Under the pieces are notes generated by a model. That model worked only from the letters and a program-made list of their open reading frames with translations. It searched no databases and was not told the origin of the DNA. From the NCBI RefSeq assembly GCF_000768315.1, contig NZ_AQQX01000002.1, positions 248,001 to 312,000 on the forward strand: a stretch of DNA of 64,000 bases, read 5' to 3'. Below are positions 1 to 64,000 of the stretch, in pieces. Numbering within the stretch: position 1 is the stretch's first letter; the number at the start of each line of letters is the position of its first letter. The position numbers and the translations under genes were made by a program. This DNA comes from Pseudooceanicola atlanticus (lineage in GTDB: Bacteria > Pseudomonadota > Alphaproteobacteria > Rhodobacterales > Rhodobacteraceae).

Positions 1-2
1 AG

Positions 3-1301
3 GTGTCGATCAACCGCGCCGTGGTGGTCGAAAGCGACGTGGCCTTTGCCGAACTCAGCATCGCCAACCCGCAGATCGCCGACATCTCGTCGCTCTCGGA
101 CCGGTCGATCTACGTTCTGGGCAAGGCGCCGGGGATCACCACGCTGACCCTGCTCGACGCAGAGGGGCGGCTGATCTCCAATGTCGACGTGGTCGTGTCC
201 GCCGATATCTCGGAATTCAAGGAACGGCTCCGCCAGATCCTGCCCAACGAGAAGATCGAGGTGCGCACCGCCAATGACGGGATCGTCCTGTCGGGCGTCG
301 TGTCCTCCTCCCAGCGGTTGCAACGCGCCCTGGACCTTGCCGAACGCTACGCGCCGGAACGGGTGTCCAACCTGATGTCCGTGGGCGGCGTCCAGCAGGT
401 GATGCTGAAGGTCCGATTCGCCGAAATGCAGCGGTCCGTGTCCAAGAACCTCGCCGCCTCGCTGGCGGCCGACGGCTCCGCGCTTGGCGGTGGCCTGGGG
501 ATCTCCACCGGCACCGGGCGCTATTCCAACTCCGGCAGCCAGACCTCCGGCATCGGCGGCACGCTTCCGGGCTCCAACACCAATTCCGGCGCGACCCTGC
601 TGGGCTTCAACGCCGGTGCGGTGCAGGTCGGCATCCTGCTGGAAGCGCTGGAAACCAAGGGCGTTGTCCGCACCCTGGCCGAACCCAACCTCACCGCCCT
701 GTCGGGGCAGGAGGCCAAGTTCCTCGCCGGTGGCGAATATCCCGTGCCCGTCGCCCAGGATGGCGGCACCGTCACGGTCGAATTCAAACCCTTCGGCGTT
801 GAGCTCAACTTCATCCCGCGGGTCGTCGACCAGGACCTCATCAACCTCGAACTGCAGGCCGCCGTGTCGGCGATCGACCCCAATAACGGGTTCGAACTCA
901 ACGCCTTCCGGATCGACGCCTTCACCCGCCGCGAAACCTCCACCACGGTGGAAATGCGCGACGGTGACAGCTTTGCCATCGCGGGCCTGCTTCAGGACGA
1001 TTTCCGCGACACCAAAAGCCAGGTGCCATGGCTCGGGGACATCCCGATCCTGGGCGCGCTGTTCCGCTCCGCCGAATACCAGCGTGAGCAATCCGAACTG
1101 GTCATCATCGTGACCGCGCACCTTGTGACCCCCACGCGGGGCGAGGCGCTGGCCCTGCCGACCGACCGGGTCAAACCCCCGTCGGAAAAGGATCTTTTCC
1201 TGTTCGGCAAGGTCGAAAAAGATCAACGCAAGCTCAAGGGGGCCGCGGGCGAAGTCGCCAAGCAGGACTTCAAGGGCTCCTATGGCTACGTGATGGAGTG
1301 A
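3..1301 (+). CDS. cpaC: Tad/Cpa pilus secretin CpaC (RcpA), 5' truncated
   Basis: Outer-membrane secretin that forms the channel for the Flp pilus. The visible part starts inside the pilus-and-secretin N-terminal domain (residues about 1-65, with IADISSLSDRSIYVLGK), followed by a BON-like region and the secretin domain from about residue 205 (VVRTLAEPNLTALSGQEA, then VPWLGDIPILGALF near residue 342). A Gly/Ser-rich insert at about 155-200 precedes the secretin core. No signal peptide is visible, and the reading frame is open to the window edge, so the first GTG at base 3 is probably internal and the real start lies upstream. It leads directly into the tad genes that follow. Function is certain; only the 5' end is missing. 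Confidence 0.93.
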   Translation: MSINRAVVVESDVAFAELSIANPQIADISSLSDRSIYVLGKAPGITTLTLLDAEGRLISNVDVVVSADISEFKERLRQILPNEKIEVRTANDGIVLSGVVSSSQRLQRALDLAERYAPERVSNLMSVGGVQQVMLKVRFAEMQRSVSKNLAASLAADGSALGGGLGISTGTGRYSNSGSQTSGIGGTLPGSNTNSGATLLGFNAGAVQVGILLEALETKGVVRTLAEPNLTALSGQEAKFLAGGEYPVPVAQDGGTVTVEFKPFGVELNFIPRVVDQDLINLELQAAVSAIDPNNGFELNAFRIDAFTRRETSTTVEMRDGDSFAIAGLLQDDFRDTKSQVPWLGDIPILGALFRSAEYQREQSELVIIVTAHLVTPTRGEALALPTDRVKPPSEKDLFLFGKVEKDQRKLKGAAGEVAKQDFKGSYGYVME

Positions 1302-1306
1302 TCGGG

Positions 1307-1975
1307 ATGGCTCGCACAACTCACCTGATCCTCATCGGCGCGCTGGCCACCACGGCCCTGTCCGCCTGCACCACGGACAGCCGCCGGTCCTTCCTGAACG
1401 AGGCCGGTACCTTCCAGGGCGATGGCACCTTCGGCAACGCCACGATGAACAACACGCTCGTCCAGAACGGCGAAAAGCGCTACGTTCTGGATCTCGCCAA
1501 CCGGTTCGCCAACGAAGTCGACAGCACCGTTAACTTCGCCTTCAACTCGTCGCAGCTCGATGCGGCGGCGCGGGCAACGCTGAACCAGCAGGCCAATTTC
1601 ATCCGCCAGTTCCCCGAGGTCCGGTTCCGTGTCTACGGCCATACCGACCTGGTCGGGTCCGCCGCCTACAACCAGCGCCTCGGCCTGGCCCGGGCGCGTG
1701 CGGTGGTCGGATACCTCGTCTCCCACGGGATCAGCGCCACCCGGCTCGAAGCGGTCGTCTCCAAGGGCGAAACACAGCCTCTGGTTGTTACACAAGGTCG
1801 CGAGCGGAAAAATCGCCGCACAGTGACTGAAGTGACCGGCTTCGTCGAGGATAACCCGATGATTCTAGACGGAAAATACGCCCAGGTCGTGTATCGCGGC
1901 TATGTCGAATCCGCCATCGCCCCGACCGGTCTGACCGGGGTCGATTTCACCGGTGGGTCCTCGGGTGGTGAATAA
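1307..1975 (+). CDS. OmpA-family lipoprotein of the tad locus
   Basis: Small OmpA C-terminal-domain lipoprotein (222 aa). From the ATG at 1307 it has a lipoprotein signal peptide ending in LSAC, then a linker, then the OmpA peptidoglycan-binding core (VNFAFNSSQLD, FRVYGHTDLVGSAAYNQRLG, LARARAVVGYL) up to about residue 180. GGAG eight bases upstream supports this ATG over an in-frame GTG at 1298. It sits between cpaC and cpaE, where Caulobacter-type loci carry CpaD. By position it probably anchors or stabilises the secretin at the outer membrane and cell wall. That role is inferred; the fold is clear. Confidence 0.88.
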   Translation: MARTTHLILIGALATTALSACTTDSRRSFLNEAGTFQGDGTFGNATMNNTLVQNGEKRYVLDLANRFANEVDSTVNFAFNSSQLDAAARATLNQQANFIRQFPEVRFRVYGHTDLVGSAAYNQRLGLARARAVVGYLVSHGISATRLEAVVSKGETQPLVVTQGRERKNRRTVTEVTGFVEDNPMILDGKYAQVVYRGYVESAIAPTGLTGVDFTGGSSGGE

Positions 1976-1995
1976 TCCCGGTTTGTGACCGGGAT
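1975..1995 (+). terminator. Stem-loop after the OmpA-like gene
   Basis: ATCCCGGT and ACCGGGAT form a perfect 8-bp stem with a 5-base loop. It overlaps the last base of the TAA stop codon. No T-run follows, so it may be an attenuator or an mRNA-end stabiliser rather than a full intrinsic terminator. The rest of the 192-bp gap before cpaE shows no gene. Confidence 0.4.
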
Positions 1996-2167
1996 CGTTC
2001 TCACCGGTCGCACAATTACAGAGTTTTGGCCCAACTATTGCCTAGATTGACCTGCATTTTCCTACCCAGACCATAATACCCGAGCGACTCGGGACGGCGT
2101 CTAAGCCCACGAAGAACGGGCATGTCAGGTAGAACGGCAAGGCGCCGGTTGGATAGGATTTGAGGCA

Positions 2168-3412
2168 ATGAACGCGACTGCACCATCGCAACCGGAAACG
2201 GACACGATCATCGCTTGCACCATCCGCCGTGAACCGGACGGGTTCGAGCTGCTGATCGAAGACATGGAATCCGCGCTTGGCGACCAGTGGGGCGACCTCG
2301 GCTTTGCCGAAGCGCTGATGTTCTTCAACCAGCCCGAAGCCCAGACCCTCGAATTCGTCGCCATCGCGATGGATGCCGAGGACGAAAACAACATCGTCAT
2401 GCTGGGCGAGGTCATCACCCAGGCCCGCAACAACGGCATCAAGGTCATCCTGATCGCCGAAGACGTCAGCCCCTCCGCCCTGCACCAACTGCTGCGCAAG
2501 GGCGCCGACGAATTCGTGCCCTACCCGCTTCCCGAAGGCGAACTGGCCGCTGCCATCGCGCGCATCCAGACGCCCGAACCGGAACCCGACCACGACGCGC
2601 CTCAGCGCAAGGCCTCGGCCCGCGGCACCAAGGAAGGCGCCGTGATCGTCTGCCACGGCCTGGCCGGTGGCGTCGGCGCCACCACCTTTGCCGTCAACCT
2701 CGCCTGGGAACTGGCGACGGTGGCCAAGGAAAACGCGCCCAAGGTCTGCGTACTGGACCTCGACCTGCAATTCGGCGCCGTCAGCACCTATCTCGACCTG
2801 CCCCGCCGCGAGGCCGTCTACGAACTCCTCTCCGATACCGAGGCGATGGATGACGACGTGTTCAAGCAGGCGCTCCTCGGCTTCGAGGACAAGCTGCAGG
2901 TCCTGACCTCTCCGTCGGAAATGCTGCCGCTGGACCTCATCACCTCGGACGACGTGACCCGGGTGATCGAAATGGCCCGGTCGCATTTCGACTTCGTCTT
3001 GATCGACATGCCCTCGACCATCGTGCAGTGGTCCGAAACGGTGCTGAACGCCGCGCATGTCTATTTCGCCCTGATGGAGCTCGACATGCGCTCCGCCCAG
3101 AACACGCAGCGCCTCAAGCGCGCGCTCCAGGCCGAGGAACTCCCGGTCGAAAAGCTGCGCTACGTGCTGAACCGCGCACCCAAATCGCTCGACCTGAACG
3201 GCAAGGCCCGGGTCAAGCGTCTGGCCGAAAGTCTGGATATCTCGGTCGAGGTGCAGCTGCCCGATGGCGGCCGCCCGATCCTTCAGGCCTGCGACCACGG
3301 GCAGCCGCTGGCGTTCTCCGCTGGCAAGAACCCGATGCGCAAGGAAATTCAGAAACTCGCGAAATCGCTTTTCGAACTCGGGGAACAAGCCACCGAAGTC
3401 GAAGCGGCATAA
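2168..3412 (+). CDS. cpaE: Pilus assembly protein CpaE (TadZ), MinD/ParA-like
   Basis: TadZ/CpaE localisation factor of the Tad pilus (414 aa). Residues 1-140 form a degenerate receiver-like domain (VILIAEDVSPSALHQLLRKG), followed by a MinD/ParA-type ATPase domain from about residue 158. Its P-loop reads GLAGGVGATTFAVNLA, so the Lys of the usual GKT is Ala. This deviant P-loop is common in CpaE proteins. Switch-like DLDLQFGAVS and IDMPS follow. It lies 23 bp upstream of cpaF and is expected to position the pilus machine at the inner membrane. Confidence 0.93.
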   Translation: MNATAPSQPETDTIIACTIRREPDGFELLIEDMESALGDQWGDLGFAEALMFFNQPEAQTLEFVAIAMDAEDENNIVMLGEVITQARNNGIKVILIAEDVSPSALHQLLRKGADEFVPYPLPEGELAAAIARIQTPEPEPDHDAPQRKASARGTKEGAVIVCHGLAGGVGATTFAVNLAWELATVAKENAPKVCVLDLDLQFGAVSTYLDLPRREAVYELLSDTEAMDDDVFKQALLGFEDKLQVLTSPSEMLPLDLITSDDVTRVIEMARSHFDFVLIDMPSTIVQWSETVLNAAHVYFALMELDMRSAQNTQRLKRALQAEELPVEKLRYVLNRAPKSLDLNGKARVKRLAESLDISVEVQLPDGGRPILQACDHGQPLAFSAGKNPMRKEIQKLAKSLFELGEQATEVEAA

Positions 3413-3435
3413 GGACGAGAAGGGGGTAGGCAGAG

Positions 3436-4932
3436 ATGTTTTCACGCTACAAGAAAGACGGCGGCACCGCCGCGGCACCACGGCCCAAGCCGGCCGCCGC
3501 CCCTCAGCCCGCCTCCCAGCCTTCGCTCAAGCCGGTCGGCGCCAACGTGCCCAAGGCCGCGCCGGAACAGCCCGCCCAGCCTCCAAAAACCGCCTCCATG
3601 CGCAAGCCGATGCCCAAGGCCGCCGCACAACCGGCCGCCGCGGACAAGAACCGCAAGCGCAAGGAACGCCTGGGCGAGATCAAGCTGGAACTGCACCGCG
3701 CCCTTCTGGACAACCTGAACCTCGCCGCGCTGGACAATGCCAGCGAAAGCGACCTGCGGATGGAAATCAACTCCATCGCCACCGAGGTGCTCCAGGAAAA
3801 GGGCATCGTGCTGAACCGCGAGGAACGCACGACCCTCAACCAGGAACTCTATGACGAGGTGAAGGGCCTGGGCCCGCTGGAAAGCCTGCTCAAGGATGAC
3901 AGCGTCTCGGATATCCTGGTCAACGGCCCGCAGAACATCTTTGTCGAACGTAACGGCAAGCTCGAAATGTCGGACGTGACCTTCAAGGATGAAAAGCACC
4001 TGCTGCGGATCATCGACAAGATCGTTTCCGCCGTGGGTCGCCGCGTCGACGAGATGAACCCCTATGTCGACGCCCGTCTTGCCGACGGGTCGCGTTTCAA
4101 CGCCATGGTCCCGCCGATCGCGGTGGACGGGTCGCTCGTCTCCATTCGTAAGTTCAAGAAGGACAAGCTGGCCATCGACGACCTGGTCAACTTCGGCGCC
4201 TTCACCGAAGAAATGGCCGCCTACCTCCAGGCCGCCGTGTCGACCCGCCTGAACGTCATCGTCTCGGGCGGTACCGGCTCCGGTAAGACGACCACGCTCA
4301 ACGCGCTGTCCTCGTTCATCGACAATTCCGAACGCATCCTGACGATCGAGGATACGGCGGAACTTCAGTTGCAGCAGGTCCATGTGGGCCGGATGGAAAG
4401 CCGTCCGCCCAACGTCGAGGGCAAGGGCGCGGTCACCCCGCGCGACTGCCTCAAGAACGCCCTGCGGATGCGTCCCGACCGCATCATCGTCGGCGAGACG
4501 CGCGGCGAGGAAGTCATCGACATGCTCCAGGCCATGAACACCGGCCACGACGGCTCGATGACCACGATCCACGCCAACTCCGCCCGCGACGGTGTCTCGC
4601 GTCTCGAAAACATGATCTCCATGTCCGGGATCGAAATGCCGCTCAAGGCGATGCGCTCGCAGATCGCCTCGGCTGTGCACCTGATCGTGCAGGCCTCCCG
4701 CCTGCAGGACGGCACCCGGCGCATGACCTCGATCACCGAAATCACCGGCATGGAAGGCGACGTGATCTCCATGCAGGAGATTTTCCGCTTCCAGCGCACC
4801 GGCGTGACCCCCGAGAACAAGATCATCGGGCATTTCACCGCCACCGGCGTGCGCAGCCACTTCTCTGAACGGTTCAAGATGTGGGGCTACGACCTGCCCG
4901 CGCATATCTTCGAACCCACCCGGATGGACTGA
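3436..4932 (+). CDS. cpaF: Tad pilus assembly ATPase CpaF (TadA)
   Basis: Cytoplasmic hexameric secretion ATPase of the GspE/VirB11 superfamily (498 aa) that powers Flp pilus assembly and retraction. A Pro/Ala/Lys-rich N-terminal tail (residues 1-75) precedes the N-terminal domain. Walker A GGTGSGKT is at residues 278-285, and [16 protein letters not shown] (Asp and Walker B box) and the His box [11 protein letters not shown] follow. Length is normal for the family. It forms one transcription unit with cpaE upstream and tadB 5 bp downstream. Confidence 0.96.
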
Positions 4933-4937
4933 AGACC

Positions 4938-5906
4938 ATGGCCATTTCCGTCGCACCCGTCATCTACATCGTGATCTTCGTCGGCGTTCTTGCGCTGGTC
5001 GAGGGCCTGTATCTCGTCTTCTTCGGCAAATCCATCAGCCTCAACAGCCGCGTGAACCGCCGGCTCGAGATGATGGAAAAGGGCGGCAACCGCGAAGAAG
5101 TGCTGGAAAAGCTGCGCAAGGAAATGCAGCAGCACATGAAGGCGCAGCAGATCCCGCTCTATTCGCTGCTGGCCGAAAAGGCCCAGAAGGCGGCGATCGC
5201 CTTTACCCCGCAACAGCTGCTTCTGCTGATGGCGGGCCTTGGCATGGTGTCCTTCATGGGCATGACCATCGCCACCGACACCGCCCTGCCGCTGCGCGCC
5301 GCGATGTCCGGTGCCATGGGTGTCGGCGCGGTCTATTTCTGGGTCAGCTCCAAGGCGAAAAAGCGGATGTCCCTGATCGAGGAACAGCTGCCCGACGCCG
5401 TCGAACTCATGGTCCGCTCGCTGCGTGTCGGCCACCCGTTCTCCTCGGCCATCCAGATCGTCAGCCGCGAGGTCGCCGACCCGCTGGCCTCCGAATTCGG
5501 GATGATCGCCGATGAAAACGCCTATGGCCGCGACATGGGCGAGGCGCTCAAGGAAATGGCCGACCGGATCGGCCTGCAGGATCTGCGCTTCCTCGCGGTT
5601 GCGGTAACCATTCAGCAGACCTCGGGTGGTAACCTCGCCGAGATTCTGGCCGGCCTGGCCAAGGTGATCCGCGCCCGGTTCCGCCTGTTCCGCCGGGTCA
5701 AGGCCATCACCGCCGAAGCACAATGGTCGGGCAAGTTCCTGTCGGCCTTCCCGATCATCGCGCTGATCGCGATCAACGTGATGGATCCGCATTATTACGA
5801 CGAGGTGATGGATCACCCGTACTTTATTCCCGCCTGCCTTTTCGTTGCAGGGTTCCTGGCGGTGAACCTGATGGTCATGCGCAAGCTTGTCGACATCAAG
5901 GTCTGA
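4938..5906 (+). CDS. tadB: Tad inner-membrane platform protein TadB
   Basis: Polytopic GspF-like protein (322 aa) that, with TadC, forms the inner-membrane platform on which CpaF acts. It has an N-terminal membrane segment (VIYIVIFVGVLALVEGLYLVFF), two more near residues 90-135, a T2SSF cytoplasmic domain (LPDAVELMVRSLRVGHPFSSAIQ), and two C-terminal membrane segments. I start it at the ATG at 4938, five bases after the cpaF stop, because an upstream extension would run inside cpaF. The T2SSF motif and operon position make this secure. Confidence 0.94.
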   Translation: MAISVAPVIYIVIFVGVLALVEGLYLVFFGKSISLNSRVNRRLEMMEKGGNREEVLEKLRKEMQQHMKAQQIPLYSLLAEKAQKAAIAFTPQQLLLLMAGLGMVSFMGMTIATDTALPLRAAMSGAMGVGAVYFWVSSKAKKRMSLIEEQLPDAVELMVRSLRVGHPFSSAIQIVSREVADPLASEFGMIADENAYGRDMGEALKEMADRIGLQDLRFLAVAVTIQQTSGGNLAEILAGLAKVIRARFRLFRRVKAITAEAQWSGKFLSAFPIIALIAINVMDPHYYDEVMDHPYFIPACLFVAGFLAVNLMVMRKLVDIKV

Positions 5907-5917
5907 GGGGGCCGGAC

Positions 5918-6916
5918 ATGGAAGCGATCAATTCACTCCTGGTCGGGGCACTCGGGCCCCTTGGGCCGCTCATGGTCGTCGGCGGCCTCGGGCTGCTGCT
6001 GATCCTCGTCACCCTGCCCTTCCTGATCACCAAGAAGGAAGACCCGCTCGAGAAACTCAAGCGCAGCAATGCCGAACAAAGCCGTGGCGATGCCAAGCAT
6101 GACCGCCTGCGCAACGCCAAGTCGAACAAGAAACTGGAACGCTATTCCAGCTTCCTCGAACCCCAGAACGAGGCGGAATATTCCGCCATGCGCCAGAAGA
6201 TGCTGCAGGCCGGCTATCGCTCCAAGGATGCGGTCCGGTACTTCCACTTCGCGCAGTTCTCGCTGGGGATCCTCGGCCTGATCGTCGGCGTCGTCTACTT
6301 CCTGCTGTTCCTGGCCGCCGACGATCCGGACATGCAGAAGACCCTGATGTACACGATGGGCCCGGGCATCATCGGCTACATGTTTCCGAAATACTGGATC
6401 AACAAGCGGATGGAGACCCGCAAGGAAGAGATCGTCAACGGGTTTCCCGACGCGCTCGACATGCTTCTCGTCTGCGTCGAGGCCGGCCAGTCCATGGACC
6501 AGGCGATCCTGCGCGTCGCCGGGGAAATCCGCACCTCCTATCCCTCGCTGGCCGATGAATTCGAAATCGTCAGCCACGAGATCAAGGCCGGCAAGGACAA
6601 GCCCACCGTGCTGTCGGAAATGGCCGAACGCTGCGGCGTGCCGGACATTGCCAGCTTTGTCACCGTGCTCGTCCAGTCCGCCACCTTCGGCACCTCGGTC
6701 GCCGACGCCCTGCGCGTCTACGCGGCGGAAATGCGTGACAAGCGCGTGATGCGGGCAGAGGAAAAGGCGAACAAGCTGCCCACCAAGATGACGCTGGCCA
6801 CGATGATGTTGACCGTGCCGCCGCTTCTGATCATCCTGATCGGGCCGTCGCTCCTCGGCATCTCCAAGATGGGCGAGATGAGCGCGCAGCAGACCCAGGA
6901 AGAGGCGCGTAAATGA
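5918..6916 (+). CDS. tadC: Tad inner-membrane platform protein TadC
   Basis: Second GspF-family platform protein of the Tad system (332 aa). The N-terminal membrane segment (PLMVVGGLGLLLILVTLPFLI) is followed by a charged cytoplasmic stretch, two central membrane segments, a T2SSF domain (FPDALDMLLVCVEAGQSMDQ) and a C-terminal hydrophobic hairpin. The start at 5918 is preceded by GAGGGGG and lies 11 bp after tadB. Its stop overlaps the next gene by 4 bp, showing translational coupling. Confidence 0.93.
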   Translation: MEAINSLLVGALGPLGPLMVVGGLGLLLILVTLPFLITKKEDPLEKLKRSNAEQSRGDAKHDRLRNAKSNKKLERYSSFLEPQNEAEYSAMRQKMLQAGYRSKDAVRYFHFAQFSLGILGLIVGVVYFLLFLAADDPDMQKTLMYTMGPGIIGYMFPKYWINKRMETRKEEIVNGFPDALDMLLVCVEAGQSMDQAILRVAGEIRTSYPSLADEFEIVSHEIKAGKDKPTVLSEMAERCGVPDIASFVTVLVQSATFGTSVADALRVYAAEMRDKRVMRAEEKANKLPTKMTLATMMLTVPPLLIILIGPSLLGISKMGEMSAQQTQEEARK

Positions 6917-7479
6917 TCCGAACGACCCTGACGGTGCTGACCCTCGCACTGGCCCTGTCGGGCTGTGCGCGCGTCTTTCCCGCCAAGGTCGACAAGGACA
7001 GCCCCTTTGCCCCCGGCGTCGATTACCGGAAAGAGGCCGTGGACGGCCTGACCGTCGGCAACCGGCTTCTGGCCAACAAGGAATACAACCTCGCCCTCGA
7101 CGCCTTCACCCGCGCCGCGATGGAGGAAGGCTTTACCGGCGAAACCTATGCCGGGCTGGGCGCCGCGAATTTCGGGCTGGGCCGTCTGGGCCAGGCGGAA
7201 AAGCAACTGCGCGAAGCCGTCAAGTCCCCCGAAGCCCCGCCCGAGGCCTGGAACAACCTGGGCCTCGTGCTGATCGAAAAGGGCGAATTGCCCGAAGCGG
7301 TCGAGGTTTTGCGCCGCGCCTTCGCCCTTTCGAACGGCCAGAACGATGAAATCCGCGAGAATTTGCGCTTGGCACTCGCAATGCAGGGCAAAAACGACTA
7401 TGATCCGGACGTAGAACAAGAACTCGACTTGGTCCAAAGCGGTAAGGGGCAGTATAGGCTTCACCAGCAGGTACCTTGA
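6913..7479 (+). CDS. tadD: TadD-like TPR lipoprotein (first copy)
   Basis: Lipoprotein of 188 aa with a signal peptide ending in the lipobox LSGC. It is followed by at least three tetratricopeptide repeats (AGLGAANFGLGRLGQAEKQL, AWNNLGLVLIEKGELPEAVE). TadD proteins are outer-membrane TPR lipoproteins that help secretin assembly and pilus biogenesis. The ATGA overlap with tadC puts it in the same operon. A second, longer TPR lipoprotein follows at once, so the two may divide the usual TadD role. Confidence 0.85.
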   Translation: MIRTTLTVLTLALALSGCARVFPAKVDKDSPFAPGVDYRKEAVDGLTVGNRLLANKEYNLALDAFTRAAMEEGFTGETYAGLGAANFGLGRLGQAEKQLREAVKSPEAPPEAWNNLGLVLIEKGELPEAVEVLRRAFALSNGQNDEIRENLRLALAMQGKNDYDPDVEQELDLVQSGKGQYRLHQQVP

Positions 7480-7510
7480 TTGGGGCGACGGCAGTAAAGG
7501 ACGCAGGCAT

Positions 7511-8356
7511 ATGCGCCACCCTGTATTCGTATTCTCCTGTCTGGCGGGGGCGCTTGCCCTGTCCGCCTGCTCTCAGACGTCGACAAGCGAGGTCAATCGC
7601 GCCTTTCGCGATGTGAACGTCGTGGACGAGAGCAATCTCAACGACATCATGCTCACCGTCGGGGACCCGAACGAGGCGGTCGTCTACTTCCAGCGCACGC
7701 TGAAGGACAATCCCGACCGTATCGACGTGCGCCGCGGCCTCGCGCAAAGCCTGATCCGCGCCAAGCGCCCGACCGAGGCCGTGATCGCCTGGTCCAAGGT
7801 GGTCGACCATCCCGACAGCAACGGCGAGGACAAGGTCGATTACGCCGATGCCCTGATCCGTGACGGGCAATGGGACAAGGCCGACAAGGTGCTCGACACG
7901 ATCCCGCCCACCCACGAGACCTACAAGCGGTACCGGCTCGAGGCGATGGTCGCCGACAGCAACCAGGAATGGAAGAAGGCCGACAGCTTCTATGAAACCG
8001 CCGTCGGCCTGACGACCCGCCCCGGCGGCGTCTTCAACAACTGGGGCTATTCCAAGCTGACCCGCGGCGATTTCGCCGAGGCGGAAAAGCTCTTCGCCCA
8101 GGCGATCCAGCACGACAGCGATCTCTTCACCGCCAAGAACAACCTGATCCTGGCCCGCGGCGCACAGCGCAACTACACCCTGCCCGTCATCCCGATGCAG
8201 CAGACCGAACGCGCGCAATTGCTGCACACGCTGGGCCTGACGGCCGTGAAACAGGGTGATGTCGAGATGGGCAAGACGCTGCTCCGCGAAGCCATCGAAA
8301 CCCATCCCCAGCATTTCGAGGATGCGGTGCGGTCGCTCCGCGCGCTCGAAGCCTGA
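7511..8356 (+). CDS. TadD-like TPR lipoprotein (second copy)
   Basis: 281-aa lipoprotein with the signal peptide MRHPVFVFSCLAGALALSAC (lipobox LSAC), then several TPR units: residues about 55-80 (EAVVYFQRTLKDNPDRIDVR), 85-120, 155-200 (GVFNNWGYSKLTRGDFAEAE) and a final one near the C-terminus. It is 31 bp downstream of the first TPR lipoprotein. By family it should act in secretin or pilus assembly at the outer membrane. Which of the two is the functional TadD orthologue cannot be told from sequence alone. Confidence 0.86.
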   Translation: MRHPVFVFSCLAGALALSACSQTSTSEVNRAFRDVNVVDESNLNDIMLTVGDPNEAVVYFQRTLKDNPDRIDVRRGLAQSLIRAKRPTEAVIAWSKVVDHPDSNGEDKVDYADALIRDGQWDKADKVLDTIPPTHETYKRYRLEAMVADSNQEWKKADSFYETAVGLTTRPGGVFNNWGYSKLTRGDFAEAEKLFAQAIQHDSDLFTAKNNLILARGAQRNYTLPVIPMQQTERAQLLHTLGLTAVKQGDVEMGKTLLREAIETHPQHFEDAVRSLRALEA

Positions 8357-8357
8357 C

Positions 8358-8849
8358 ATGCTGGCGCTCGACCCGGTCGCGGCGCGGCTGTTCCTGCCCT
8401 TCGCCGCGCTGATCGGGCTCTACGTGTCCTGGACGGACCTGCGCGGCATGCGCATCCCCAATGCCTCCGTCATCCTGCTGGCACTGGTCTTCGTGATCCT
8501 CGGCCCCTTCGTCCTGCCGCTGGACACGTATGGCATGCGCCTGCTGCACCTCGTGGTGATGCTGCTGGCCGGCATGGCCGCCACCGCCGCCCGCATGATG
8601 GGCGCGGGCGACGCCAAGTTCATTGCCGCCGCCGCCCCCTTCTTCGCCCTGTCCGATATCAGCGCGGTGATGATGCTGCTGGCCGCCTGCATGCTGGCCG
8701 CCTTCGCCACGCATCGCGCGGCCAAGCATTCGCCGCTCCGTCGCCTCGCCCCCGATTGGGAAAGCTGGGACAGGGGCCGCGAATTTCCCATGGGCACCGC
8801 CCTGTCCACCACCCTGACGCTCTACCTCGCGCTCGCGGCCTTCGGTTAG
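8358..8849 (+). CDS. cpaA: Prepilin peptidase, A24 family (TadV/CpaA)
   Basis: Short membrane aspartic protease (163 aa) that cleaves Flp prepilin and pseudopilins. The first catalytic Asp is in SWTDLRGMRIPN near residue 22, and the second is in the GAGDAKFIAA motif (GxGD). Five or so hydrophobic segments agree with the A24 fold, and it lacks the N-terminal methylase domain of the longer PilD type, as TadV does. The ATG at 8358 follows the TPR gene stop by one base. It closes the operon and runs convergently into the next gene with a 4-bp overlap. Confidence 0.93.
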   Translation: MLALDPVAARLFLPFAALIGLYVSWTDLRGMRIPNASVILLALVFVILGPFVLPLDTYGMRLLHLVVMLLAGMAATAARMMGAGDAKFIAAAAPFFALSDISAVMMLLAACMLAAFATHRAAKHSPLRRLAPDWESWDRGREFPMGTALSTTLTLYLALAAFG

Positions 8850-10444
8850 CGCCGGATCGCAAACAGCCGGAAATCCTCGGTCTCGCCCGCAGGCTCCAGC
8901 GCCAGTCCCCGCGCCGCGACAAGCGCCATGATCCGCGCGCGCGCCTCCGGATCGGCGGCACATTGCGGCACCATCAGGTGGCTGGCCGCCTCGATCCCCG
9001 GCAGACCGTCGTAATACCACGGCGTCCCGCCCGGCAGCGCCTCCAGGTCGCCGAAGAGCCAATGCGGCGCGAACAGATCGGCAACGAAGGGCTGCACAAT
9101 CATCTCCGGCGCCAGCCGGGCCAGCGCGGCCGCATCCCGCTCCAGCACCCCGATCAGCCCCGATTGCAGCTTGCACGCCCGCATTGCCTGCCCCTCGACG
9201 ATCAGCGGCTCGGACCCCGGCGCCGCGATCACGGTGATCCGCGCATAGGCGACCTCGGCCCGCGCCGTGACCATGTTCAGCTGCGCCCCGGCGCTCAGCA
9301 TCGGGCGATAGGCGCCTTCGGGCTGGATCAGGTGACGCACCGGGCTCCACAGGATGTTGATCGCCACGGGCAGGATCAGCCCCGCCGCCACCAGCGCCAC
9401 AGCCCCCTGCCCCAGCCGCCAGGCGCCTTCGGCGCGCTGTGCCAGCACCCAGGCAAAAATCACCAGGAACAGCAGCCAGAGCGGATCATTCCCGAAGTTC
9501 TGCCAGCTCACGTAGATCAGCGCCGGCAGGAACAGCAGCCAGCTGACCGCCAGCGCCCCATGTCCCGCCCGGCGCAGCATCAGCACAACAGCCAGCCCCG
9601 CCAACAGCACCGGTGTCCCGCTGGGCGACAGAACCAGCGCGATCAGCGGGTCCGAAGGCATCGCCCGGTTCTCCGACCCGATCACGGCCAGCAGATCCCG
9701 CGCATAGGCCAGCCAGAACCCGAACCCGTAAACCAGCGTGACCCCCGCCAGCCCGGCCAGCGCGACGCCCAGCGACACCGCCAAAACGACAAACCGGCCC
9801 ATGCACAAAAGTGCGATGACCACCGGAATGGCCAGCGCGACGGCAAATGTCACCTTGCTCATCGCCAGCGCCACCATCAGCGCGCCGATCGCGACCCCGT
9901 CCAGCACCGGCCGGTCCGTCCGCCGCACGGGCAGCAGGACCAGCGCCATGACGATCAGCGCCGCGGCCCAAGCCCAGCGGTTGTAATGCATCGACAGGGA
10001 CAGCAACGGCTCCTTCCCGCCATAGACCAGGCCGGTCGTCAGGCCGATCACGACGACCCCGAAAAACGCTGCCTGCCAGCGATCCAGCCGGCTGATCCCG
10101 ACCCAGAGCAAGGGCAGGAAAAACAGAGTCGCGACAAGCACTTGGGCCCAGACCAGCGCCGCGCCCAGCGGCAGGCCCCAGCCCATCAGCACGGCCATCG
10201 GTCGCATCGCCCAATCCCCGATCGGGGTCACGAAGTCCCGGTGCGGATTCGCGCCTTCTGCCATCCGTTGAACGATATCCACCAGATGGACCATGTCAGC
10301 TTCATGAGAGGTAAACCAAAGGCCCTTACCAAGGGTGACAAATGCCACATTCACGGCAAGAACTGCCGTCAGAATGACCCCGATTTCGCGTTGCTCGGAT
10401 GACAATGCCTGCCCTTTCGTTGTTTTTGTGCAGCCTAGCAACAT
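8846..10444 (-). CDS. Polytopic membrane protein, unknown (GT-C-like)
   Basis: 532-aa integral membrane protein with about ten hydrophobic segments between residues 25 and 385 and a soluble C-terminal domain of about 130 residues. An acidic pair (SHEAD, residues 47-51) in the first periplasmic loop and the overall layout recall GT-C lipid-linked glycosyltransferases such as the PMT/ArnT type, but I do not recognise a specific family. It is convergent with the prepilin peptidase and overlaps it by 4 bp. No good ribosome-binding site precedes the ATG at 10444, so the true start could be somewhat downstream. Confidence 0.75.
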   Translation of the reverse strand: MLLGCTKTTKGQALSSEQREIGVILTAVLAVNVAFVTLGKGLWFTSHEADMVHLVDIVQRMAEGANPHRDFVTPIGDWAMRPMAVLMGWGLPLGAALVWAQVLVATLFFLPLLWVGISRLDRWQAAFFGVVVIGLTTGLVYGGKEPLLSLSMHYNRWAWAAALIVMALVLLPVRRTDRPVLDGVAIGALMVALAMSKVTFAVALAIPVVIALLCMGRFVVLAVSLGVALAGLAGVTLVYGFGFWLAYARDLLAVIGSENRAMPSDPLIALVLSPSGTPVLLAGLAVVLMLRRAGHGALAVSWLLFLPALIYVSWQNFGNDPLWLLFLVIFAWVLAQRAEGAWRLGQGAVALVAAGLILPVAINILWSPVRHLIQPEGAYRPMLSAGAQLNMVTARAEVAYARITVIAAPGSEPLIVEGQAMRACKLQSGLIGVLERDAAALARLAPEMIVQPFVADLFAPHWLFGDLEALPGGTPWYYDGLPGIEAASHLMVPQCAADPEARARIMALVAARGLALEPAGETEDFRLFAIRR

Positions 10445-10469
10445 GAACAGCGCTAAACACTCAATTTTC

Positions 10470-10499
10470 TTGGCTAAATGCCTTGAAACACGCTAAGAT
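10470..10499 (+). promoter_or_regulatory. Possible promoter of the AAA+ ATPase gene
   Basis: TTGGCT at 10470-10475 and TAAGAT at 10494-10499 are separated by 18 bp in the AT-rich gap between the divergent membrane-protein and ATPase genes. It resembles a housekeeping promoter. This is judged by eye only. Confidence 0.35.
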
Positions 10500-10529
10500 T
10501 GATTTGACATAAAAAACGAGCATCTAGAA

Positions 10530-11843
10530 ATGAACATGCAGGTTTCGACGGCGGTCGTCGCCCCGCCACCACCGAGATCGCTGGAAGACCTGGAACTGCC
10601 CATCGTGATGGCGCGGGATATCCTGATCAAGACGATGTTCCGCAAGAGCGTCGACAAGATCAGCAAGATTTCCGAGGCCATCTGCCTGCCGCCGAACGTC
10701 ACCCAGGAACTGGTCGACATGGCGCGGGAACAATTGCTTCTCGAGGCGACCGGCACGCTCAAGGCCACCGCCAACAAGGAAATGGGCTACCAGCTGACCG
10801 ACAACGGCAAGGCGCGTGCGCTCGACGCCCTGTCGCAGTCGGAATATTTCGGCGCGATGCCCGTGCCGCTGCATATCTACCACCAGCAGATCAAGCGTCA
10901 GTCGATCCGTGATATCCAGATCACCCGCGACCACCTGACCGCCTCCATGGGGCACCTGGTCCTGCCCGATGATCTGATCTCGAACCTCGGCCCCGCTGTC
11001 AGCTCCGGCCGCTCGATCCTGATGTACGGCCCGCCGGGCAACGGCAAGTCCTCGATCTCGAACGGCATCCGCGATGCCCTTGGCGACAAGATCTACGTCC
11101 CGCGCGCCGTGGAATATTCCGGCCAGGTCATCACCGTCTACGACCCGATCGTGCATTCCGCCGCCGAGGAACAGTTCGACGACCCCACGGCCCTGCGCCG
11201 CGCCGGCAACCGCTTCGACAGCCGCTACGTGCGCTGTGAACGCCCCACCGTCATCACCGGCGGTGAACTGTCGCTCGACATGCTCGACCTCAACTACAAC
11301 GCCGTTGCCCGGACCTACCAGGCACCGTTGCAGATGAAGGCCACCGGCGGCGTGTTCATCGTCGACGACCTTGGCCGCCAGGCGGAACCGCCGCAGGCGC
11401 TGATCAACCGCTGGATCGTGCCGCTGGAAGAGGGCAAGGACATCCTTGCCCTGCAATCGGGCGAGAAATTCGAGGTCCCCTTCGACACGCTGGTGATCTT
11501 CTCGACCAACTTCCACCCGAACGAGATTTTCGACCAGGCCGCGCTGCGCCGGATCTTCTTCAAGATCAAGATCGACGGCCCGAACCAGGAAAACTTCCTC
11601 AAGATCTTCGCGCTCGTCGCCCGGAAGAAGAAGATGCCCCTGGACGAAGCGTCGCTGGTGCACCTGCTCAAGAAGAAATACCCGACGATCAACAACAACT
11701 ACGCCAACTACCAGCCGGTCTTCCTGATCGATCAGATGATCTCCATCTGCGAGTTCGAGGGCATCCCCTACCAGATGACCCCCGACCTGATCGACCGCGC
11801 CTGGGGCAACATGTTCGTCAAGCACGAAGAGATCACCAAGTAA
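10530..11843 (+). CDS. AAA+ ATPase of unknown role next to the tad locus
   Basis: 437-aa cytoplasmic protein. The first 155 residues are a conserved-looking alpha-helical region with a winged-helix flavour (ICLPPNVTQELVDMAREQLLLEAT, GYQLTDNGKARALDAL). They are followed by an AAA+ module: Walker A GPPGNGKS (167-174), Walker B VFIVDD (275-280), sensor-1 FSTN (324-327) and an arginine-rich ALRRIFFKIKI (338-347). I know related proteins only as uncharacterised ATPases. The location just after the tad genes suggests, but does not prove, a role in pilus regulation or remodelling. Confidence 0.85.
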   Translation: MNMQVSTAVVAPPPPRSLEDLELPIVMARDILIKTMFRKSVDKISKISEAICLPPNVTQELVDMAREQLLLEATGTLKATANKEMGYQLTDNGKARALDALSQSEYFGAMPVPLHIYHQQIKRQSIRDIQITRDHLTASMGHLVLPDDLISNLGPAVSSGRSILMYGPPGNGKSSISNGIRDALGDKIYVPRAVEYSGQVITVYDPIVHSAAEEQFDDPTALRRAGNRFDSRYVRCERPTVITGGELSLDMLDLNYNAVARTYQAPLQMKATGGVFIVDDLGRQAEPPQALINRWIVPLEEGKDILALQSGEKFEVPFDTLVIFSTNFHPNEIFDQAALRRIFFKIKIDGPNQENFLKIFALVARKKKMPLDEASLVHLLKKKYPTINNNYANYQPVFLIDQMISICEFEGIPYQMTPDLIDRAWGNMFVKHEEITK

Positions 11844-11938
11844 GGTCCCCTTCCATGCAGCCGCCATTGGCTCGTCGCGTCGCGCGGCGGGCCTCTGGTG
11901 CTGCGGGCCTCTGCCACGCACGGCATGTCGGTCTTTGC

Positions 11939-11982
11939 ACCGACGCAATACCGACGTGACACCGACGTAATACCGACGCGGG
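11939..11982. repeat. 11-bp tandem array, copy A (ACCGACG units)
   Basis: Four ACCGACG units start at 11939, 11950, 11961 and 11972, a strict 11-bp period, with variable AAT, GAC or GGG between them. On the other strand the unit reads RCGTCGGTRTY. It lies in the 164-bp gap between the convergent ends of the ATPase and DHA2 pump genes. Related arrays are at 29611 and 57648. The rest of the gap shows no gene. Confidence 0.85.
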
Positions 11983-12007
11983 TTTTCAGGGTGTTAGGTG
12001 TCTCGGA

Positions 12008-13555
12008 TCATTCCGCCGGCGTGGTCTGCTGACGGCTGGTCGATCCCGGCCCCAGAGGCAATTCCACCAATCGGGTCGACGCCAGGCAGGCCACCGCCGC
12101 CACCGCGGCCCCGACGAAGAAGATCGGTGTCAGCGCATCGGCAAACCCTTGCAGAACAGCGCCCTGGCTCTCTGTTGGCAACGCGTCCACCATCTCGCCG
12201 GTCAGCTCGCGAATCTCGTCGACCTGTGGCAGCAGCGGCTTCACGTGCTGCCCCAGCCCAAGGGTGAAGATCGCACCGAAGACCGACGTCCCGATGGACC
12301 CGCCGATCAGCCGGAACATGTTGGCACTCGCCGTCCCGACCCCCAGATGTTCCCGCGGCACCGCCGTCTGGATCGACACGATCCCGACGCTCATCGTGGG
12401 GCCGATCCCGATACCGACGAAGAAGAGGAAAATGGTGATCACCCAGAGCGGCGTATCCGGCCCGATCGTGGTCATCAGCAGCATGGCCACTGTCAGGATC
12501 GACGTTGAAATCGTTGGCAAAATTTTGTAACGGCCCGTGCTGGTGATGAACCGGCCCGCCACGAAGGACGTCCCGATCAGACCCACCATCATCGCCACCA
12601 GGTAGAGGCCCGAGCTGATCGGATCCACGTGTTTCACGACCTGCAGGAAGAGCGGCATGAAGGCGATCGTGCCGAACATCGCCATCCCCACGAGGAAGTT
12701 CACCCCGTTGGCCGCCTGGTAGTTGCGGATGCGGAACAGATCCAGCGGCATGACAGGTTCGGCCGCGCGCCGCTCGGCCGAAATGAAGCCCACCAGCGCC
12801 ATGGGGGCCAGCGCCAGCAGGAACAGCACCGGCAGCGAGGACCACGCATAGACCGTGCCCGCCAGGTTGGCGATCAGCACGAAGGTCGACAGCAGGATCA
12901 TCAGCAAGGCGGAGCCCACGAAATCCATCTTGTGTTTGCGGTGATCCTCCTGCGCGGGCAGCGACCGGCTCAGGATCACAAAGGCCAACACGCCGATGGG
13001 GAAATTCACGAAGAAAATCCAGTGCCAGCTGACCGACTGAACCAGGAACCCGCCCAGCAAGGGCCCGACAACAGTGGAGAATCCAAAGACGCTGGACAAT
13101 GCCCCCTGCGCCCGGCCGCGTTCGCGCGGCGGCAGAACGTCGGCGACCACGGCCATCGACACCACGATCAGCGCGCCGCCGCCCATGCCCTGGACGAACC
13201 GCCCGGCGATCAGCATCGCCATGCTGCCCGCAACGCCGCAGATCAGGCCGCCGAACAGGAACACCCCGATGGCCGCCTGAAGCACGATCTTGCGACCGTA
13301 CATGTCGCCCAGCTTGCCCGCGATCGGCGCGCCCACGGTCGAGGCCAGAAGGAACGCTGTCACAACCCACGAGATATAGGACAAACCGCCGAGATCGCTG
13401 ACGATTTTCGGCAGGGCCGTGGTGACGATTGTATTGCCGGTCGAGGCCAGGAACAGGGTCGATGCAACCGTGATCAGCACCACCCGCAAGCTGGCTGGAT
13501 CAAGATCGGGCACAGCCTCCATCGCGGGGCCATCTGGATGGGATTGCTCTTGCAT
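12008..13555 (-). CDS. DHA2-family MFS drug efflux transporter (14 TMS)
   Basis: 515-aa inner-membrane proton antiporter of the EmrB/QacA (DHA2) type. Motif A is seen as GKLGDMYGRK, and motif C-like GPLLGGFL sits in TM5. About 14 hydrophobic segments are visible, and ALPKIVSDLGG follows TM1 as in EmrB. The start at 13555 is chosen because AAAGGAG precedes it; an ATG 33 bp upstream lacks this. It is divergent from a MarR regulator, a common arrangement in which MarR represses the pump. The substrate is unknown. Confidence 0.93.
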   Translation of the reverse strand: MQEQSHPDGPAMEAVPDLDPASLRVVLITVASTLFLASTGNTIVTTALPKIVSDLGGLSYISWVVTAFLLASTVGAPIAGKLGDMYGRKIVLQAAIGVFLFGGLICGVAGSMAMLIAGRFVQGMGGGALIVVSMAVVADVLPPRERGRAQGALSSVFGFSTVVGPLLGGFLVQSVSWHWIFFVNFPIGVLAFVILSRSLPAQEDHRKHKMDFVGSALLMILLSTFVLIANLAGTVYAWSSLPVLFLLALAPMALVGFISAERRAAEPVMPLDLFRIRNYQAANGVNFLVGMAMFGTIAFMPLFLQVVKHVDPISSGLYLVAMMVGLIGTSFVAGRFITSTGRYKILPTISTSILTVAMLLMTTIGPDTPLWVITIFLFFVGIGIGPTMSVGIVSIQTAVPREHLGVGTASANMFRLIGGSIGTSVFGAIFTLGLGQHVKPLLPQVDEIRELTGEMVDALPTESQGAVLQGFADALTPIFFVGAAVAAVACLASTRLVELPLGPGSTSRQQTTPAE

Positions 13556-13633
13556 AATGCTCCTTTGACCGGCGGAATGGTGGGGCATCCGGTCTCGGCG
13601 TCAAATGTGCGGTTTGAAACCGCCAGCTTTGGT

Positions 13634-13664
13634 GTCATATATGTGACGACGACAGTTACATGTC
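13634..13664. promoter_or_regulatory. Two dyads, probable MarR operator
   Basis: GTCATATATGTGAC (13634-13647, 12 of 14 positions symmetric) and GACAGTTACATGTC (13651-13664, GACA/TGTC arms) start 17 bp apart between the divergent pump and MarR start codons. Imperfect palindromes of this size are typical MarR sites. Binding by this regulator is inferred. Confidence 0.5.
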
Positions 13665-13715
13665 AAGAGCACGTATTTTTGGGAGGGTTCTGTCATAGGA
13701 ACGCGTGACGATGAA

Positions 13716-14294
13716 ATGAAGGCCATTCTCGACGGTTTCGGGGTCGATGGCGAAACCTCGGACCACGCGCTGGAACTGGACGCGATCCTGCAGGCGTGGC
13801 GACGCCGTGTGCAAAAGCGCGAGCTGGGTGAGATGGCCCTGCGGGAGCTGAACCTTCCGCTGGACCTGCCCAAGCTGGACGTGATGATCGCGATCTGGGC
13901 CCCATCGAATGAATTCGGCGCCACCGGAGCGGATGAAACCATGGTCGCCACCATCGCGTCCCGCCTTGGCATCGACCCGTCCCGCGCCTCCCGCCTTGTC
14001 AGCGAACTGATCACCGAGGGCTACGCCGCCCGCGCCGTCAGCCAGCAGGATGCCCGCCGCACCATCGTCACCCTGACCGCGCGCGGCAATGCCGTCGTCA
14101 CCGCGGTGCGGACGATCAAGTTCCTGATCCTGGGCTCTTTCCTCGCCGATTGGAGCGAGGAAGAGATCGCGACCTTCACCCCCTTGCTCAAGCGGTTCTC
14201 GCTCTGGGCGGACGAGGTCGACAAGACCGCGCCGGAGAGATTCCGGGCCGAAATTGCCTCTTTGCGGGCGGGTCTGGACGAAGGGCAGGATTGA
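13716..14294 (+). CDS. MarR-family transcriptional regulator
   Basis: 192-aa winged-helix regulator. The central region has the MarR recognition-helix pattern (TMVATIASRLGIDPSRASRLVSELITEGYAAR, about residues 75-105) and the wing (SQQDARRTIVTLTARG), with long N- and C-terminal helices for dimerisation. It is transcribed divergently from the DHA2 pump and has two dyads in its promoter, so it probably represses the pump and itself until a ligand binds. The ATG at 13716 has only a weak upstream Shine-Dalgarno sequence. Confidence 0.9.
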   Translation: MKAILDGFGVDGETSDHALELDAILQAWRRRVQKRELGEMALRELNLPLDLPKLDVMIAIWAPSNEFGATGADETMVATIASRLGIDPSRASRLVSELITEGYAARAVSQQDARRTIVTLTARGNAVVTAVRTIKFLILGSFLADWSEEEIATFTPLLKRFSLWADEVDKTAPERFRAEIASLRAGLDEGQD

Positions 14295-14331
14295 CCTCGC
14301 CAAGGGCGGGCTTTGCCCCTATGTTCCCCTT

Positions 14332-16734
14332 ATGTCCAGCCTGCCCACCCGATTTGAAACCTGGTTCGCGGAACGCGGGTGGTCGATCCATCCGCATCAG
14401 AGCCAGATGCTGGATCGTGCCTCTGCCGCTTCGCTTCTGCTGATCGCGCCCACCGGGGGCGGCAAGACGCTGGCCGGGTTCCTGCCCACGCTGGTGGAAC
14501 TGGCCGATGGCGATCACGAAGGGCTGCACACGCTCTATGTCTCTCCGCTCAAGGCGCTGGCGGCTGACATCCGGCGCAACCTGTCGACCCCGATCGAGGA
14601 GATGTCTCTGCCCATCCGGGTCGAGGACCGCACGGGCGATACGCCCTCCTCGCGCAAGCGGCGGCAACGGGCGGACCCGCCGCATATCCTGCTGACGACG
14701 CCGGAAAGCCTGGCGCTGATGACATCCTACGAGGATGCGGCGCGAACCTTTCGCGGACTGAAACGGATCGTGGTGGATGAAATCCATGCGCTAGCCGACA
14801 GCAAACGGGGCGATCAGCTGTTCCTGGCGCTGGCGCGTCTGCAACGGCTTTGCCCCGATCTGCGGCGCGTCGGCCTGTCGGCCACGGTCGAGGATCCGCA
14901 GGCCATCGCACGCCTGCTGGCCCGTCATCCCGACCCTTGCGAGATCCTGCACGCCGATCCCGGCCCCGACCCGGATATCCGCATGCTGGAGACCGAGGAG
15001 AACCCGCCCTGGTCCGGCGGCGGCGGGGCCTATGCGATCCCCGCGGTGCTGGAGCAGATACGCCAGCACAAGATCACCCTGATCTTCCACAACACCCGCG
15101 CCCAGGCCGAGATCTTCTTTCACAATCTCTGGCTGGCGAACGAAGACGCGCTGCCCATCGGGATCCATCACGGGTCGCTCGACCGGCAACAGCGGGAACG
15201 GGTCGAAAAGGCCATGGTGCAGGGCAAGTTGCGGGCTGTGGTCTGCACCGGATCGCTGGACCTGGGTATCGACTGGGGCGACGTGGACCTGGTGATCCAG
15301 GTCGGCGCCCCGAAGAACGTGAAGCGGCTGGTCCAGCGGATCGGGCGCGCCAATCACCGCTACAACGCCCCGTCCAAGGCGCTTCTGGTCCCCGCCAACC
15401 GGTTCGAGGTCGTCGAATGCGTTGCCGCGCTGGAGGCGGTGAAAGCCCATGACCTGGACGGTGATCCGCGCGGGCCGGGGCCGCGCGACGTGCTGTGCCA
15501 GCATATCCTCGCCACGGCCTGTGCCGGCCCGTTCGCCGCGGATGACCTGTTCGCCGAAGTGAAGACCGCCGGCGCCTATGTCAGCCTGACGCGCGCGCAA
15601 TTCGATGCCTGCATGGATTTCTGTGCCACCGGTGGCTACGCGCTGCGGGCCTATGACCGGTGGCAGCGCCTGATGCAGAATGCCGAAGGGCTATGGCACC
15701 TCCGCGATCCGCGCGCCTCCCAGTTGATCCGCATGAACCTGGGCACGATCCACGACAGCGACAAGCTGAAGGTGCGGATGCGTTATGGCGGGGGCCGCCC
15801 CCTGGGTGAGGTCGAGGAGCATTTCGCCTCGCAGCTGAATGCCGGCGACACGTTCCTGATCGGCGGCCGCATCGTGCGCTATGAAGGCCTGAAGGAGATG
15901 ACGGTGGAGGTCACCCGCGCCGCGGTGCGCAAGCCCAAGATCGCCGTGTTCTCGGGCACGAAGTTCGCCACCTCCACCCAGCTGTCGCACCGCATCCTGC
16001 GGATGTTCCAGCAGGACAGCTGGCCCGCCCTGCCCCGGCACACCGCCGAATGGCTGGCCTTGCAACGCGAGGTCTCGTCCCTGCCCCAGCCCGGCCGCCT
16101 GCTGATCGAGAGCTTTCCCCATGACGGGCGCCAGCATCTGTGCCTCTACGGCTTTGCCGGGCGCAACGCGCAGCAGACGCTTGGCCTGATCCTGACCAAG
16201 CGGATGGAGGAGATGGGGCTGGACCCTCTGGGCTTCGTCTCGACCGATTACGCCACGCTGATCTGGGGGCTGGAGGCCGTGCGCGACCCCGCCCCCCTGC
16301 TGGACCGCTCTGCCCTGCTGGACGGGCTGGACCGGTGGCTGGCCGGCAACGCAGTGATGAAGCGGACATTTCGCGTCGCCGCCCATATCGCCGGGCTGAT
16401 CCAGCGCAACGCGCCCCAGGCCCGCAAGACCGGGCGGCAGGCGACGTTTTCCTCCGACATCCTGTACGACACGCTGATGAAATATGATCCCGACCACCTG
16501 TTGCTGGACATCACCCGCGAAGAGGCGATGCGGGGCCTCGTCGATTTCGGCCGCATCGAAGAGATGCTGGACCGCGTGGGCGACCGCATCGACTGGACCC
16601 CGCTGGAACGCGTCTCGCCCCTTGCCGCGCCGCTCTTCCTCGAGGTCGGCAAGGTGCCGGTCGAAGGGGCGGCCCAGGAACGGCTCGTCGCGGAGGAAGC
16701 GGAGCGGCTGATGAGCGAGGCGGGGCTCGCATGA
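14332..16734 (+). CDS. Ligase-associated DEXH-box helicase (Lhr-like)
   Basis: 800-aa superfamily 2 helicase of the ligase-associated DNA-damage-response type. Seen in order: Walker A APTGGGKTLAGF, motif Ia VSPLKALAAD, DEIH box VVDEIHAL, SAT motif LSATVEDP, and motif VI QRIGRANHR near residue 340, then a winged-helix and Lhr-core region. Proteins of this type occur beside PdeM and, elsewhere, an exonuclease and an ATP-dependent ligase. Only helicase and PdeM are present here. The ATG at 14332 gives the usual length of about 800 aa. Confidence 0.93.
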   Translation: MSSLPTRFETWFAERGWSIHPHQSQMLDRASAASLLLIAPTGGGKTLAGFLPTLVELADGDHEGLHTLYVSPLKALAADIRRNLSTPIEEMSLPIRVEDRTGDTPSSRKRRQRADPPHILLTTPESLALMTSYEDAARTFRGLKRIVVDEIHALADSKRGDQLFLALARLQRLCPDLRRVGLSATVEDPQAIARLLARHPDPCEILHADPGPDPDIRMLETEENPPWSGGGGAYAIPAVLEQIRQHKITLIFHNTRAQAEIFFHNLWLANEDALPIGIHHGSLDRQQRERVEKAMVQGKLRAVVCTGSLDLGIDWGDVDLVIQVGAPKNVKRLVQRIGRANHRYNAPSKALLVPANRFEVVECVAALEAVKAHDLDGDPRGPGPRDVLCQHILATACAGPFAADDLFAEVKTAGAYVSLTRAQFDACMDFCATGGYALRAYDRWQRLMQNAEGLWHLRDPRASQLIRMNLGTIHDSDKLKVRMRYGGGRPLGEVEEHFASQLNAGDTFLIGGRIVRYEGLKEMTVEVTRAAVRKPKIAVFSGTKFATSTQLSHRILRMFQQDSWPALPRHTAEWLALQREVSSLPQPGRLLIESFPHDGRQHLCLYGFAGRNAQQTLGLILTKRMEEMGLDPLGFVSTDYATLIWGLEAVRDPAPLLDRSALLDGLDRWLAGNAVMKRTFRVAAHIAGLIQRNAPQARKTGRQATFSSDILYDTLMKYDPDHLLLDITREEAMRGLVDFGRIEEMLDRVGDRIDWTPLERVSPLAAPLFLEVGKVPVEGAAQERLVAEEAERLMSEAGLA

Positions 16735-16765
16735 TCCGGTGGTCGCGTGGGATGCAGAGGACGGA

Positions 16766-16836
16766 AAGGGGCGCTGCCCCTTGCCGCCAAAGCTGCGCTT
16801 TGACGGCTACCCCGGAGTATTTTTGGCAAGATGAAG
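16766..16836 (+). repeat. Intergenic hairpin-plus-motif element, copy 1
   Basis: A 7-bp stem (AAGGGGC / GCCCCTT, loop GCT, 16766-16782) is followed by AAAGCTGCGCTTT and then CCCGGAGTATTTTTGG-CAAGATGAA (16811-16835). A closely similar hairpin and motif occurs on the minus strand at 40056-40106. This fills most of the helicase-pdeM gap. Confidence 0.6.
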
Positions 16837-16885
16837 CAGGTGGGGCGCGCCCGGCGGCCCCGCCCCGCCCTGTAACGGAGCACGC

Positions 16886-17548
16886 ATGAGAGGGTTCGAG
16901 TTTTCCTTGGCCGGGGTGGAGCTGGTCGCGCGCGGCTCTGGCGCCCTGTGGTGGCCGGGGCTGCGCATTCTTGTCGTGTCGGACCTGCATCTTGGCAAGT
17001 CGGAACGCGTGCTGCGGCTGGGCGGCGCGCCCCTGCCCCCCTACGAGGCACAGGACACCCTGGCGCGCCTGGAGCAGGATATCGAGGCCTGCGATCCGGC
17101 GCTGGTCATCTGCCTGGGCGACAGTTTCGATGACGACCTGGCCGCGCAGGGACTGCCGGAGCCTATCGAGACCTGGCTGACCCGCCTCCAGGCCGGCCGG
17201 CGCTGGACCTGGATCGAGGGCAACCACGATCCCGGCCCCGTCGGGCTGGGCGGCACGCATCTGTTCGAACTGCCGCAGCCGCCGCTGACCTTCCGCCATA
17301 TCGCGCAGCCGGGCGCGGCCGGAGAGGTGTCGGGCCATTACCATCCGAAAGCGCGGCTGTCGGCACGCGGTCGCTCCGTGTCGCGTCGGTGTTTCCTGCT
17401 GGATTGCGACCGCCTGATCCTGCCCGCCTATGGCACCTATACCGGCGGCCTGCGCTCGGAAGACGCGGCGCTGACCGGCCTGATGCGGCCCGAGGCGCTG
17501 GCGATCCTCACAGGTCCGGTGCCCAGGCCCATTCCGATGCCGCGTTAG
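16886..17548 (+). CDS. pdeM: Ligase-associated phosphoesterase PdeM
   Basis: 220-aa metallophosphoesterase of the ligase-associated DNA-damage-response group. The two-metal motifs are all present: SDLHLGKSER (residues about 31-40), GDSFDD, GNHDPGP and GHYHPKARL. By family it is a nuclease or phosphodiesterase acting with the Lhr-like helicase encoded 151 bp upstream. The insert in the gap may separate transcription from the helicase gene. Confidence 0.92.
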   Translation: MRGFEFSLAGVELVARGSGALWWPGLRILVVSDLHLGKSERVLRLGGAPLPPYEAQDTLARLEQDIEACDPALVICLGDSFDDDLAAQGLPEPIETWLTRLQAGRRWTWIEGNHDPGPVGLGGTHLFELPQPPLTFRHIAQPGAAGEVSGHYHPKARLSARGRSVSRRCFLLDCDRLILPAYGTYTGGLRSEDAALTGLMRPEALAILTGPVPRPIPMPR

Positions 17549-17605
17549 GACTGTTCGGGGGGCGCGGGTCGGGCTATTGCTCTTCCCGGCAATCGGGGAG
17601 GACCA

Positions 17606-18019
17606 ATGGACAGCCAGACAGAGGCACGCATTCGCGAGAGCTTTGCCAAACAGGCGATGATGATGACACTCGGGGCGGAACTGGAGGCGATCACCACCGG
17701 TGAGGTGTCGATCCGCGCCCCGATCCTGCCGATCGCGCGCCAGCATACCGGACACGCCCATGCGGCGCTGAGTTTTGCCATCGGGGACACGGCGGCGGGT
17801 TACGCCGCATTGACCGTGATGCCGGAGGGGTCCGAGGTCGTCACCGCCGAGATCAAGATCAACCTGCTGGCCCCTGCGGACGGGGATTACCTGCTGGCCA
17901 CCGGCCGGGTGGTGAAACCCGGACGGCGACTGGTTGTCGTGACCTCGACCGTCACCGCCGTCACCGGCACGCAGCGGCGGGACGTGGCCATCCTGCAGGG
18001 CACGATGATGGCGCTGTGA
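17606..18019 (+). CDS. PaaI-type hotdog-fold thioesterase
   Basis: 137-aa protein with the hotdog thioesterase fold of the PaaI/YdiI group: RQHTGHAHAALSFAIGDTAAGYAA (the HGGxxxxLAD-like region, about residues 48-72), then TAEIKINLLAPADGDYLLATGRVVKPGRRLVV. Such enzymes hydrolyse aryl- or acyl-CoA thioesters in the cytoplasm. GGGGAGGA precedes the ATG. No pathway neighbour identifies its substrate. Confidence 0.87.
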   Translation: MDSQTEARIRESFAKQAMMMTLGAELEAITTGEVSIRAPILPIARQHTGHAHAALSFAIGDTAAGYAALTVMPEGSEVVTAEIKINLLAPADGDYLLATGRVVKPGRRLVVVTSTVTAVTGTQRRDVAILQGTMMAL

Positions 18020-18037
18020 CGCTCCGCGCGGGCCGGA

Positions 18038-18940
18038 TCAGGCAGTGAGGCCTTCCGGCTCCGCAATGCCGTTGGCGCGGCAGCAGGCCGTCACGGTATT
18101 CGCCAGCAGGCAGGCGATGGTCATCGGCCCCACGCCGCCCGGTACAGGGGTGATCGCACCCGCAACTTCGGAGGCCGAGGCGAAATCGACATCGCCCACC
18201 AGACGGGTCTTGCCCTCGCCCTTTTCCGGCGCGTCGAGCCGGTTGATGCCCACGTCGATCACCGTCGCGCCGGGCTTCAGCCAGTCGCCGGGCACGAATT
18301 CCGGGCGCCCGACCGCCGCCACGACGATATCCGCGCCGCGCACCACAGCCGCAAGGTCCTTGGTGCGGCTATGGGCGATCGTCACGGTGCAGCTGTCGCG
18401 CAGCAGCAATTGCGCCATCGGCTTGCCGACGATGTTCGACCGGCCGATCACCACCGCGTTCAGCCCCGACAGGTTGCCCAGTTGATCGCGGAGCAGCATC
18501 AGGCAGCCCAGCGGCGTACAGGGCACCATGCTTTTCTGCCCCGTGGCCAGCAGCCCGACATTGGAGATGTGGAACCCGTCCACGTCCTTTTCCGGCGCGA
18601 TGGAATTGATCACCAGAGCTTCGTCGAGGTGATCGGGCAGCGGCAGCTGCACGAGGATACCATGCACCGCCGGGTCGGTGTTCAGCTGGTCGATCAGCGC
18701 CAGCAGATCGGCCTCCGAGGTCGAGGCGTCCAGCTTGTGCTCGAAAGAGGCCATGCCGGCCTCGATCGTCTGCTTGCCCTTGGAGCGGACATAGACCTGG
18801 CTGGCCGGGTCCTCGCCCACCAGCACGACGGCCAGACCGGGGGTCAGCCCATGATCGGCCTTGAGCCGCGTGACATGTTCGGCCACCTGGCCGCGCACCT
18901 TGGCCGAAAAGGCCTTGCCGTCGATGATCTGTGCCGTCAT
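18038..18940 (-). CDS. folD: Methylenetetrahydrofolate dehydrogenase/cyclohydrolase FolD
   Basis: 300-aa bifunctional enzyme interconverting methylene-, methenyl- and 10-formyl-tetrahydrofolate. Substrate-domain signature [14 protein letters not shown] (with the catalytic Lys) and the dinucleotide-binding region [18 protein letters not shown] are visible, and [16 protein letters not shown] is near the C-terminus. It is transcribed in the same direction as fhs, about 650 bp downstream of it with one exported protein between them, so it works in the same one-carbon pathway. Confidence 0.96.
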
Positions 18941-18955
18941 GGAACCCTCTTTGGA

Positions 18956-19510
18956 TCAGTTGCTGCGGTCTTGGACATGTGCCTCGACCGCGTTCATGGC
19001 CGCGGTGATACCGCGCAAGGAAAAGCGTGCAAGCCCGTCCTGCCCGATGGGCAGATAACGGACGGTTAAACGGTTGCCGGCCCGCATGGCGGCAACCAGA
19101 TCTCGCGTCAGGTCGGGATCGACCAGGTGGATCGTTTCGATCACGTTGCCGAAATCCCGCTCGCCCGGCTGCCAGGCGCCGTCCGGCAGGTCGGTGACCG
19201 TTCCGTCTATCTCGAACCCGACGAAGGTCAGCTCCCGGTCGGGCATGCCGCGATCCATCACCTCGATGGTCCACGCGCCACTTTCGTCACGGAAATGCAG
19301 GCTCATCCGATGATCGAAGAAAGCCTCCGACCCCTCATCCTTGCCCGAGGCGACGATCCTGCAGGCCCCGGCCCCGTTGTCGCTGCACAAGGCCAGCCAG
19401 TCCCCGTGATAGGCCCACAATTCGCCAAAGCGATGCGTGAACCACTCCTGCGCCATCAGCGGCACGGGGGTGAGGGCCAAAAGGGCCGCGAGGGAAGCAG
19501 CAAGGCGCAT
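18956..19510 (-). CDS. Exported protein of unknown function
   Basis: 184-aa protein with a Sec signal peptide (MRLAASLAALLALTPVPLMA, cleavage before QEW). The mature part is soluble, contains two Cys (LALCSDNGAGACRIV) that could pair, and is otherwise unlike any family I know. The start at 19510 gives a proper signal peptide; longer versions would run into fhs. It lies between fhs and folD, 15 bp from folD, and may be cotranscribed with them, but nothing links it to folate metabolism. Confidence 0.75.
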   Translation of the reverse strand: MRLAASLAALLALTPVPLMAQEWFTHRFGELWAYHGDWLALCSDNGAGACRIVASGKDEGSEAFFDHRMSLHFRDESGAWTIEVMDRGMPDRELTFVGFEIDGTVTDLPDGAWQPGERDFGNVIETIHLVDPDLTRDLVAAMRAGNRLTVRYLPIGQDGLARFSLRGITAAMNAVEAHVQDRSN

Positions 19511-19586
19511 GACAGGGTCCAGAAGCGCTAGAGGGATGGCGGGCGGGGCGACGGGCCCGCAAGGGGCCGAGCGCCGGGCGACGAGA

Positions 19587-21263
19587 TCAGAAAAGGCCTT
19601 CGACATCTCCTGCATCGTTCAGGCGGATCGCCTCGGCCGAGGGCCGGCGCGGCAGGCCGGGCATGGTCATGATCTGACCGCAGATCGCCACGACAAAGCC
19701 CGCCCCGGCGGACAACCGGACCTCGCGGATCGGCACGTCGAACCCGGTCGGCGCGCCGCGCTGGCCCGGGTCGGTCGAAAAGGAATACTGGGTCTTGGCC
19801 ATGCAGACCGGCAGGGAGCCATATCCCGCCTCTTCCCAGGCGGCCAGCTGATCGCGCACTGTCTTGTCGGCCACGACCGCATCGGCGTGATAGACCTCGC
19901 GGGCGACGGTCTCGATCTTTTCCAGCAAGGGCATGTCGTCGGGATAGAGCGGCGCGAATTGCGACACGCCGCTATCTGCGATCTCGGCCACGCGGGTGGC
20001 CAGCGCCTCGATCCCTTCGCCGCCCTTTTCCCAATGCCGGCACAGGATCGCCTCGGCCCCCTGGGCGGCGACGAAATCGCGGACGGCTTCGACCTCCGCA
20101 TCCGTGTCGGTGACGAAATGGTTGATCGCGACGACCACCGGCACGCCAAAGCTCTTCAGGTTGCCGATGTGACGGCCCAGGTTCGGGCAGCCCGCTTCCA
20201 CCGCGGCGACATTCTCCGCGCCCAGGTCGGCCTTGGCCACGCCGCCATTCATCTTCATCGCCCGCACCGTGGCGACCAACACGACCACGTCGGGGGCCAG
20301 GCCCGCCTTGCGGCACTTGATGTTCATGAATTTCTCTGCACCCAGGTCCGCGCCGAACCCGGCCTCGGTCACCACGTAATCCGCCAGCTTCAGCGCGGTT
20401 TTCGTGGCGATCACCGAATTGCAGCCATGGGCGATATTGGCAAACGGACCGCCATGCACGAAAGCCGGGTTGTTCTCCAGCGTCTGCACGAGGTTCGGCT
20501 GCATCGCATCCTTAAGCAGCACGGTCATCGCGCCGTCGGCCTTGATATCGCGGGCGAAGACCGGGCTCTTGTCGCGGCGATAGGCGACGATCATGTCCCC
20601 CAGCCGGCGCTGCAGGTCATCGAGATCGGCGGCAAGGCAGAGGATCGCCATCACCTCGGACGCGACCGTGATGTCGAACCCTGTCTGGCGCGGATAGCCA
20701 TTGGCCACACCGCCAAGCGAGGTCACGATATCGCGCAGCGCCCGGTCGTTCATGTCCATCACCCGACGCCACACCACGCGGCGTTCGTCGATGCCCAGTT
20801 CGTTGCCCCAGTAGATGTGGTTGTCTATCATTGCCGACAGAAGGTTGTGTGCACTGGTGATGGCGTGGAAATCACCGGTGAAATGGAGGTTCATGTCCTC
20901 CATCGGAACCACCTGCGCCCGGCCACCTCCGGCGGCACCGCCCTTCATCCCGAAATTCGGCCCGAGAGAGGCCTCGCGGATACAGATCGCCGCCTTCTTG
21001 CCGATCCGGTTCAACCCGTCACCCAGCCCCACGGTCGTTGTCGTCTTGCCCTCGCCCGCTGGCGTAGGGTTGATCGCGGTCACCAGGATCAGCTTGCCGT
21101 TCTCACGCCCCTCCAGCCCGTCGATGAAATCCTGGCTGACCTTCGCCTTGTCGTGCCCATAGGGCAGCAGGTGCTCTGCCGGAATGCCCAGGGCTTCGCC
21201 GATCTGCTGGATCGGCTTCTTGGTGGCGGCACGGGCAATTTCGATATCCGTGGCAAAGGTCAT
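19587..21263 (-). CDS. fhs: Formate--tetrahydrofolate ligase
   Basis: 558-aa ATP-dependent ligase making 10-formyl-tetrahydrofolate from formate. The P-loop [17 protein letters not shown] and the family signature [24 protein letters not shown] are clear, and length is standard. GGAAGGACC precedes the ATG at 21263, which is preferred over an ATG 30 bp upstream. Together with folD it feeds formate carbon into the folate pool. Confidence 0.97.
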
Positions 21264-21513
21264 CGCGGGTCCTTCCTGACTGTGGGCCCTCATGACCCAG
21301 CGTTAATTGAACAAGACAGGGCGAGAACGGGTGTTTCCGACACTTCAGCGCCGAAATCGCCTTGGGGTCTTGTTGCTCTTGATGTGATTCGTTGTGGTTC
21401 CGATCCGACTTAAAAAATCAAGTCCGGGAACCATCCCTGTTCAGTTTTCGTTAATTCCTCAAGATGACACTGATCGCGGCGCCCTTCGCCGCCCAGACCA
21501 ACGGAGAGACACG
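21264..21513. other. 250-bp gap upstream of fhs
   Basis: This AT-richer gap presumably holds the fhs promoter (minus) and that of a small plus-strand ORF. I see no clear hairpin, riboswitch or repeat in it. Confidence 0.4.
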
Positions 21514-21588
21514 ATGAAAGCTGCCACTATCGTCTTCCATGCAAGCTTTGCCTTCACCCTTCTCATTGCGGTTGCCCTCCTGGCGTGA
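21514..21588 (+). CDS. Candidate 24-aa single-span membrane peptide
   Basis: A short ORF, ATG at 21514 preceded by CGGAGAG at a good distance, encodes MKAATIVFHASFAFTLLIAV followed by ALLA. It is almost wholly one hydrophobic helix with a single Lys at the N-terminus. No homologue comes to mind. It lies between fhs and the MOSC gene, both on the other strand. The ribosome-binding site and membrane-helix composition are the only support. Confidence 0.45.
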   Translation: MKAATIVFHASFAFTLLIAVALLA

Positions 21589-21618
21589 CGCAACGCGACC
21601 TGCCCGGGGCCGTTTCCC

Positions 21619-22215
21619 TCAGCCCCGGGCGGTGTCCAGCTGCCCCCAGGCCCTTTGATCGGGCACGTGCAGGCGCATCACATCCCCCATTTTCAAAACA
21701 CCTTCGCGTTCGACCCATGCGGTCACACCGCGCCGCCCGTCCGCGGCGCGTTTGAATTTCTTGCCGATGCCCGGCAGATGATCCTCGATCACCTTGGCGG
21801 GCAACTGGCACGGCCGGTTCTGCATGTCGACGACCAGCGTCACCCCGTCCGGCCCCTGCAATCGTGAGGAGGGCGGCAGATGGCTGAAATCCGGCAACCC
21901 CTCCAACACCAGCGTCGCACCCAGCCAGGCCGGGTCCAGCGCCTCGGCCCCCATCCGTTCCGCGATCTCGGCGATCTCTTCCGCGGACAGGACCGAAAAC
22001 TGTCGCACATTGCGGATCTCGGTGTTGCGCGGATGCTGGGAGAGAACCCGGCTGCAGGAGGGGCGCGTCAGCCCGCCATGGGCTTCGCCTTCGGGGCCAT
22101 CGAACCCGGCCGCCAGTTCGGTGCGTGCGGTAGAGGCGAGCGCGGCGTCGCGGTCGGGCACGTGGCCCAGCCAGGTGATCGTGCCGGAGAAGTCGGTCGG
22201 CTTTAACGCGGGCAT
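21619..22215 (-). CDS. MOSC-domain protein
   Basis: 198-aa MOSC (molybdenum cofactor sulfurase C-terminal) protein. Features seen are GLTRPSCSRVLSQHPRNTEIRNVRQFSVLS, typical of stand-alone MOSC proteins, and the conserved Cys in VDMQNRPCQLPAKV near residue 137. MOSC proteins handle sulfur or molybdenum-cofactor ligands; the actual substrate is unknown. It lies 36 bp downstream of the methyltransferase gene and is probably cotranscribed with it. Confidence 0.87.
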   Translation of the reverse strand: MPALKPTDFSGTITWLGHVPDRDAALASTARTELAAGFDGPEGEAHGGLTRPSCSRVLSQHPRNTEIRNVRQFSVLSAEEIAEIAERMGAEALDPAWLGATLVLEGLPDFSHLPPSSRLQGPDGVTLVVDMQNRPCQLPAKVIEDHLPGIGKKFKRAADGRRGVTAWVEREGVLKMGDVMRLHVPDQRAWGQLDTARG

Positions 22216-22251
22216 GGAGGGTCCTTCCTGTCCTGCCCGGTTCGCCCGGGC

Positions 22252-23025
22252 CTAGTTTTCCGGCGTGACGGTATAGAATAGCCTCCGGAAAGGAAACAGA
22301 ACGCTCCCGTCCGGGCGACGCGGATAGGCCTTGTCCATGGCGCGGTCGTAATGCTTCAGCAGCTCTGCCTGTTCCTCGGGCTCCAGCACGTCGAGAACCG
22401 GCCGCGCATAGGTCGACGCGGTAAAAAGCCGGACGGGATGGGCCGCTTCCGCGGGCGGCAGAAGCTGGAAATATTCCGTCTCCCACATCTGTGCCGCACC
22501 GATCCCCGACAGGATATCGAAGGTCGTGGCCGCATCGGGGATACCGGGCGCCGTCGCCGGATCGAACCGTCCCGGAAAGTGCAGCGCGACAAGGTCATGC
22601 CAGCTGCGATGCGACACGGCGGGGTTCTGGTGCGGGACCTGGACCGCGAGCATTCCGCAATCGGCCAGCAAGCCGGCAAGCCGGGGCAACAGCGCCTCAT
22701 GATCGGGCAGCCAATGCAGCGCGGCATTGGAAAAGATCAGCGCCGGGGCGGTCTCGGGACGCCAGGTGGCGATGTCCCCTTCCTGCAGGGCATCATATGC
22801 GCCGGTGGCCTCTGCCTTTTCCAGCATCGCCGGGGACGTATCGACCCCGATGATCCTGCGATCCGGAAAGCGGCTGCGCAGGGCAGGACCGACCGGACCA
22901 TTGCCACACCCAAGGTCGATCACGTCGCCGTCCGGCAGGGTCGGCACCTGCATCAACAGGTCAAGCGCGGGACGCAGGCGCAGATCGGTGAAACGGGCAT
23001 ACAGGTCGGGATTCCAGTCGGACAT
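22252..23025 (-). CDS. SAM-dependent methyltransferase, Tam-like
   Basis: 257-aa class I methyltransferase similar to trans-aconitate 2-methyltransferase. It begins MSDWNPDLYARFTDLRLRPA as Tam proteins do. Motif I is VIDLGCGNGPVG, the acidic residue is in IIGVDTSPAML, and post-II is IFSNAALHWLPDH. GAGGA seven bases before the ATG at 23025 decides the start. A near-perfect palindrome lies 17 bp upstream, suggesting repressor control. Substrate assignment to trans-aconitate is by resemblance only. Confidence 0.85.
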   Translation of the reverse strand: MSDWNPDLYARFTDLRLRPALDLLMQVPTLPDGDVIDLGCGNGPVGPALRSRFPDRRIIGVDTSPAMLEKAEATGAYDALQEGDIATWRPETAPALIFSNAALHWLPDHEALLPRLAGLLADCGMLAVQVPHQNPAVSHRSWHDLVALHFPGRFDPATAPGIPDAATTFDILSGIGAAQMWETEYFQLLPPAEAAHPVRLFTASTYARPVLDVLEPEEQAELLKHYDRAMDKAYPRRPDGSVLFPFRRLFYTVTPEN

Positions 23026-23041
23026 CCGCATATCCTCATAG

Positions 23042-23059
23042 TGTATACAATTGCATACA
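23042..23059. promoter_or_regulatory. 18-bp palindrome, possible GntR-type operator
   Basis: TGTATACAATTGCATACA is symmetric except for one base pair. It lies 17 bp upstream of the methyltransferase ATG, within the likely promoter. GTATAC-type dyads are typical of FCD-GntR regulators, but no such regulator is encoded nearby. Confidence 0.5.
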
Positions 23060-23070
23060 ATAGTTTGCCG

Positions 23071-23102
23071 CAAAAAGAAAGGGCCGGATCGCTCCGGCCC
23101 TT
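23071..23102 (-). terminator. Rho-independent terminator of ftsH
   Basis: A perfect 10-bp stem (AAGGGCCGGA / TCCGGCCCTT, loop of 4) lies 16 bp after the ftsH stop. On the minus strand it is followed by TCTTTTTG. It ends the ftsH transcript. Confidence 0.88.
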
Positions 23103-23117
23103 GCTTGAAACCTTGGA

Positions 23118-25037
23118 TCAGGCGGTCGGTTCAGGCTCCATCCCGCCGGTCCCGCCGGGCTTGGAGCGCGGCTTGGTCTTGGGGATCGCGGTCACCGACG
23201 GGGCGCTGCCCTCGTCCGAACCTTCATCCTCGTCTTTCGAATGCGGCGGTTCGCCGTTCATGACGCGCTTGATCTCGTCACCGGTGAGGGTCTCGTATTC
23301 CAGAAGACCCTGCGCCAGGCGTTCCCACTCTTCCTTGCGGTCGGTGAGGATCTTGTAGGCGTGCTGGTAGGCATCCTCGATCATGCGCTTCACTTCTTCC
23401 TCGATCAGCTCCTTGGTGTGAGCCGAGATCGAGAAGCCGCCGGCGCCATTGCCGCTATAGCCTTCGTGCGCCTGTTCGTAATCGACATTGCCGACCTTGT
23501 CGGACATGCCCCAGCGAAGAACCATCGCACGCGCCAGCGCGGAGGCCTGCTGGATATCGCCTGCCGGACCGTTGGAAACCTCGTCTTCACCATACTTGAT
23601 GATCTCGGCCGCCTTGCCCGCCATGGTCATGGCCAGCTTCTGTTCGCATTCGGACTTGTGCCAGTTCAGGCGGTCGATCTCCGGCAGAGAAACGACCATG
23701 CCAAGCGCACCGCCCCGGGGGATGATCGTCGCCTTGTAGACCGGATCGCATTTCGGCAGTTCCAGGCCCACGACGGCGTGACCGGCCTCGTGATAGGCGG
23801 TCTTTTCCTTCTGGTCCGGGGTCAGCACCATCGACCGGCGCTCTGCCCCCATCATGACCTTGTCCTTGGCGTTCTCGAAATCGACCATGGTCACGAAGCG
23901 GCGTCCGACACGGGCGGCCATCAGCGCAGCCTCGTTCACGAGGTTCGCCAGATCGGCACCGGAGAAGCCCGGCGTACCGCGCGCGATGATCCGCAGATCG
24001 ACATCGGGGCCAAGCGGCGTCTTGCGCGCATGCACACCAAGGATCTTTTCGCGGCCCTTGATGTCGGGATTGCCGACCATGACCTGGCGGTCGAAACGGC
24101 CCGGACGCAGCAGCGCGGGGTCCAGAACGTCGCGGCGGTTGGTGGCGGCCAGGATGATCACACCCTCGTTCGCCTCGAAACCGTCCATCTCGACCAGCAG
24201 CTGGTTGAGGGTCTGTTCGCGTTCGTCGTTGCCACCGCCATAACCGGCGCCACGATGGCGACCGACGGCGTCGATTTCGTCGATGAAGACGATACAGGGC
24301 GCGTTCTTCTTGGCCTGTTCGAACATGTCGCGGACACGGGATGCACCCACACCGACGAACATCTCGACGAAGTCGGAACCGGAGATGGTGAAGAACGGCA
24401 CACCCGCCTCACCCGCAATCGCACGGGCCAGCAGCGTCTTACCGGTGCCCGGAGGGCCCACCAGCAGCGCACCCTTGGGGATCTTGCCACCCAGGCGCGA
24501 GAACTTCTGCGGATTGCGCAGGAATTCGACGATTTCTTCCAGTTCTTCCTTGGCTTCGTCGATGCCGGCGACATCGTCAAAGGTCACGCGGCCATGCTTT
24601 TCGGTCAGCATCTTGGCCTTGGACTTGCCAAAGCCCATGGCACCGCCCTTACCGCCGCCCTGCATCCGGTTCATGAAATAGATCCAGACACCGATGAGCA
24701 GCAGGATCGGAAGCAGCGAGACCATGAAGGCCTGGAAACCCGATTCCTCCTGGCTCTTGGCAGAGACGGGGATGTCGTTGGCGATCAGCGTATCGGTCAG
24801 TTCCGCGTCTTCGGGCTTGATGGTGACGTAGTCGTTTCCATCCTTGCCACGGTAGCGGACCTTCTCACCGTCCAGCGTGACGGAGCTGACATTGCCAGCC
24901 TCGACGTCGCGCACGAATTCGGAATAGGCAATCTCTCGGCTTTGCAGCGTATTGCCGGATCCGCTGAAGAGATTGAACAGGGCCACGATCAGCAGCAGCA
25001 GAACGACCCAAAAGGCGAATTGTCTCGCGTTGCCCAA
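23118..25037 (-). CDS. ftsH: ATP-dependent zinc metalloprotease FtsH
   Basis: 639-aa membrane AAA protease that degrades misfolded membrane and regulatory proteins. Two N-terminal membrane segments flank a periplasmic domain. Walker [14 protein letters not shown], the second-region-of-homology Arg box and zinc motif HEAGH (residues 416-420) are present. The start is a TTG at 25037: the sequence GNARQFAFW follows, GGAGGAGC sits 8 bp upstream, and no in-frame ATG gives a normal N-terminus. It follows tilS, as in related bacteria. Confidence 0.96.
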
Positions 25038-25115
25038 TGAAAGCTCCTCCGGTTGGGGGTAGGCAGCGCCTATCACAGCGCGTCATGACATAAAATAAGT
25101 TTCGTTGCGACGTAT

Positions 25116-26369
25116 TCAATGCGTCAGAAGTGTCGCGAAGAATTGCTCGTCGCTGCGAAGAAGTTCGGCACGCCACCCCTCGGCCCGTCCGGCAAGCGGT
25201 GCGGCGACCAGTTCGTCGCCCTGCCAGACCGCCGGCGCGGCCAGCAAAGTCGTCCGCGGCAGGCCGGTCTCGCGCCAGTCCGGGCAAGTCTTCAGGCCGG
25301 TTTCGCCGGTCACGCGCACTTCGGCCCCCGGCACGGCCGGGCCGATCAGGCGCCAGCGTCCATCCCAGGGCTCGCCCGGGGCGGCGGTCAGGTCCTTCAG
25401 CGCGGCGGCCTCGCGGGTGATCCGGATATCCCCCCTAGCAACGGTGACCCGACACCCCGCAAGCGGCATCCCGGTCCCCGCGCTCAGGCTGAGTTGCAAC
25501 AGCGTCATCCCCTTGCGACGCGGCGGATATTCGGCCCCCGACACCCAGATCAGCGCCTGTTGCAACAGGCGCCGTGAAATCTCCGGCCGAAAGGTGCGAT
25601 AGGCCGCAAGCGGGATCACGATATCGCCGTGATCGACGCGCACATGCTGCCGCGCCTCGACAAAGGTGTACCAGGCCAGGGTTTCACGGATGTCCGCCAG
25701 GTTCCGGGACACCTGGTTCAGCGACGCCACGGTCACGCCCAGAGGTTCCAGCACTTGCAGCGCTTGCCGGGCGCGGACCCGGTCATAGCGCGGGTCATCA
25801 TTGCTGGGATCGGACACCCAGGTCAGGTCTCGACGGGTCAGGAAGGCCTGCAATTCGGCCCGGTGCAGGCTGAGCATCGGTCGCAGAAAGGTGATCCCAC
25901 GCTGAAGCCGCTTGGCCTGCATCGCCGCCAGCCCATCGGCCCCGGCTTCGCGCGACAGGCGCATCAGGAAGGTTTCGGCCTGGTCATCCGCCGTATGGCC
26001 GAGGGCGATCACCTCGATCCCGTTCTCCTTGGCCCAGTCGGTCATCAGGGAATAGCGCGCACGTCGGGCGCGATCTTGCAGGTTGCCGGTGCCGTCCCAG
26101 CCCTGCCAGCGCAGAATGTCATGGGACAGGCCCAGATCGGCGGCGATCCGGCCGACATATTGCGCTTCTTCGGCGGCTTCGGCCCGGAGGCCATGATCGA
26201 CGGTGACAACCCGCAGATCCGCACCGACCTCCTGCGCCCAGTCCCGCATCAGGATCATCAGCGCGAGGCTGTCCGATCCACCGGACACAGCGACACCGAT
26301 CGGTGCGGAGGGCGTGGCGGTCAGATACCCCGCCACGACCTCGCGCAGGATCGTGTCGCTCAGCGTCAC
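25116..26369 (-). CDS. tilS: tRNA(Ile)-lysidine synthetase TilS
   Basis: 417-aa N-type ATP pyrophosphatase that converts C34 of tRNA-Ile(CAU) to lysidine. The PP-loop SGGSDSLAL is at residues about 29-37, with the adjacent ALGHTADDQAETFLMRLSR and RPMLSLHRAELQAFL motifs. A substrate-binding linker and a C-terminal TilS region follow. It overlaps cpoB by 4 bp and precedes ftsH, a common essential-gene order. Confidence 0.95.
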   Translation of the reverse strand: MTLSDTILREVVAGYLTATPSAPIGVAVSGGSDSLALMILMRDWAQEVGADLRVVTVDHGLRAEAAEEAQYVGRIAADLGLSHDILRWQGWDGTGNLQDRARRARYSLMTDWAKENGIEVIALGHTADDQAETFLMRLSREAGADGLAAMQAKRLQRGITFLRPMLSLHRAELQAFLTRRDLTWVSDPSNDDPRYDRVRARQALQVLEPLGVTVASLNQVSRNLADIRETLAWYTFVEARQHVRVDHGDIVIPLAAYRTFRPEISRRLLQQALIWVSGAEYPPRRKGMTLLQLSLSAGTGMPLAGCRVTVARGDIRITREAAALKDLTAAPGEPWDGRWRLIGPAVPGAEVRVTGETGLKTCPDWRETGLPRTTLLAAPAVWQGDELVAAPLAGRAEGWRAELLRSDEQFFATLLTH

Positions 26370-27241
26370 GAACAGCCCAGGTTGGCCATTTCCGTTTGCG
26401 CCTGTGACACTTGCGGCGCGCCGGGGAAGCGGTTGCCGACCTCGCGCAGGGTAGTGCAGGCCTCTGGCCCCTGCCCTAGCTGGGCCAGGCCGCGCCCGAG
26501 ATTGTAGAGCGCCTCTGCCGCGACGGGACCGTCAGGCGCGGCAGAGAAGGAAGCGAGGTAGGCCCGCGCAGCCTGTGTCGTCTCGCCCTGCGCCTCAAGC
26601 GCCTTGCCGCGGCCCAGTTCGGCCTGCGCCTGCATCGGAGAGCCGGGGTAATTGGCCAGGAATTCAGTGAACGCCTCCGCGGCGGCAGCATTTTCACCGT
26701 TGGTCAGCGCGGTTTGCGCGGCGTCGAAATCCGCACGTTCGGCCACGGCCAGTTCCGTCCCGGCAGAGCTGCCGCTCGTATCCGCAGCGCCGGTATTGGC
26801 TGCCGGCAGCGTGCCGCCGGTCGTTGTGCCGCCCGTCGTGCTGCCAGAGGGCGACCCTTCGGGGACTGCCCCGCCAAGGGTCGAGGTTTCGCCCAGCTGC
26901 GACAGGTCTCCGCCCTCAAGCTCGACCAGACGGAATTCCAGGTCACCGATCCGGTTGGTCCCGTCCTCGACGATGGAGTTGATCCGAAACTCGAGCTCTT
27001 CGGTCTTGGAGGTCAGGCGCACCGCTTCGGCCTCCAGCGCGTCGAGCCGTTCCAGAACCGAACCGCCCACCGTCACGCCCGCAGCGCCGCCGGTGGTCGA
27101 CAATTCGCGTTTCAGCTTCTGGATCTCGACGTTGAGAACCGTCAGTTCCTGCCGGATATCGGCCAGGGTTTCATCCTGCGACTGTGCCACCGCCCCGAGG
27201 GGCAGCAGCACGAACAGCAGAGAGGCCAGGATATGGCGCAT
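26366..27241 (-). CDS. cpoB: Tol-Pal system protein CpoB (YbgF)
   Basis: 291-aa periplasmic protein with a signal peptide (MRHILASLLFVLLPLGAVAQ), an N-terminal trimerising coiled coil (residues about 22-105), a Gly/Thr/Ser-rich linker, and C-terminal TPR repeats (NGENAAAAEAFTEFLANYPG, AYLASFSAAPDGPVAAEALYNLG). In other bacteria CpoB coordinates peptidoglycan synthesis with Tol-mediated outer-membrane constriction. It follows pal by 18 bp. Confidence 0.93.
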   Translation of the reverse strand: MRHILASLLFVLLPLGAVAQSQDETLADIRQELTVLNVEIQKLKRELSTTGGAAGVTVGGSVLERLDALEAEAVRLTSKTEELEFRINSIVEDGTNRIGDLEFRLVELEGGDLSQLGETSTLGGAVPEGSPSGSTTGGTTTGGTLPAANTGAADTSGSSAGTELAVAERADFDAAQTALTNGENAAAAEAFTEFLANYPGSPMQAQAELGRGKALEAQGETTQAARAYLASFSAAPDGPVAAEALYNLGRGLAQLGQGPEACTTLREVGNRFPGAPQVSQAQTEMANLGCS

Positions 27242-27259
27242 GCGATTTCTCCGTGCGGG

Positions 27260-27775
27260 TTAGCCCGACAGACCCGATTTCAGAACCGTCACGGCGCGGC
27301 GGTTCTTGGAATAGCAGGCCTCGTCGGAACAGATCTCGATGGGGCGTTCCTTGCCGAAGGTGACGGTCTGAAGACGTCCGGCGGCCACGCCCTGCGTGAT
27401 CAGGTATTCGCGCACCGCGTTGGCCCGGCGGGCGCCCAGTGCGAGGTTGTATTCGCGCGTGCCCTGTTCGTCGGCATGGCCTTCGATCACGGCGTTGTAG
27501 TCGGTGTTGGTGCCAAGCCACTGCGCCTGACCGTTCAGGACCATGCGCGCCTCGTCCGACAGCGTCGACTGGTCGACGGCAAAGAGGACACGATCCCCCA
27601 CGCTGGACTGGAAGTAGAGCGGCGAAGCCGGGTCGTTGGCGGTGCCGGGCTGAATGCCGGCCTGGGCGCCATTGTTCTGGCCCATCATGCCGTTTTCGCC
27701 GAACCGTTCGTTCTGCGAACAGGCGGCCAGCGCAAGGGCGGATACGATCAGCGCCGCGCGTGTCAGGTGTTTCAT
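27260..27775 (-). CDS. pal: Peptidoglycan-associated lipoprotein Pal
   Basis: 171-aa outer-membrane lipoprotein. The signal peptide ends in LAAC, and the OmpA-like domain is full (VLFAVDQSTLSDEARMVLNG, AVIEGHADEQGTREYNLALG, ARRANAVREYL). It binds peptidoglycan and TolB. Two C-terminal Cys (EICSDEACYSKNRRAV) may form a disulfide. The position between tolB and cpoB fixes the identity. Confidence 0.96.
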   Translation of the reverse strand: MKHLTRAALIVSALALAACSQNERFGENGMMGQNNGAQAGIQPGTANDPASPLYFQSSVGDRVLFAVDQSTLSDEARMVLNGQAQWLGTNTDYNAVIEGHADEQGTREYNLALGARRANAVREYLITQGVAAGRLQTVTFGKERPIEICSDEACYSKNRRAVTVLKSGLSG

Positions 27776-27844
27776 CTCGTGCCTCGTTTTCTCATGTTTT
27801 GCCTCATCCTACCACGGGAGTGGGCATGTGGGAAACTCTGCCGC

Positions 27845-29182
27845 CTAGTTCTGGAGCGGCGACCAGGACGGGTCGGAAGCGGCGCCTTCGGTCCGGACCT
27901 GCTTCAGATTTCGGCCTGAAATATCAACGGAATAGAGAGAGGATGCCCCCTGCGCCCCCTGGGTTTCGCGGGTGAACATGATGACACGGCCATTGGGCGA
28001 CCATGTCGGCCCCTCGTCCAGGAAGGACGCGGTCAGCAGGCGTTCCTCGCCGCCATCGGTGCGCATCACGCCGATATGGAACCGGCCCTTGCTCTGCTTG
28101 GTGAAGGCGATCAGGTCACCGCGCGGGGACCAGACCGGCGTGCCGTAGCGACCCTGGCCAAAGCTGATCCGCGTCGCCTCTCCGCCGGTGGCGGGCATGA
28201 TGTAAAGCTGCTGGGACCCGCTCCGGTCGCTTTCAAACACGATCCGGCTACCATCAGGCGAAAAGCTGGGCGCGGTTTCGATCGATGGCGCGGAGGTCAG
28301 CCGCGTCGACCGGCCAGAAGTGATGTCCATGCTGTAGATGTCGGTATTGCCGCCGTCCGTCAGCGAATAGACGATGGTCTGGCCATTTGGCGAAAAACGC
28401 GGCGCGAAGGACATGGAGCCGCTGCCGGTTTCCAGCACACGCCGCCCGACCGAAGCCACGTCGAGTACGTAGATCCGCGGGAAACCCGTCTCGTAGCTGG
28501 TGTAGAGCACGCGGTCGCCGGTGGGGCTGAACCGCGGCGCCAGCACGATCGAGGAACTGTCGGTCAGGTACTGCACGTTGGCGCCGTCATAATCCATGAT
28601 GGCCAGTCGCTTGCGACGATTGTCTTTGGGGCCGGTTTCCGCGACATAGACGACGCGGCTGTCGAAATAGGGGCCTTCGCCTGTGATCCGGGAATAGACC
28701 GCGTCGGCCACCTTGTGGGCCATGCGCCGCCATCCCGAGGTCGTGCCATTGAATTGCAGGCCCGACCCCATCTCCTGCCCCGAAAAGACATCGTAGAGCC
28801 GGAACTTGACCGTCAGCGCCCCGCCTGCCCCGACGCTCACAGCGCCGGTAATCAGGGCCTGAGCGTTGATCGCCTTCCAGTCGGCATATTGCACCGGGCT
28901 GGAGAAGCTGGTGATCCGCGCGATATGCGCATCGGGCGGGATTTCGCGGAACAGGCCGGTGCCCATCAGGTCCTGCGCGACGACGCGGGTCAATTGCTGC
29001 GACATGTCGGCGGCGGCCGTGTTCTCGGCCACGAAATTCGGCACGGCGAAGGGCAGCGGTTCGATCACACCCTCGGTGATCTCGATCCGCAGCGGACCGT
29101 CCTGGGCCAGCGTGGCAAGGGGCAGGACCGCCAGAACGGCAGCGGCAAGAACCGAAAGGAACCTGGTCATGTGTCTCATCAT
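27845..29182 (-). CDS. tolB: Tol-Pal system protein TolB
   Basis: 445-aa periplasmic beta-propeller. The signal peptide ([23 protein letters not shown]) is followed by the TolB N-terminal domain and repeated WD40-like PD40 units ([62 protein letters not shown]). The ATG at 29182 overlaps the tolA stop as ATGA; a second ATG at 29170 gives a tidier signal peptide and may be the real start. Confidence 0.96.
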
Positions 29183-30336
29183 TTGATCCGCATCTTCTCA
29201 GGATTGAATGTCATTTCAATGTCGCGCCATTGGCCGTACTTGTCGACCGGAAGCCCGTAACCGTTGGTGCCGCAGCGGATGATAGCCCGCCGGGCGGCCT
29301 CGAATGCCTGTCTGGCAGCCTCGTTCGACCCGCCCGAAGACGACACCATGCGGATCGTGTCGATCCGGGGGCGGGCATCTTCGGTCATCGAGACGGACAC
29401 GACCACGGTGGTGCGCAGCGCCTCGGTCGAGAGGGAGCCGGTATTCCAGCACGACGACACGGCAACGCGCAGGGCGTCCTTTTCGCCCGACGTCAGCGGC
29501 GGACCGGACTGGCCCTGGGGCACGTTGCTGCTGTCCGCAGACGAACTGGAGCCCGCAAGCGCGCGTTCAAGGGCCGAGTTGATCGCGTCCTTCTGGGTCT
29601 GATTTTCGGACGTCGGTTCCACGTCGGTATCACGTCGGTCTTGCGTCGGTGCGGTTGTCGGTTCCGGCTCGGGCTCTGCGGCGGCGGTGCGCACGGGACG
29701 CGAGGTCGGCGGGCGCTTGGACACCTTGGGCGGCCCACCATCGGGCGTCGCATCCGGAGTGATCTGGGTCGTGGCTTCCTCGGGGGCGGCCTCTTCGGCT
29801 TCGGGTTGCACCTCGGCGGCGTCGGGCGTCGGCGCGGTCGGCGTCTGCGGCACCTCGTCGGTCGCCACGTCGGGATTGGGCCGCAACACGGGGCGCGGCG
29901 CGACGCGGGGAATGCTGCGCGGGGTTTCCGCGGGCTGTTCCGGCATCAGCACGGCCGTATCCTCGGACGGAGGTGTGATCTCCGGCGGCGTATCGGCGAC
30001 CTCGGCCTGGGGCGGCGCGATCTGCGGGCGCTCCGGCGCGGTTTCCGCCTCGGGTGCCGCGGCCTCTGCCGGGGCGGCCTGTTCGGGCGGGGTGTCCTGG
30101 GTGGGCGTGACCTGGGGCGCGTCGGTGGCCGGCGCGGGCTGGGGCAGTTCCGACACCTCGTCCGTCGCGCCGGGGGGCTGGACCGCCGGGGTCAGCGCCG
30201 CGAATTCCTCGGGCGAGATGAGAGCGACATCCGTCACCTCGATCGTGTCCTCGGGGGGCGCGGCGAAACCGCCGAACATGAGCCAGCCGATAAGGGCCAG
30301 GTGGCCCGTCCCCGATATGATGTGCCCGACATGCAT
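29179..30336 (-). CDS. tolA: TolA-like energy transducer of the Tol-Pal system
   Basis: 385-aa inner-membrane protein. One N-terminal membrane helix ([17 protein letters not shown]) has the Ser/His-type positions used to contact TolQR. A very long Pro/Glu/Ala/Thr-rich acidic linker (residues about 45-260) follows in place of the Lys/Ala helix of enteric TolA. The C-terminal TonB/TolA domain (about 290-385, VSSCWNTGS...[14 protein letters not shown]) would bind TolB or Pal. The linker includes an 11-bp DNA repeat array (29611-29662). Spacing to tolR is 13 bp. Confidence 0.9.
29611..29662. repeat. 11-bp tandem array, copy B, inside tolA
   Basis: CGTCGGT starts at 29611, 29622, 29633 and 29644 (period 11) with a fifth variant TGTCGGT at 29656. 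The period is not a multiple of three, so the encoded linker ([14 protein letters not shown]) is not a protein repeat; the repetition is at DNA level. It matches the array at 57648 over about 45 bp, including the final 12-bp step. Confidence 0.85.
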
Positions 30337-30349
30337 GTCAGATCACCAA

Positions 30350-30823
30350 TCAATTCCCGCTGTCCAGGCTGGGACCGCCGGGTTCGGTGACCAGACCGAT
30401 ATTCTTGAACCCGCCCCGGTTCAGCGCGCCCATGATCTGCATCACGTTCTCATAGGGCACGACGCCATCGGCACGCAGGTAGACCCGATCGCTTTCGCGT
30501 TCGGCAGCCACCGCGCGCAGGCGGGTGATCAGTTCTTCACGCGGGATTTCGGAGGTCTGGATCATCACCGCGCCCTCGGCCGTCACCGTGACGGTCAGCG
30601 GTTCTTCCTGGTCCGCCGGCAGAGAAGTCGCCGCGGTTTCCGGCAGCTTGACCGGCACGCCCACGACCATCAGCGGCGCGGCCACCATGAAGATGATGAG
30701 AAGCACCAGCATCACGTCCACGAAGGGCGTGACGTTGATCTCTGCCATCGGGCGGGCGCGTCCGCCGCGGCGACGCCCCCGGCGACCCGATCCGCCTTCC
30801 TTGCCGATCACCCCCGCGCCCAT
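30350..30823 (-). CDS. tolR: TolR, Tol-Pal proton-channel subunit
   Basis: 157-aa ExbD/TolR protein. A basic N-terminus (GRRGRRRGGRAR) precedes MAEINVTPFVDVMLVLLIIF, which carries the conserved proton-relay Asp, then the periplasmic dimer domain ending in NIGLVTEPGG. The ATG at 30823 is one base after the tolQ stop. Works with TolQ to energise TolA. Confidence 0.95.
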   Translation of the reverse strand: MGAGVIGKEGGSGRRGRRRGGRARPMAEINVTPFVDVMLVLLIIFMVAAPLMVVGVPVKLPETAATSLPADQEEPLTVTVTAEGAVMIQTSEIPREELITRLRAVAAERESDRVYLRADGVVPYENVMQIMGALNRGGFKNIGLVTEPGGPSLDSGN

Positions 30824-30824
30824 G

Positions 30825-31520
30825 TCAGCTGTCCAACTGGCGGCTGAGGATGGTCGAAAACTCGTCGGCGAAGGCTTCGTAATTGCCGACGATGCGATCC
30901 GCGTCAGTCGACAGCTTGTTGTAGAAGACCACGGCCGGGATCGCGGCCAGCAGGCCAAGGCCTGTGGCCAGCAGCGCCTCTGCAATGCCCGGCGCGACGA
31001 CGGCAAGGTTGGTGTTCTGGCTTTCGGCGATGCCGATGAAGGCATGCATGATGCCCCACACTGTGCCGAACAGACCGACGAAAGGCGCGGTCGAGCCGAC
31101 GGTGGCCAGCACCGGCAGACCCGCTTGCAGGCTTTCGACCTCTTTCGCGATGGTCACGTCCATCGACCGGTCGATCCGGGCCTGGGCCCCGGCGATCATC
31201 TGGCCGTCTTCGCGATGCGAGCGGTGCCATTCCGTCATCCCGGCGGCAAAGACGCGATGCGCCCGGCCCTTGGGATCGGGGCCGATCTGTTCGTAGAATT
31301 CGTCCAGCGGTTCACCCGACCAGAAGGAGCGGTCGAAATTGGCGGCCTCGCGTCGGGCCGACCGGAAGGTGATGATTTTCTGTACGATGATCGACCAGGA
31401 CCAGAACGAGGCGGCGATCAGAAGGATCATCACCAGTTTCACGGTCAGGGTCGCACGTGCGAAGAGCGCCCACATGGAAAAATCCAGCTGCTGCGCCAGT
31501 TGAAGAGTCTCGGTTTCCAT
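30825..31520 (-). CDS. tolQ: TolQ, Tol-Pal proton-channel subunit
   Basis: 231-aa MotA/TolQ/ExbB protein with three membrane helices: VKLVMILLIAASFWSWSIIV near residue 30, and two at about 135-160 (LATVGSTAPFVGLFGTVWGIM) and 175-200 (GLGLLAAIPAVVFYN). The conserved Thr/Gly/Pro residues of TM2-TM3 are intact. First gene of tolQRAB and 121 bp downstream of ybgC. Confidence 0.96.
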   Translation of the reverse strand: METETLQLAQQLDFSMWALFARATLTVKLVMILLIAASFWSWSIIVQKIITFRSARREAANFDRSFWSGEPLDEFYEQIGPDPKGRAHRVFAAGMTEWHRSHREDGQMIAGAQARIDRSMDVTIAKEVESLQAGLPVLATVGSTAPFVGLFGTVWGIMHAFIGIAESQNTNLAVVAPGIAEALLATGLGLLAAIPAVVFYNKLSTDADRIVGNYEAFADEFSTILSRQLDS

Positions 31521-31641
31521 TCTGCCTGCTCGTCAGAAACAAGGGTTCGGGCCGTCTTGCGCGGCCTCATTGTCCTTGAATGTAACGGATCACAAGCCGA
31601 AAGGCCAACACATTGCCGAGAGGCGCAGGTGGCCGCGCCGT

Positions 31642-32031
31642 TCAGTGCAATTGCAGGCGGATATTCGCCGGAAGACGCGCCGGTTGCCCGGTCTCGTTCA
31701 GCGCCACAAGGGTGACCTGGGCCGAGAACAGCACCTCGCCATCGCGCAGCACGTCCTGTTTCAGAACGATGCGGGCACCGGTGACGGCTTCGGGGGCGGT
31801 CTGAACCTCCAGTTCGTCATCGAAATGGGCGGGGGCCAGGTAGTCGGCCTCGATCCGGCGGACGGCAAAGACCATGCCGTCCTCTTCCTTCATGCGGCGC
31901 TGGTCGATGCCCAGCTCGCGGACCCATTCGCTGCGGGCGCGTTCGATGAATTTCAGGTAATTCGCGTAATAGACGATGCCGGCCAGATCGGTATCCTCGT
32001 AATAGACGCGCAGTTTGAAGAGATGGCTCAT
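31642..32031 (-). CDS. ybgC: Tol-Pal-associated acyl-CoA thioesterase YbgC
   Basis: 129-aa hotdog-fold thioesterase with the 4-hydroxybenzoyl-CoA thioesterase signature VYYEDTDLAGIVYYANYLKFIERARSE, containing the catalytic Asp (residue about 15). It heads the tolQRAB-pal-cpoB cluster as in most proteobacteria. Likely acts on acyl-ACP or acyl-CoA linked to phospholipid turnover. Confidence 0.94.
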   Translation of the reverse strand: MSHLFKLRVYYEDTDLAGIVYYANYLKFIERARSEWVRELGIDQRRMKEEDGMVFAVRRIEADYLAPAHFDDELEVQTAPEAVTGARIVLKQDVLRDGEVLFSAQVTLVALNETGQPARLPANIRLQLH

Positions 32032-32150
32032 CCTCGGGTCCTTTCCGTCTCTGGTCTGTGTCTGGCCTGCCTCGGGCGCGGGCCGTCTCGTCAGGCTTCC
32101 GTTTCCAAAGTCGCTACAGTCGCGGCTTAATGCTTCGCATTTAAGAACAA

Positions 32151-32804
32151 TCAGGCAGAGCCGACATCGCGTTGCATCCGCGCGAAAAGCCGCAGCGCAT
32201 GGGCGGCATTGGTCGCACTGGCCGGCATGACCGGATCATAAGCCCCGTGCAGCAGCGCGGCGATGTCCGGGCGCAGCCGGGCCAGGCCATCCGCCCCGCG
32301 CAGGAGCGGAGAGCGCGACGAAAACGCCCCCGGCCCCCAGTCGAGCAGCGCCTTGACGGCCTGCTCCAGCCCGATCTCCTCGGCCGGGAGGAGGGTCTGC
32401 TTGCCGCGCATCAGCACGAACACGAAACAGGCACGGATGGCACCATCCTCGTCGAAGCGGAACAGGCGATACTGGCTGGCCTCGGCCCGGGCGAGGCGCG
32501 GCACGAGGGACGAAAGCTCGGGCAGAAGGCGATCCAGGTTCTCGACCTCCAGCAATTCCTCCCAATCTTTGAGGAAGAAGAGCATCAGGTTTGTGCCAAG
32601 CTCGGGGTCGGTTTCGGCCATGTGGTGACCCGCCATGCCGACCAGCGCCTCGATCGCGCCCTTCAGGGGCGGCAGGCTCTGATCCTCGACGCCGAAGACG
32701 ACCGGCACGATGGGCCGGCCCCAGCGGGCGAAATGGAAGGACCCGTCATCGCGGGTGAACCAGCGTTCAATCTCTTCCGGGGCGGGCAGGTCGGTCTCGG
32801 TCAA
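32151..32804 (-). CDS. Conserved hypothetical protein downstream of MazG-like gene
   Basis: 217-aa soluble protein from a TTG start at 32804 preceded by TGGGGA. No family is recognised. It is acidic, with DGSFHFARWGRPIVPVVFGVED near the N-terminus and YRLFRFDEDGAIRACFVFVLMRGK in the middle, suggesting alternating strands and helices. Its start overlaps the end of the MazG-like gene by 38 bp in another frame. A second TTG lies 24 bp upstream. Because of the A8 run, this frame is also joined upstream to the MazG N-terminus as one open frame of 319 codons. Confidence 0.7.
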   Translation of the reverse strand: MTETDLPAPEEIERWFTRDDGSFHFARWGRPIVPVVFGVEDQSLPPLKGAIEALVGMAGHHMAETDPELGTNLMLFFLKDWEELLEVENLDRLLPELSSLVPRLARAEASQYRLFRFDEDGAIRACFVFVLMRGKQTLLPAEEIGLEQAVKALLDWGPGAFSSRSPLLRGADGLARLRPDIAALLHGAYDPVMPASATNAAHALRLFARMQRDVGSA

Positions 32805-33110
32805 GATATCGTCCCCACTTGCGGTCAAAGGCTTCGGGAAGGTCGATGCCCTGCCAATCCGCAAAGAGCAAGAGAAAGCCGAACGGATCCGCCGCCTCGT
32901 CCTCCAGATCGCGGCGCAATTCGGCCTCGGGGCTTTTTTTTCGTGGCGCGCGCGACCGGTCATCTTGAGGTGCGCGGCGGTCAGTTCGCCCAGTTCCTCG
33001 GTCAGCTTGCCGATGTGGAAGGCGCTGTCGGGCGTGATCCCGAAGGTTTCGGCATAGAGGGCGCCGACACGGGCCGCGCGGGCCTGCAGGTCGTCGAGGT
33101 CGCGGGTCAT
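32767..33110 (-). CDS. MazG-like nucleotide pyrophosphohydrolase, frameshifted at A8
   Basis: Read with a -1 shift at 32934-32941, this gives a protein of about 114 aa like the small MazG-type/PRA-PH pyrophosphohydrolases. The first 59 residues have EELGEL (38-43) in the zero frame. After the shift the sequence continues with the second metal motif [10 protein letters not shown] and [16 protein letters not shown]. Without the shift the zero frame leaves the family at residue 60 and runs on into the next gene. Either a one-base sequence error, a real mutation, or a programmed -1 shift explains this. It overlaps ruvB by 4 bp. Confidence 0.72.
32934..32941 (-). other. A8 slippery run in the MazG-like gene
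   Basis: The coding strand reads CAC-GAA-AAA-AAA-GCC. This contains the in-phase heptamer A AAA AAA followed by G, close to the dnaX-type A AAA AAG slippery site. A -1 slip makes the next codon AGC and restores the conserved family sequence (KKSPEAEL). Confidence 0.6.
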
Positions 33111-34144
33111 CCCTCGAACAGGCTGCCCTGCCCGCCACGTGTCGGCGGCGCGATCCCGAGGTGGTGATAGCCCTTGTGCGCCAGCATCCGGCCGCGCGGG
33201 GTGCGCTGGATCAGGGCCTGTTGCAGCAGGTAGGGTTCGATCACGTCCTCGACCGCGTCGCGGCTTTCCGACAGCGCGGCGCAGAGCGTTTCGATCCCCA
33301 CCGGACCGCCCTGGTATTCGACGCCGATCATGTTGAGATACCGCCGGTCCGCCCCGTCGAGGCCCAGGCTGTCCACTCCGAGCCTTGTCAGCGCGCTGTC
33401 GGCCAGTTCCCGCGTGATGCGGCCGTCGCCTTCGACCACGGCGAAATCGACGACGCGGCGCAGCAGCCGACCGGCGATGCGGGGGGTGCCACGGGCGCGG
33501 CGGGCGATCTCGCGGGCGCCGGCATCGTCGGCGGGGGCGCCAAGTTTGCGGGCGTTGCGGGTGACGATCTCGTGCAGCTCGTCCTCGTCATAGAATTGCA
33601 GCCGCGTCGGGATGCCGAAACGGTCGCGCAGCGGTGTCGTCAGCAGGCCAAGCCGGGTGGTCGCGCCAACCAGCGTGAAGGGCTGCAACTCGATCCGGAC
33701 GGTGCGGGCGGCGGGGCCTTCGCCGATCACGAGGTCGAGCTCGAAATCCTCCATCGCGGGGTAGAGCACTTCTTCCACGGCCGGGTTGAGGCGATGGATC
33801 TCGTCGATGAAGAGCACGTCGCGCGCCTCGAGATTGGTGAGGATCGCGGCGAGGTCGCCGGCCTTGGCCAGAACGGGGCCGGAGGTCATGCGGAACCCCA
33901 CCCCCAGCTCGCGCGCCATGATCTGCGCCAGCGTCGTCTTGCCCAGCCCCGGCGGGCCGTGGAACAGCGTGTGATCCATCGCCTCGCCCCGCTGCCGCGC
34001 GGAGGAGACGAAGACCCTCAGGTTGGCCCGTGCCTCCTTCTGCCCGATGAAATCGTCGAGCGTCTGGGGCCGCAGGGCCCGGGTGTCGTCGGCATCCTCC
34101 GGAAGGGGATCGGGGCGCATGGTCGGGTCGGGCTGATCGGTCAT
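33107..34144 (-). CDS. ruvB: Holliday-junction branch-migration helicase RuvB
   Basis: 345-aa AAA+ motor. Walker [15 protein letters not shown], Walker [11 protein letters not shown], sensor-1 GATTRLG and the C-terminal winged helix ([32 protein letters not shown]) are all present. It overlaps ruvA by 4 bp and acts with RuvA and RuvC in recombination repair. Confidence 0.97.
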
Positions 34145-34809
34145 GCCGGGGCCAGCCGTTTCAGGGCGCTGCGGATCAGGGCGGCAGTGTCGGCATCCGG
34201 TGCCTCACTGGCGGCCTGTGCGACGGCGGTTGCGGCCTCGGACGGGCCGTAGCCGAGATTGGCGAGGGCCGACAGCGCCTCGGCCTGGGACGCGCCAGAG
34301 GTCGGCGGCGCGGGTTGCGGGGCGGGTGCCGGCTCGATCACCTCGGTCTCGTCCGTGGGTGCGGCAGCGGGTGTGACACTGGCAGGGGCACCGCCCATGG
34401 CCATGATGGTGGGCGCCTTGTCCTTCAGCTCCAGCACGATGCGCTGCGCGGTCTTGGGACCGACGCCCTTGGCCGACTTGACCGAGGCCTGGTCACCAAG
34501 CGCAATCGCCCGGGACAGCCCGTCAGCGCCAAGCGCACCCAGGATCGCCAGCGCGCCCTTGGCCCCCACCCCCTGAACCGAGGTCAGCAGGCGGAACCAT
34601 TCCTTTTCCACCAGCGTCGGAAAGCCGAACAGCTGCAACAGGTCCTCGCGCACCACCAGTTCGGTATAGAGCGCCGCAGCCTCTCCGGGGCCGGGCAGCG
34701 CGGCCAGGGTGCGTTCCGAGACGAAGACGACATAGCCCACGCCGCGCACGTCGATCAGCACGTGATCGGTGGACCGCATGTCGATCCGGCCAGCCAGCCG
34801 CCCGATCAT
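34141..34809 (-). CDS. ruvA: Holliday-junction DNA-binding protein RuvA
   Basis: 222-aa tetrameric junction-binding protein. The OB domain starts [11 protein letters not shown], the two helix-hairpin-helix units are seen as [17 protein letters not shown] and [19 protein letters not shown], and the C-terminal UBA-like domain III ([19 protein letters not shown]) binds RuvB. The ATG at 34809 gives ATGA overlap with ruvC. The Pro/Ala linker before domain III is normal. Confidence 0.97.
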
Positions 34810-35309
34810 GCGCGCACCTTGGCGGCGCGGGCCAGCGACGCGGCCGACCCCATGTGATGGGCATGACACAGGGCGATGGCCAGGGCATCGGCGGCGTCGG
34901 GACCGGTGAATTCGACACCGGGCAATTGCAGGCGGACCATGTGCTGCACCTGTTCCTTTGCGGCGTGGCCGACACCGACCACGGATTTCTTGATCGTGTT
35001 GGGGGCGTATTCCCCGACCTCCAGCCCGGCCTGGGCCGGCACCAGCAGGGCGATCCCCCGCGCTTGGCCCAGTTTCAGCGTCCCGGCCCCGTCGCGGTTG
35101 ACGAAGACCTTTTCGACGGCGGCCTGGTCGGGCTCGTGATCGCGAAACACCTGTGTCAGCGCCGTGTGCAGGGCCAGAAGGCGGGCGGCCATGTCATCCC
35201 CGACACCGTTGCACTGACCATTTGCGACATGGCTGATTCGGCTGCCGGAGACCGAAATGACCCCCCAGCCCAGGCTGCGCAGGCCCGGATCAATGCCGAT
35301 GACTTTCAT
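34806..35309 (-). CDS. ruvC: Holliday-junction resolvase RuvC
   Basis: 167-aa RNase H-fold endonuclease. Catalytic acids are in [12 protein letters not shown] (Asp7), VEKVFVNRD (Glu), and [14 protein letters not shown] near residue 140. It is the first gene of ruvCAB and diverges from the DUF1127 gene. Confidence 0.96.
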
Positions 35310-35645
35310 TCAGGCCCCTCGATCTGCCCCGGTTTATCAACTTTTTTCGACAAATAGCACGAATGGTGAACATTCGCCAAGGGACAAGCACGACACGGCG
35401 CGAGGTCTGTTTGCGACATTCGGGTCGCGGAGGCCGACTTTCGGGGCCTGCCTGCGACACCCTGAAGACGAAAAACGACGCAAATTTGGGCGGAATTATG
35501 ATCGCGTTATCAGTCTCTTAACCCTGTTTTCGAGCTATGCGCACCGGTCATGCGACCCATGCAAAAATGCCTCTTCTCTAACCGCGAATGCTCGAATAAT
35601 TGGCGCTTTGAAAACTCATCACCCCTCTTGCGAAGGAGCCCCACT
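35310..35645. other. 336-bp gap between ruvC and the DUF1127 gene
   Basis: Divergent promoter region. It is AT-richer than its surroundings, with AAGGAG just before the DUF1127 start. I see no RNA gene, clear hairpin or repeat in it. The length suggests a long 5' leader or several promoters for the small downstream gene. Confidence 0.4.
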
Positions 35646-35849
35646 ATGACCGTCTATCAGATGAATACCACCACCCAGTCCGGGCTGGCTGTTGTTTTTG
35701 GCCAGTTCGGCCGCGCCGTTTCCAACGTTGTCCTGACCATCCGCGACTGGAACGACCGTCGCGTGACCCGCAAAGTGCTCGGCGGTCTGACCGACCGTGA
35801 GCTGAACGACATCGGCCTGATGCGCGCAGACCTCAACGACCTGCGCTAA
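35646..35849 (+). CDS. Small DUF1127-domain protein
   Basis: 67-aa protein. The C-terminal half carries the DUF1127 motif (RRVTRKVLGGLTDRELNDIGLMRADL, about residues 38-63) with its conserved Leu-Xaa-Asp-Ile-Gly core. The start at 35646 has GAAGGAGCC upstream. Short DUF1127 proteins of alphaproteobacteria have been linked to phosphate, carbon and RNA metabolism, but this copy's role is unknown. A strong terminator follows, so it is a single-gene unit. Confidence 0.9.
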   Translation: MTVYQMNTTTQSGLAVVFGQFGRAVSNVVLTIRDWNDRRVTRKVLGGLTDRELNDIGLMRADLNDLR

Positions 35850-35880
35850 CCCCCCTCTCTTCGGCTCCGCGCTGATGAGA

Positions 35881-35916
35881 AAAGACCGCGTCCCGAGGGG
35901 CGCGGTCTTTGCTTTT
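35881..35916 (+). terminator. Rho-independent terminator after DUF1127 gene
   Basis: AAAGACCGCG (35881-35890) pairs with CGCGGTCTTT (35901-35910), and the inner CCC/GGG extends the stem with one bulged T. GCTTTT follows. Confidence 0.85.
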
Positions 35917-35959
35917 GGCACCTGCCGGATGCGGCAGGTGTTTGTCGTTGGAAAAGGGG

Positions 35960-36322
35960 TCAGCCGATCAGCGGGCTGATGACCTCGGCAATTTTCAGCG
36001 TCACCGGATCGACCTGCATCAGCCAGCCGCCGATCTGGTCGACTGCCCGGCCCGACGCGTTGAGAAGAGACACCTTTTCCGCGTAATTCGCGCTGCCCAG
36101 GCTGACCAGCAGGAAGCTTTTGTAACCGACGCCGATCACGGCAAGGATCATCAGCGCCCGGATCGGCAACATGCGAAAGAAGGCGCGGCGCATCTGGCCA
36201 TGCGGCTTCAGCTCGACAAGGCCGGTGTCGTCCATCTCGGCCTTGGCACCTTCCTTGATAGCGGCCTTTTTCTTGTCCAGCGACCTCAGCCGCTGGTCGA
36301 ATTCTCTATACCCTGAGTTCAT
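35960..36322 (-). CDS. Small membrane protein, unknown
   Basis: 120-aa protein with a charged N-terminal region (residues 1-45, Lys/Glu rich), one membrane helix (LPIRALMILAVIGVGYKSFLLV, about 52-73) and a C-terminal region that is probably periplasmic. No family recognised. It stands alone between the DUF1127 terminator and prmA. Confidence 0.7.
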   Translation of the reverse strand: MNSGYREFDQRLRSLDKKKAAIKEGAKAEMDDTGLVELKPHGQMRRAFFRMLPIRALMILAVIGVGYKSFLLVSLGSANYAEKVSLLNASGRAVDQIGGWLMQVDPVTLKIAEVISPLIG

Positions 36323-36426
36323 GCCCGTCTCTCCTACGGAACCTTGTACGAGAAGGTGTATGCAGGTTGATTACGGCCATTATTTGGCGAATTGATTGAA
36401 AATCAGCGCCATTGATGCGCCGCTGA

Positions 36427-37299
36427 TCAGTCCGGCTTGCGCAGGACCAGCGTGGTCCAGTCGCCGATCTGGCGTGCCTCGGTCTTTTCCAGACCCTCGG
36501 CGACGTAGGCGGCGGCGACCTCCTCGGCCTGTTCGTTCAGCAGGCCCGACAGGATGCAATGTCCGCCCGCCGCAAGATGGCCGGCCACGTCGGGGGCCAG
36601 GTCGATCAGCGGCCCCTTGAGGATATTGGCAAAGATCAGGTCGTAAGGCGCACCGGCGGCGATATCCGGATGGTCGAACCCCGTCGCCTCGAGGCAGGTG
36701 ACACGCCCCTGCATCCCGTTGGCGGCCAGGTTCGCCTCGGCCACCTCGACGGCGACCGGATCGATGTCGCTGGCCAGCGGGGTGCCGGGCCAGATGCGGG
36801 CGGCGGCCATGGCCAGAACGGCGGTGCCGCAGCCGATATCGGCAACCTTTTCGGCGACGATGCCCTGTTCGGCCAGGCGATCCAGCGCCTCGAGGCAGCC
36901 CTGCGTGGTGCCGTGATGCCCGGTGCCGAAGGCCATCGCGGCCTCGATCAGCAACGGCACGCAGCCCTCGGGCACGGTATCCGCGTCATGGCTGCCATAG
37001 AGGTAGAACCGCCCGGCCTTCACCGGGGCCAGTTCGCGGCGCACCTTGGCGACCCAATCGGTATCGGGCAGTTCGGAGACGGCAAAGGGCTTGGCCCCGT
37101 GGATCGTCGCCAGCAGCGCCAGCCCCGCCTCGTCCGGGCGATCCTGGAAATAGCCGCCGACCTCCCACAGGCCAGAACCGTCCTCGATCTCGAAGACGCC
37201 GACGCCGTAAGGTTCGGGGCTCAGGCTCTCCATCGCCTCGCCAAGCGCTTCGGCGGGGGTCTTGCCGGTCAGGGTGGTGAAGGCGGTATAGGTGGGCAT
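36427..37299 (-). CDS. prmA: Ribosomal protein L11 methyltransferase PrmA
   Basis: 290-aa SAM-dependent methyltransferase acting on ribosomal protein L11. The N-terminal substrate domain is followed by FGTGHHGTTQGCLEAL and motif I VADIGCGTAVLAMAAA, and DLIFANILKGPLIDLAPD (the NIL(K) motif) matches the NPPY-like site of PrmA. Length is standard. It is 72 bp downstream of the MATE carrier gene region on the same strand's upstream side. Confidence 0.94.
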   Translation of the reverse strand: MPTYTAFTTLTGKTPAEALGEAMESLSPEPYGVGVFEIEDGSGLWEVGGYFQDRPDEAGLALLATIHGAKPFAVSELPDTDWVAKVRRELAPVKAGRFYLYGSHDADTVPEGCVPLLIEAAMAFGTGHHGTTQGCLEALDRLAEQGIVAEKVADIGCGTAVLAMAAARIWPGTPLASDIDPVAVEVAEANLAANGMQGRVTCLEATGFDHPDIAAGAPYDLIFANILKGPLIDLAPDVAGHLAAGGHCILSGLLNEQAEEVAAAYVAEGLEKTEARQIGDWTTLVLRKPD

Positions 37300-37371
37300 G
37301 GCGGGCTCCTGCGTGATCCGCCTAGCGCCTAGTCGGCGGCGCGTGGCCCGTCAAGGTTCCTCGCCATCGCA

Positions 37372-38784
37372 TCAGGCCGCCGGCGGCGCGGGATCGACGA
37401 TGTCAGGCGGGGTGTCGCGCAGCAGGCGGTTGATCAGACGCCAGGCGATCCAACCGGCCAGCCCGCCCGCGAACACGGCCGCCAGCCCATAGCCCAGCAT
37501 CGCCCCTGGCCCGCCCCAGACCTGCCCCAGCAGCAGCGCCAGCGGATAGACCAGCACCCCGTCGCGGAGCCAGGCCGACCAGGTCGCCCAGGTCGGCTTG
37601 CCCAGGTTGTTGAACGCCGCCCCCGCCACGAACAGCACCCCGTTCAGCAGGAAGGACAGCGTGACCCAGAAGGTGAAGGCCTTCATCACCTCGATCCCCG
37701 GCCCCTCGAGCCCGAACCCACGGATCAGCGGCCCGGTCAGCGCCATCATCAGCAGCCAGGCGATCAGCGTGTAGATCGTGCAGAAGATCAGGCTGTCGAG
37801 ATAGGCGCGCCGGACCCGGTCGATCCGCCTGGCCCCGTAATTCTGCCCGATGATGCCGCCGATTGCCCCCGACAAGCCGTAGATACCGCCGAAGACCAGC
37901 ATCATCAGCCGCATCGCAACCGCCATCGCCGCCACCGCTTCGGGCCCGTAAGGCGCCATGGCCAGTGTCAGCATCCATTGCCCGGCGGGCGGCGAGGCCT
38001 GTGTCGCGATCCCCGGCACAGCGATGGCGAAATAGGGACGAACCGCCCGGCGCAGCGCGCCGAAGGACGGACGTTTCAACAGCCCGTGATGCCGGATCAG
38101 CCAGTAGAGCCCCAGCCCCGCCATGATGACCCGCGAGATCACCAGCGACCAGGCCGCCCCGGTCACGCCCCATTCCAGGGCGACGATCAGCAGCGGGTTC
38201 AGCACCATCATCACCATGCCGGCAATCAGCGTGACCAGCATCGACCGCCAGGCATCGCCCACGGCCCGCAACAGCCCGGCCGAATTCACGCCGAGCGCGA
38301 TGATCGGCAGCGACATCAGCGTGATCGACAGCACATGCGCCGCGATCTCCAGCACTTCGCCCTCGGCCCCCGCCAAGCGCAGCAGGTCGTGGCGGAAGGT
38401 CACGCTCGGCACCGAAAGGGTGAACTGGATCAGGAAGGTGAAGATCAGCGCGGCGGTGGCGTAATCGCGGGCCGTCTCGCTCGACCCGGCGCCCAGATGG
38501 CGCGACACCAGCGCCACGCCCGAGATCATCATGCCAAGCGCCACGGACACCATCAGGAAGGTGACCATCGCCGCATAGCCCATGCCCGCCAGCAGTAGCG
38601 TGTCGTCCAATTGCCCGACCCAGTAGAGCGCCAGGAAATCCACCAGGAACATGAAGGTCAGCCCGACCGATCCCGACGCGGTCATGACGACCACGTGCCG
38701 CATCGTCGACCCGGTCACGAACCGGGCCTGAAGCCCATCCTTATTCGGCAGCGGCCGGGATGGGTCGGGCAAAGATCGTCTCAT
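37372..38784 (-). CDS. MATE-family efflux transporter
   Basis: 470-aa protein with twelve hydrophobic segments in two MatE halves. GVALVSRHLGAGSSETARDYA and IIGQNYGARRIDRVRRAYLDS are the paired cytoplasmic-loop motifs of MATE exporters. It overlaps the upstream MFS gene by about 44 bp if the ATG at 38784 is used; a later start is possible because the conserved part begins near ARFVTGSTMRHV. Exports organic cations or toxins by Na+ or H+ antiport; the substrate is unknown. Confidence 0.9.
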   Translation of the reverse strand: MRRSLPDPSRPLPNKDGLQARFVTGSTMRHVVVMTASGSVGLTFMFLVDFLALYWVGQLDDTLLLAGMGYAAMVTFLMVSVALGMMISGVALVSRHLGAGSSETARDYATAALIFTFLIQFTLSVPSVTFRHDLLRLAGAEGEVLEIAAHVLSITLMSLPIIALGVNSAGLLRAVGDAWRSMLVTLIAGMVMMVLNPLLIVALEWGVTGAAWSLVISRVIMAGLGLYWLIRHHGLLKRPSFGALRRAVRPYFAIAVPGIATQASPPAGQWMLTLAMAPYGPEAVAAMAVAMRLMMLVFGGIYGLSGAIGGIIGQNYGARRIDRVRRAYLDSLIFCTIYTLIAWLLMMALTGPLIRGFGLEGPGIEVMKAFTFWVTLSFLLNGVLFVAGAAFNNLGKPTWATWSAWLRDGVLVYPLALLLGQVWGGPGAMLGYGLAAVFAGGLAGWIAWRLINRLLRDTPPDIVDPAPPAA

Positions 38785-39973
38785 GTCCGGGCTCCGGATG
38801 ACGGGGGATCAGCATCGACAGGCAAAGCGATCCGGCGGCCATGCCCGCGGCCAGGACGAAGACCCCCCCAGGCGAGACCAGCCACAGATACCCCAGCAGG
38901 GCCGGCAGGAAGACCGCCGCGATATGGTTGATCGTAAAGGCCACGGCCGCCGTCGGGGCGATATCGCCGGGATCGGCGATTTTCTGGAAATACGTCTTCA
39001 GCGCCAGCGCCAGCCCGAAGAAGATGTGATCGATCACATAGAGGACCGAGGCCAGCACCACGCCCCAGCTGAAATAGTAGATGCCGCCATAGGCGGAAAA
39101 CACGCAGACCAGCCCGACATATTCGAACATCAGCGTCCGGCGCTCGCCGAACCGCGCCACGGCGCGCCCCAGCAACGGCGCGAAGATCATGTTGGCCACC
39201 AGGTTGATCAGGAACAGGCCCGTGACCTCGTGCACCTCGAAGCCGAACCGCTCGACCATCATGAACCCGGCAAAGACGACGAAGATCTGCCGCCGCGCGC
39301 CGGCCATGAATTGCAGCGCGTAATACAGCCAGTAGCGCTTGCGCAGGACCATCTTCTTGACCTGCGGATTGGGCGCCTCGAATTGCGGATAGGCGATCAT
39401 GGCAAAGATCGCGATGGCCGCGGTGACCCCGCCCGCCAGCATGTAGACGATGTTGTAGGTCAGGCCCAGCGGCTCCCACAGCACGACCAGCAGACCGTAG
39501 GAACACAAGGTCGCCGCCGACCCGGTGGCCAGCAGCAGGCCCAGCACCTGCGGCGCCTCTTCCTTCTTCAGCCATTGCAGCTGCAGCGACTGGTTCACCG
39601 TCTCGTAATAGTGGAACCCGATGGAGCTGAGCATGGTGATCGTCAGGATGCCCCCAAGCGTCGGGAACCAGGCGGTCACCGCCGTGGCCACCCCCAGCAG
39701 CAACAGCGACACCAGCCCCAGAACCTGTTCGCGCACGACCATGATGATGGCGATCACCCCGATCGCCAGGAAGCCCGGGATCTCGCGCACCGTGTGCAGC
39801 CAGCCGATATCGGAGCCGTCGAACTGCGCCACCTCGATGACGAAATTGTTCAGCAGGGCAGACCAGGTCGCAAAGGCGATCGGCATCGCGGCCGCCATCA
39901 GGAACAGCAACGTACGGGGGCGGCGCCAGAGCGGCAGATGCCGCGCGTCGGCAAGGGGCGTGGTCTGAGTCAT
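38741..39973 (-). CDS. MFS transporter
   Basis: 410-aa protein with about twelve membrane segments. The N-terminal half begins MTQTTPLADARHLPLWRRP, followed by TM1 and the conserved-looking FDGSDIGWLHTVREIPGFLA. It lacks a textbook motif A but has GRAVARFGERR between the central helices. The ATG at 39973 is chosen as the start. Overlaps the MATE gene, so the two carriers are probably cotranscribed. Substrate unknown. Confidence 0.87.
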   Translation of the reverse strand: MTQTTPLADARHLPLWRRPRTLLFLMAAAMPIAFATWSALLNNFVIEVAQFDGSDIGWLHTVREIPGFLAIGVIAIIMVVREQVLGLVSLLLLGVATAVTAWFPTLGGILTITMLSSIGFHYYETVNQSLQLQWLKKEEAPQVLGLLLATGSAATLCSYGLLVVLWEPLGLTYNIVYMLAGGVTAAIAIFAMIAYPQFEAPNPQVKKMVLRKRYWLYYALQFMAGARRQIFVVFAGFMMVERFGFEVHEVTGLFLINLVANMIFAPLLGRAVARFGERRTLMFEYVGLVCVFSAYGGIYYFSWGVVLASVLYVIDHIFFGLALALKTYFQKIADPGDIAPTAAVAFTINHIAAVFLPALLGYLWLVSPGGVFVLAAGMAAGSLCLSMLIPRHPEPGHETIFARPIPAAAE

Positions 39974-40055
39974 ACCACCGCCATTACGCCGATTTTCGGA
40001 CGGACCCAAGACAAATAAATGCACATAGCATCTATTTCCAGCGCGCAGCGCCCCC

Positions 40056-40106
40056 TTTCATCTGGCCGGAAAATATCCCGGGATCCTGAAGGGCAGCGCC
40101 CTTCAG
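40056..40106 (-). repeat. Intergenic hairpin-plus-motif element, copy 2
   Basis: On the minus strand a perfect 9-bp hairpin (CTGAAGGGC / GCCCTTCAG, 40086-40106) is followed by CCCGGGATATTTTCCGGCC and AGATGAAA. The order and sequence match the element at 16766. It lies in the 220-bp gap between the MFS gene and priA; no gene is seen there. Confidence 0.6.
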
Positions 40107-40193
40107 AGCCCTTGCGGCTCGAGCAAGATAAAATCGTGTGCGCCGCAGGCGCTCCGGTTTGCAACACGGGTCAGGGGCGGGCCAGAGGGCGGA

Positions 40194-42389
40194 TCAGAAG
40201 AAGGATTGCGGGTCGATATCCACCGCCACTCGCAGGTCCTTGTCCGCGCGCAGCTGCGCCACCCATTGCGCCATCGCGCCCTGCAGGGCGACGCCCTTAT
40301 CGGCCTTGACCAGCATCCGCACCCGGTGCCGCCCCCGTATCCGCGCGATCGGGGCCGGGGCCGGGCCGAAGACCTGGGCCGATACGCGGTCCAGCGGTCC
40401 GGTCCGCCGGGCCAGGTCCTGCCCGGCGCGGAACGCCGTCTCGGCCTCCGTCGCCGACAGGATCACCGCGGCCAGCCGGCCATAGGGCGGCATCCCGGCG
40501 GCACGGCGGCCCTCGGCCTCGGCCTTCCAGAACGCCTCCTCGTCGCCGGTCAGGATGGCGCGGATCACCGGGTGTTCGGGCTGGTAGGTCTGGAGGATCG
40601 CCTCGCCCGCCGCCTCGGCCCGGCCCGCACGCCCCGCCACCTGGCGCATCAGCTGGAAGGTCCGTTCGGCAGCGCGCAGATCAGAGCCTTGCAGGCCCAG
40701 ATCGGCGTCGATCACCCCCACCAGCGTCAGCTTGGGGAAGTTGTGCCCCTTCGCCACCAGCTGCGTGCCGATGATGATATCCGCGCCGCCCTCCGCGATC
40801 TCGGCAATCGCCGCCTTCAGCGCCCGGGCCGAGGTGAAGAGGTCCGAGGACAGCACCGCCACCCGCGCCTCGGGAAAGAGGCCGGCGACCTCTTCGCCCA
40901 GCCGCTCCACGCCCGGACCGACCGGGGCCAGCCGTCCTTCGACTTCGCAGCTTGGGCAGGCCTCGGGGATCGGCTTCGTCTCGCCGCATTGGTGGCAGAC
41001 CAGCCGTTTGAGGAACCGGTGTTCGACCATACGCGCATCGCAATGGTCACAGGCGATCTGTTCGCCGCAGGCCCGGCAGATCGTGACCGGCGCATAGCCG
41101 CGACGGTTCAGGAACAGCAGCGCCTGTTCCCCCGTCTCGATCCGCTGCCGCACCGCGTGAGCCAGCGAGGGGGAAATCCAGGTGCCCGGCTGCATCTGTT
41201 CGTTGCGCATGTCGAGCGTGCGCATCTCGGGCAGGACCGCGGCGCCGAAACGGGCATCCAGGTCGACCCGGTCATACTTGCCCGCATCGGCATTGGCCCA
41301 GGTTTCCAGCGACGGCGTGGCCGAGGCCAGCACCACCCGCGCCCCGGTGATCGAGGCCCGCAGCACCGCCATGTCCCGCGCGTTGTACAGCACCCCGTCC
41401 TCCTGCTTGTACGAGGTGTCGTGTTCCTCATCCACGACGATCAGGCCCAGGTCCCGGAACGGCAGGAACAGCGACGACCGCGCGCCCACCACCAGCTCCG
41501 CCTGACCCTGACCGATCATCTTCCAGGCGCGGCGCCGTTCGGTCATCGTGACGCCGGAATGCCATTCCACCGGTTTCGCGCCGAAGCGCTGTTCGACACG
41601 GATGAGGAATTGTTCGGACAGGGCGATCTCGGGCAGCAGGACCAGCGCCTGGCGGCCCGCGGCAAGACAGGCCGCCACGGCCTCGAGATAGACCTCGGTC
41701 TTGCCCGACCCGGTCACCCCGCGCAGCAGGGTTGTGCCATAGCCGCCTGTACGGATCCCCTCGGCCAGCTTGGCCGCGGCGGTCGCCTGTGCCTCGGTCA
41801 GGGCCTTGCCGTGGCGCTCCACGTCGAGCGGCGGATAGGGCGTGTCACGGGGGGCCTTTTCCTCGCGGACCGCCCCCTGTTCGACCAGCCCCTTGACCAC
41901 GCCCGAGGACACGCCGGCCATCTCGCTCAGTTCCTTCAGGGTAAAGGACAGCCCGCCGTAATCGCGCAGCACCTCCAAGACGCGGCGGCGGGCATCGGTC
42001 ATCCGTTCCGGCTCCGTCTCGCCGAGGCGGTAGACCTTCTGCATGGAGGGCGGATCGGACAGGCCAGGCGCCCGCGTCGCCAGCCGCAGCATCGCCGACA
42101 TGGGCGTCAGCGTGTAATCGCCGGCCCGCACCAGGAACTCGCGCATCTCGTCCCGCATGGGGGCGACGTCCAGCACCTTGGTGACGGGGCGAATCTTGGA
42201 ATAGTCGAAATCGCCCTTGCCCGGGCCCCAGACGACCCCCGGCACCTGGCGCGGGCCCAGCGGCACCTGCACGAAGGCGCCCTGGAACACGCCGCCCTCG
42301 GGCGCCTTGTAATCAAGGAACCGGTCGATGGGCTGCGTCGTCACCACCGAAACGAGCTGGCCGGGAGCAAAGAAGGAGGGTTCGTCCAA
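40194..42389 (-). CDS. priA: Primosomal protein N' (replication-restart helicase PriA)
   Basis: 731-aa SF2 helicase that reloads the replisome at stalled forks. Walker A GVTGSGKTEVYLEA, DEEH box VVDEEHDTSYKQ, and two zinc-binding clusters (CRACGEQIACDHC and CHQCGETKPIPEACPSC) are intact. I prefer the TTG at 42389 (MDEPSFFAPGQLVSV), with GGGGAT upstream, over a TTG 15 bp earlier without a ribosome-binding site. Confidence 0.95.
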   Translation of the reverse strand: MDEPSFFAPGQLVSVVTTQPIDRFLDYKAPEGGVFQGAFVQVPLGPRQVPGVVWGPGKGDFDYSKIRPVTKVLDVAPMRDEMREFLVRAGDYTLTPMSAMLRLATRAPGLSDPPSMQKVYRLGETEPERMTDARRRVLEVLRDYGGLSFTLKELSEMAGVSSGVVKGLVEQGAVREEKAPRDTPYPPLDVERHGKALTEAQATAAAKLAEGIRTGGYGTTLLRGVTGSGKTEVYLEAVAACLAAGRQALVLLPEIALSEQFLIRVEQRFGAKPVEWHSGVTMTERRRAWKMIGQGQAELVVGARSSLFLPFRDLGLIVVDEEHDTSYKQEDGVLYNARDMAVLRASITGARVVLASATPSLETWANADAGKYDRVDLDARFGAAVLPEMRTLDMRNEQMQPGTWISPSLAHAVRQRIETGEQALLFLNRRGYAPVTICRACGEQIACDHCDARMVEHRFLKRLVCHQCGETKPIPEACPSCEVEGRLAPVGPGVERLGEEVAGLFPEARVAVLSSDLFTSARALKAAIAEIAEGGADIIIGTQLVAKGHNFPKLTLVGVIDADLGLQGSDLRAAERTFQLMRQVAGRAGRAEAAGEAILQTYQPEHPVIRAILTGDEEAFWKAEAEGRRAAGMPPYGRLAAVILSATEAETAFRAGQDLARRTGPLDRVSAQVFGPAPAPIARIRGRHRVRMLVKADKGVALQGAMAQWVAQLRADKDLRVAVDIDPQSFF

Positions 42390-42526
42390 GCGGGATCCCC
42401 ACAAAACGGGTTAGCGATAACAGGCAGGGGGTTTCGAAACGCCCCCCTATCGGGTAAATCGCGAGCGACGTCTTTCCAACCCCCGACGCAATTTTGCCGC
42501 GGCGGGCGCAACCCGAAGAGGCCCCG

Positions 42527-43180
42527 ATGAAATTCTTTGTCGATACCGCCGATGTCCCCGCCATTGCCGAGCTGAACGAGCTGGGCATGGTCGACGGGGT
42601 GACCACCAACCCGTCGCTGATCAAGAAATCCGGCCGCGATATCCTGGAAGTGACCAAGGAAATCTGTGACCTGGTCGACGGCCCCGTATCGGCCGAGGTC
42701 ACCGCGACCGATGCCGAGACGATGATCGCCGAGGGCCGCAAGCTGGCCAAGATCGCCGACAACATCGCCGTGAAGGTGCCGCTGACCTGGGACGGGCTGA
42801 AGGCCTGCAAGGTGCTGACCGGCGAAGGCAACATGGTCAACGTGACGCTGTGCTTCTCGGCCAACCAGGCGCTGCTGGCGGCCAAGGCCGGCGCGACCTT
42901 CATCTCGCCCTTCATCGGGCGGCTGGACGATATCAACCTCGACGGGCTGGACCTGATCGCCGATATCCGCACCATCTATGACAATTTCGGCTACGAGACC
43001 GAGATCCTCGCGGCCTCGATCCGCACCGCGAACCACATCGCGGAATGCGCCAAGATCGGTGCCGACGTGATCACCGCGCCGCCCGCCGTCATCAGCGGCA
43101 TGGTCAAGCATCCGCTGACCGACAAGGGCCTCGACGCGTTCCTGGCCGACATCAAGGAGGCCGGGATCAGCATCCTCTGA
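42527..43180 (+). CDS. fsa: Transaldolase / fructose-6-phosphate aldolase
   Basis: 217-aa TIM-barrel class I aldolase of the short transaldolase (FSA/TalB-like) group: [47 protein letters not shown] with the Schiff-base Lys near residue 86, and [19 protein letters not shown]. The start at 42527 follows GAAGAGG. Short enzymes of this type act either as transaldolase or as fructose-6-phosphate aldolase; sequence reading alone does not settle which. Confidence 0.93.
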
Positions 43181-43204
43181 TCCTGCCGACCCAAGCCAAG
43201 CGTG

Positions 43205-43229
43205 CGATCCCCGGACCGACCGGGGATCG
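43205..43229. terminator. Strong stem-loop after the aldolase gene
   Basis: CGATCCCCGG and CCGGGGATCG form a perfect 10-bp stem with a 5-base loop, 25 bp after the stop. No T-run follows on either strand, so it may act with Rho or protect the mRNA end. Confidence 0.45.
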
Positions 43230-43371
43230 TGCCGCCCCCGGACACGCCCAAGGCCCGTCGCCCTGTTCCCCTGAGGACTCACCCCGGCGAAATCTGCCGC
43301 GCGTCTGAAAAAGATCCCCACATTCCCGCCTGCTCTGCTATGGTCCCGAGCAAAAGAAGACCGAGGCAAAC

Positions 43372-44079
43372 ATGAGCAGTCACCCCAAGATCGACGACGA
43401 TCTTCGCGCGAAGATCATCGCCGAACCTACATCCATCCTTGACGATCGCGACCTGATGCACGCCCTGATCGCCGCCAATGACCGGGCGATCGGTTCCAAT
43501 GTCGTGGACCTGCGCGGCATCGCCATGGAGCGGCTGGAGGCCCGGCTGGATCGTCTGGAAGACACCCACCGGTCCGTCATCGCCGCAGCCTATGAGAACC
43601 TGGCGGGCACCAACCAGGTCCATCGGGCGATCCTGCGGATGCTGGACCCCACCGATTTCGAGACCTTCCTGCGCGACCTGGACGGCGAGGTTGCCGACAT
43701 CCTTGGCGTCAGCCACATGCACCTGGTGCTGGAAAGCCTGCAGAACGATGGCGACAGCACCATTGAACGGCTGGGCGAGGTCCTGCGCGTCGTGGCGCCC
43801 GGCTATTGCGAGATCTTCGCCGATGGCGGTCGCGGCGCCCCGCCGCGCCAGGTCACCCTGCGCCAGATCCGCAATGGCGAGGAGGTCGTCTATGGTGCGG
43901 GTGGCGAATACGTCCGCTCCGAAGCGGTGCTGCGCCTGAATTTCGGCGAGGGCCGCCTGCCCGGCATGCTGGTCATGGGGTCCGAAGATCCGCATCAGTT
44001 CACGCCGCAGCACGGCACGGACCTGCTGGCCTTCTTCGCCGGGGTCTTTGAACGCACGATGCGGCGCTGGCTGAACTGA
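43372..44079 (+). CDS. DUF484-family protein
   Basis: 235-aa cytoplasmic protein of the DUF484 family, a GAF-like domain preceded by a coiled N-terminal helix (residues about 30-70, AMERLEARLDRLEDTH). It sits directly upstream of xerC with a one-base stop/start overlap, the usual DUF484-xerC pairing in proteobacteria. Its molecular role is not known. Confidence 0.9.
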   Translation: MSSHPKIDDDLRAKIIAEPTSILDDRDLMHALIAANDRAIGSNVVDLRGIAMERLEARLDRLEDTHRSVIAAAYENLAGTNQVHRAILRMLDPTDFETFLRDLDGEVADILGVSHMHLVLESLQNDGDSTIERLGEVLRVVAPGYCEIFADGGRGAPPRQVTLRQIRNGEEVVYGAGGEYVRSEAVLRLNFGEGRLPGMLVMGSEDPHQFTPQHGTDLLAFFAGVFERTMRRWLN

Positions 44080-45014
44080 TGAGCCTCGCGGTCTCTCCGG
44101 CCGCACGGGCCGCCCTGGCCGACTGGTTGTCCTCGCTGAAATCCCTGCGCGGCGCGTCCCCTGCGACGATCGCCGCCTATCAGCGGGACGTCGTCGACTA
44201 CCTGAGCTTCATGGCCGAACACCAGGGGGGGCCGCAGGGCATCGCCGCGCTTGGCGAGGTCGGAACGTCGGACATGCGGGCCTGGATGGCGCGGGAACGC
44301 GCCTCGGGCCTTGGTGCACGGTCGCTGGCGCGGAAATTGTCGGCGGTGAAGACCTTCTATCGCTGGCTGGCCGAGCGCGAGGGGCTCGAGGTGACACCGG
44401 TCCTGTCGGCCCGCGCGCCCAAGTACCAGCGCAGCCTGCCCCGCCCCCTGCCCGAAGACGCCGCGCGCGCCATGATCGGCGCCGTGGGCAGCCAGGATGA
44501 ACGCGCCTGGGTCGCCGCGCGCGATGCCGCCGTGATGACGCTGCTCTACGGCTGCGGCCTGCGGATTTCCGAGGCGCTGTCGCTGACCGCCGATGACCTG
44601 CCCCTGGGCGACACGCTGCGGATCACCGGCAAGGGCGGCAAGGAACGGATCGTGCCGGTCATCGCACCGGCCCGCACCGCCGTGCAGGCCTATCTCGATA
44701 TCCTGCCGCATCCGATGGAGTCGGGCACCCCGGTCTTTCGCGCCATACGCGGCGGGCCGTTGTCAGCGCGTACCGTGCAGAAATCCATGGAACAGGCCCG
44801 CATGGCGCTTGGCCTGCCGGCCAGTGCGACACCCCATGCGATGCGCCATTCCTTCGCCACCCACTTGCTGAGCGCGGGCGGCGATCTGCGGGCGATCCAG
44901 GATCTGCTGGGCCATGCCTCTCTGTCGACAACGCAGGTTTACACGGCGGTCGATACGGCACGGCTGATGGAGGTCTACGACGCCGCCCATCCCCGCGCGC
45001 GGGCCAAGTCGTAA
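44079..45014 (+). CDS. xerC: Tyrosine recombinase XerC
   Basis: 311-aa site-specific recombinase that resolves chromosome dimers at dif with XerD. The SAM-like N-terminal DNA-binding domain (SPATIAAYQRDVVDYLSFM) is followed by the catalytic domain: Arg in GCGLRISEAL, Lys in GKGGKERIVPV, HAMRHSFATHLL (HxxR), GHASLSTTQVYTAV with the Tyr nucleophile near residue 288. All residues are intact. XerC is preferred over XerD because of the DUF484 partner. Confidence 0.93.
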   Translation: MSLAVSPAARAALADWLSSLKSLRGASPATIAAYQRDVVDYLSFMAEHQGGPQGIAALGEVGTSDMRAWMARERASGLGARSLARKLSAVKTFYRWLAEREGLEVTPVLSARAPKYQRSLPRPLPEDAARAMIGAVGSQDERAWVAARDAAVMTLLYGCGLRISEALSLTADDLPLGDTLRITGKGGKERIVPVIAPARTAVQAYLDILPHPMESGTPVFRAIRGGPLSARTVQKSMEQARMALGLPASATPHAMRHSFATHLLSAGGDLRAIQDLLGHASLSTTQVYTAVDTARLMEVYDAAHPRARAKS

Positions 45015-45017
45015 TCC

Positions 45018-45743
45018 CTAGCGCGCGCCGACCGCGGGCTTGACCGCCGGCATCGCCAGCCAGTCGAAGATCACGCGGCAGAAGGCCTCTGGCTGTTCCA
45101 GCATGGGGAAATGGCCCGCATCCTCGATCAGTTCCAGCTGCGCATTGGGGATCAGTTCGGACATGAATTCCATCCGCTTGGGCGGCACAAGGCCGTCCTG
45201 CGCCCCGCCGATCACAAGGGCCGGCACCTTGACCTTGCGCAGCGTCCCTTGCTGATCGCGGCGGCGTTGCAGGGCGCGGGTCTGGCGGCGGAAGATCTCG
45301 GGGCCAAGCGCCATGGCCGTGTGGATGTAGCGGTTCACGATCTCGAAGCGATGCGGGCCTGGGGCCAGGTAGTCGGGTTTCATCACGTCGCGCAGCGCGG
45401 CCTCGAGCTGACCGGCGCGGCACTTGACCAACAGGTCCTCGCGCGCTGCCGATTGCTGGGGCGTATCCGCCAGCGGCGTGGTCGAAACCAGCGCGATCCG
45501 CTGCACCCGTTCGGGGGCGCGGCGAAACAGCTCCATCGCGATGGCACCGCCGAAATCATGACCCAGCAGGGCGAATTTGGGCGGCAATTCGGAGAGAAGC
45601 TCGGACGCGATCTCCTCCATCCGTTCGCCGCGGGTGGGCATGGCAAAGGTGATCGACCGGTCCGGCCCGAAGGCCGAGATCAGGGCGTCAAAGACCTGAT
45701 GGTCGCACATCATGCCGGGGATCAGGACAAGCGGTTCGCTCAT
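45018..45743 (-). CDS. Alpha/beta hydrolase with Asp at the nucleophile elbow
   Basis: 241-aa alpha/beta hydrolase. The oxyanion region is VLIPGMMCDH, the elbow is LLGHDFGG (Asp63 where Ser is usual), the acid is in GGAQDGLVPP, and the base His is in DAGHFPMLEQPE. Asp nucleophiles define haloalkane dehalogenases and epoxide hydrolases, so a C-X or epoxide substrate is possible, although the rest looks like the MhpC/BioH-type family. Convergent with xerC, 3 bp apart. Confidence 0.85.
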   Translation of the reverse strand: MSEPLVLIPGMMCDHQVFDALISAFGPDRSITFAMPTRGERMEEIASELLSELPPKFALLGHDFGGAIAMELFRRAPERVQRIALVSTTPLADTPQQSAAREDLLVKCRAGQLEAALRDVMKPDYLAPGPHRFEIVNRYIHTAMALGPEIFRRQTRALQRRRDQQGTLRKVKVPALVIGGAQDGLVPPKRMEFMSELIPNAQLELIEDAGHFPMLEQPEAFCRVIFDWLAMPAVKPAVGAR

Positions 45744-45847
45744 GTCTGGGTATCGGGCCCTGGGCCGTTCTGTTTCTGCTCACCCGGAGGGTCGCAGAGC
45801 AGAGCGGAAAATCAAGTGATTTGATGGGGCCAGCCGGAAATTGGCGG

Positions 45848-46591
45848 TCAGCCCCGCGCCAACACCTTTTCAACCGTCTTTTCGATCAGCACAAGGCAGT
45901 CCGGGTCCGAGAAGCGGTGATCCGCCCCCTTCACCAGGGTCAGGCGGATATCCGGGCCTTCGGCGCGGTCCAGCAGGCGATGCGCGACGCTGATATCGAC
46001 ATCCGCATCCGCAGTTCCCTGCAGGAACCGCACCGGGAAAGGCAGCGGGATGGGACCACGCAGCAGCAGGTGGTTGCGCCCGTCCTCGATCAGCCGCTTG
46101 GTGATGATGTAGGGTTCGCCGTATTCCGAGGGCAGCGCGACCTGTTCCACCATGTCCAGCGCGGTCTTCTGCGCGTCATCGAACCCGGCCCACATGCTGT
46201 CTTCGGTGAAATCGGGTGCGGCGGCGATGGTGACCAGGCCGGCGATCCGGTCCGGCATCCGCTGGGTCATCAGCAGGGAAATCCAGCCGCCCATCGAAGA
46301 CCCGACAAGGATCTGCGGCCCCTCGGTCAGTTCGGAAATGGCGGCCTGCGCGTCTTCGGCCCAGTCACCGATGCAGCCTGCGATGAATTCCCCGTCGCTT
46401 TCCCCGTGGCCGGAATAGTCGAACCGCAGGAAGGCGCGGCCCTTGCGTTTCGCCCAATCCTCGAGCGCGACGGCCTTGGTGCCCTGCATGTCCGATTTGA
46501 ACCCGCCCAGGAAGACGACGCCGGGGCCTTCGCCCTCGGTCCGGTTATAGGCGAGCCGGCGGCCCTGCGGGGTGGTCAGGTAGTCGGGCAT
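45848..46591 (-). CDS. Alpha/beta hydrolase, Ser type
   Basis: 247-aa alpha/beta hydrolase with the usual GSSMGG nucleophile elbow (Ser99), VVFLGGFKSDMQGTKA at the N-terminus and RFDYSGHGESDG. The acid and base appear as GTADADVDI and KGADHRFSDPD. The GFxSDM-GTKA pattern resembles the ABHD10/Bem46-like esterases. Substrate unknown. It lies 66 bp downstream of an MFS gene on the same strand. Confidence 0.87.
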   Translation of the reverse strand: MPDYLTTPQGRRLAYNRTEGEGPGVVFLGGFKSDMQGTKAVALEDWAKRKGRAFLRFDYSGHGESDGEFIAGCIGDWAEDAQAAISELTEGPQILVGSSMGGWISLLMTQRMPDRIAGLVTIAAAPDFTEDSMWAGFDDAQKTALDMVEQVALPSEYGEPYIITKRLIEDGRNHLLLRGPIPLPFPVRFLQGTADADVDISVAHRLLDRAEGPDIRLTLVKGADHRFSDPDCLVLIEKTVEKVLARG

Positions 46592-46657
46592 GGCGAGGCT
46601 CCTCCGCGATCGGGTGTTGATCCAGATGTGCCATGCCCGGCGCGGTGGCGCAACGCG

Positions 46658-47947
46658 TCAGGCGTCTTCGACCTCTTGCAGGCGCAGCGCCAGCAGCCCG
46701 CCCGCCACCGCCATCGCCGCGAACCCGCCAAGCGCGAGCGACGCCGAGACCGTGCCCAGCCCGCCGCCGAACGCCCCCGCGGCCAGAAGGATCAGGCCGA
46801 TGGACAGGTTGGCCACCGCCGAATAGGTCGCGCGCTGATCCTCGGGCGAGGCATCGACAAGGTAGGTGGACCGCCCCTGCCGCACACCGTGATAGGCCAG
46901 CATCAGCACGAAAAGCACCGCAGGACCCGCCCAGACCGTGTCTGCCAGGCCAAGCGCGGCCAGCACCAGCATCCCGGCCATCGCCAGCGCGGCGATCACG
47001 CCGGCCAGCGCCAGCACACGGCGCGACGATTGATCGGCCAGCCGCCCCCAGACGAACGAGCTGACAAAGGACGCCGCGGCAGAGGCCAGGACCAGCGCCC
47101 CCAGCTGTTGCAGGATCGCTCCATCGCCCGCTAGCACGACCAGCCAGGGCGGGGCCAGTGCGGTCGAGACCAGCAGCCCCCGGACCAGGATGAAATGGCG
47201 CAGGTTCGCATCCTCGGACAGGATCTTGCGGATCGGCGGGAATTGCGGATGGTCGCGGGTTTCCACCGCCGGTTCCTCGATCGTGGAAAACAGCCCCGCC
47301 GCCAGCAACCAGAAGACACCGGCCAGCGCCACGGCGATCAGCACCGGGGTCCGGTCCTGCAACAGGCCCGACATCAGCAGCAGCGCGAAGATCAGCACCC
47401 CGATCGACGCGACGGAGCCGGCAAGCCCAGTGACAGCGCCCCGGCGGGTCTGTTCGACGGTGCGGCCCAGAACGTCCTTGGTGCTGATCGAACAGGCCGC
47501 CCGCGACAGCGCGAGGATTGCCAGCAGGGCACAGATCACCAGGCCAGCGGCCGTACCTTCCAGCGTCGTACCCGCCGCCGCGATGCCGAGGGCCGACAGC
47601 CCCTGCCCCAGCGACCCGGCCACCCACATCCACTTGCGATGCGACAGGCGGTCGACGATGGCGGCATAGCCGACCTGTGGCAACAGCGCCCCGGCCTCGC
47701 GGATCGGCACCAGGGCGGCAGCCAGCGCGCCGGGCGCGCCCAGCGATGTCATCAGCCAGGACAGCACGAGTTTCGGGTCGATCAGACCGTCGGACACCTT
47801 GGTGAGGGACAGCGAGGAGATGAAGCGCAACCCGTTGCGGCCTTCCTGCGCGTCGGGTCCGTCGCTGCCTTCGGCGCCGGCGATGCGGGCGAAAATCTGC
47901 GCGGTGCCGCTGTCATTGTCGCCTTGGGGCGTATCCATCTGTGTCAT
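46658..47947 (-). CDS. MFS transporter
   Basis: 429-aa protein with about twelve membrane segments after a hydrophilic N-terminus of about 45 residues (acidic, GDNDSGTAQ...). IVDRLSHRKWMWVAGSLGQGL between TM2 and TM3 is a diverged motif A, and VWGRLADQSSRRVLALAG its second-half copy. Substrate unknown. Divergent from thrS. Confidence 0.86.
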   Translation of the reverse strand: MTQMDTPQGDNDSGTAQIFARIAGAEGSDGPDAQEGRNGLRFISSLSLTKVSDGLIDPKLVLSWLMTSLGAPGALAAALVPIREAGALLPQVGYAAIVDRLSHRKWMWVAGSLGQGLSALGIAAAGTTLEGTAAGLVICALLAILALSRAACSISTKDVLGRTVEQTRRGAVTGLAGSVASIGVLIFALLLMSGLLQDRTPVLIAVALAGVFWLLAAGLFSTIEEPAVETRDHPQFPPIRKILSEDANLRHFILVRGLLVSTALAPPWLVVLAGDGAILQQLGALVLASAAASFVSSFVWGRLADQSSRRVLALAGVIAALAMAGMLVLAALGLADTVWAGPAVLFVLMLAYHGVRQGRSTYLVDASPEDQRATYSAVANLSIGLILLAAGAFGGGLGTVSASLALGGFAAMAVAGGLLALRLQEVEDA

Positions 47948-48398
47948 GAAAACTCCCCTTCAAGCAGCGGCGCGTCAAACGTGTTTCGTGAAGACAGGAT
48001 GGGCAAAAATCGGGATGTCGTCATTGAAATGAGTATGTCCTTCGCTCCCGCGGGGCGGCCCGCGAAATTCCTTGAGTTCAACTCGGGTAATGCCTTGTCG
48101 CGCGGTGTGTCCGTCTTGATGCGGCCCGTCGCGTGTCCCGTTCTCACAGCACCCTGCCTTCGCAGACCGAACGCCCCGGATCGCAGGGGGTTCCGAAAAA
48201 ATTCAGGAATTTGCATTACTCGCCGCCGGTGACGCGGCCCAGGCGACCGCGAAGACCCAAAAGACGCACCCCGGGCGTTCGGGGCCGGCGGGCCGAATTC
48301 CGCGGTTGACAAGGCACGCGGGCCGCCGCACCTATGCGCCCACACATATACCCGCAACCGGGCGTTCCGTGGGCGCCAAACCGACGAGGAGGACTGAC
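47948..48398. other. 451-bp divergent gap upstream of thrS
   Basis: No convincing gene. A minus-strand open frame across it has no family sequence and would cover the thrS promoter. The one clear signal is the TTGACA box at 48306. No T-box or attenuator hairpin is obvious. Confidence 0.45.
48306..48335 (+). promoter_or_regulatory. Likely thrS promoter
   Basis: A perfect -35 TTGACA (48306-48311) is followed after 18 bp by ACCTAT (48330-48335), placing transcription start about 55-60 bp before the thrS ATG. The -10 is weak. Confidence 0.45.
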
Positions 48399-50378
48399 AT
48401 GTCCCAGATCACCCTCTCCTTCCCCGATGGAAACACGAAACAGGTCGCATCCGGCATCACCCCGGCCGAGGTCGCGGCGGATATCTCCAATTCGCTGGCG
48501 AAAAAGGCGATCTCCGCGACCGTGAACGGTGCGCATCACGATCTGCAATGGCCGATCACCGAAGATGCCTCCATCGCGATCCACACCATGCAGGACGACG
48601 ACCAGGCGCTTGAGCTGATCCGGCATGACCTGGCCCATATCATGGCCCGCGCCGTGCAGGAGATCTGGCCCGACGTGAAGGTCACGATCGGCCCGGTCCG
48701 CGATGCCGGCTGGTTCTACGATTTCGACCGCGAAGAGCCCTTCACCCCCGAGGACCTTGGCCAGATCGAGGCCAAGATGAAGGAGATCATCAACGCCCGC
48801 GACGCCGTCCGCACCGAGGTCTGGGATCGGGATCGTGCCCGCAAGCATTACGAGGACACCAACGAACCCTACAAGGTCGAGTTGCTGGACCGTATTCCTG
48901 GCGACGAACCGATCCGGATGTACTGGCACGGCGAGTGGCAGGATCTGTGCCGCGGCCCGCACCTGCAGAATACCGGCCAGGTGCCCGCCGATGCGTTCAA
49001 GCTGACCCATATCGCAGGCGCCTACTGGCTGGGCGACAGCACGCGGCCCATGCTGCAGCGGATCTACGGGATCGCCTTCAAGAACCGCAAGGACCTGAAG
49101 GCCCACCTGACCATGCTGGAGGAAGCCGCCAAGCGCGACCACCGCAAGCTGGGCCGCGAGATGGACCTGTTCCACATGCAGGAAGAGGCGCCGGGCCAGG
49201 TCTTCTGGCACCCCAACGGCTGGACCATCTACACCGAGTTGCAGGATTACGTGCGCCGCAAGCAGCGCCGCGGCGGCTACCAGGAGGTCAACACCCCCCA
49301 GGTCGTCGACCGCAAGCTGTGGGAGGCCTCGGGCCACTGGGACAAGTACCAGCACCACATGTTCATCGTCGAAGTCGACGAGAGCCGTGACGGCGAAAAC
49401 GACGATGCCGCCGCCAAGAGCCGGGAACACACCCGGATCAACGCGCTCAAGCCGATGAACTGCCCGTGCCACGTCCAGGTTTTCAACCAGGGTCTGAAAT
49501 CCTATCGCGATCTGCCGCTGCGCCTGGCCGAATTCGGCTCCTGCGCGCGGTTCGAACCTTCGGGCGCGCTGCATGGCATCATGCGGGTGCGCGGTTTCAC
49601 CCAGGACGATGGCCACATCTTCTGCACCGAGGACCAGATCCAGGAGGAATGCGCACGCTTCATCGACTTCCTTGCCAATATCTACGCGGAGCTTGGCTTC
49701 CCGGAATTCGAGATCAAGTTCGCCACCCGCCCCGAAAAGCGCGTGGGGACCGAGGAATCCTGGGATTACGTCGAGAACGCGTTGGAAAACGCGATCAAGG
49801 CCGTGGGCCGCGACTACACGCTGGAACCGGGTGACGGCGCGTTCTACGGGCCCAAGCTGGACTTCTACCTGACCGACGCGATCGGGCGGACCTGGCAGTG
49901 CGGCACCTTCCAGGTGGACCCGAACCTGCCGGAACGGCTGGGCGCGAACTACGTCGGCGCAGATGGCGAAAAGACCCGACCCTTCATGCTGCACCGCGCG
50001 ACGCTGGGGTCCTTCGAACGCTTCATCGGCATCCTGATCGAAGAACATTCCGGCAAGCTACCGGTCTGGCTGGCGCCCCGCCAAGTCGTCGTGGCGGCCA
50101 TCGTGTCGGATGCGGATGAGTACTGCCTCGAGGTCGTCGAGGCGCTTAAGGCCGCCGGCGTCCGCGCCGAGGCCGACCTGCGCAACGAAAAGATCAACTA
50201 CAAGGTCCGCGAACATTCCGTCGGCAAGGTGCCCTACATCCTCGCCTGCGGGATGCGCGAGGTCGAGGAACGCAGCGTGTCGACCCGTCGCCTGGGCGAG
50301 AAGCAGACCCAGACGCAGACCCTGGACGAGATCGTGGCCGAACTGAAAGCCGCCGCGACCCCGCCCGACCTGCGCTGA
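48399..50378 (+). CDS. thrS: Threonyl-tRNA synthetase
   Basis: 659-aa class II synthetase. The N-terminal TGS domain ([19 protein letters not shown]), editing domain ([17 protein letters not shown] ... [10 protein letters not shown]), catalytic core ([11 protein letters not shown] zinc-Cys, [19 protein letters not shown] motif 2, [16 protein letters not shown] motif 3) and anticodon-binding domain at the C-terminus are all complete. The ATG at 48399 has GAGGAGGAC just upstream. A terminator follows. Confidence 0.97.
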
Positions 50379-50402
50379 GCGCGATACCTTTGTGAATGCT
50401 GG

Positions 50403-50432
50403 AATGGCGGGGGGCGACCTCCGCCATTTTTT
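50403..50432 (+). terminator. Rho-independent terminator of thrS
   Basis: AATGGCGG (50403-50410) pairs with CCGCCATT (50421-50428), and six Ts follow. It lies 24 bp after the thrS stop. The remaining gap to 50581 shows nothing further. Confidence 0.85.
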
Positions 50433-50581
50433 GTTCGGGAATGGCGCTGCGCACATGTTCGCGCGCGTAACGTGGAGGGACGGCAGCACCCACTCGGGTC
50501 GGTCACGGCCCTCAGCGCGTCACGTCAACCGAGGCACGAAACCCGCGATACAGGCGCCACACAATGTGCCGCCGCCAAACC

Positions 50582-51229
50582 TCAACGCCCGAACACCCGG
50601 GCGATCTGCCCGGCGATCAAGGCCGACCCCTTGGCCGACGGGTGGGTGCGGTCGCCTGCGAAGAGCGTCAGGTCCTCGGGGCTGAACACGTCGTCCATAT
50701 CAACCAGCGTCACCCCGGCATCGGCCTGGGCCATCCGGCCCAACCGCACCTCGAGCGCATCATACGGGGCCACGCAGGCTGTACCCGCATAGCGCGGGGA
50801 GGTGTAGTAATCCGCCCAGATCACCCGTGACCCACGCGCGCGCAGATCGGACACCAGCGCCGGGATCGCGCCCCGCGTTCCGTCTTCGGAAATCAGGCGG
50901 TCGACGACGGGGCCGCAATTGCCGCAATCGCAGGACCCGCTCAGGTCATTGGCGCCCCCGTTCAGCACGACCCAATCGGCCCGTACCCCGGACAATTGGT
51001 TGGGGATGTTCAATGGTCCGCGCCCGCCCGTCACCCGCGCCAGCGGCAGGGAGACATCGCCAACCGGCTGGCCCAGCCGCGCCTGCAATCCATCGGCGAC
51101 CGAGGCGCCCTCGATCCGGTTCCAGGCCATGACGGAATCCCCCGCCACGACCACGCGTGCCTCGTCCGGCACGCCGCGCCCGCAGGCGACCAGCAGGCCG
51201 ATGGCCAGTAAGATGATCCAGTGTTTCAT
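50582..51229 (-). CDS. SGNH/GDSL hydrolase lipoprotein
   Basis: 215-aa lipoprotein from the ATG at 51229, signal peptide MKHWIILLAIGLLVAC (lipobox LVAC). SGNH blocks are visible: AGDSVMAWN (block I, catalytic Ser), NGGANDLS (block III) and DRTHPSAKG (block V, catalytic Asp and His). A CDCGNC cluster right after the ND motif could bind metal or form disulfides. Probably an esterase acting in the periplasm or on the envelope. Confidence 0.85.
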   Translation of the reverse strand: MKHWIILLAIGLLVACGRGVPDEARVVVAGDSVMAWNRIEGASVADGLQARLGQPVGDVSLPLARVTGGRGPLNIPNQLSGVRADWVVLNGGANDLSGSCDCGNCGPVVDRLISEDGTRGAIPALVSDLRARGSRVIWADYYTSPRYAGTACVAPYDALEVRLGRMAQADAGVTLVDMDDVFSPEDLTLFAGDRTHPSAKGSALIAGQIARVFGR

Positions 51230-51299
51230 GACAGGTGATCTGATCCGCGCGGCACCCGCTTCAAGGGCCCGCTTCAAGAGGCGCCGCGTGCGGAGGCGG

Positions 51300-51941
51300 T
51301 TACCAGCGCAGCCAGCGTCCCGCCGCCCAGGCCCCGATCGCCGCCGAAGCGAGGATGCCCAGCGAATACCAGGTGGCGTAGAACAGCGGCGAATCCTCGG
51401 TGCAGAAGGTCGAGTAGATCACCGTCGACAGGCCCGCCGCAGCCAACCCCGCCATCGCACCCGTGCGGCGCAGATGCACCGGGGCACCGCGCCGGAATGC
51501 GGCCAGCAGGCCCGCCGTCATCGGTAGCGACAGCACGGTGATCGCGGGCAGGCAGATCGGGATGGAATGGCCGATGAAATCGCGCCAGCGCTCGGCCGGT
51601 GGGGTGACCGCAAAGCTCCAGCCGAAGAGCAGAACCGCCAGCGCGGGCACGGCCCAGACGATCCAGCCGGTGCGGCCGGCGCCGGCGCCTGGCCGGGCCG
51701 TGCGCACGGCCAACACCAGCGCCAGGGCGAACAACGCAAGCGGCAGCCCCATCTTGGCCAGCACCAGCGGATCGGCCATATGCCCCAGCAGATCGGGCCG
51801 CGGCCCCAGCACCAGAAGGTACAGCACCAGCGCCCCAACAAACCCGAGCGCCAGCCCAGCCCACGCGCGCCGTTCGACCGAAGGGCCCGGCGGCGGCGCG
51901 GCATCCTGTGCCAGCATGGTGATCAGATCATCCGTTTTCAT
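51300..51941 (-). CDS. nrsF: NrsF (DUF1109) membrane anti-sigma factor
   Basis: 213-aa protein with a cytoplasmic N-terminus (about 25 residues) and six membrane segments, typical of DUF1109/NrsF. Only two cysteines, C130 and C180, are present; Cys pairs at nearly these positions are important for metal response in Caulobacter NrsF as I recall it. It is 31 bp downstream of the sigma factor gene on the same strand and would hold the sigma factor inactive. Confidence 0.9.
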
Positions 51942-51972
51942 CCCAGGGTCACACCCGTTTCCGTTCTCAATC

Positions 51973-52515
51973 TCAGTCTTCGATTTCGGCCTCGGCCAGG
52001 TCTTTCAGCCGCACCATGGCGCGGTGATAGGCGACCCGCACCGCGCCTTCGCTCATGCCCAGCCCGGTGCCGACCTCCTGCGCGCTGAGCCCTTCGATCC
52101 CGACGCCCCGCACGATCCGCGCGGAACGGTCGTCGATCCGGTCCAGCAACGCAGCCAGGTCGCGGGCCGCGGTGGTTTCACCCCCCTCGTCGGGCAGGAT
52201 GTCGGCCAGGTCGTCGATATCGACCTCTGTTCCGACCTTGCCGCGCCGCCGACCGGCATCCGCCGCCTTGTAGCGCGCAATGGCATAGAGCCATGGCGTC
52301 ACCGGATCACTCACACGCCATGTATGGCGCTTGGCATGAACCGCAAGAAGGACCTCCTGCAGGATGTCCTCCACGTCCTCGGCACCGCCGGTCCGGGCGC
52401 GCACGATATTGCGCAGCACCGGGGTGATCCCGGTCAGGAAGGCGGCATAGGCCGTGGCGTCTCCGCCAAGCCCCCGGCGCAGCAGATCGCCCCATCGTTC
52501 ATTGCGATCCGACAT
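51973..52515 (-). CDS. sigF: ECF sigma factor, SigF type
   Basis: 180-aa extracytoplasmic-function sigma factor. Region 2 is [21 protein letters not shown] ... [19 protein letters not shown], and region 4 is [39 protein letters not shown] before the ATG at 52515 decides the start over an ATG 12 bp upstream. Gene order with NrsF and the divergent bufferin operon matches the Caulobacter SigF system. Confidence 0.92.
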
Positions 52516-52526
52516 TCCCCTCTCCA

Positions 52527-52551
52527 TTCGCGCCCGGGACCGAAACGTTAC
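52527..52551 (-). promoter_or_regulatory. Weak SigF-like promoter before sigF
   Basis: On the minus strand GTAACG and CGAA occur 15 bp apart upstream of sigF, one base shorter than the bufferin-operon promoter. Transcription would start only a few bases before the ATG, so autoregulation is uncertain. Confidence 0.25.
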
Positions 52552-52597
52552 AGCCGCTCGCGAAAATCCTTCATTTCATCACTCGTTCGTGAGCCGT

Positions 52598-52623
52598 GTA
52601 ACGACCCCGCCCTGCCCCGCGAA
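52598..52623 (+). promoter_or_regulatory. SigF-type promoter of the bufferin operon
   Basis: GTAACG (52598-52603), a 16-bp spacer and CGAA (52620-52623) match the GTAACC-N16-CGAA form I recall for Caulobacter SigF. It lies 78 bp upstream of the bufA ATG and points towards it. Confidence 0.75.
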
Positions 52624-52701
52624 AGGAGAGGCACGGACGCCACGATAGGCGCCGCAACCTTACAGCGCCAGCCCGGCGCAACAACACGGAGTTATGTTCC
52701 C

Positions 52702-53022
52702 ATGACCAACAAGGCCCTGATCCTCACCGCCCTCGCCGCAGCCGTCAGCACCGTCGGTGTCGCATCCACGGCTGCCGCTGCCGACAACGTCAAGTGCTAC
52801 GGCATCTCGATGGCCGGCAAGAACGACTGCGCCGCTGGCCCGGGCACGACCTGCGCCGGGACGTCCAAAGTCGATTACCAGGGCAACGCCTGGACCCTGG
52901 CCGAAGAAGGCACCTGCGAATCCGCCATGCCCGTGCTGGCCGACGGCACCGAGGTGATGCTGCCGGAAGGCAAGATGGGCAGCCTGGAAGCGCTTGAGCG
53001 TGACCTGCCGATGGACGGCTGA
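52702..53022 (+). CDS. bufA: Bufferin precursor BufA (DUF2282)
   Basis: 106-aa exported precursor of a cysteine-modified metal-binding peptide (bufferin, DUF2282). The signal peptide (residues 1-27, ending AAAA) is followed by a core with four Cys at 32, 43, 51 and 72 ([22 protein letters not shown]). In known bufferins, Cys residues are turned into thiooxazoles by the DUF692 enzyme, and the product chelates copper. An unusual acidic tail ([12 protein letters not shown]) ends it. The next two genes are the modifying pair. Confidence 0.9.
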
Positions 53023-53112
53023 TCCAGACCAGGTTGCGGGCCGGTTCGTCCGGCCCGCCAACCGCATCCGGCGCCCCGCCGCAGGGCGCCTCACCAGGAA
53101 CCGGAGGACATC

Positions 53113-53967
53113 ATGAGCATCACCAAACTGCCCCACGGGCCCGGCGTCGGCTACAAGCCGCAGCATTACGCCGCGATCCTGGACGACGCCGCCCCGGTTC
53201 GATGGCTGGAAATCCATGCGGAGAATTACACGGGCGCCGGCGGACGGCCGATCGCCCAGCTGCGCCACCTGGCGGAGCGGTTTCCCATTTCGGTCCATGG
53301 GGTTGGCCTGTCGATCGGCGGCGAAGGGCCGCTTGATCCCGACCACCTGGCCCGGCTGAAAGACTTGTGCGACTGGCTGAACCCGGCCAGTTTCTCGGAA
53401 CACCTGGCGTGGTCGACCCATGACGGCGCGTTCCTGAACGACCTCCTGCCCCTGCCCTACAACGCCGCCACGCTGACCCGCGTCGCCGACCATATCGATG
53501 CCCTGCAAGATGCGATCGGGCGGCCGATGCTGCTGGAGAACCCCTCCAGCTACCTGGCCTTCACCGACAGCACGATGAGCGAGACGGAGTTCCTGGCAGA
53601 GGTCTCGCGCCGCACCGGCTGCGGGCTGTTGCTGGACGTGAACAACGTCTTCGTCTCGGCCACCAATCTTGGCCTCGATGCCCGTCAATACGTCGCCGAC
53701 TTCCCGATGGATCGCGTCGGAGAGTTGCACCTGGGCGGCCATGACGAGGACGAAGATGACCATGGCGCTCCCCTGCTGATCGACAGCCACGGGCGCGAGG
53801 TCGCCGACCCGGTCTGGACCCTTCTGGACGACGTGCTGGCCCGGCTGGGCCCTGCGCCCCTGCTGATCGAATGGGATACCGACGTGCCCGACTGGCCGAC
53901 CTTGGCGGCCGAGGCGCGGCGCGGCGAAACCGCCCTCACCCGTGCCGCGAACCGGGTGGCGGCATGA
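53113..53967 (+). CDS. bufB: BufB, MNIO-family (DUF692) modification enzyme
   Basis: 284-aa multinuclear non-heme iron oxidase (MNIO, DUF692), a TIM barrel. LPHGPGVGYKPQHYAAIL, WLEIHAENYTG, ISVHGVGLSIGG, LLLDVNNVFVS and ELHLGGHD give the conserved His/Glu/Asp/Asn metal ligands. It should modify Cys in the BufA core peptide. GGAGGAC precedes the ATG, and the gene overlaps bufC by 4 bp. Confidence 0.94.
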   Translation: MSITKLPHGPGVGYKPQHYAAILDDAAPVRWLEIHAENYTGAGGRPIAQLRHLAERFPISVHGVGLSIGGEGPLDPDHLARLKDLCDWLNPASFSEHLAWSTHDGAFLNDLLPLPYNAATLTRVADHIDALQDAIGRPMLLENPSSYLAFTDSTMSETEFLAEVSRRTGCGLLLDVNNVFVSATNLGLDARQYVADFPMDRVGELHLGGHDEDEDDHGAPLLIDSHGREVADPVWTLLDDVLARLGPAPLLIEWDTDVPDWPTLAAEARRGETALTRAANRVAA

Positions 53968-54722
53968 CCGGGCAGACGGGGTTTCACGCGGCCCTGCTGG
54001 ACCCGTCCGCACCCGTGCCGCCGGGCCTGACCGACGGGGCGGGTCGCGCTGCCGGTCGCCGCTTTGCCGTCTATCGCAACAACGTGGCCGTCAGCCTGAC
54101 CGAGGCGCTGATCGAAGGCTTTCCCGCCTGTCATCGCCTTCTGGGCGACGACACGTTCCGCGGCATGGCCGGGGCCTACCTGCGGGAGCATCCCCCGGCC
54201 TCGCCGGTCATGGCGCAGTTCGGGGCGGATCTGCCGGGCTTCCTGGACGCCGCGCCGCAATTGGCCCGGATGCGGTGGCTGGCGGATGTGGCGCGGCTGG
54301 AATACGGGTTGCGCCTGTCCTACCACGCCGCCGACGCGGTGCCGCTCGATGGGACGGCGCTGGCCGCGATGGCAGCAGAGGACCTGTCGGCGTCGACCTT
54401 TGGACTGGCCCCGGCTATGCGGCTGTTACGCTCCGACTGGCCGGCCCTGTCGATCTGGCGGAAGGCGATGAACCCGTCTGCCCCGCAAGCCGCGAACCGG
54501 CCCGAGGATATCCTGATCGCCCGCCCCGATTACGACCCGGAGCCGCATCTGCTGATGCCCGGCGACGCGGCCTTTGTCGCTGCCCTGTCGGACGGCGCGC
54601 CGCTGGGCCAGGTGGCGGAACAGGCGCTGACCGCGCAACCGGACCACGACACCACACGCATCCTTGGCCTGCTGCTGCAGACCGGAAGCCTGACCCCACC
54701 ACAGCCGGAGACCATGCCATGA
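53964..54722 (+). CDS. bufC: BufC, DUF2063 partner protein
   Basis: 252-aa protein with an N-terminal DUF2063 domain (FHAALLDPSAPVPPGL ... FAVYRNNVAVSLTEALIEGFPACHRLLGDDTFRGMA), the partner that binds the precursor for the MNIO enzyme. The C-terminal half (about 110-252) is less conserved and ends with a domain that may recognise the leader. ATGA overlaps with both bufB and the DoxX gene show translational coupling. Confidence 0.92.
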   Translation: MTGQTGFHAALLDPSAPVPPGLTDGAGRAAGRRFAVYRNNVAVSLTEALIEGFPACHRLLGDDTFRGMAGAYLREHPPASPVMAQFGADLPGFLDAAPQLARMRWLADVARLEYGLRLSYHAADAVPLDGTALAAMAAEDLSASTFGLAPAMRLLRSDWPALSIWRKAMNPSAPQAANRPEDILIARPDYDPEPHLLMPGDAAFVAALSDGAPLGQVAEQALTAQPDHDTTRILGLLLQTGSLTPPQPETMP

Positions 54723-55282
54723 CCGATCCCACCACCCCGCTCGTACGGCTCAGCCCGGTCTTGCCGATCCTCGCCCGCCTGACCTTTGCCGCCGTGCTGC
54801 TGCAATATTTCTGGAGCTCGGCCCTGACCAAGATGGGTAACGGTGTCTTCGGGCTCTTTTCGCCGTCTCTGGGCGCCTACGCGCAGATCTTCCCCCGTCA
54901 GATGGAGGCGGTCGGCTATGACGCGTCGCAACTGGGTGTGCTGCACTGGGCAGTTGTCGTGGCGGGCATGTGGGCGGAATTCCTGTTGCCCGCATTGATC
55001 GTCGTGGGGTTGCTGACACGGCTTTCGGCGCTTGGCATGATCGGGTTCATCGCGGTGCAGAGCCTGACCGACCTCTACGGTCACGGCGCGATCGAACATG
55101 CGGAAACCCTGGGGGCGTGGTTCGACAAGACGCCGGATGCGCTGATCCTCGACCAGCGGGCGTTCTGGGTCTACCTGCTGCTGACGCTGGTGGTGATGGG
55201 CGGCGGTGTGCTGTCGCTGGACCGCGTGGTCTTCAGAAATGCGACTTCGGCTCGTCCGGCTTCCCCGCAGCCAGCGCCATGA
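54719..55282 (+). CDS. DoxX-family membrane protein of the bufferin operon
   Basis: 187-aa protein with four membrane segments and the DoxX pattern (RLTFAAVLLQYFWSSALTKMG, VVAGMWAEFLLPALIVVGLLTRLSALG). It overlaps bufC by 4 bp and is the last gene of the operon. DoxX proteins often accompany DUF692/DUF2063 genes; redox or membrane quinone functions have been suggested, not shown. Its 3' end overlaps a convergent gene by 50 bp. Confidence 0.9.
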   Translation: MTDPTTPLVRLSPVLPILARLTFAAVLLQYFWSSALTKMGNGVFGLFSPSLGAYAQIFPRQMEAVGYDASQLGVLHWAVVVAGMWAEFLLPALIVVGLLTRLSALGMIGFIAVQSLTDLYGHGAIEHAETLGAWFDKTPDALILDQRAFWVYLLLTLVVMGGGVLSLDRVVFRNATSARPASPQPAP

Positions 55283-55601
55283 GGCCGGCAGCCCCGCAGA
55301 AGGCCATCGGGAAGAGCGTGAAGAACCCGTAGCCAAAGCCCATATACATCCCCGCGACCGACACCAGCAGAAGCACCCCGCCAACCAGCGCGTTGGCCCG
55401 GGCCATCCCTGCCCCGGCCAGCGCCAGGATGGGTGAGACAACGGCGGCCACGCGGATCGCCTCGACATTGGCGACCTGCTGGAACAGGCCATCGACCTCT
55501 CCGAAATGGTCGATGGCAGCGGTGTAGCCATAGCTGAACAGCCCCACGACCAGCCCCATCAGCCCGCCGATCAGCCCCAGGATCAGTGCCGCGTTGCGCA
55601 T
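55233..55601 (-). CDS. Four-span membrane protein, unknown
   Basis: 122-aa protein with four hydrophobic segments (LILGLIGGLMGLVVGLFSYGY, AAVVSPILALAGAGMA, ALVGGVLLLVSVAGMYM, LFPMAFCGAAGLMALAAG) and short loops. No family recognised. It follows the ArsC-like gene by 4 bp and converges on the DoxX gene with a 50-bp overlap, the longest same-window convergent overlap of two good genes. Confidence 0.75.
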   Translation of the reverse strand: MRNAALILGLIGGLMGLVVGLFSYGYTAAIDHFGEVDGLFQQVANVEAIRVAAVVSPILALAGAGMARANALVGGVLLLVSVAGMYMGFGYGFFTLFPMAFCGAAGLMALAAGKPDEPKSHF

Positions 55602-55604
55602 CCG

Positions 55605-55925
55605 TTAAGCCTTTACATTCAAAGATTTGCGAGTGTCCGCGGTCCAGCCCAGATACATCGTATCGCCATCCACGATCAGCGGGCGCTTCATCAGCGCGGG
55701 ATGTTCGCCCAGCAGGTCGCGGGGCGGACGCGCCCGCTCTTCCTCGCTGAGGCCGCGCCAGGTGGTGGAGCGGCGATTGACGAGGTCATCCCCGAAGACC
55801 TCGAGCGCGCGATCCAGAATCGGTGACGGCAGCGGCGAATCCCTGACATCCGAGAATGTTGCATCAGGAAGTGCCTTGCGCGCAGCCCGGCACGTGTCGC
55901 AGTTTTTTAGCCCAAAGAGTTCCAT
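55605..55925 (-). CDS. ArsC/Spx-like (YffB) protein
   Basis: 106-aa thioredoxin-fold protein of the arsenate reductase-like family. LKNCDTCRAARKAL carries the active Cys near residue 9 and a second Cys (CxxC). RPLIVDGDTMYLGW matches the RP(L/I)(V/L) segment. Similar to YffB, whose substrate is not arsenate with certainty. It probably shares a transcript with the downstream small membrane protein. Confidence 0.88.
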   Translation of the reverse strand: MELFGLKNCDTCRAARKALPDATFSDVRDSPLPSPILDRALEVFGDDLVNRRSTTWRGLSEEERARPPRDLLGEHPALMKRPLIVDGDTMYLGWTADTRKSLNVKA

Positions 55926-56130
55926 TACAGCCTTTTTCGTGAACCGTTTATGTTCAGATAGGTAACAATTCGAAGAGTTTCACCCCAGTTTTGCTTGCTT
56001 TTTACATGGCATATGCACCTTCTTTTGTATGACACGGGTGTTTGGATCCGTCCGACCCGAAGAGCGGACAGGCTGGTTTCCGTGTCATTTCCCGCAATTC
56101 CGCGGGGCGAAGACAATAAGGAGACGCGGC

Positions 56131-56337
56131 ATGCCGACGGGCACCGTTAAGTGGTTCAATACAACCAAAGGATACGGGTTCATCGAACCCGAAGAAGGCG
56201 GAAAAGACGTATTCGTTCACATTTCCGCGGTCGAGCGGTCCGGACTGACCGGATTGGCGGACAACCAGAAAGTCGGCTACGAGCTGCAGGACGGGCGTGA
56301 CGGACGCCAGATGGCAGCCGACCTCAAGCTTCTGTAA
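56131..56337 (+). CDS. Cold-shock protein (CspA family)
   Basis: 68-aa single OB-fold RNA chaperone: GTVKWFNTTKGYGFIEPEEG (RNP1) and KDVFVHISAVE (RNP2). AAGGAGACG precedes the ATG. A leader of up to 200 bp between the divergent ArsC-like gene and this one is AT-rich and could hold a temperature-sensitive 5' UTR, but no specific structure was identified. Confidence 0.95.
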   Translation: MPTGTVKWFNTTKGYGFIEPEEGGKDVFVHISAVERSGLTGLADNQKVGYELQDGRDGRQMAADLKLL

Positions 56338-56367
56338 AAAATCATTATTTCCGCACTCGGCCTGGGC

Positions 56368-56652
56368 TCAGGCCGGGTCCTTGCGGGGCAGGTCTGTCCA
56401 GGCCTCGCCCATGGCGACGATGCAGCTTTTGCCTGAGGCATAGGTGATGACCATCGTCCAGTCACCGCGTTCGTCGGTCCAGACCTCGACCACCTGTTCG
56501 GGCCCTCTGAGACCGATGGACTGTTTTTCCGCGCGCAACTGACGTTCCAGCTTGGTCTTCATCCGAGGGGTGTCATCACAGATGACATCGGCAATCGGAT
56601 TGGCCGCGGCGGGCGCGGCGAAGAGGAGTGTCAGAATGAATGCTCGGATCAA
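56368..56652 (-). CDS. Small exported protein, unknown
   Basis: 94-aa protein from a probable TTG start at 56652 with AGGCAGG upstream, giving the signal peptide MIRAFILTLLFAAPAAA followed by NPIADVICDD. Two Cys (VICDD and KSCIV) may form a disulfide. No family recognised. An earlier in-frame ATG at 56766 would add 38 residues unlike a signal peptide. Convergent with the cold-shock gene. Confidence 0.65.
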   Translation of the reverse strand: MIRAFILTLLFAAPAAANPIADVICDDTPRMKTKLERQLRAEKQSIGLRGPEQVVEVWTDERGDWTMVITYASGKSCIVAMGEAWTDLPRKDPA

Positions 56653-56735
56653 ACTGGGCCTGCCTTTTCTTGGTTTCACCCAGTGTAACAGTTTTATGAA
56701 TGCGTTGCGAGAATCGAATGCGTCCGCGCCCGGCG

Positions 56736-56770
56736 CAAAAGAATAGGCGCGCCCGTTTCCGGACACGCCT
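56736..56770 (-). terminator. Terminator of the 56801-57088 gene
   Basis: AGGCGCGCCCG (56745-56755) and CGGACACGCCT (56760-56770) form an 11-bp stem with two G-U pairs (minus strand). On that strand ATTCTTTTG follows. It lies 31 bp beyond the gene's stop. Confidence 0.65.
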
Positions 56771-56800
56771 TTGAAAATTCGCGATCTTTCGGAATGAAGA

Positions 56801-57088
56801 TCAGTATTGCGGGGATTTCGACCCGGTATATCCGCCCGGTGATTTCGACCCGTATTCGGCGCGCGGCGCGTAGTATTTCTTGCGCTGGACCGGGTGGCGG
56901 TTCCAATCGGAATAGGTGGCGTGGGTATTGGGCGTACCGCAGCAGATCACGCCGTTCAGCACAATCGGCTGAAGGCCGGACGGGCAGTAATTGGCGGATG
57001 CGGGATAGGTGAACAGCACGGGTTCCGCCGCGGCGGGCGCCGCAAGGGCCATCAGGCCCAGTCCTGCGGTCAACATCAAAGTCTTCAT
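56801..57088 (-). CDS. Small exported protein with C-terminal GSKSP repeats
   Basis: 95-aa protein, signal peptide MKTLMLTAGLGLMALAAPAAA. The mature part has three Cys (NYCPSG and VICCGT) and a basic, Tyr-rich tail with GSKSP occurring twice at the C-terminus (YGSKSPGGYTGSKSPQY). No family recognised. It has its own terminator, so it is a single-gene unit. Confidence 0.7.
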   Translation of the reverse strand: MKTLMLTAGLGLMALAAPAAAEPVLFTYPASANYCPSGLQPIVLNGVICCGTPNTHATYSDWNRHPVQRKKYYAPRAEYGSKSPGGYTGSKSPQY

Positions 57089-57181
57089 TCGTGAGCCCTC
57101 GTCAAATCTTTGCCTTCTGGCGGTCTGACAAAAGCTTAACACCTTGACGGTGAAACGCAAAACCTGATTGCGCCTTTTGCG

Positions 57182-57589
57182 TTACCCTGTGGTACGAAAG
57201 AGCCAGTTGGTGATCAGCACCCCCACCAGGGCCGCCGATCCGGTCAGCAGGGTCCCCCAGGCGACATCGACGATGACCATCTTGGGCGCCCAGTCCCGCA
57301 GGGTGGCGTAATTGGTGAATTCATAGGTCCCGTAGGCCATCGCCCCCAGCAGGGCGCCATTGGTAAACGCCTGGAAAGACTGGCCTTTCAACGCCGGGAT
57401 TGACACGAACCAGACCAGCCCCCCGACGTAGAAGAGATAGAAGATCGCGGCCGGAACCAGCCGCAAATCGTCCAGCAGCAGGGAGGAGATGCGGGTTTCG
57501 AACAGGGGCCGCATCACGTTCTTCAGCATGATTGCGTCGAGGCCCAGGAAAAACAGGGCGGTGGTGAAGTAGAGAACGAGAATTTGCAT
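57182..57589 (-). CDS. DUF2177-family membrane protein
   Basis: 135-aa protein with four membrane segments and the DUF2177 layout: VLYFTTALFFLGLDAIML, VPAAIFYLFYVGGLVWFVS, GALLGAMAYGTYEFTNYATLRDW, VDVAWGTLLTGSAALVG. The AYGTYEFTNYATL and D-AWG motifs are characteristic. Function unknown. An 11-bp repeat array lies just upstream of it. Confidence 0.9.
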   Translation of the reverse strand: MQILVLYFTTALFFLGLDAIMLKNVMRPLFETRISSLLLDDLRLVPAAIFYLFYVGGLVWFVSIPALKGQSFQAFTNGALLGAMAYGTYEFTNYATLRDWAPKMVIVDVAWGTLLTGSAALVGVLITNWLFRTTG

Positions 57590-57647
57590 GGTGACTCCGG
57601 GACATTCGAAAGGGATACGACCGGGGTCGGAAGGCGGATCGGTTTTA

Positions 57648-57688
57648 CGTCGGTATCACGTCGGTATTACGTCGGTGCGGGCGTCGGT
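57648..57688. repeat. 11-bp tandem array, copy C (CGTCGGT units)
   Basis: CGTCGGT starts at 57648, 57659, 57670 and 57682 (steps 11, 11, 12). It lies between folA (minus, ends 57716) and DUF2177 (minus, starts 57589), so it could sit in the DUF2177 promoter region. It is closely similar to the array inside tolA. Confidence 0.85.
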
Positions 57689-57715
57689 TTCGCGCATGGG
57701 CCATGGCCGCGCCGA

Positions 57716-58189
57716 TCAGCGCAGCAATTCCCGCACCACGCCGGTCACACCCTCGCCGGTGACGGTGGCGCGGCCCAGCTCATTCCATTCCGTTTCGTCG
57801 AAATCGGGGAAGTAGGTATCGGCATCCGGGACCTCGAGGTCGACCTCGGTCAGCATCAGGCGATCGGCCAGGGGTAGCAGCGCGCCGTAGATGCCCGCGC
57901 CGCCGATGCCGTAGACGCGGTGATACCCCTCGGCCCGGGCCAGGGCGAGCGCGGCTTCGACATCCGGGACGACATGGTCGGTCAGCGTGCTGTCGCGCGA
58001 CACGACGATGTTCAGACGGCGGCTGAGCGGTTTGACCGGCAGGCTTTCCCAGGTGGCACGGCCCATGACGAGCGCGCCGCCCAGGGTTTCGCGCTGAAAC
58101 ATCCGCAGGTCGGACGGCAGGTGCCAGGGGATGTCCCCGTCACGGCCGATGGCACCGTGGCGGGCGCGGGCAACGATCAGGGTCAGCAT
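57716..58189 (-). CDS. folA: Dihydrofolate reductase
   Basis: 157-aa DHFR making tetrahydrofolate. GRDGDIPWHLPSDLRMF (substrate loop, acidic residue near 27), MGRATWESLP and the NADPH-binding IGGAGIYGALL are all present. The ATG shares one base with the thyA stop, so it is the second gene of thyA-folA, the standard pair. Confidence 0.96.
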   Translation of the reverse strand: MLTLIVARARHGAIGRDGDIPWHLPSDLRMFQRETLGGALVMGRATWESLPVKPLSRRLNIVVSRDSTLTDHVVPDVEAALALARAEGYHRVYGIGGAGIYGALLPLADRLMLTEVDLEVPDADTYFPDFDETEWNELGRATVTGEGVTGVVRELLR

Positions 58190-59004
58190 CAGACGGCCAC
58201 CGGTGCCTTGATGGCGGCGTCATGCACGTAATTTTCGAAGATGAAGTCCTCGTAGCAGAAATCGAAGATCGAGGGCACGTCGCGGGCCAGCCGAAGCGTC
58301 GGCAGGGGGTGCGGGGTCCGGGCCAGCTGGGTTTCGACCTGCTCCATGTGGTTGAGGTAGATATGCGCGTCGCCGATGGAATGCACGAAATCGCCGGGCT
58401 CATACCCCGTGACATGGGCCAGCATCACCGCCAGCAGCGCGTAGGAGGCGATGTTGAACGGCACGCCCAGGAACATGTCGGCCGATCGCTGGTAAAGTTG
58501 CAGGTGCAGCTTGCCGCCGATGATGCGCACCTGCCAGAGCGTGTGACAGGGCGGCAGCGCCATCTGGTCGATCTCACCGGGGTTCCAGGCGGACACGATC
58601 AGGCGGCGGCTGTCGGGGGTCTTCCTGATCTGGTCGACAAGCTTGGCGATCTGGTCGACCTCGCCGATCACCGGCTGCGGGCCGGTCGTGTCGACCACCG
58701 GAAAGCGCCGCCATTGCGCGCCGTAGACGGGGCCGAGATCGCCGTTCTCGTCGGCCCATTCGTCCCAGATCGAAACGCCGTTTTCCTTGAGGTACCCGAT
58801 GTTCGTGTCCCCGGCGAGGAACCACAGCAATTCGTGCACGATGGACTTCAGGTGCAGCCGCTTGGTCGTCACCAGCGGGAAGCCGTCGGCCAGCGGATAG
58901 CGACATTGCATCCCGAAATGAGAGATCGTGCCGGTCCCGGTGCGATCGCTGGAGCGTTCGCCGTGATCCAGTACGGTCTGCAGAGCGTCGAGATATTGGC
59001 GCAT
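58189..59004 (-). CDS. thyA: Thymidylate synthase ThyA
   Basis: 271-aa enzyme methylating dUMP to dTMP with methylene-tetrahydrofolate. The catalytic Cys153 is in [10 protein letters not shown], phosphate-binding Arg residues are in DRTGTGT and [12 protein letters not shown], and the C-terminus ends in PVAV. Length matches the 264-aa bacterial type closely. Its dihydrofolate product is recycled by FolA in the next gene. Confidence 0.97.
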
Positions 59005-59216
59005 GTCGAAACCTTCCCCCTAGGGCTAGATGAGTCCCTTCGCAGATTATCTTGTGTTGAGCCGGATTTGAACCGCTAGATAAAGTAGGGACAATCCTGC
59101 CGCACCTGCATGAGGAATGCGGTGAAACCCCCTTGAATCCTTGACTTTTTACCCAATTGGCCGGAACCTGCGACGCAAAGGGGCATCAGACCCCACGATC
59201 TGAGAGGCAGTTTTCG

Positions 59217-60392
59217 ATGTTGAGGCGTTCCGCACTCCCGTTGTCGCTTGTCGCCCTGTTGGCGGCCTGCGGGTCGACCAACCCGTTCATGGAAATCCCT
59301 GAAATCGACGAAGAGGTCGTGGATACCACGGACCCCGAGACGAGCAATTCGCTGTTCAATTTCGACGCGAGCTCCGGCCTCGTGATGAACGATGTCGAAT
59401 ACGATTCGATCAACAACAAGCTGGTCATCTACAACATCCCCTTCGACGGGCCGGATGGCATCTATGACCAGGAGCGGACCCAGAACGGCGTGCCCGTCTA
59501 TGGCAGCCGCCAGACCGGCACAACCGGTCAGGTCAAGCATTACGCGGTCTATATCAGCACCGACGACCTGGAAGGCACCGCCGTGGGCGATGCCCAGTGG
59601 AACCCCGATGGGTATGGCAATGCGGGCGCCAATATCCGGCGCACGACCTACAACCTGCCCGGCGGCGTCGGCGAATATGTCTATCTCGGCACCTATGCAG
59701 GGGTGCGCCAGAAGGATGAATTGGGCGGTTTGCACACGGTGACGGGCGACGCCCGGCTGGTGCTGGACGTTCTGGACCCCGAGGGCGACGGCACCGTGAT
59801 CGGCGCCATTGCCGGCGTCGTGACCAACCGTCAGCGGACCACCGGCGACGGCACGTCGCGGCACCCCCTGCCCGCGCTCTACCTGCACGAGGTCGCCTTC
59901 GACGTGGATACCGGTGCCTTTACCGAGGGCGGCGCCTCGACCCGCGACCCGGAAGGCGAGGTGCGCGATACCGGCACCTACGAGGGCATCATCGCCGGGG
60001 CCGAGGGCGAAGGCATGGGCAGCCATGTGCTGATCGACGGCCCGTCAGAGGTGCAGCTGGTGACCTATGAAGTGCTGAACTGGACCGCCGATGTCGATGT
60101 CCCGGTCATCGACCCGGCGACCGGCGTGCAGGCCGTGGACCCCGTCTCGGGCGATCCGGTCTTCGAGACAGTGACCCAAACGGGCACGTCCAGCGGCCTG
60201 AACGAGGACAACCGCGAAGCCGTGGAAAACACGGTCACTGTGGGTGAAACCGTCGGCTACCTGGCCGCGGACCGGTTCGGCATTCCGGCCAATGCGACGA
60301 TCACGTCGGAAGATCAGGAAGAGATCTTTACCGCCGACGGCAATGCCCGCGAGATCGGCGTGATCGTCACCGAACGGGAACCGGACAGCTGA
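59217..60392 (+). CDS. Probable surface lipoprotein paired with Slam
   Basis: 391-aa lipoprotein: signal peptide MLRRSALPLSLVALLAAC with lipobox LAAC, then an acidic, Gly/Asp/Thr-rich mature part without membrane helices. Segments such as YVYLGTYAGV and TGTYEGIIAGAEGEG recall the beta-barrel strands of TbpB-like or HphA-type Slam substrates. Not recognised by specific family. It lies 16 bp upstream of a Slam-type outer-membrane protein, which is the main reason to call it surface-exposed. Confidence 0.75.
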   Translation: MLRRSALPLSLVALLAACGSTNPFMEIPEIDEEVVDTTDPETSNSLFNFDASSGLVMNDVEYDSINNKLVIYNIPFDGPDGIYDQERTQNGVPVYGSRQTGTTGQVKHYAVYISTDDLEGTAVGDAQWNPDGYGNAGANIRRTTYNLPGGVGEYVYLGTYAGVRQKDELGGLHTVTGDARLVLDVLDPEGDGTVIGAIAGVVTNRQRTTGDGTSRHPLPALYLHEVAFDVDTGAFTEGGASTRDPEGEVRDTGTYEGIIAGAEGEGMGSHVLIDGPSEVQLVTYEVLNWTADVDVPVIDPATGVQAVDPVSGDPVFETVTQTGTSSGLNEDNREAVENTVTVGETVGYLAADRFGIPANATITSEDQEEIFTADGNAREIGVIVTEREPDS

Positions 60393-60408
60393 GCCGCGAG
60401 GCAGAGCC

Positions 60409-61791
60409 ATGGGCATCTCATCCCGTTCCCGGCTGTTCGCCTGCCTCACCGCGCTGGCGTTGAGCCTGGCCACCCCCGGCTGGGCGCAGGGCAACGAAGG
60501 CACCGCACTGACGCCCGCCCAGGCGCGGGCCGTGGCCGGGCAATTGCTGCGCGACGGGCAACCGGGCCTGTCCCAGAAGATCGCCATCCGCCTTGTGCAG
60601 GCCGATTCCGAGGATATCGAAGCGCTGCTGATCCTGGCCCGCGCCGAATACCAGCTGGGCGCGCCCGCCCGGTCGGCCTTTGCCGCGCGCAAGGCCTATC
60701 GCCTGGCCGACACGCCCGACGAACGCTTTGCCTCTGCTCTGGTCGTGTCCAAGGCCTTGGCCGCGCAGGAAAACTACGCCCTGTCGCAATGGTGGCTGCG
60801 GCGGGCCGGGCAGGTCACCGACAACCCGCGCTATGAACAGGCCGCGAAGAACCAGTTTCGCCAGGTCGAGGCCCGCAACCCCTGGAGCGCGAAGCTGCGC
60901 TTTTCGGTGCAGCCCTCCTCCAACATCAATGGCGGGCCGACGACGAACACCTACCGGCTGGGCAATTACGTCTTCGTCGACCCCACGGCGGTGCCGCTGT
61001 CCGGGGTCGAATACGGCACCAACCTGTCGATCAAGCGGACCTTCGGTCAGCGCAAGCGCGGCGCGCCGCTGTTTCATCTGGGGCTGGAGCTGGACGACAC
61101 CCGCTTTACCCTGTCCAACGATGCCAAGGCCGCCGTGCCCACGGCGCGGGCCGAGGATTTCACCCTGACCCGCCTGACCGCCAGCGCCGGTGTCACCCTG
61201 CCCGATGCCAAGGGGGCCGCTGCCACGCGGGCAGAGCTGACCCTGGGCCGGACCTGGCGGGGCGGCAAGCCGCTGGCCGAAACCGTCGGGCTGGAGCTGA
61301 ACCGCGACCATCGCCTGCCCACGGGCGCGCGGCTGGGATATGGCATCGGTTACGAACGGCAGGAGCGGCTGGACCGGCCGATCCGGTCCGCCGATATCGT
61401 CAGGGGTCAGGCCTATTGGGCGCAGCGGATCGAGGGCGCGGGGCAGGTCAGCTTCAGCCTGGCGGTCAGCGACACGACCTCTCAATCCGGTGAGATCGCA
61501 GCCGATGCGGTGACGCTGGCCATGCGGTTCGTCCCCGAGGGCAAGATCGCGGGCGCCACCCCGTCGCTGCAACTGAGCCACGGCGCCCGGTTCTATGACC
61601 GCGCCGTCTATGGCGCCGACAAACGGCAGGATCGCAGCACCGTCCTGAGCGGAGAGCTGTTTTTCCAACAGCTTGATTACATGGGCTTCGCGCCGACGCT
61701 GAGCGTCACCTATTCGCGCAACCACTCCAACATCTCGTTCTTCGATTACGAGGAATACGGGGTGGGTTTCGGCATCCGGTCGACTTTCTGA
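60409..61791 (+). CDS. Slam-type surface lipoprotein assembly modifier (DUF560)
   Basis: 460-aa outer-membrane protein. A Sec signal peptide (MGISSRSRLFACLTALALSLATPGWA) is followed by an N-terminal TPR region (residues about 35-150) and a beta barrel with the DUF560 hallmark NPWSAKLRFSVQPSSNINGG near 160. The barrel ends in Phe, the usual BAM signal. Slam proteins flip lipoproteins or haem-binding proteins across the outer membrane (type XI secretion). Its partner is the lipoprotein just upstream. Confidence 0.85.
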   Translation: MGISSRSRLFACLTALALSLATPGWAQGNEGTALTPAQARAVAGQLLRDGQPGLSQKIAIRLVQADSEDIEALLILARAEYQLGAPARSAFAARKAYRLADTPDERFASALVVSKALAAQENYALSQWWLRRAGQVTDNPRYEQAAKNQFRQVEARNPWSAKLRFSVQPSSNINGGPTTNTYRLGNYVFVDPTAVPLSGVEYGTNLSIKRTFGQRKRGAPLFHLGLELDDTRFTLSNDAKAAVPTARAEDFTLTRLTASAGVTLPDAKGAAATRAELTLGRTWRGGKPLAETVGLELNRDHRLPTGARLGYGIGYERQERLDRPIRSADIVRGQAYWAQRIEGAGQVSFSLAVSDTTSQSGEIAADAVTLAMRFVPEGKIAGATPSLQLSHGARFYDRAVYGADKRQDRSTVLSGELFFQQLDYMGFAPTLSVTYSRNHSNISFFDYEEYGVGFGIRSTF

Positions 61792-61896
61792 CCGCGCGAC
61801 CGCTCGACAGCCCCTCGCAGTCCGCTATCGTATGTCGGGACCGGCACGGGCATGACGCCGCCGGAGCAAAACTGACAGTACAGACGAGGTTCCCTC

Positions 61897-62325
61897 ATGA
61901 CGACGCGTTACCTGCACACCATGGTCCGGGTGAAGGACCTGGAACGCACGATGGCCTTTTTCGAATTGCTGGGCCTGAAGGAAACCCGCCGGATGGACAG
62001 CGAACAGGGCCGGTTCTCGCTGATCTTCATGGCCCCTCCGGGACAGGAGGATTGCCCGGTCGAACTGACCTACAACTGGGACGGGGACGAAGGCCTGCCC
62101 TCCGACAGCCGCCATTTCGGCCACCTCGCCTATGCGGTCGATAACATCTACGAGATGTGCCAGCACCTTCAGGATAACGGCGTGACGATCAATCGCCCGC
62201 CGCGCGACGGGCACATGGCCTTTGTCCGCTCGCCCGACAATATCTCGGTCGAGCTGCTGCAGGCGGGCGACAAGCTGCCCCCGCAGGAACCCTGGGCCAG
62301 CATGGAGAATACGGGCCATTGGTGA
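61897..62325 (+). CDS. gloA: Glyoxalase I-type VOC-family protein
   Basis: 142-aa VOC protein close to lactoylglutathione lyase: YLHTMVRVKDLERTMAFFELLG (metal His in the first strand), VELTYNWDGD (Glu), HFGHLAYAVDNIYEMCQHL (His) and FVRSPDNISVELLQ (Glu) give the four usual Zn/Ni ligands. It would detoxify methylglyoxal via glutathione. It overlaps the downstream VWA gene by 4 bp. Confidence 0.93.
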   Translation: MTTRYLHTMVRVKDLERTMAFFELLGLKETRRMDSEQGRFSLIFMAPPGQEDCPVELTYNWDGDEGLPSDSRHFGHLAYAVDNIYEMCQHLQDNGVTINRPPRDGHMAFVRSPDNISVELLQAGDKLPPQEPWASMENTGHW

Positions 62326-63035
62326 CCCGGCCGATGGTCCGGGGCGCGGTTTCGGCGCTGTGCCTGACGCTCTGGCCGCTGGCGGCCGGGGCGGAATGCA
62401 GGCTGGCGCTGTTGCTGGCCCTGGATGTCTCGGCCTCCGTCGACGAGACGGAATACACGCTGCAGCGCGACGGCCTGGCCGCCGCGCTGAACCGCCCGCT
62501 GATCCGCCGCGCGATCCTTGAGGGCGCCCCCGGCGAGGTCGCCATCGCCGTCTACGAATGGAGCGGGCGTTACCACCAGACGATCGTGCTGGACTGGACC
62601 ATGCTGGACAGCCATGGGGCGATCGACGGCGCGGTCGCCACGATCGCGCGGACCCAGCGATCCTATTCCAACTGGCCCACGGCGCTTGGCTATTCGCTGG
62701 GCTTCGGCGCGGGGATGCTGTCACGCGGGCCGGAATGCCTGCGCCAGGTGATCGACGTGTCGGGCGACGGGATCAACAACGAGGGGTTCGGCCCCGAACT
62801 GGCTTATGCCAATTTCCCCTTCGACGAGGTCACGGTGAACGGGCTGGTGGTCGAGGGGCGCGACGCGGCGCTGGTCGATTACTACCTGAACGAGGTGATG
62901 CGCGGCCCTGCCTCTTTTGTCGAAATCGCGCTCGGCTTCGACGATTTCGAGGATTCGATGGTCCGCAAGCTATTTCGGGAAATCAACGGCTTGTCCGTCG
63001 GCTGGCTGCAGGAGGACGGATGGTTCCCCGGCTGA
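62322..63035 (+). CDS. Exported DUF1194 (VWA-like) protein, copy 1
   Basis: 237-aa exported protein, 233 aa if the ATG at 62334 is used, which gives a cleaner signal peptide (MVRGAVSALCLTLWPLAAGA). The VWA-type MIDAS motif LALDVSASVDETEY (DxSxS) is at the N-terminus of the mature part, and SYSNWPTALGYSLGFGAGML and VIDVSGDGINNEG follow, the DUF1194 pattern. Periplasmic or cell-surface metal-dependent adhesion-type fold; role unknown. It overlaps the next, paralogous gene by 16 bp. Confidence 0.85.
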   Translation: MTRPMVRGAVSALCLTLWPLAAGAECRLALLLALDVSASVDETEYTLQRDGLAAALNRPLIRRAILEGAPGEVAIAVYEWSGRYHQTIVLDWTMLDSHGAIDGAVATIARTQRSYSNWPTALGYSLGFGAGMLSRGPECLRQVIDVSGDGINNEGFGPELAYANFPFDEVTVNGLVVEGRDAALVDYYLNEVMRGPASFVEIALGFDDFEDSMVRKLFREINGLSVGWLQEDGWFPG

Positions 63036-63754
63036 GGCGCGCGCTTTGGCTGCTGGGGCTGGTCGCGTCGCTCTGGGCGGGCGCGGCGGCCGCATCATGC
63101 CGACAGGCGCTGCTGCTGGCGCTGGACGTGTCGGGATCGGTCGATGCCCGTGAATACCGGTTGCAGCTGGACGGGCTGGCGGCGGCGCTGGTGAACCCGC
63201 AGGTCATCGCGGCCTTCGAGGCGATGCCGCAGGCACCGGTGCGGCTGGCGGTGATGGAATGGTCGGGGCCCGGTTTCCAGCGGATGATCCTGCCTTGGCG
63301 GGAGGTTACGGGCGCGGCGGATCTGGTGTCGGTTGCGGGCGTGTTGCGCGGGACGGCACGGGTCGAGGCGGATTTTTCCACCGCGATCGGATCGGCCCTG
63401 TTGCGCGGTGCGGCCGAGATGGCCGGACAGTCCGAGTGCTGGCGGCAGGTGATCGACGTGTCCGGCGACGGCAAGTCCAATACCGGCCCGACGCCCGGCC
63501 CGGTGTCAAAGGGGATGGGCGAGGTCACGGTGAACGGCCTCATCATCGGAGAGGCCGTGCCGACCGCCGGAGAGGGCCGCAGCCCCGGGATCGGAGAACT
63601 GGTGGCCTATTACCGCGCCTACGTGCTGCACGGGCGCGACGCCTTTACCGAAACCGCCAACGGGTTCGAGGATTTCGAAGCCGCCATGGTGCGGAAATTG
63701 CTGCGCGAATTGCAGGTCGTGGCGGTGTCGGAGGTCCGGCCCGCCGGGCGCTGA
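63020..63754 (+). CDS. Exported DUF1194 (VWA-like) protein, copy 2
   Basis: 244-aa paralogue of the preceding gene. Signal peptide MVPRLRRALWLLGLVASLWAGAAAA, then LALDVSGSVDAREYRLQ (MIDAS), FSTAIGSALLRGAAEM, VIDVSGDGKSNTGP and GFEDFEAAMVRKLLREL, aligned with copy 1 throughout. GGAGGAC just upstream of the ATG at 63020 fixes the start inside the end of copy 1. Tandem duplication followed by divergence is likely. Confidence 0.88.
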   Translation: MVPRLRRALWLLGLVASLWAGAAAASCRQALLLALDVSGSVDAREYRLQLDGLAAALVNPQVIAAFEAMPQAPVRLAVMEWSGPGFQRMILPWREVTGAADLVSVAGVLRGTARVEADFSTAIGSALLRGAAEMAGQSECWRQVIDVSGDGKSNTGPTPGPVSKGMGEVTVNGLIIGEAVPTAGEGRSPGIGELVAYYRAYVLHGRDAFTETANGFEDFEAAMVRKLLRELQVVAVSEVRPAGR

Positions 63755-63931
63755 ACCGCTTTTCGGCCGCCCGGTTTGATCCAGTGGCGTTCTTACGACT
63801 GTCCTTTCTTCAGGCTGACCCTTTCCGGACTACCGTCTTCTACGCGGGCTGATTCCTGGCGTGGGCTTTGGTACGGCCTGCGCCCCGGCAGCCCCTCTCC
63901 AGCGCCAATCATTGTCCAGAAAATTGTCCCG

Positions 63932-63965
63932 AAACGGAAAAGGGCCGGGATCCCCATCCCGGCCC
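63932..63965 (-). terminator. Terminator for a minus-strand gene beyond the window
   Basis: GGGCCGGGAT (63942-63951) pairs with ATCCCGGCCC (63956-63965), loop CCCC. On the minus strand TTTTCC follows. The source gene would lie to the right, outside or at the edge of the window. Bases 63755-63931 show no gene. Confidence 0.7.
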
Positions 63966-64000
63966 AGTGCCTTCTACTCACATTGTCATCGCTCGGGCGA

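Follow-up and report, generated by a model that had tools for sequence, protein, structure and literature searches.

Three groups of tandem CGTCGGT units, stepped at about one helical turn, lie far apart in a 64,000-nucleotide stretch of Pseudooceanicola atlanticus DNA (hereafter the window) and raise the question of what such arrays are for. A preliminary description made from the letters alone offered a multi-site platform or domain-organising signal on the one hand and a mobile minisatellite on the other.

Three arrays in the window

All three arrays of that description are present (Table 1), with array 1 reassigned to the strand opposite to the one first given. The spacer order proposed as common to them (ATC, then ATT or CTT, then GCG) is found in arrays 2 and 3 but not in array 1. 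The two arrays described as intergenic, 1 and 3, are so; array 2 lies inside a coding linker. The gene that holds it has no Pfam match of its own and is assigned to tolA by position, because it lies between TolB and ExbD/TolR matches. A two-unit pattern allowing up to 3 mismatches matched the window 11 times (9 times within the arrays, twice elsewhere) versus 1.11 expected, and none of 100 dinucleotide shuffles of the window reached 11, contrary to the possibility that random sequence yields the pattern equally often.

Table 1 Array features in the window
Feature	Position	Strand	Units and steps	Spacers	Setting
Array 1	11939..11978	-	4 exact CGTCGGT units, 11-bp steps	ATTA, GTCA, ATTG, then GCA	Convergent intergenic; 95 bp past stop of gene 10530-11843, 29 bp from end of MFS gene 12008-13489
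Array 2	29611..29650	+	4 exact CGTCGGT units, 11-bp steps	TTCC, ATCA, CTTG	Antisense to gene 29179-30336 (minus), in its Pro/Glu-rich linker
Array 2, extra unit TGTCGGT	29656..29662	+	12-bp step		
Array 3, degenerate first unit GATCGGT	57637..57643	+	11-bp register, upstream of exact units		
Array 3	57648..57676	+	3 exact CGTCGGT units, 11-bp steps	ATCA, ATTA	Intergenic; DUF2177 gene on one side, DHFR gene on the other
Array 3, extra unit CGTCGGT	57682..57688	+	12-bp step		

Occurrence across genomes

The preliminary description had allowed that only these three arrays might exist. A profile search (R1) instead found 81 arrays in the genome of the window (G000) and 90 in a second Pseudooceanicola genome, HF7 (G001). 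The two-unit pattern, to which the reversed control belongs, gave 161 matches in G000 against 0 in that control, and such over-representation is also a criterion for KOPS. The analyses below use 78 of 79 places in G000 (L256, lacking an exact pair, was dropped) and 58 of the 60 HF7 loci fetched from 90 model matches (L317 and L321 were dropped for the same reason). A further collection, the named set, comprised at least 101 loci, of which 12 were removed because they were simple repeats or came from outside Rhodobacterales and 89 kept; 82 served for the model, 81 for anatomy and 87 for skew. It includes 22 loci from one Silicimonas MAG, and its L036 coincides with L283. Two more genomes, G040 and G074, hold 23 and 32 arrays once their 41 and 53 rows are merged by hand.

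The distribution among genera is patchy, and two other genera carry 11-bp arrays made of different words. A blind sample of 20-kb stretches from 18 genera yielded one array with a different word, which has 53 matches genome-wide against 0 in the control; a further 15 genera, sampled blind in turn, yielded no array. In viral_contigs there was one exact match, and the plasmid collection returned nothing for two array queries, which argues against a phage or plasmid origin.

Array anatomy and unit sequence

Each array consists of 3-5 head-to-tail units of 11 bp, a 7-bp core plus 4 nt; the units are direct repeats, and the array consensus is devoid of inverted symmetry. The invariance of the 7-mers is partly a product of selection, because loci were chosen by exact patterns. 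Beyond these selected 7-mers, AT predominates in the spacers and GC follows the last unit; just upstream, A/T-rich tracts recur at a spacing similar to that of the units. An RNA element was rejected on small folding z-scores (means of -0.58 to +0.07 for array plus flanks), no covariation at the arrays and no Rfam match in the 7 sources covered.

The unit GTCTGT occurs in 54 of 58 HF7 arrays and in 0 of 78 G000 arrays. At the five positions common to the two genomes it is present in 4/5 HF7 arrays and 0/5 G000 arrays, so that unit sequence at common positions follows species, not locus. Gene conversion or recent copying could be an alternative source of this species-wide consensus.

Gene context

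Genes were predicted by an in-house hexamer method, with the window and the G000 and HF7 loci as training data, and its classes are rougher in other genera. In G000 (n = 78), 70 arrays are intergenic, 5 genic, 1 partly genic and 2 at edges; the corresponding numbers in HF7 (n = 58) are 55, 0, 1 and 2. Arrays avoid divergent regions and favour convergent ones: 34 are convergent versus 17 divergent in the two genomes together, compared with 3516:13783 bp of array-free intergenic DNA (P = 1e-12), a baseline drawn from stretches around arrays. Among locus pairs with a common neighbouring gene, 34/43 have the array on the same side and in the same orientation, although such pairs are not independent and one of the 34 is a single locus fetched twice. 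Some positions and orientations thus recur across genera, and the neighbours at 17 common positions (20 proteins) are functionally unrelated.

These data bear on a role in transcription, with the arrays serving as operators, terminators or antisense roadblocks. PhoB/OmpR-type tandem boxes combine a 7-bp core with a 4-bp spacer in an 11-bp head-to-tail layout, and the arrays share this 7+4 arrangement, on which winged-helix protomers could sit side by side. The median distance of arrays from a gene end (100.5 bp) is also shorter than that from a gene start (145 bp), arrays are more often antisense in tandem gene pairs (47 versus 27, P = 0.027), and some lie no more than 30 bp from a start codon, an example being L029, upstream of a lipoamide-dehydrogenase-like gene. 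However, the avoidance of divergent regions is strong and the neighbours have no common pathway, which disfavours a promoter or operator regulon; the arrays, unlike PhoB/OmpR-type boxes, are not at regulon promoters and comprise 3-5 units. The folding and Rfam results provide no help either, and the even spacing described below is unexpected for a regulon. We therefore regard a transcriptional role as very unlikely.

Even spacing and the possibility of a mobile element

Spacing was analysed for 59 of the approximately 81 G000 arrays, on four large contigs, and, among the matches listed, for 76 of 99 arrays in G015 and 74 of 77 in G307, whose length is rounded. Of five genomes, three show spacing more even than random by both measures and two by one measure. 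The 55 gaps in G000 have a CV of 0.66 versus 0.94 (P = 0.0004), with 2 gaps below 15 kb versus 15 expected. Among the matches listed, the CV is 0.71 in G307 (P = 0.0006; 6 gaps below 15 kb versus 19.4) and 0.75 in G015 (P = 0.004; 7 versus 17.3). The CV is random in G074 (P = 0.42) and marginal in G040 (P = 0.046), where gaps below 15 kb are not deficient. The mean interval is about 45-50 kb in the densest genomes and above 100 kb in others, with an overall range of about 45-170 kb.

The main rival explanation is a non-autonomous, MITE- or REP-like mobile element of about 100-200 bp whose direct repeats would be transposase-binding sites. Insertion immunity would space the copies, purifying selection would clear them from genes and promoters, and array-less species would have lost the transposase. 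Like MITE and REP families, the arrays are short, dispersed, intergenic and patchy between species and genera, and the arrays found within coding linkers (tolA, valS) demonstrate that genes can accommodate them. In HF7, moreover, 154 locus pairs remain similar in their flanks once the array itself is masked, with 87-91% identity over 112-130 bp in some of them; these sub-families suggest copying and leave some probability to the mobile minisatellite of the preliminary description. When 316 kb of HF7, chiefly stretches centred on arrays, was queried with ten flanks, 36 matches fell next to arrays; one more, classed as distant from any, adjoins the array of L317, overlooked by the exact pattern.

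Other observations count against mobility. G000 has only 8 flank-similar pairs, of at most 85 bp at 82%, and neither terminal inverted repeats nor target duplications nor recent copies of full length came to light there. One pair of loci in a Roseovarius MAG (L117 and L124), alike over 228 bp at 96%, spans a gene end and looks like a segmental duplication. Positions and orientations are common to different genera, the unit consensus at common positions is species-wide, and matches to viral and plasmid sequences are scarce as described above. No clean empty site is readable at array 1 or 2, where the flanks of array-less relatives are too diverged to define insertion junctions. Overall, a mobile element appears unlikely; were it correct, the even spacing and promoter avoidance would imply unusual control of insertion.

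Strand polarity

Locally, G is in excess on the array strand at 72/78 loci of G000, 53/58 of HF7, 79/87 of the named set, 20 of the 21 distinct loci of G074 (30 loci including repeats of the same array), and 13/15 each of G307 and G015. This polarity holds for either gene direction, and the skew shift is present at third codon positions in both gene orientations. More than 1 kb from the array, skew is higher downstream than upstream (144 loci, P = 1e-4), as it is at 2.5-4.5 kb in the named loci (P = 6e-4); taken singly, neither HF7 (P = 0.18) nor the named loci of the 144-locus run (P = 0.32) show a significant asymmetry beyond 1 kb, and within 1 kb skew is not higher downstream (0.065 versus 0.077). 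One skew test on the named set was rerun without the 22 Silicimonas MAG loci.

Such polarity could mark a guide or self-mark for a DNA translocase, nuclease or fork barrier, oriented with strand asymmetry as in KOPS, Chi or Ter systems. The sites of those systems are denser and shorter than these arrays. None of five genomes, moreover, shows more than weak orientation at chromosome scale: adjacent-pair tests of strand order are random or weakly clustered (P = 0.31 in G307, 0.04 in G015, 0.66 in G040 and 0.09 in G074), strands in G000 alternate more than random, and two-arc fits, with ori and dif not located, give P = 0.09, 0.012, 0.93 and 0.21 for G307, G015, G040 and G074, respectively. Because strand order is random, weakly clustered or alternating, no simple replication-direction role is supported.

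The arrays also seem not to create the skew, since array-less relatives mostly show the same sign at orthologous loci (14/16 values positive at the three window loci). Local amplitudes, 0.018 in the array-less genome G006 and 0.038 in the window, both fall within the range of other genera. Taking these observations together, we consider a polar guide quite unlikely.

A candidate chromosome-handling platform

Our preferred explanation, to which we assign a probability of roughly one half, is that the arrays are dispersed, oriented platforms for a dedicated chromosome-handling DNA-binding protein, patchily inherited and co-evolving. A platform or domain-organising signal is the earlier proposal that best fits the genome-wide data, because the 81 arrays are mostly intergenic, promoter-avoiding, evenly spaced, skew-polar and species-specific in consensus; the overall reading of the preliminary description is supported in part, and the platform itself we infer. 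The candidate protein would act in chromosome organisation, segregation or maintenance, not on individual genes. Its protomers, or tandem DNA-binding domains, could occupy 3-5 head-to-tail sites on one face of the DNA, one per helical turn, and the upstream A/T-rich tracts may help the DNA to bend or wrap. Selection would hold platforms apart, mostly outside genes and divergent promoter regions, and would match the unit sequence of each species to its own protein; in other genera, protein and unit word may have drifted apart.

Among known systems, MatP/matS, Noc/NBS and SlmA/SBS sites are single, short and mostly palindromic. The arrays resemble them in being dispersed and, presumably, in being read by one sequence-specific protein acting chromosome-wide, yet differ in being 3-5 direct repeats at 11 bp, not palindromes as in Noc and SlmA sites, with a word that differs between genera. 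In contrast to matS, they keep to no single macrodomain: arrays are spread around G015 and G307 and along the main contigs of G040 and G074, which carry all arrays of those two genomes (about 0.6-0.8 Mb lies elsewhere in each; sizes rounded). KOPS, the polar motif of FtsK, is likewise tied to strand asymmetry; one report (PMC4786541) gives the E. coli motif as GGGNAGGG, oriented from origin to dif, and describes the motif as varying between bacteria. Unlike KOPS, the arrays are long and sparse and lack a clear replichore order.

A literature search found no description of these arrays. If correct, the platform explanation would add to this family a chromosome-handling system not found in that search, in which chromosome spacing, polarity and protein-site coevolution are open to direct tests, and neighbouring species with and without the system, together with genera using different words, would constitute a natural experiment. 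A broader version, which we find possible but doubtful, is a patchily inherited, fast-coevolving landmark system of the Rhodobacteraceae that marks the chromosome with about 20-100 oriented multi-site platforms per genome, whose recognition word drifts between genera along with the candidate protein and which may be selfish or defence-linked.

Species without arrays

The preliminary description had regarded a lack of arrays at orthologous loci in close relatives, combined with a genome-wide total of three, as evidence against function. Arrays are indeed missing from the four species with the greatest similarity at window loci 1 and 2 (0-2 background matches each), but they are present elsewhere in the genus and in further genera, some at the same positions. 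Arrays occur in the Pseudooceanicola genomes G000, HF7, G015 and G016 and are absent from G002, G006, G009 and G019; Pseudooceanicola antarcticus is one culturable bearer. Because these four close species live without arrays, the function would be dispensable or replaceable; loss of the candidate protein from a lineage might let its arrays decay together.

In G006, 400 kb of sampled sequence contained no 6-mer repeated exactly over three 11-bp steps, and its 7 inexact matches lack a common word, so that the absence of arrays looks real and a drift of specificity to another 11-bp word was rejected for the sequence sampled. As a separate observation, TGTCGGGCA is over-abundant in this genome (24 versus 5.1), all 24 occurrences being scattered single copies.

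Arrays of CGTCGGT units in the window and genome-wide

The three window arrays of the preliminary description are confirmed: in each, CGTCGGT 7-mers follow one another head to tail at an exact 11-bp step, separated by 4-nt spacers, and outlying units occur after 12-bp steps. None of 100 shuffles reproduces them, and they are not the only ones in the genome: the two-unit pattern gives 161 matches across it (0 when the pattern is read backwards as a control). A sequence-only profile made from 82 arrays of named Rhodobacterales genomes finds 81 arrays in the window's genome (G000) and 90 in Pseudooceanicola sp. HF7 (HF7, G001). G001 and the HF7 record agree at all of 2726 overlapping bases, and we accordingly take the window's genus to be Pseudooceanicola. 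The best-supported reading is that the arrays form a multi-protomer binding platform for a putative chromosome-handling protein, several protomers of which would sit on each array. The arrays are classed under none of KOPS, matS, Noc/SlmA, PhoB-type boxes, MITEs and RNA families, because at least one defining feature of each is lacking or equivocal, and a literature search of open-licence papers returned no description of them.

Features with coordinates in the window and in other genomes
Feature	Location	Strand	Remark
Array 1	window, near 11939		
Array 2	window, near 29611		within a Pro/Glu-rich linker; the gene is tolA judged by its position
Array 3	window, near 57648		
Predicted gene	window, 10530-11843	+	437-aa protein, no Pfam match at E 0.001; last ~840 bases 83-90% identical (DNA) in 16 relatives
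Local GC skew	window, 1-64000		flips sign on a 10-kb scale
Coding-sequence array	L087:7149-7189		gene is valyl-tRNA synthetase by Pfam
13-bp-period near-repeats	L381 (G065:C1:30001-50000)		30 of the 41 three-unit near-repeats of this period in the 18-genus sample

In 81 four-unit arrays from the named genomes, chosen by exact 7-mers so that invariance of the 7-mer is partly selected, the frame outside the 7-mers is also conserved: A/T-rich positions lie near -27, -17 and -7, an A precedes the first unit, GC follows the last, and the spacer consensus is AT-N-R. RNA structure was sought in the arrays and none was found. Preferred unit forms differ by species, GTCTGT occurring in 54 of 58 HF7 arrays versus 0 of 78 in G000, and CATCGG in 24 of 78 G000 arrays versus 2 of 58 in HF7. 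The genus of G404 has exact CGTCGGT units with unusual GC-rich spacers (for example CCGG and CTGC), possibly a further variant. Over 57 HF7 arrays, 38 TTAA starts fall 20-29 bp downstream (about 6% of background intergenic 60-bp windows contain TTAA). HF7 arrays also have longer flank sub-families; at L308, L312, L319, L323, L325 and L337, a downstream sub-family carries a G-run/C-run hairpin-like stretch adjoining the arrays.

Distribution, turnover and shared positions

Three-unit matches with at most 3 mismatches number 190 in G000, 242 in HF7, 106 in G015, 54 in G016 and, weakly, 19 in G018, and 0-3 in the remaining genomes of the genus (22 in total; controls 0-1 per strand). Close relatives thus lack arrays only in part: 0-2 matches are present in G002, G006, G009 and G019, the four species with the greatest similarity to the window at its loci 1 and 2, but arrays occur in HF7, G015, G016 and, weakly, G018. 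A 400-kb sample of G006 contains no 6-mer repeated exactly over three 11-bp steps. A family-wide survey of 394 genomes gave one or more matches in 46, and nine or more in 20, the window's genome among them.

Array positions recur across genera. In 43 locus pairs, both arrays lie within 700 bp of a shared gene; side and strand agree in 34 of these pairs, one of which matches a locus with itself, and do not in 9. Array sequence at positions common to G000 and HF7 tracks the species: at five such positions, GTCTGT is present in 4 of 5 HF7 arrays and 0 of 5 G000 arrays. In our reading, a species-specific factor probably selects for this sequence pattern; it could alternatively arise by concerted copying. 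The chief rival to the binding platform is a short mobile element, for which the HF7 flank families speak, but such families are scarce in G000, and it is further opposed by the recurrence of positions across genera and by a unit consensus that holds species-wide even where positions are shared. The chromosome-handling protein of the preferred reading would be patchily inherited and would co-evolve with its site. Two loci of one Roseovarius MAG (L117 and L124) have ~228 bp in common at 96%, comprising a gene 3' end, the array and its downstream flank, which looks like a segmental duplication.

The reversed control of the family survey gave 57 matches in G249, 7 in G387, 5 in G234 and one apiece in nine genomes. 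In G249, GCAGCCA-type units do form arrays with an 11-bp step. With ≤1 mismatch allowed there are 16 matches, which represent about 13 distinct loci; no locus falls within a predicted gene, and TTAA lies upstream in 6/13 and downstream in 3/13. A stricter search of G387 found no arrays. De novo scanning of 20-kb stretches from 18 further genera gave 19 matches, 10 of them from one G074 array with TGTMKGGCA units and the other 9 isolated and inexact. Across all of G074 this word has 53 matches (control 0) in about 32 arrays, with 19 of 21 distinct loci intergenic and 2 genic. A second sample of 15 genera yielded no convincing array. Given the other-word arrays in G249 and G074, the CGTCGGT survey undercounts the system. 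The 13-bp repeats of L381 may reflect low-complexity coding sequence or a different tandem element.

Genomic context

Arrays are predominantly intergenic, in 70/78 cases in G000 (5 genic, all antisense; 1 over a gene start; 2 at stretch edges) and 55/58 in HF7 (0 genic, 1 over a gene start, 2 at edges). Convergent regions are favoured and divergent ones avoided (34 versus 17 arrays, against array-free intergenic baselines of 3516 versus 13783 bp; P=1e-12), and between tandem genes arrays are more often antisense (47 versus 27, P=0.027); a transcriptional role is a less likely reading. At 17 positions common to several genomes, the 20 proteins checked belong to unrelated Pfam families. Many neighbours are housekeeping (lipoamide-dehydrogenase-like, RimP, YebC, GatB, an NADH dehydrogenase subunit, valyl-tRNA synthetase), alongside CHAP, capsule synthesis and chemoreceptor proteins. 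Arrays within a coding sequence share one position across two Shimia species and one Rhodobacteraceae MAG (L087, L123, L127).

Strand polarity and GC skew

Local GC skew read on the array strand, 0.1-2.4 kb each side, is positive at 72/78 G000, 53/58 HF7 and 79/87 named loci and, over 1.5 kb each side, at 20/21 distinct G074 loci; in G307 and G015 the skew is positive at 13/15 loci each. It is present in genes of either orientation, between genes and at third codon positions. Within 1 kb, downstream skew does not exceed upstream skew. Beyond 1 kb it does so over 144 loci taken together (P=1e-4), though the difference is not significant when HF7 or the named set is taken separately; at 2.5-4.5 kb the downstream skew is again stronger in named loci (P=6e-4; 33 upstream, 30 downstream). 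In array-less relatives, 16 skew values at the three window loci comprise 14 positive, 1 zero and 1 negative; orientation therefore follows a local asymmetry that is present even where arrays are absent. The orthologous region of array-less G006 has a skew pattern broadly similar to the window's. From one array to the next along a chromosome, strands are ordered at random or cluster weakly (G015, P=0.04); in G000 they alternate more often than chance predicts (19/55 adjacent pairs alike versus 27.6 expected). That the arrays act as a polar guide or self-mark is less likely than the binding platform.

Spacing along chromosomes

On the four large G000 contigs, 59 arrays define 55 gaps with a mean of 46.8 kb and a CV of 0.66 versus 0.94 for random placement (P=0.0004); gaps under 15 kb number 2 versus 15 expected, with 0/5000 simulations as low. 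Among the matches listed, the single-contig genomes G307 (CV 0.71, P=0.0006; 6 versus 19.4 short gaps) and G015 (CV 0.75, P=0.004; 7 versus 17.3) behave similarly. G040 gives a CV of 0.69 (P=0.046) with no depletion of gaps under 15 kb (2 versus 1.9); G074 has a random CV (0.92, P=0.42), yet none of its gaps is shorter than 20 kb, against 4.9 expected (P=0.002). Every array match lies on the main contig in both G040 (3.83 of about 4.6 Mb) and G074 (3.79 of about 4.4 Mb), as if their other replicons were exempt. A plasmid collection queried with two arrays gave no match. In viral_contigs the array pattern occurs in a single record, IMGVR_UViG_3300037791_000022 (L396), a putative provirus.
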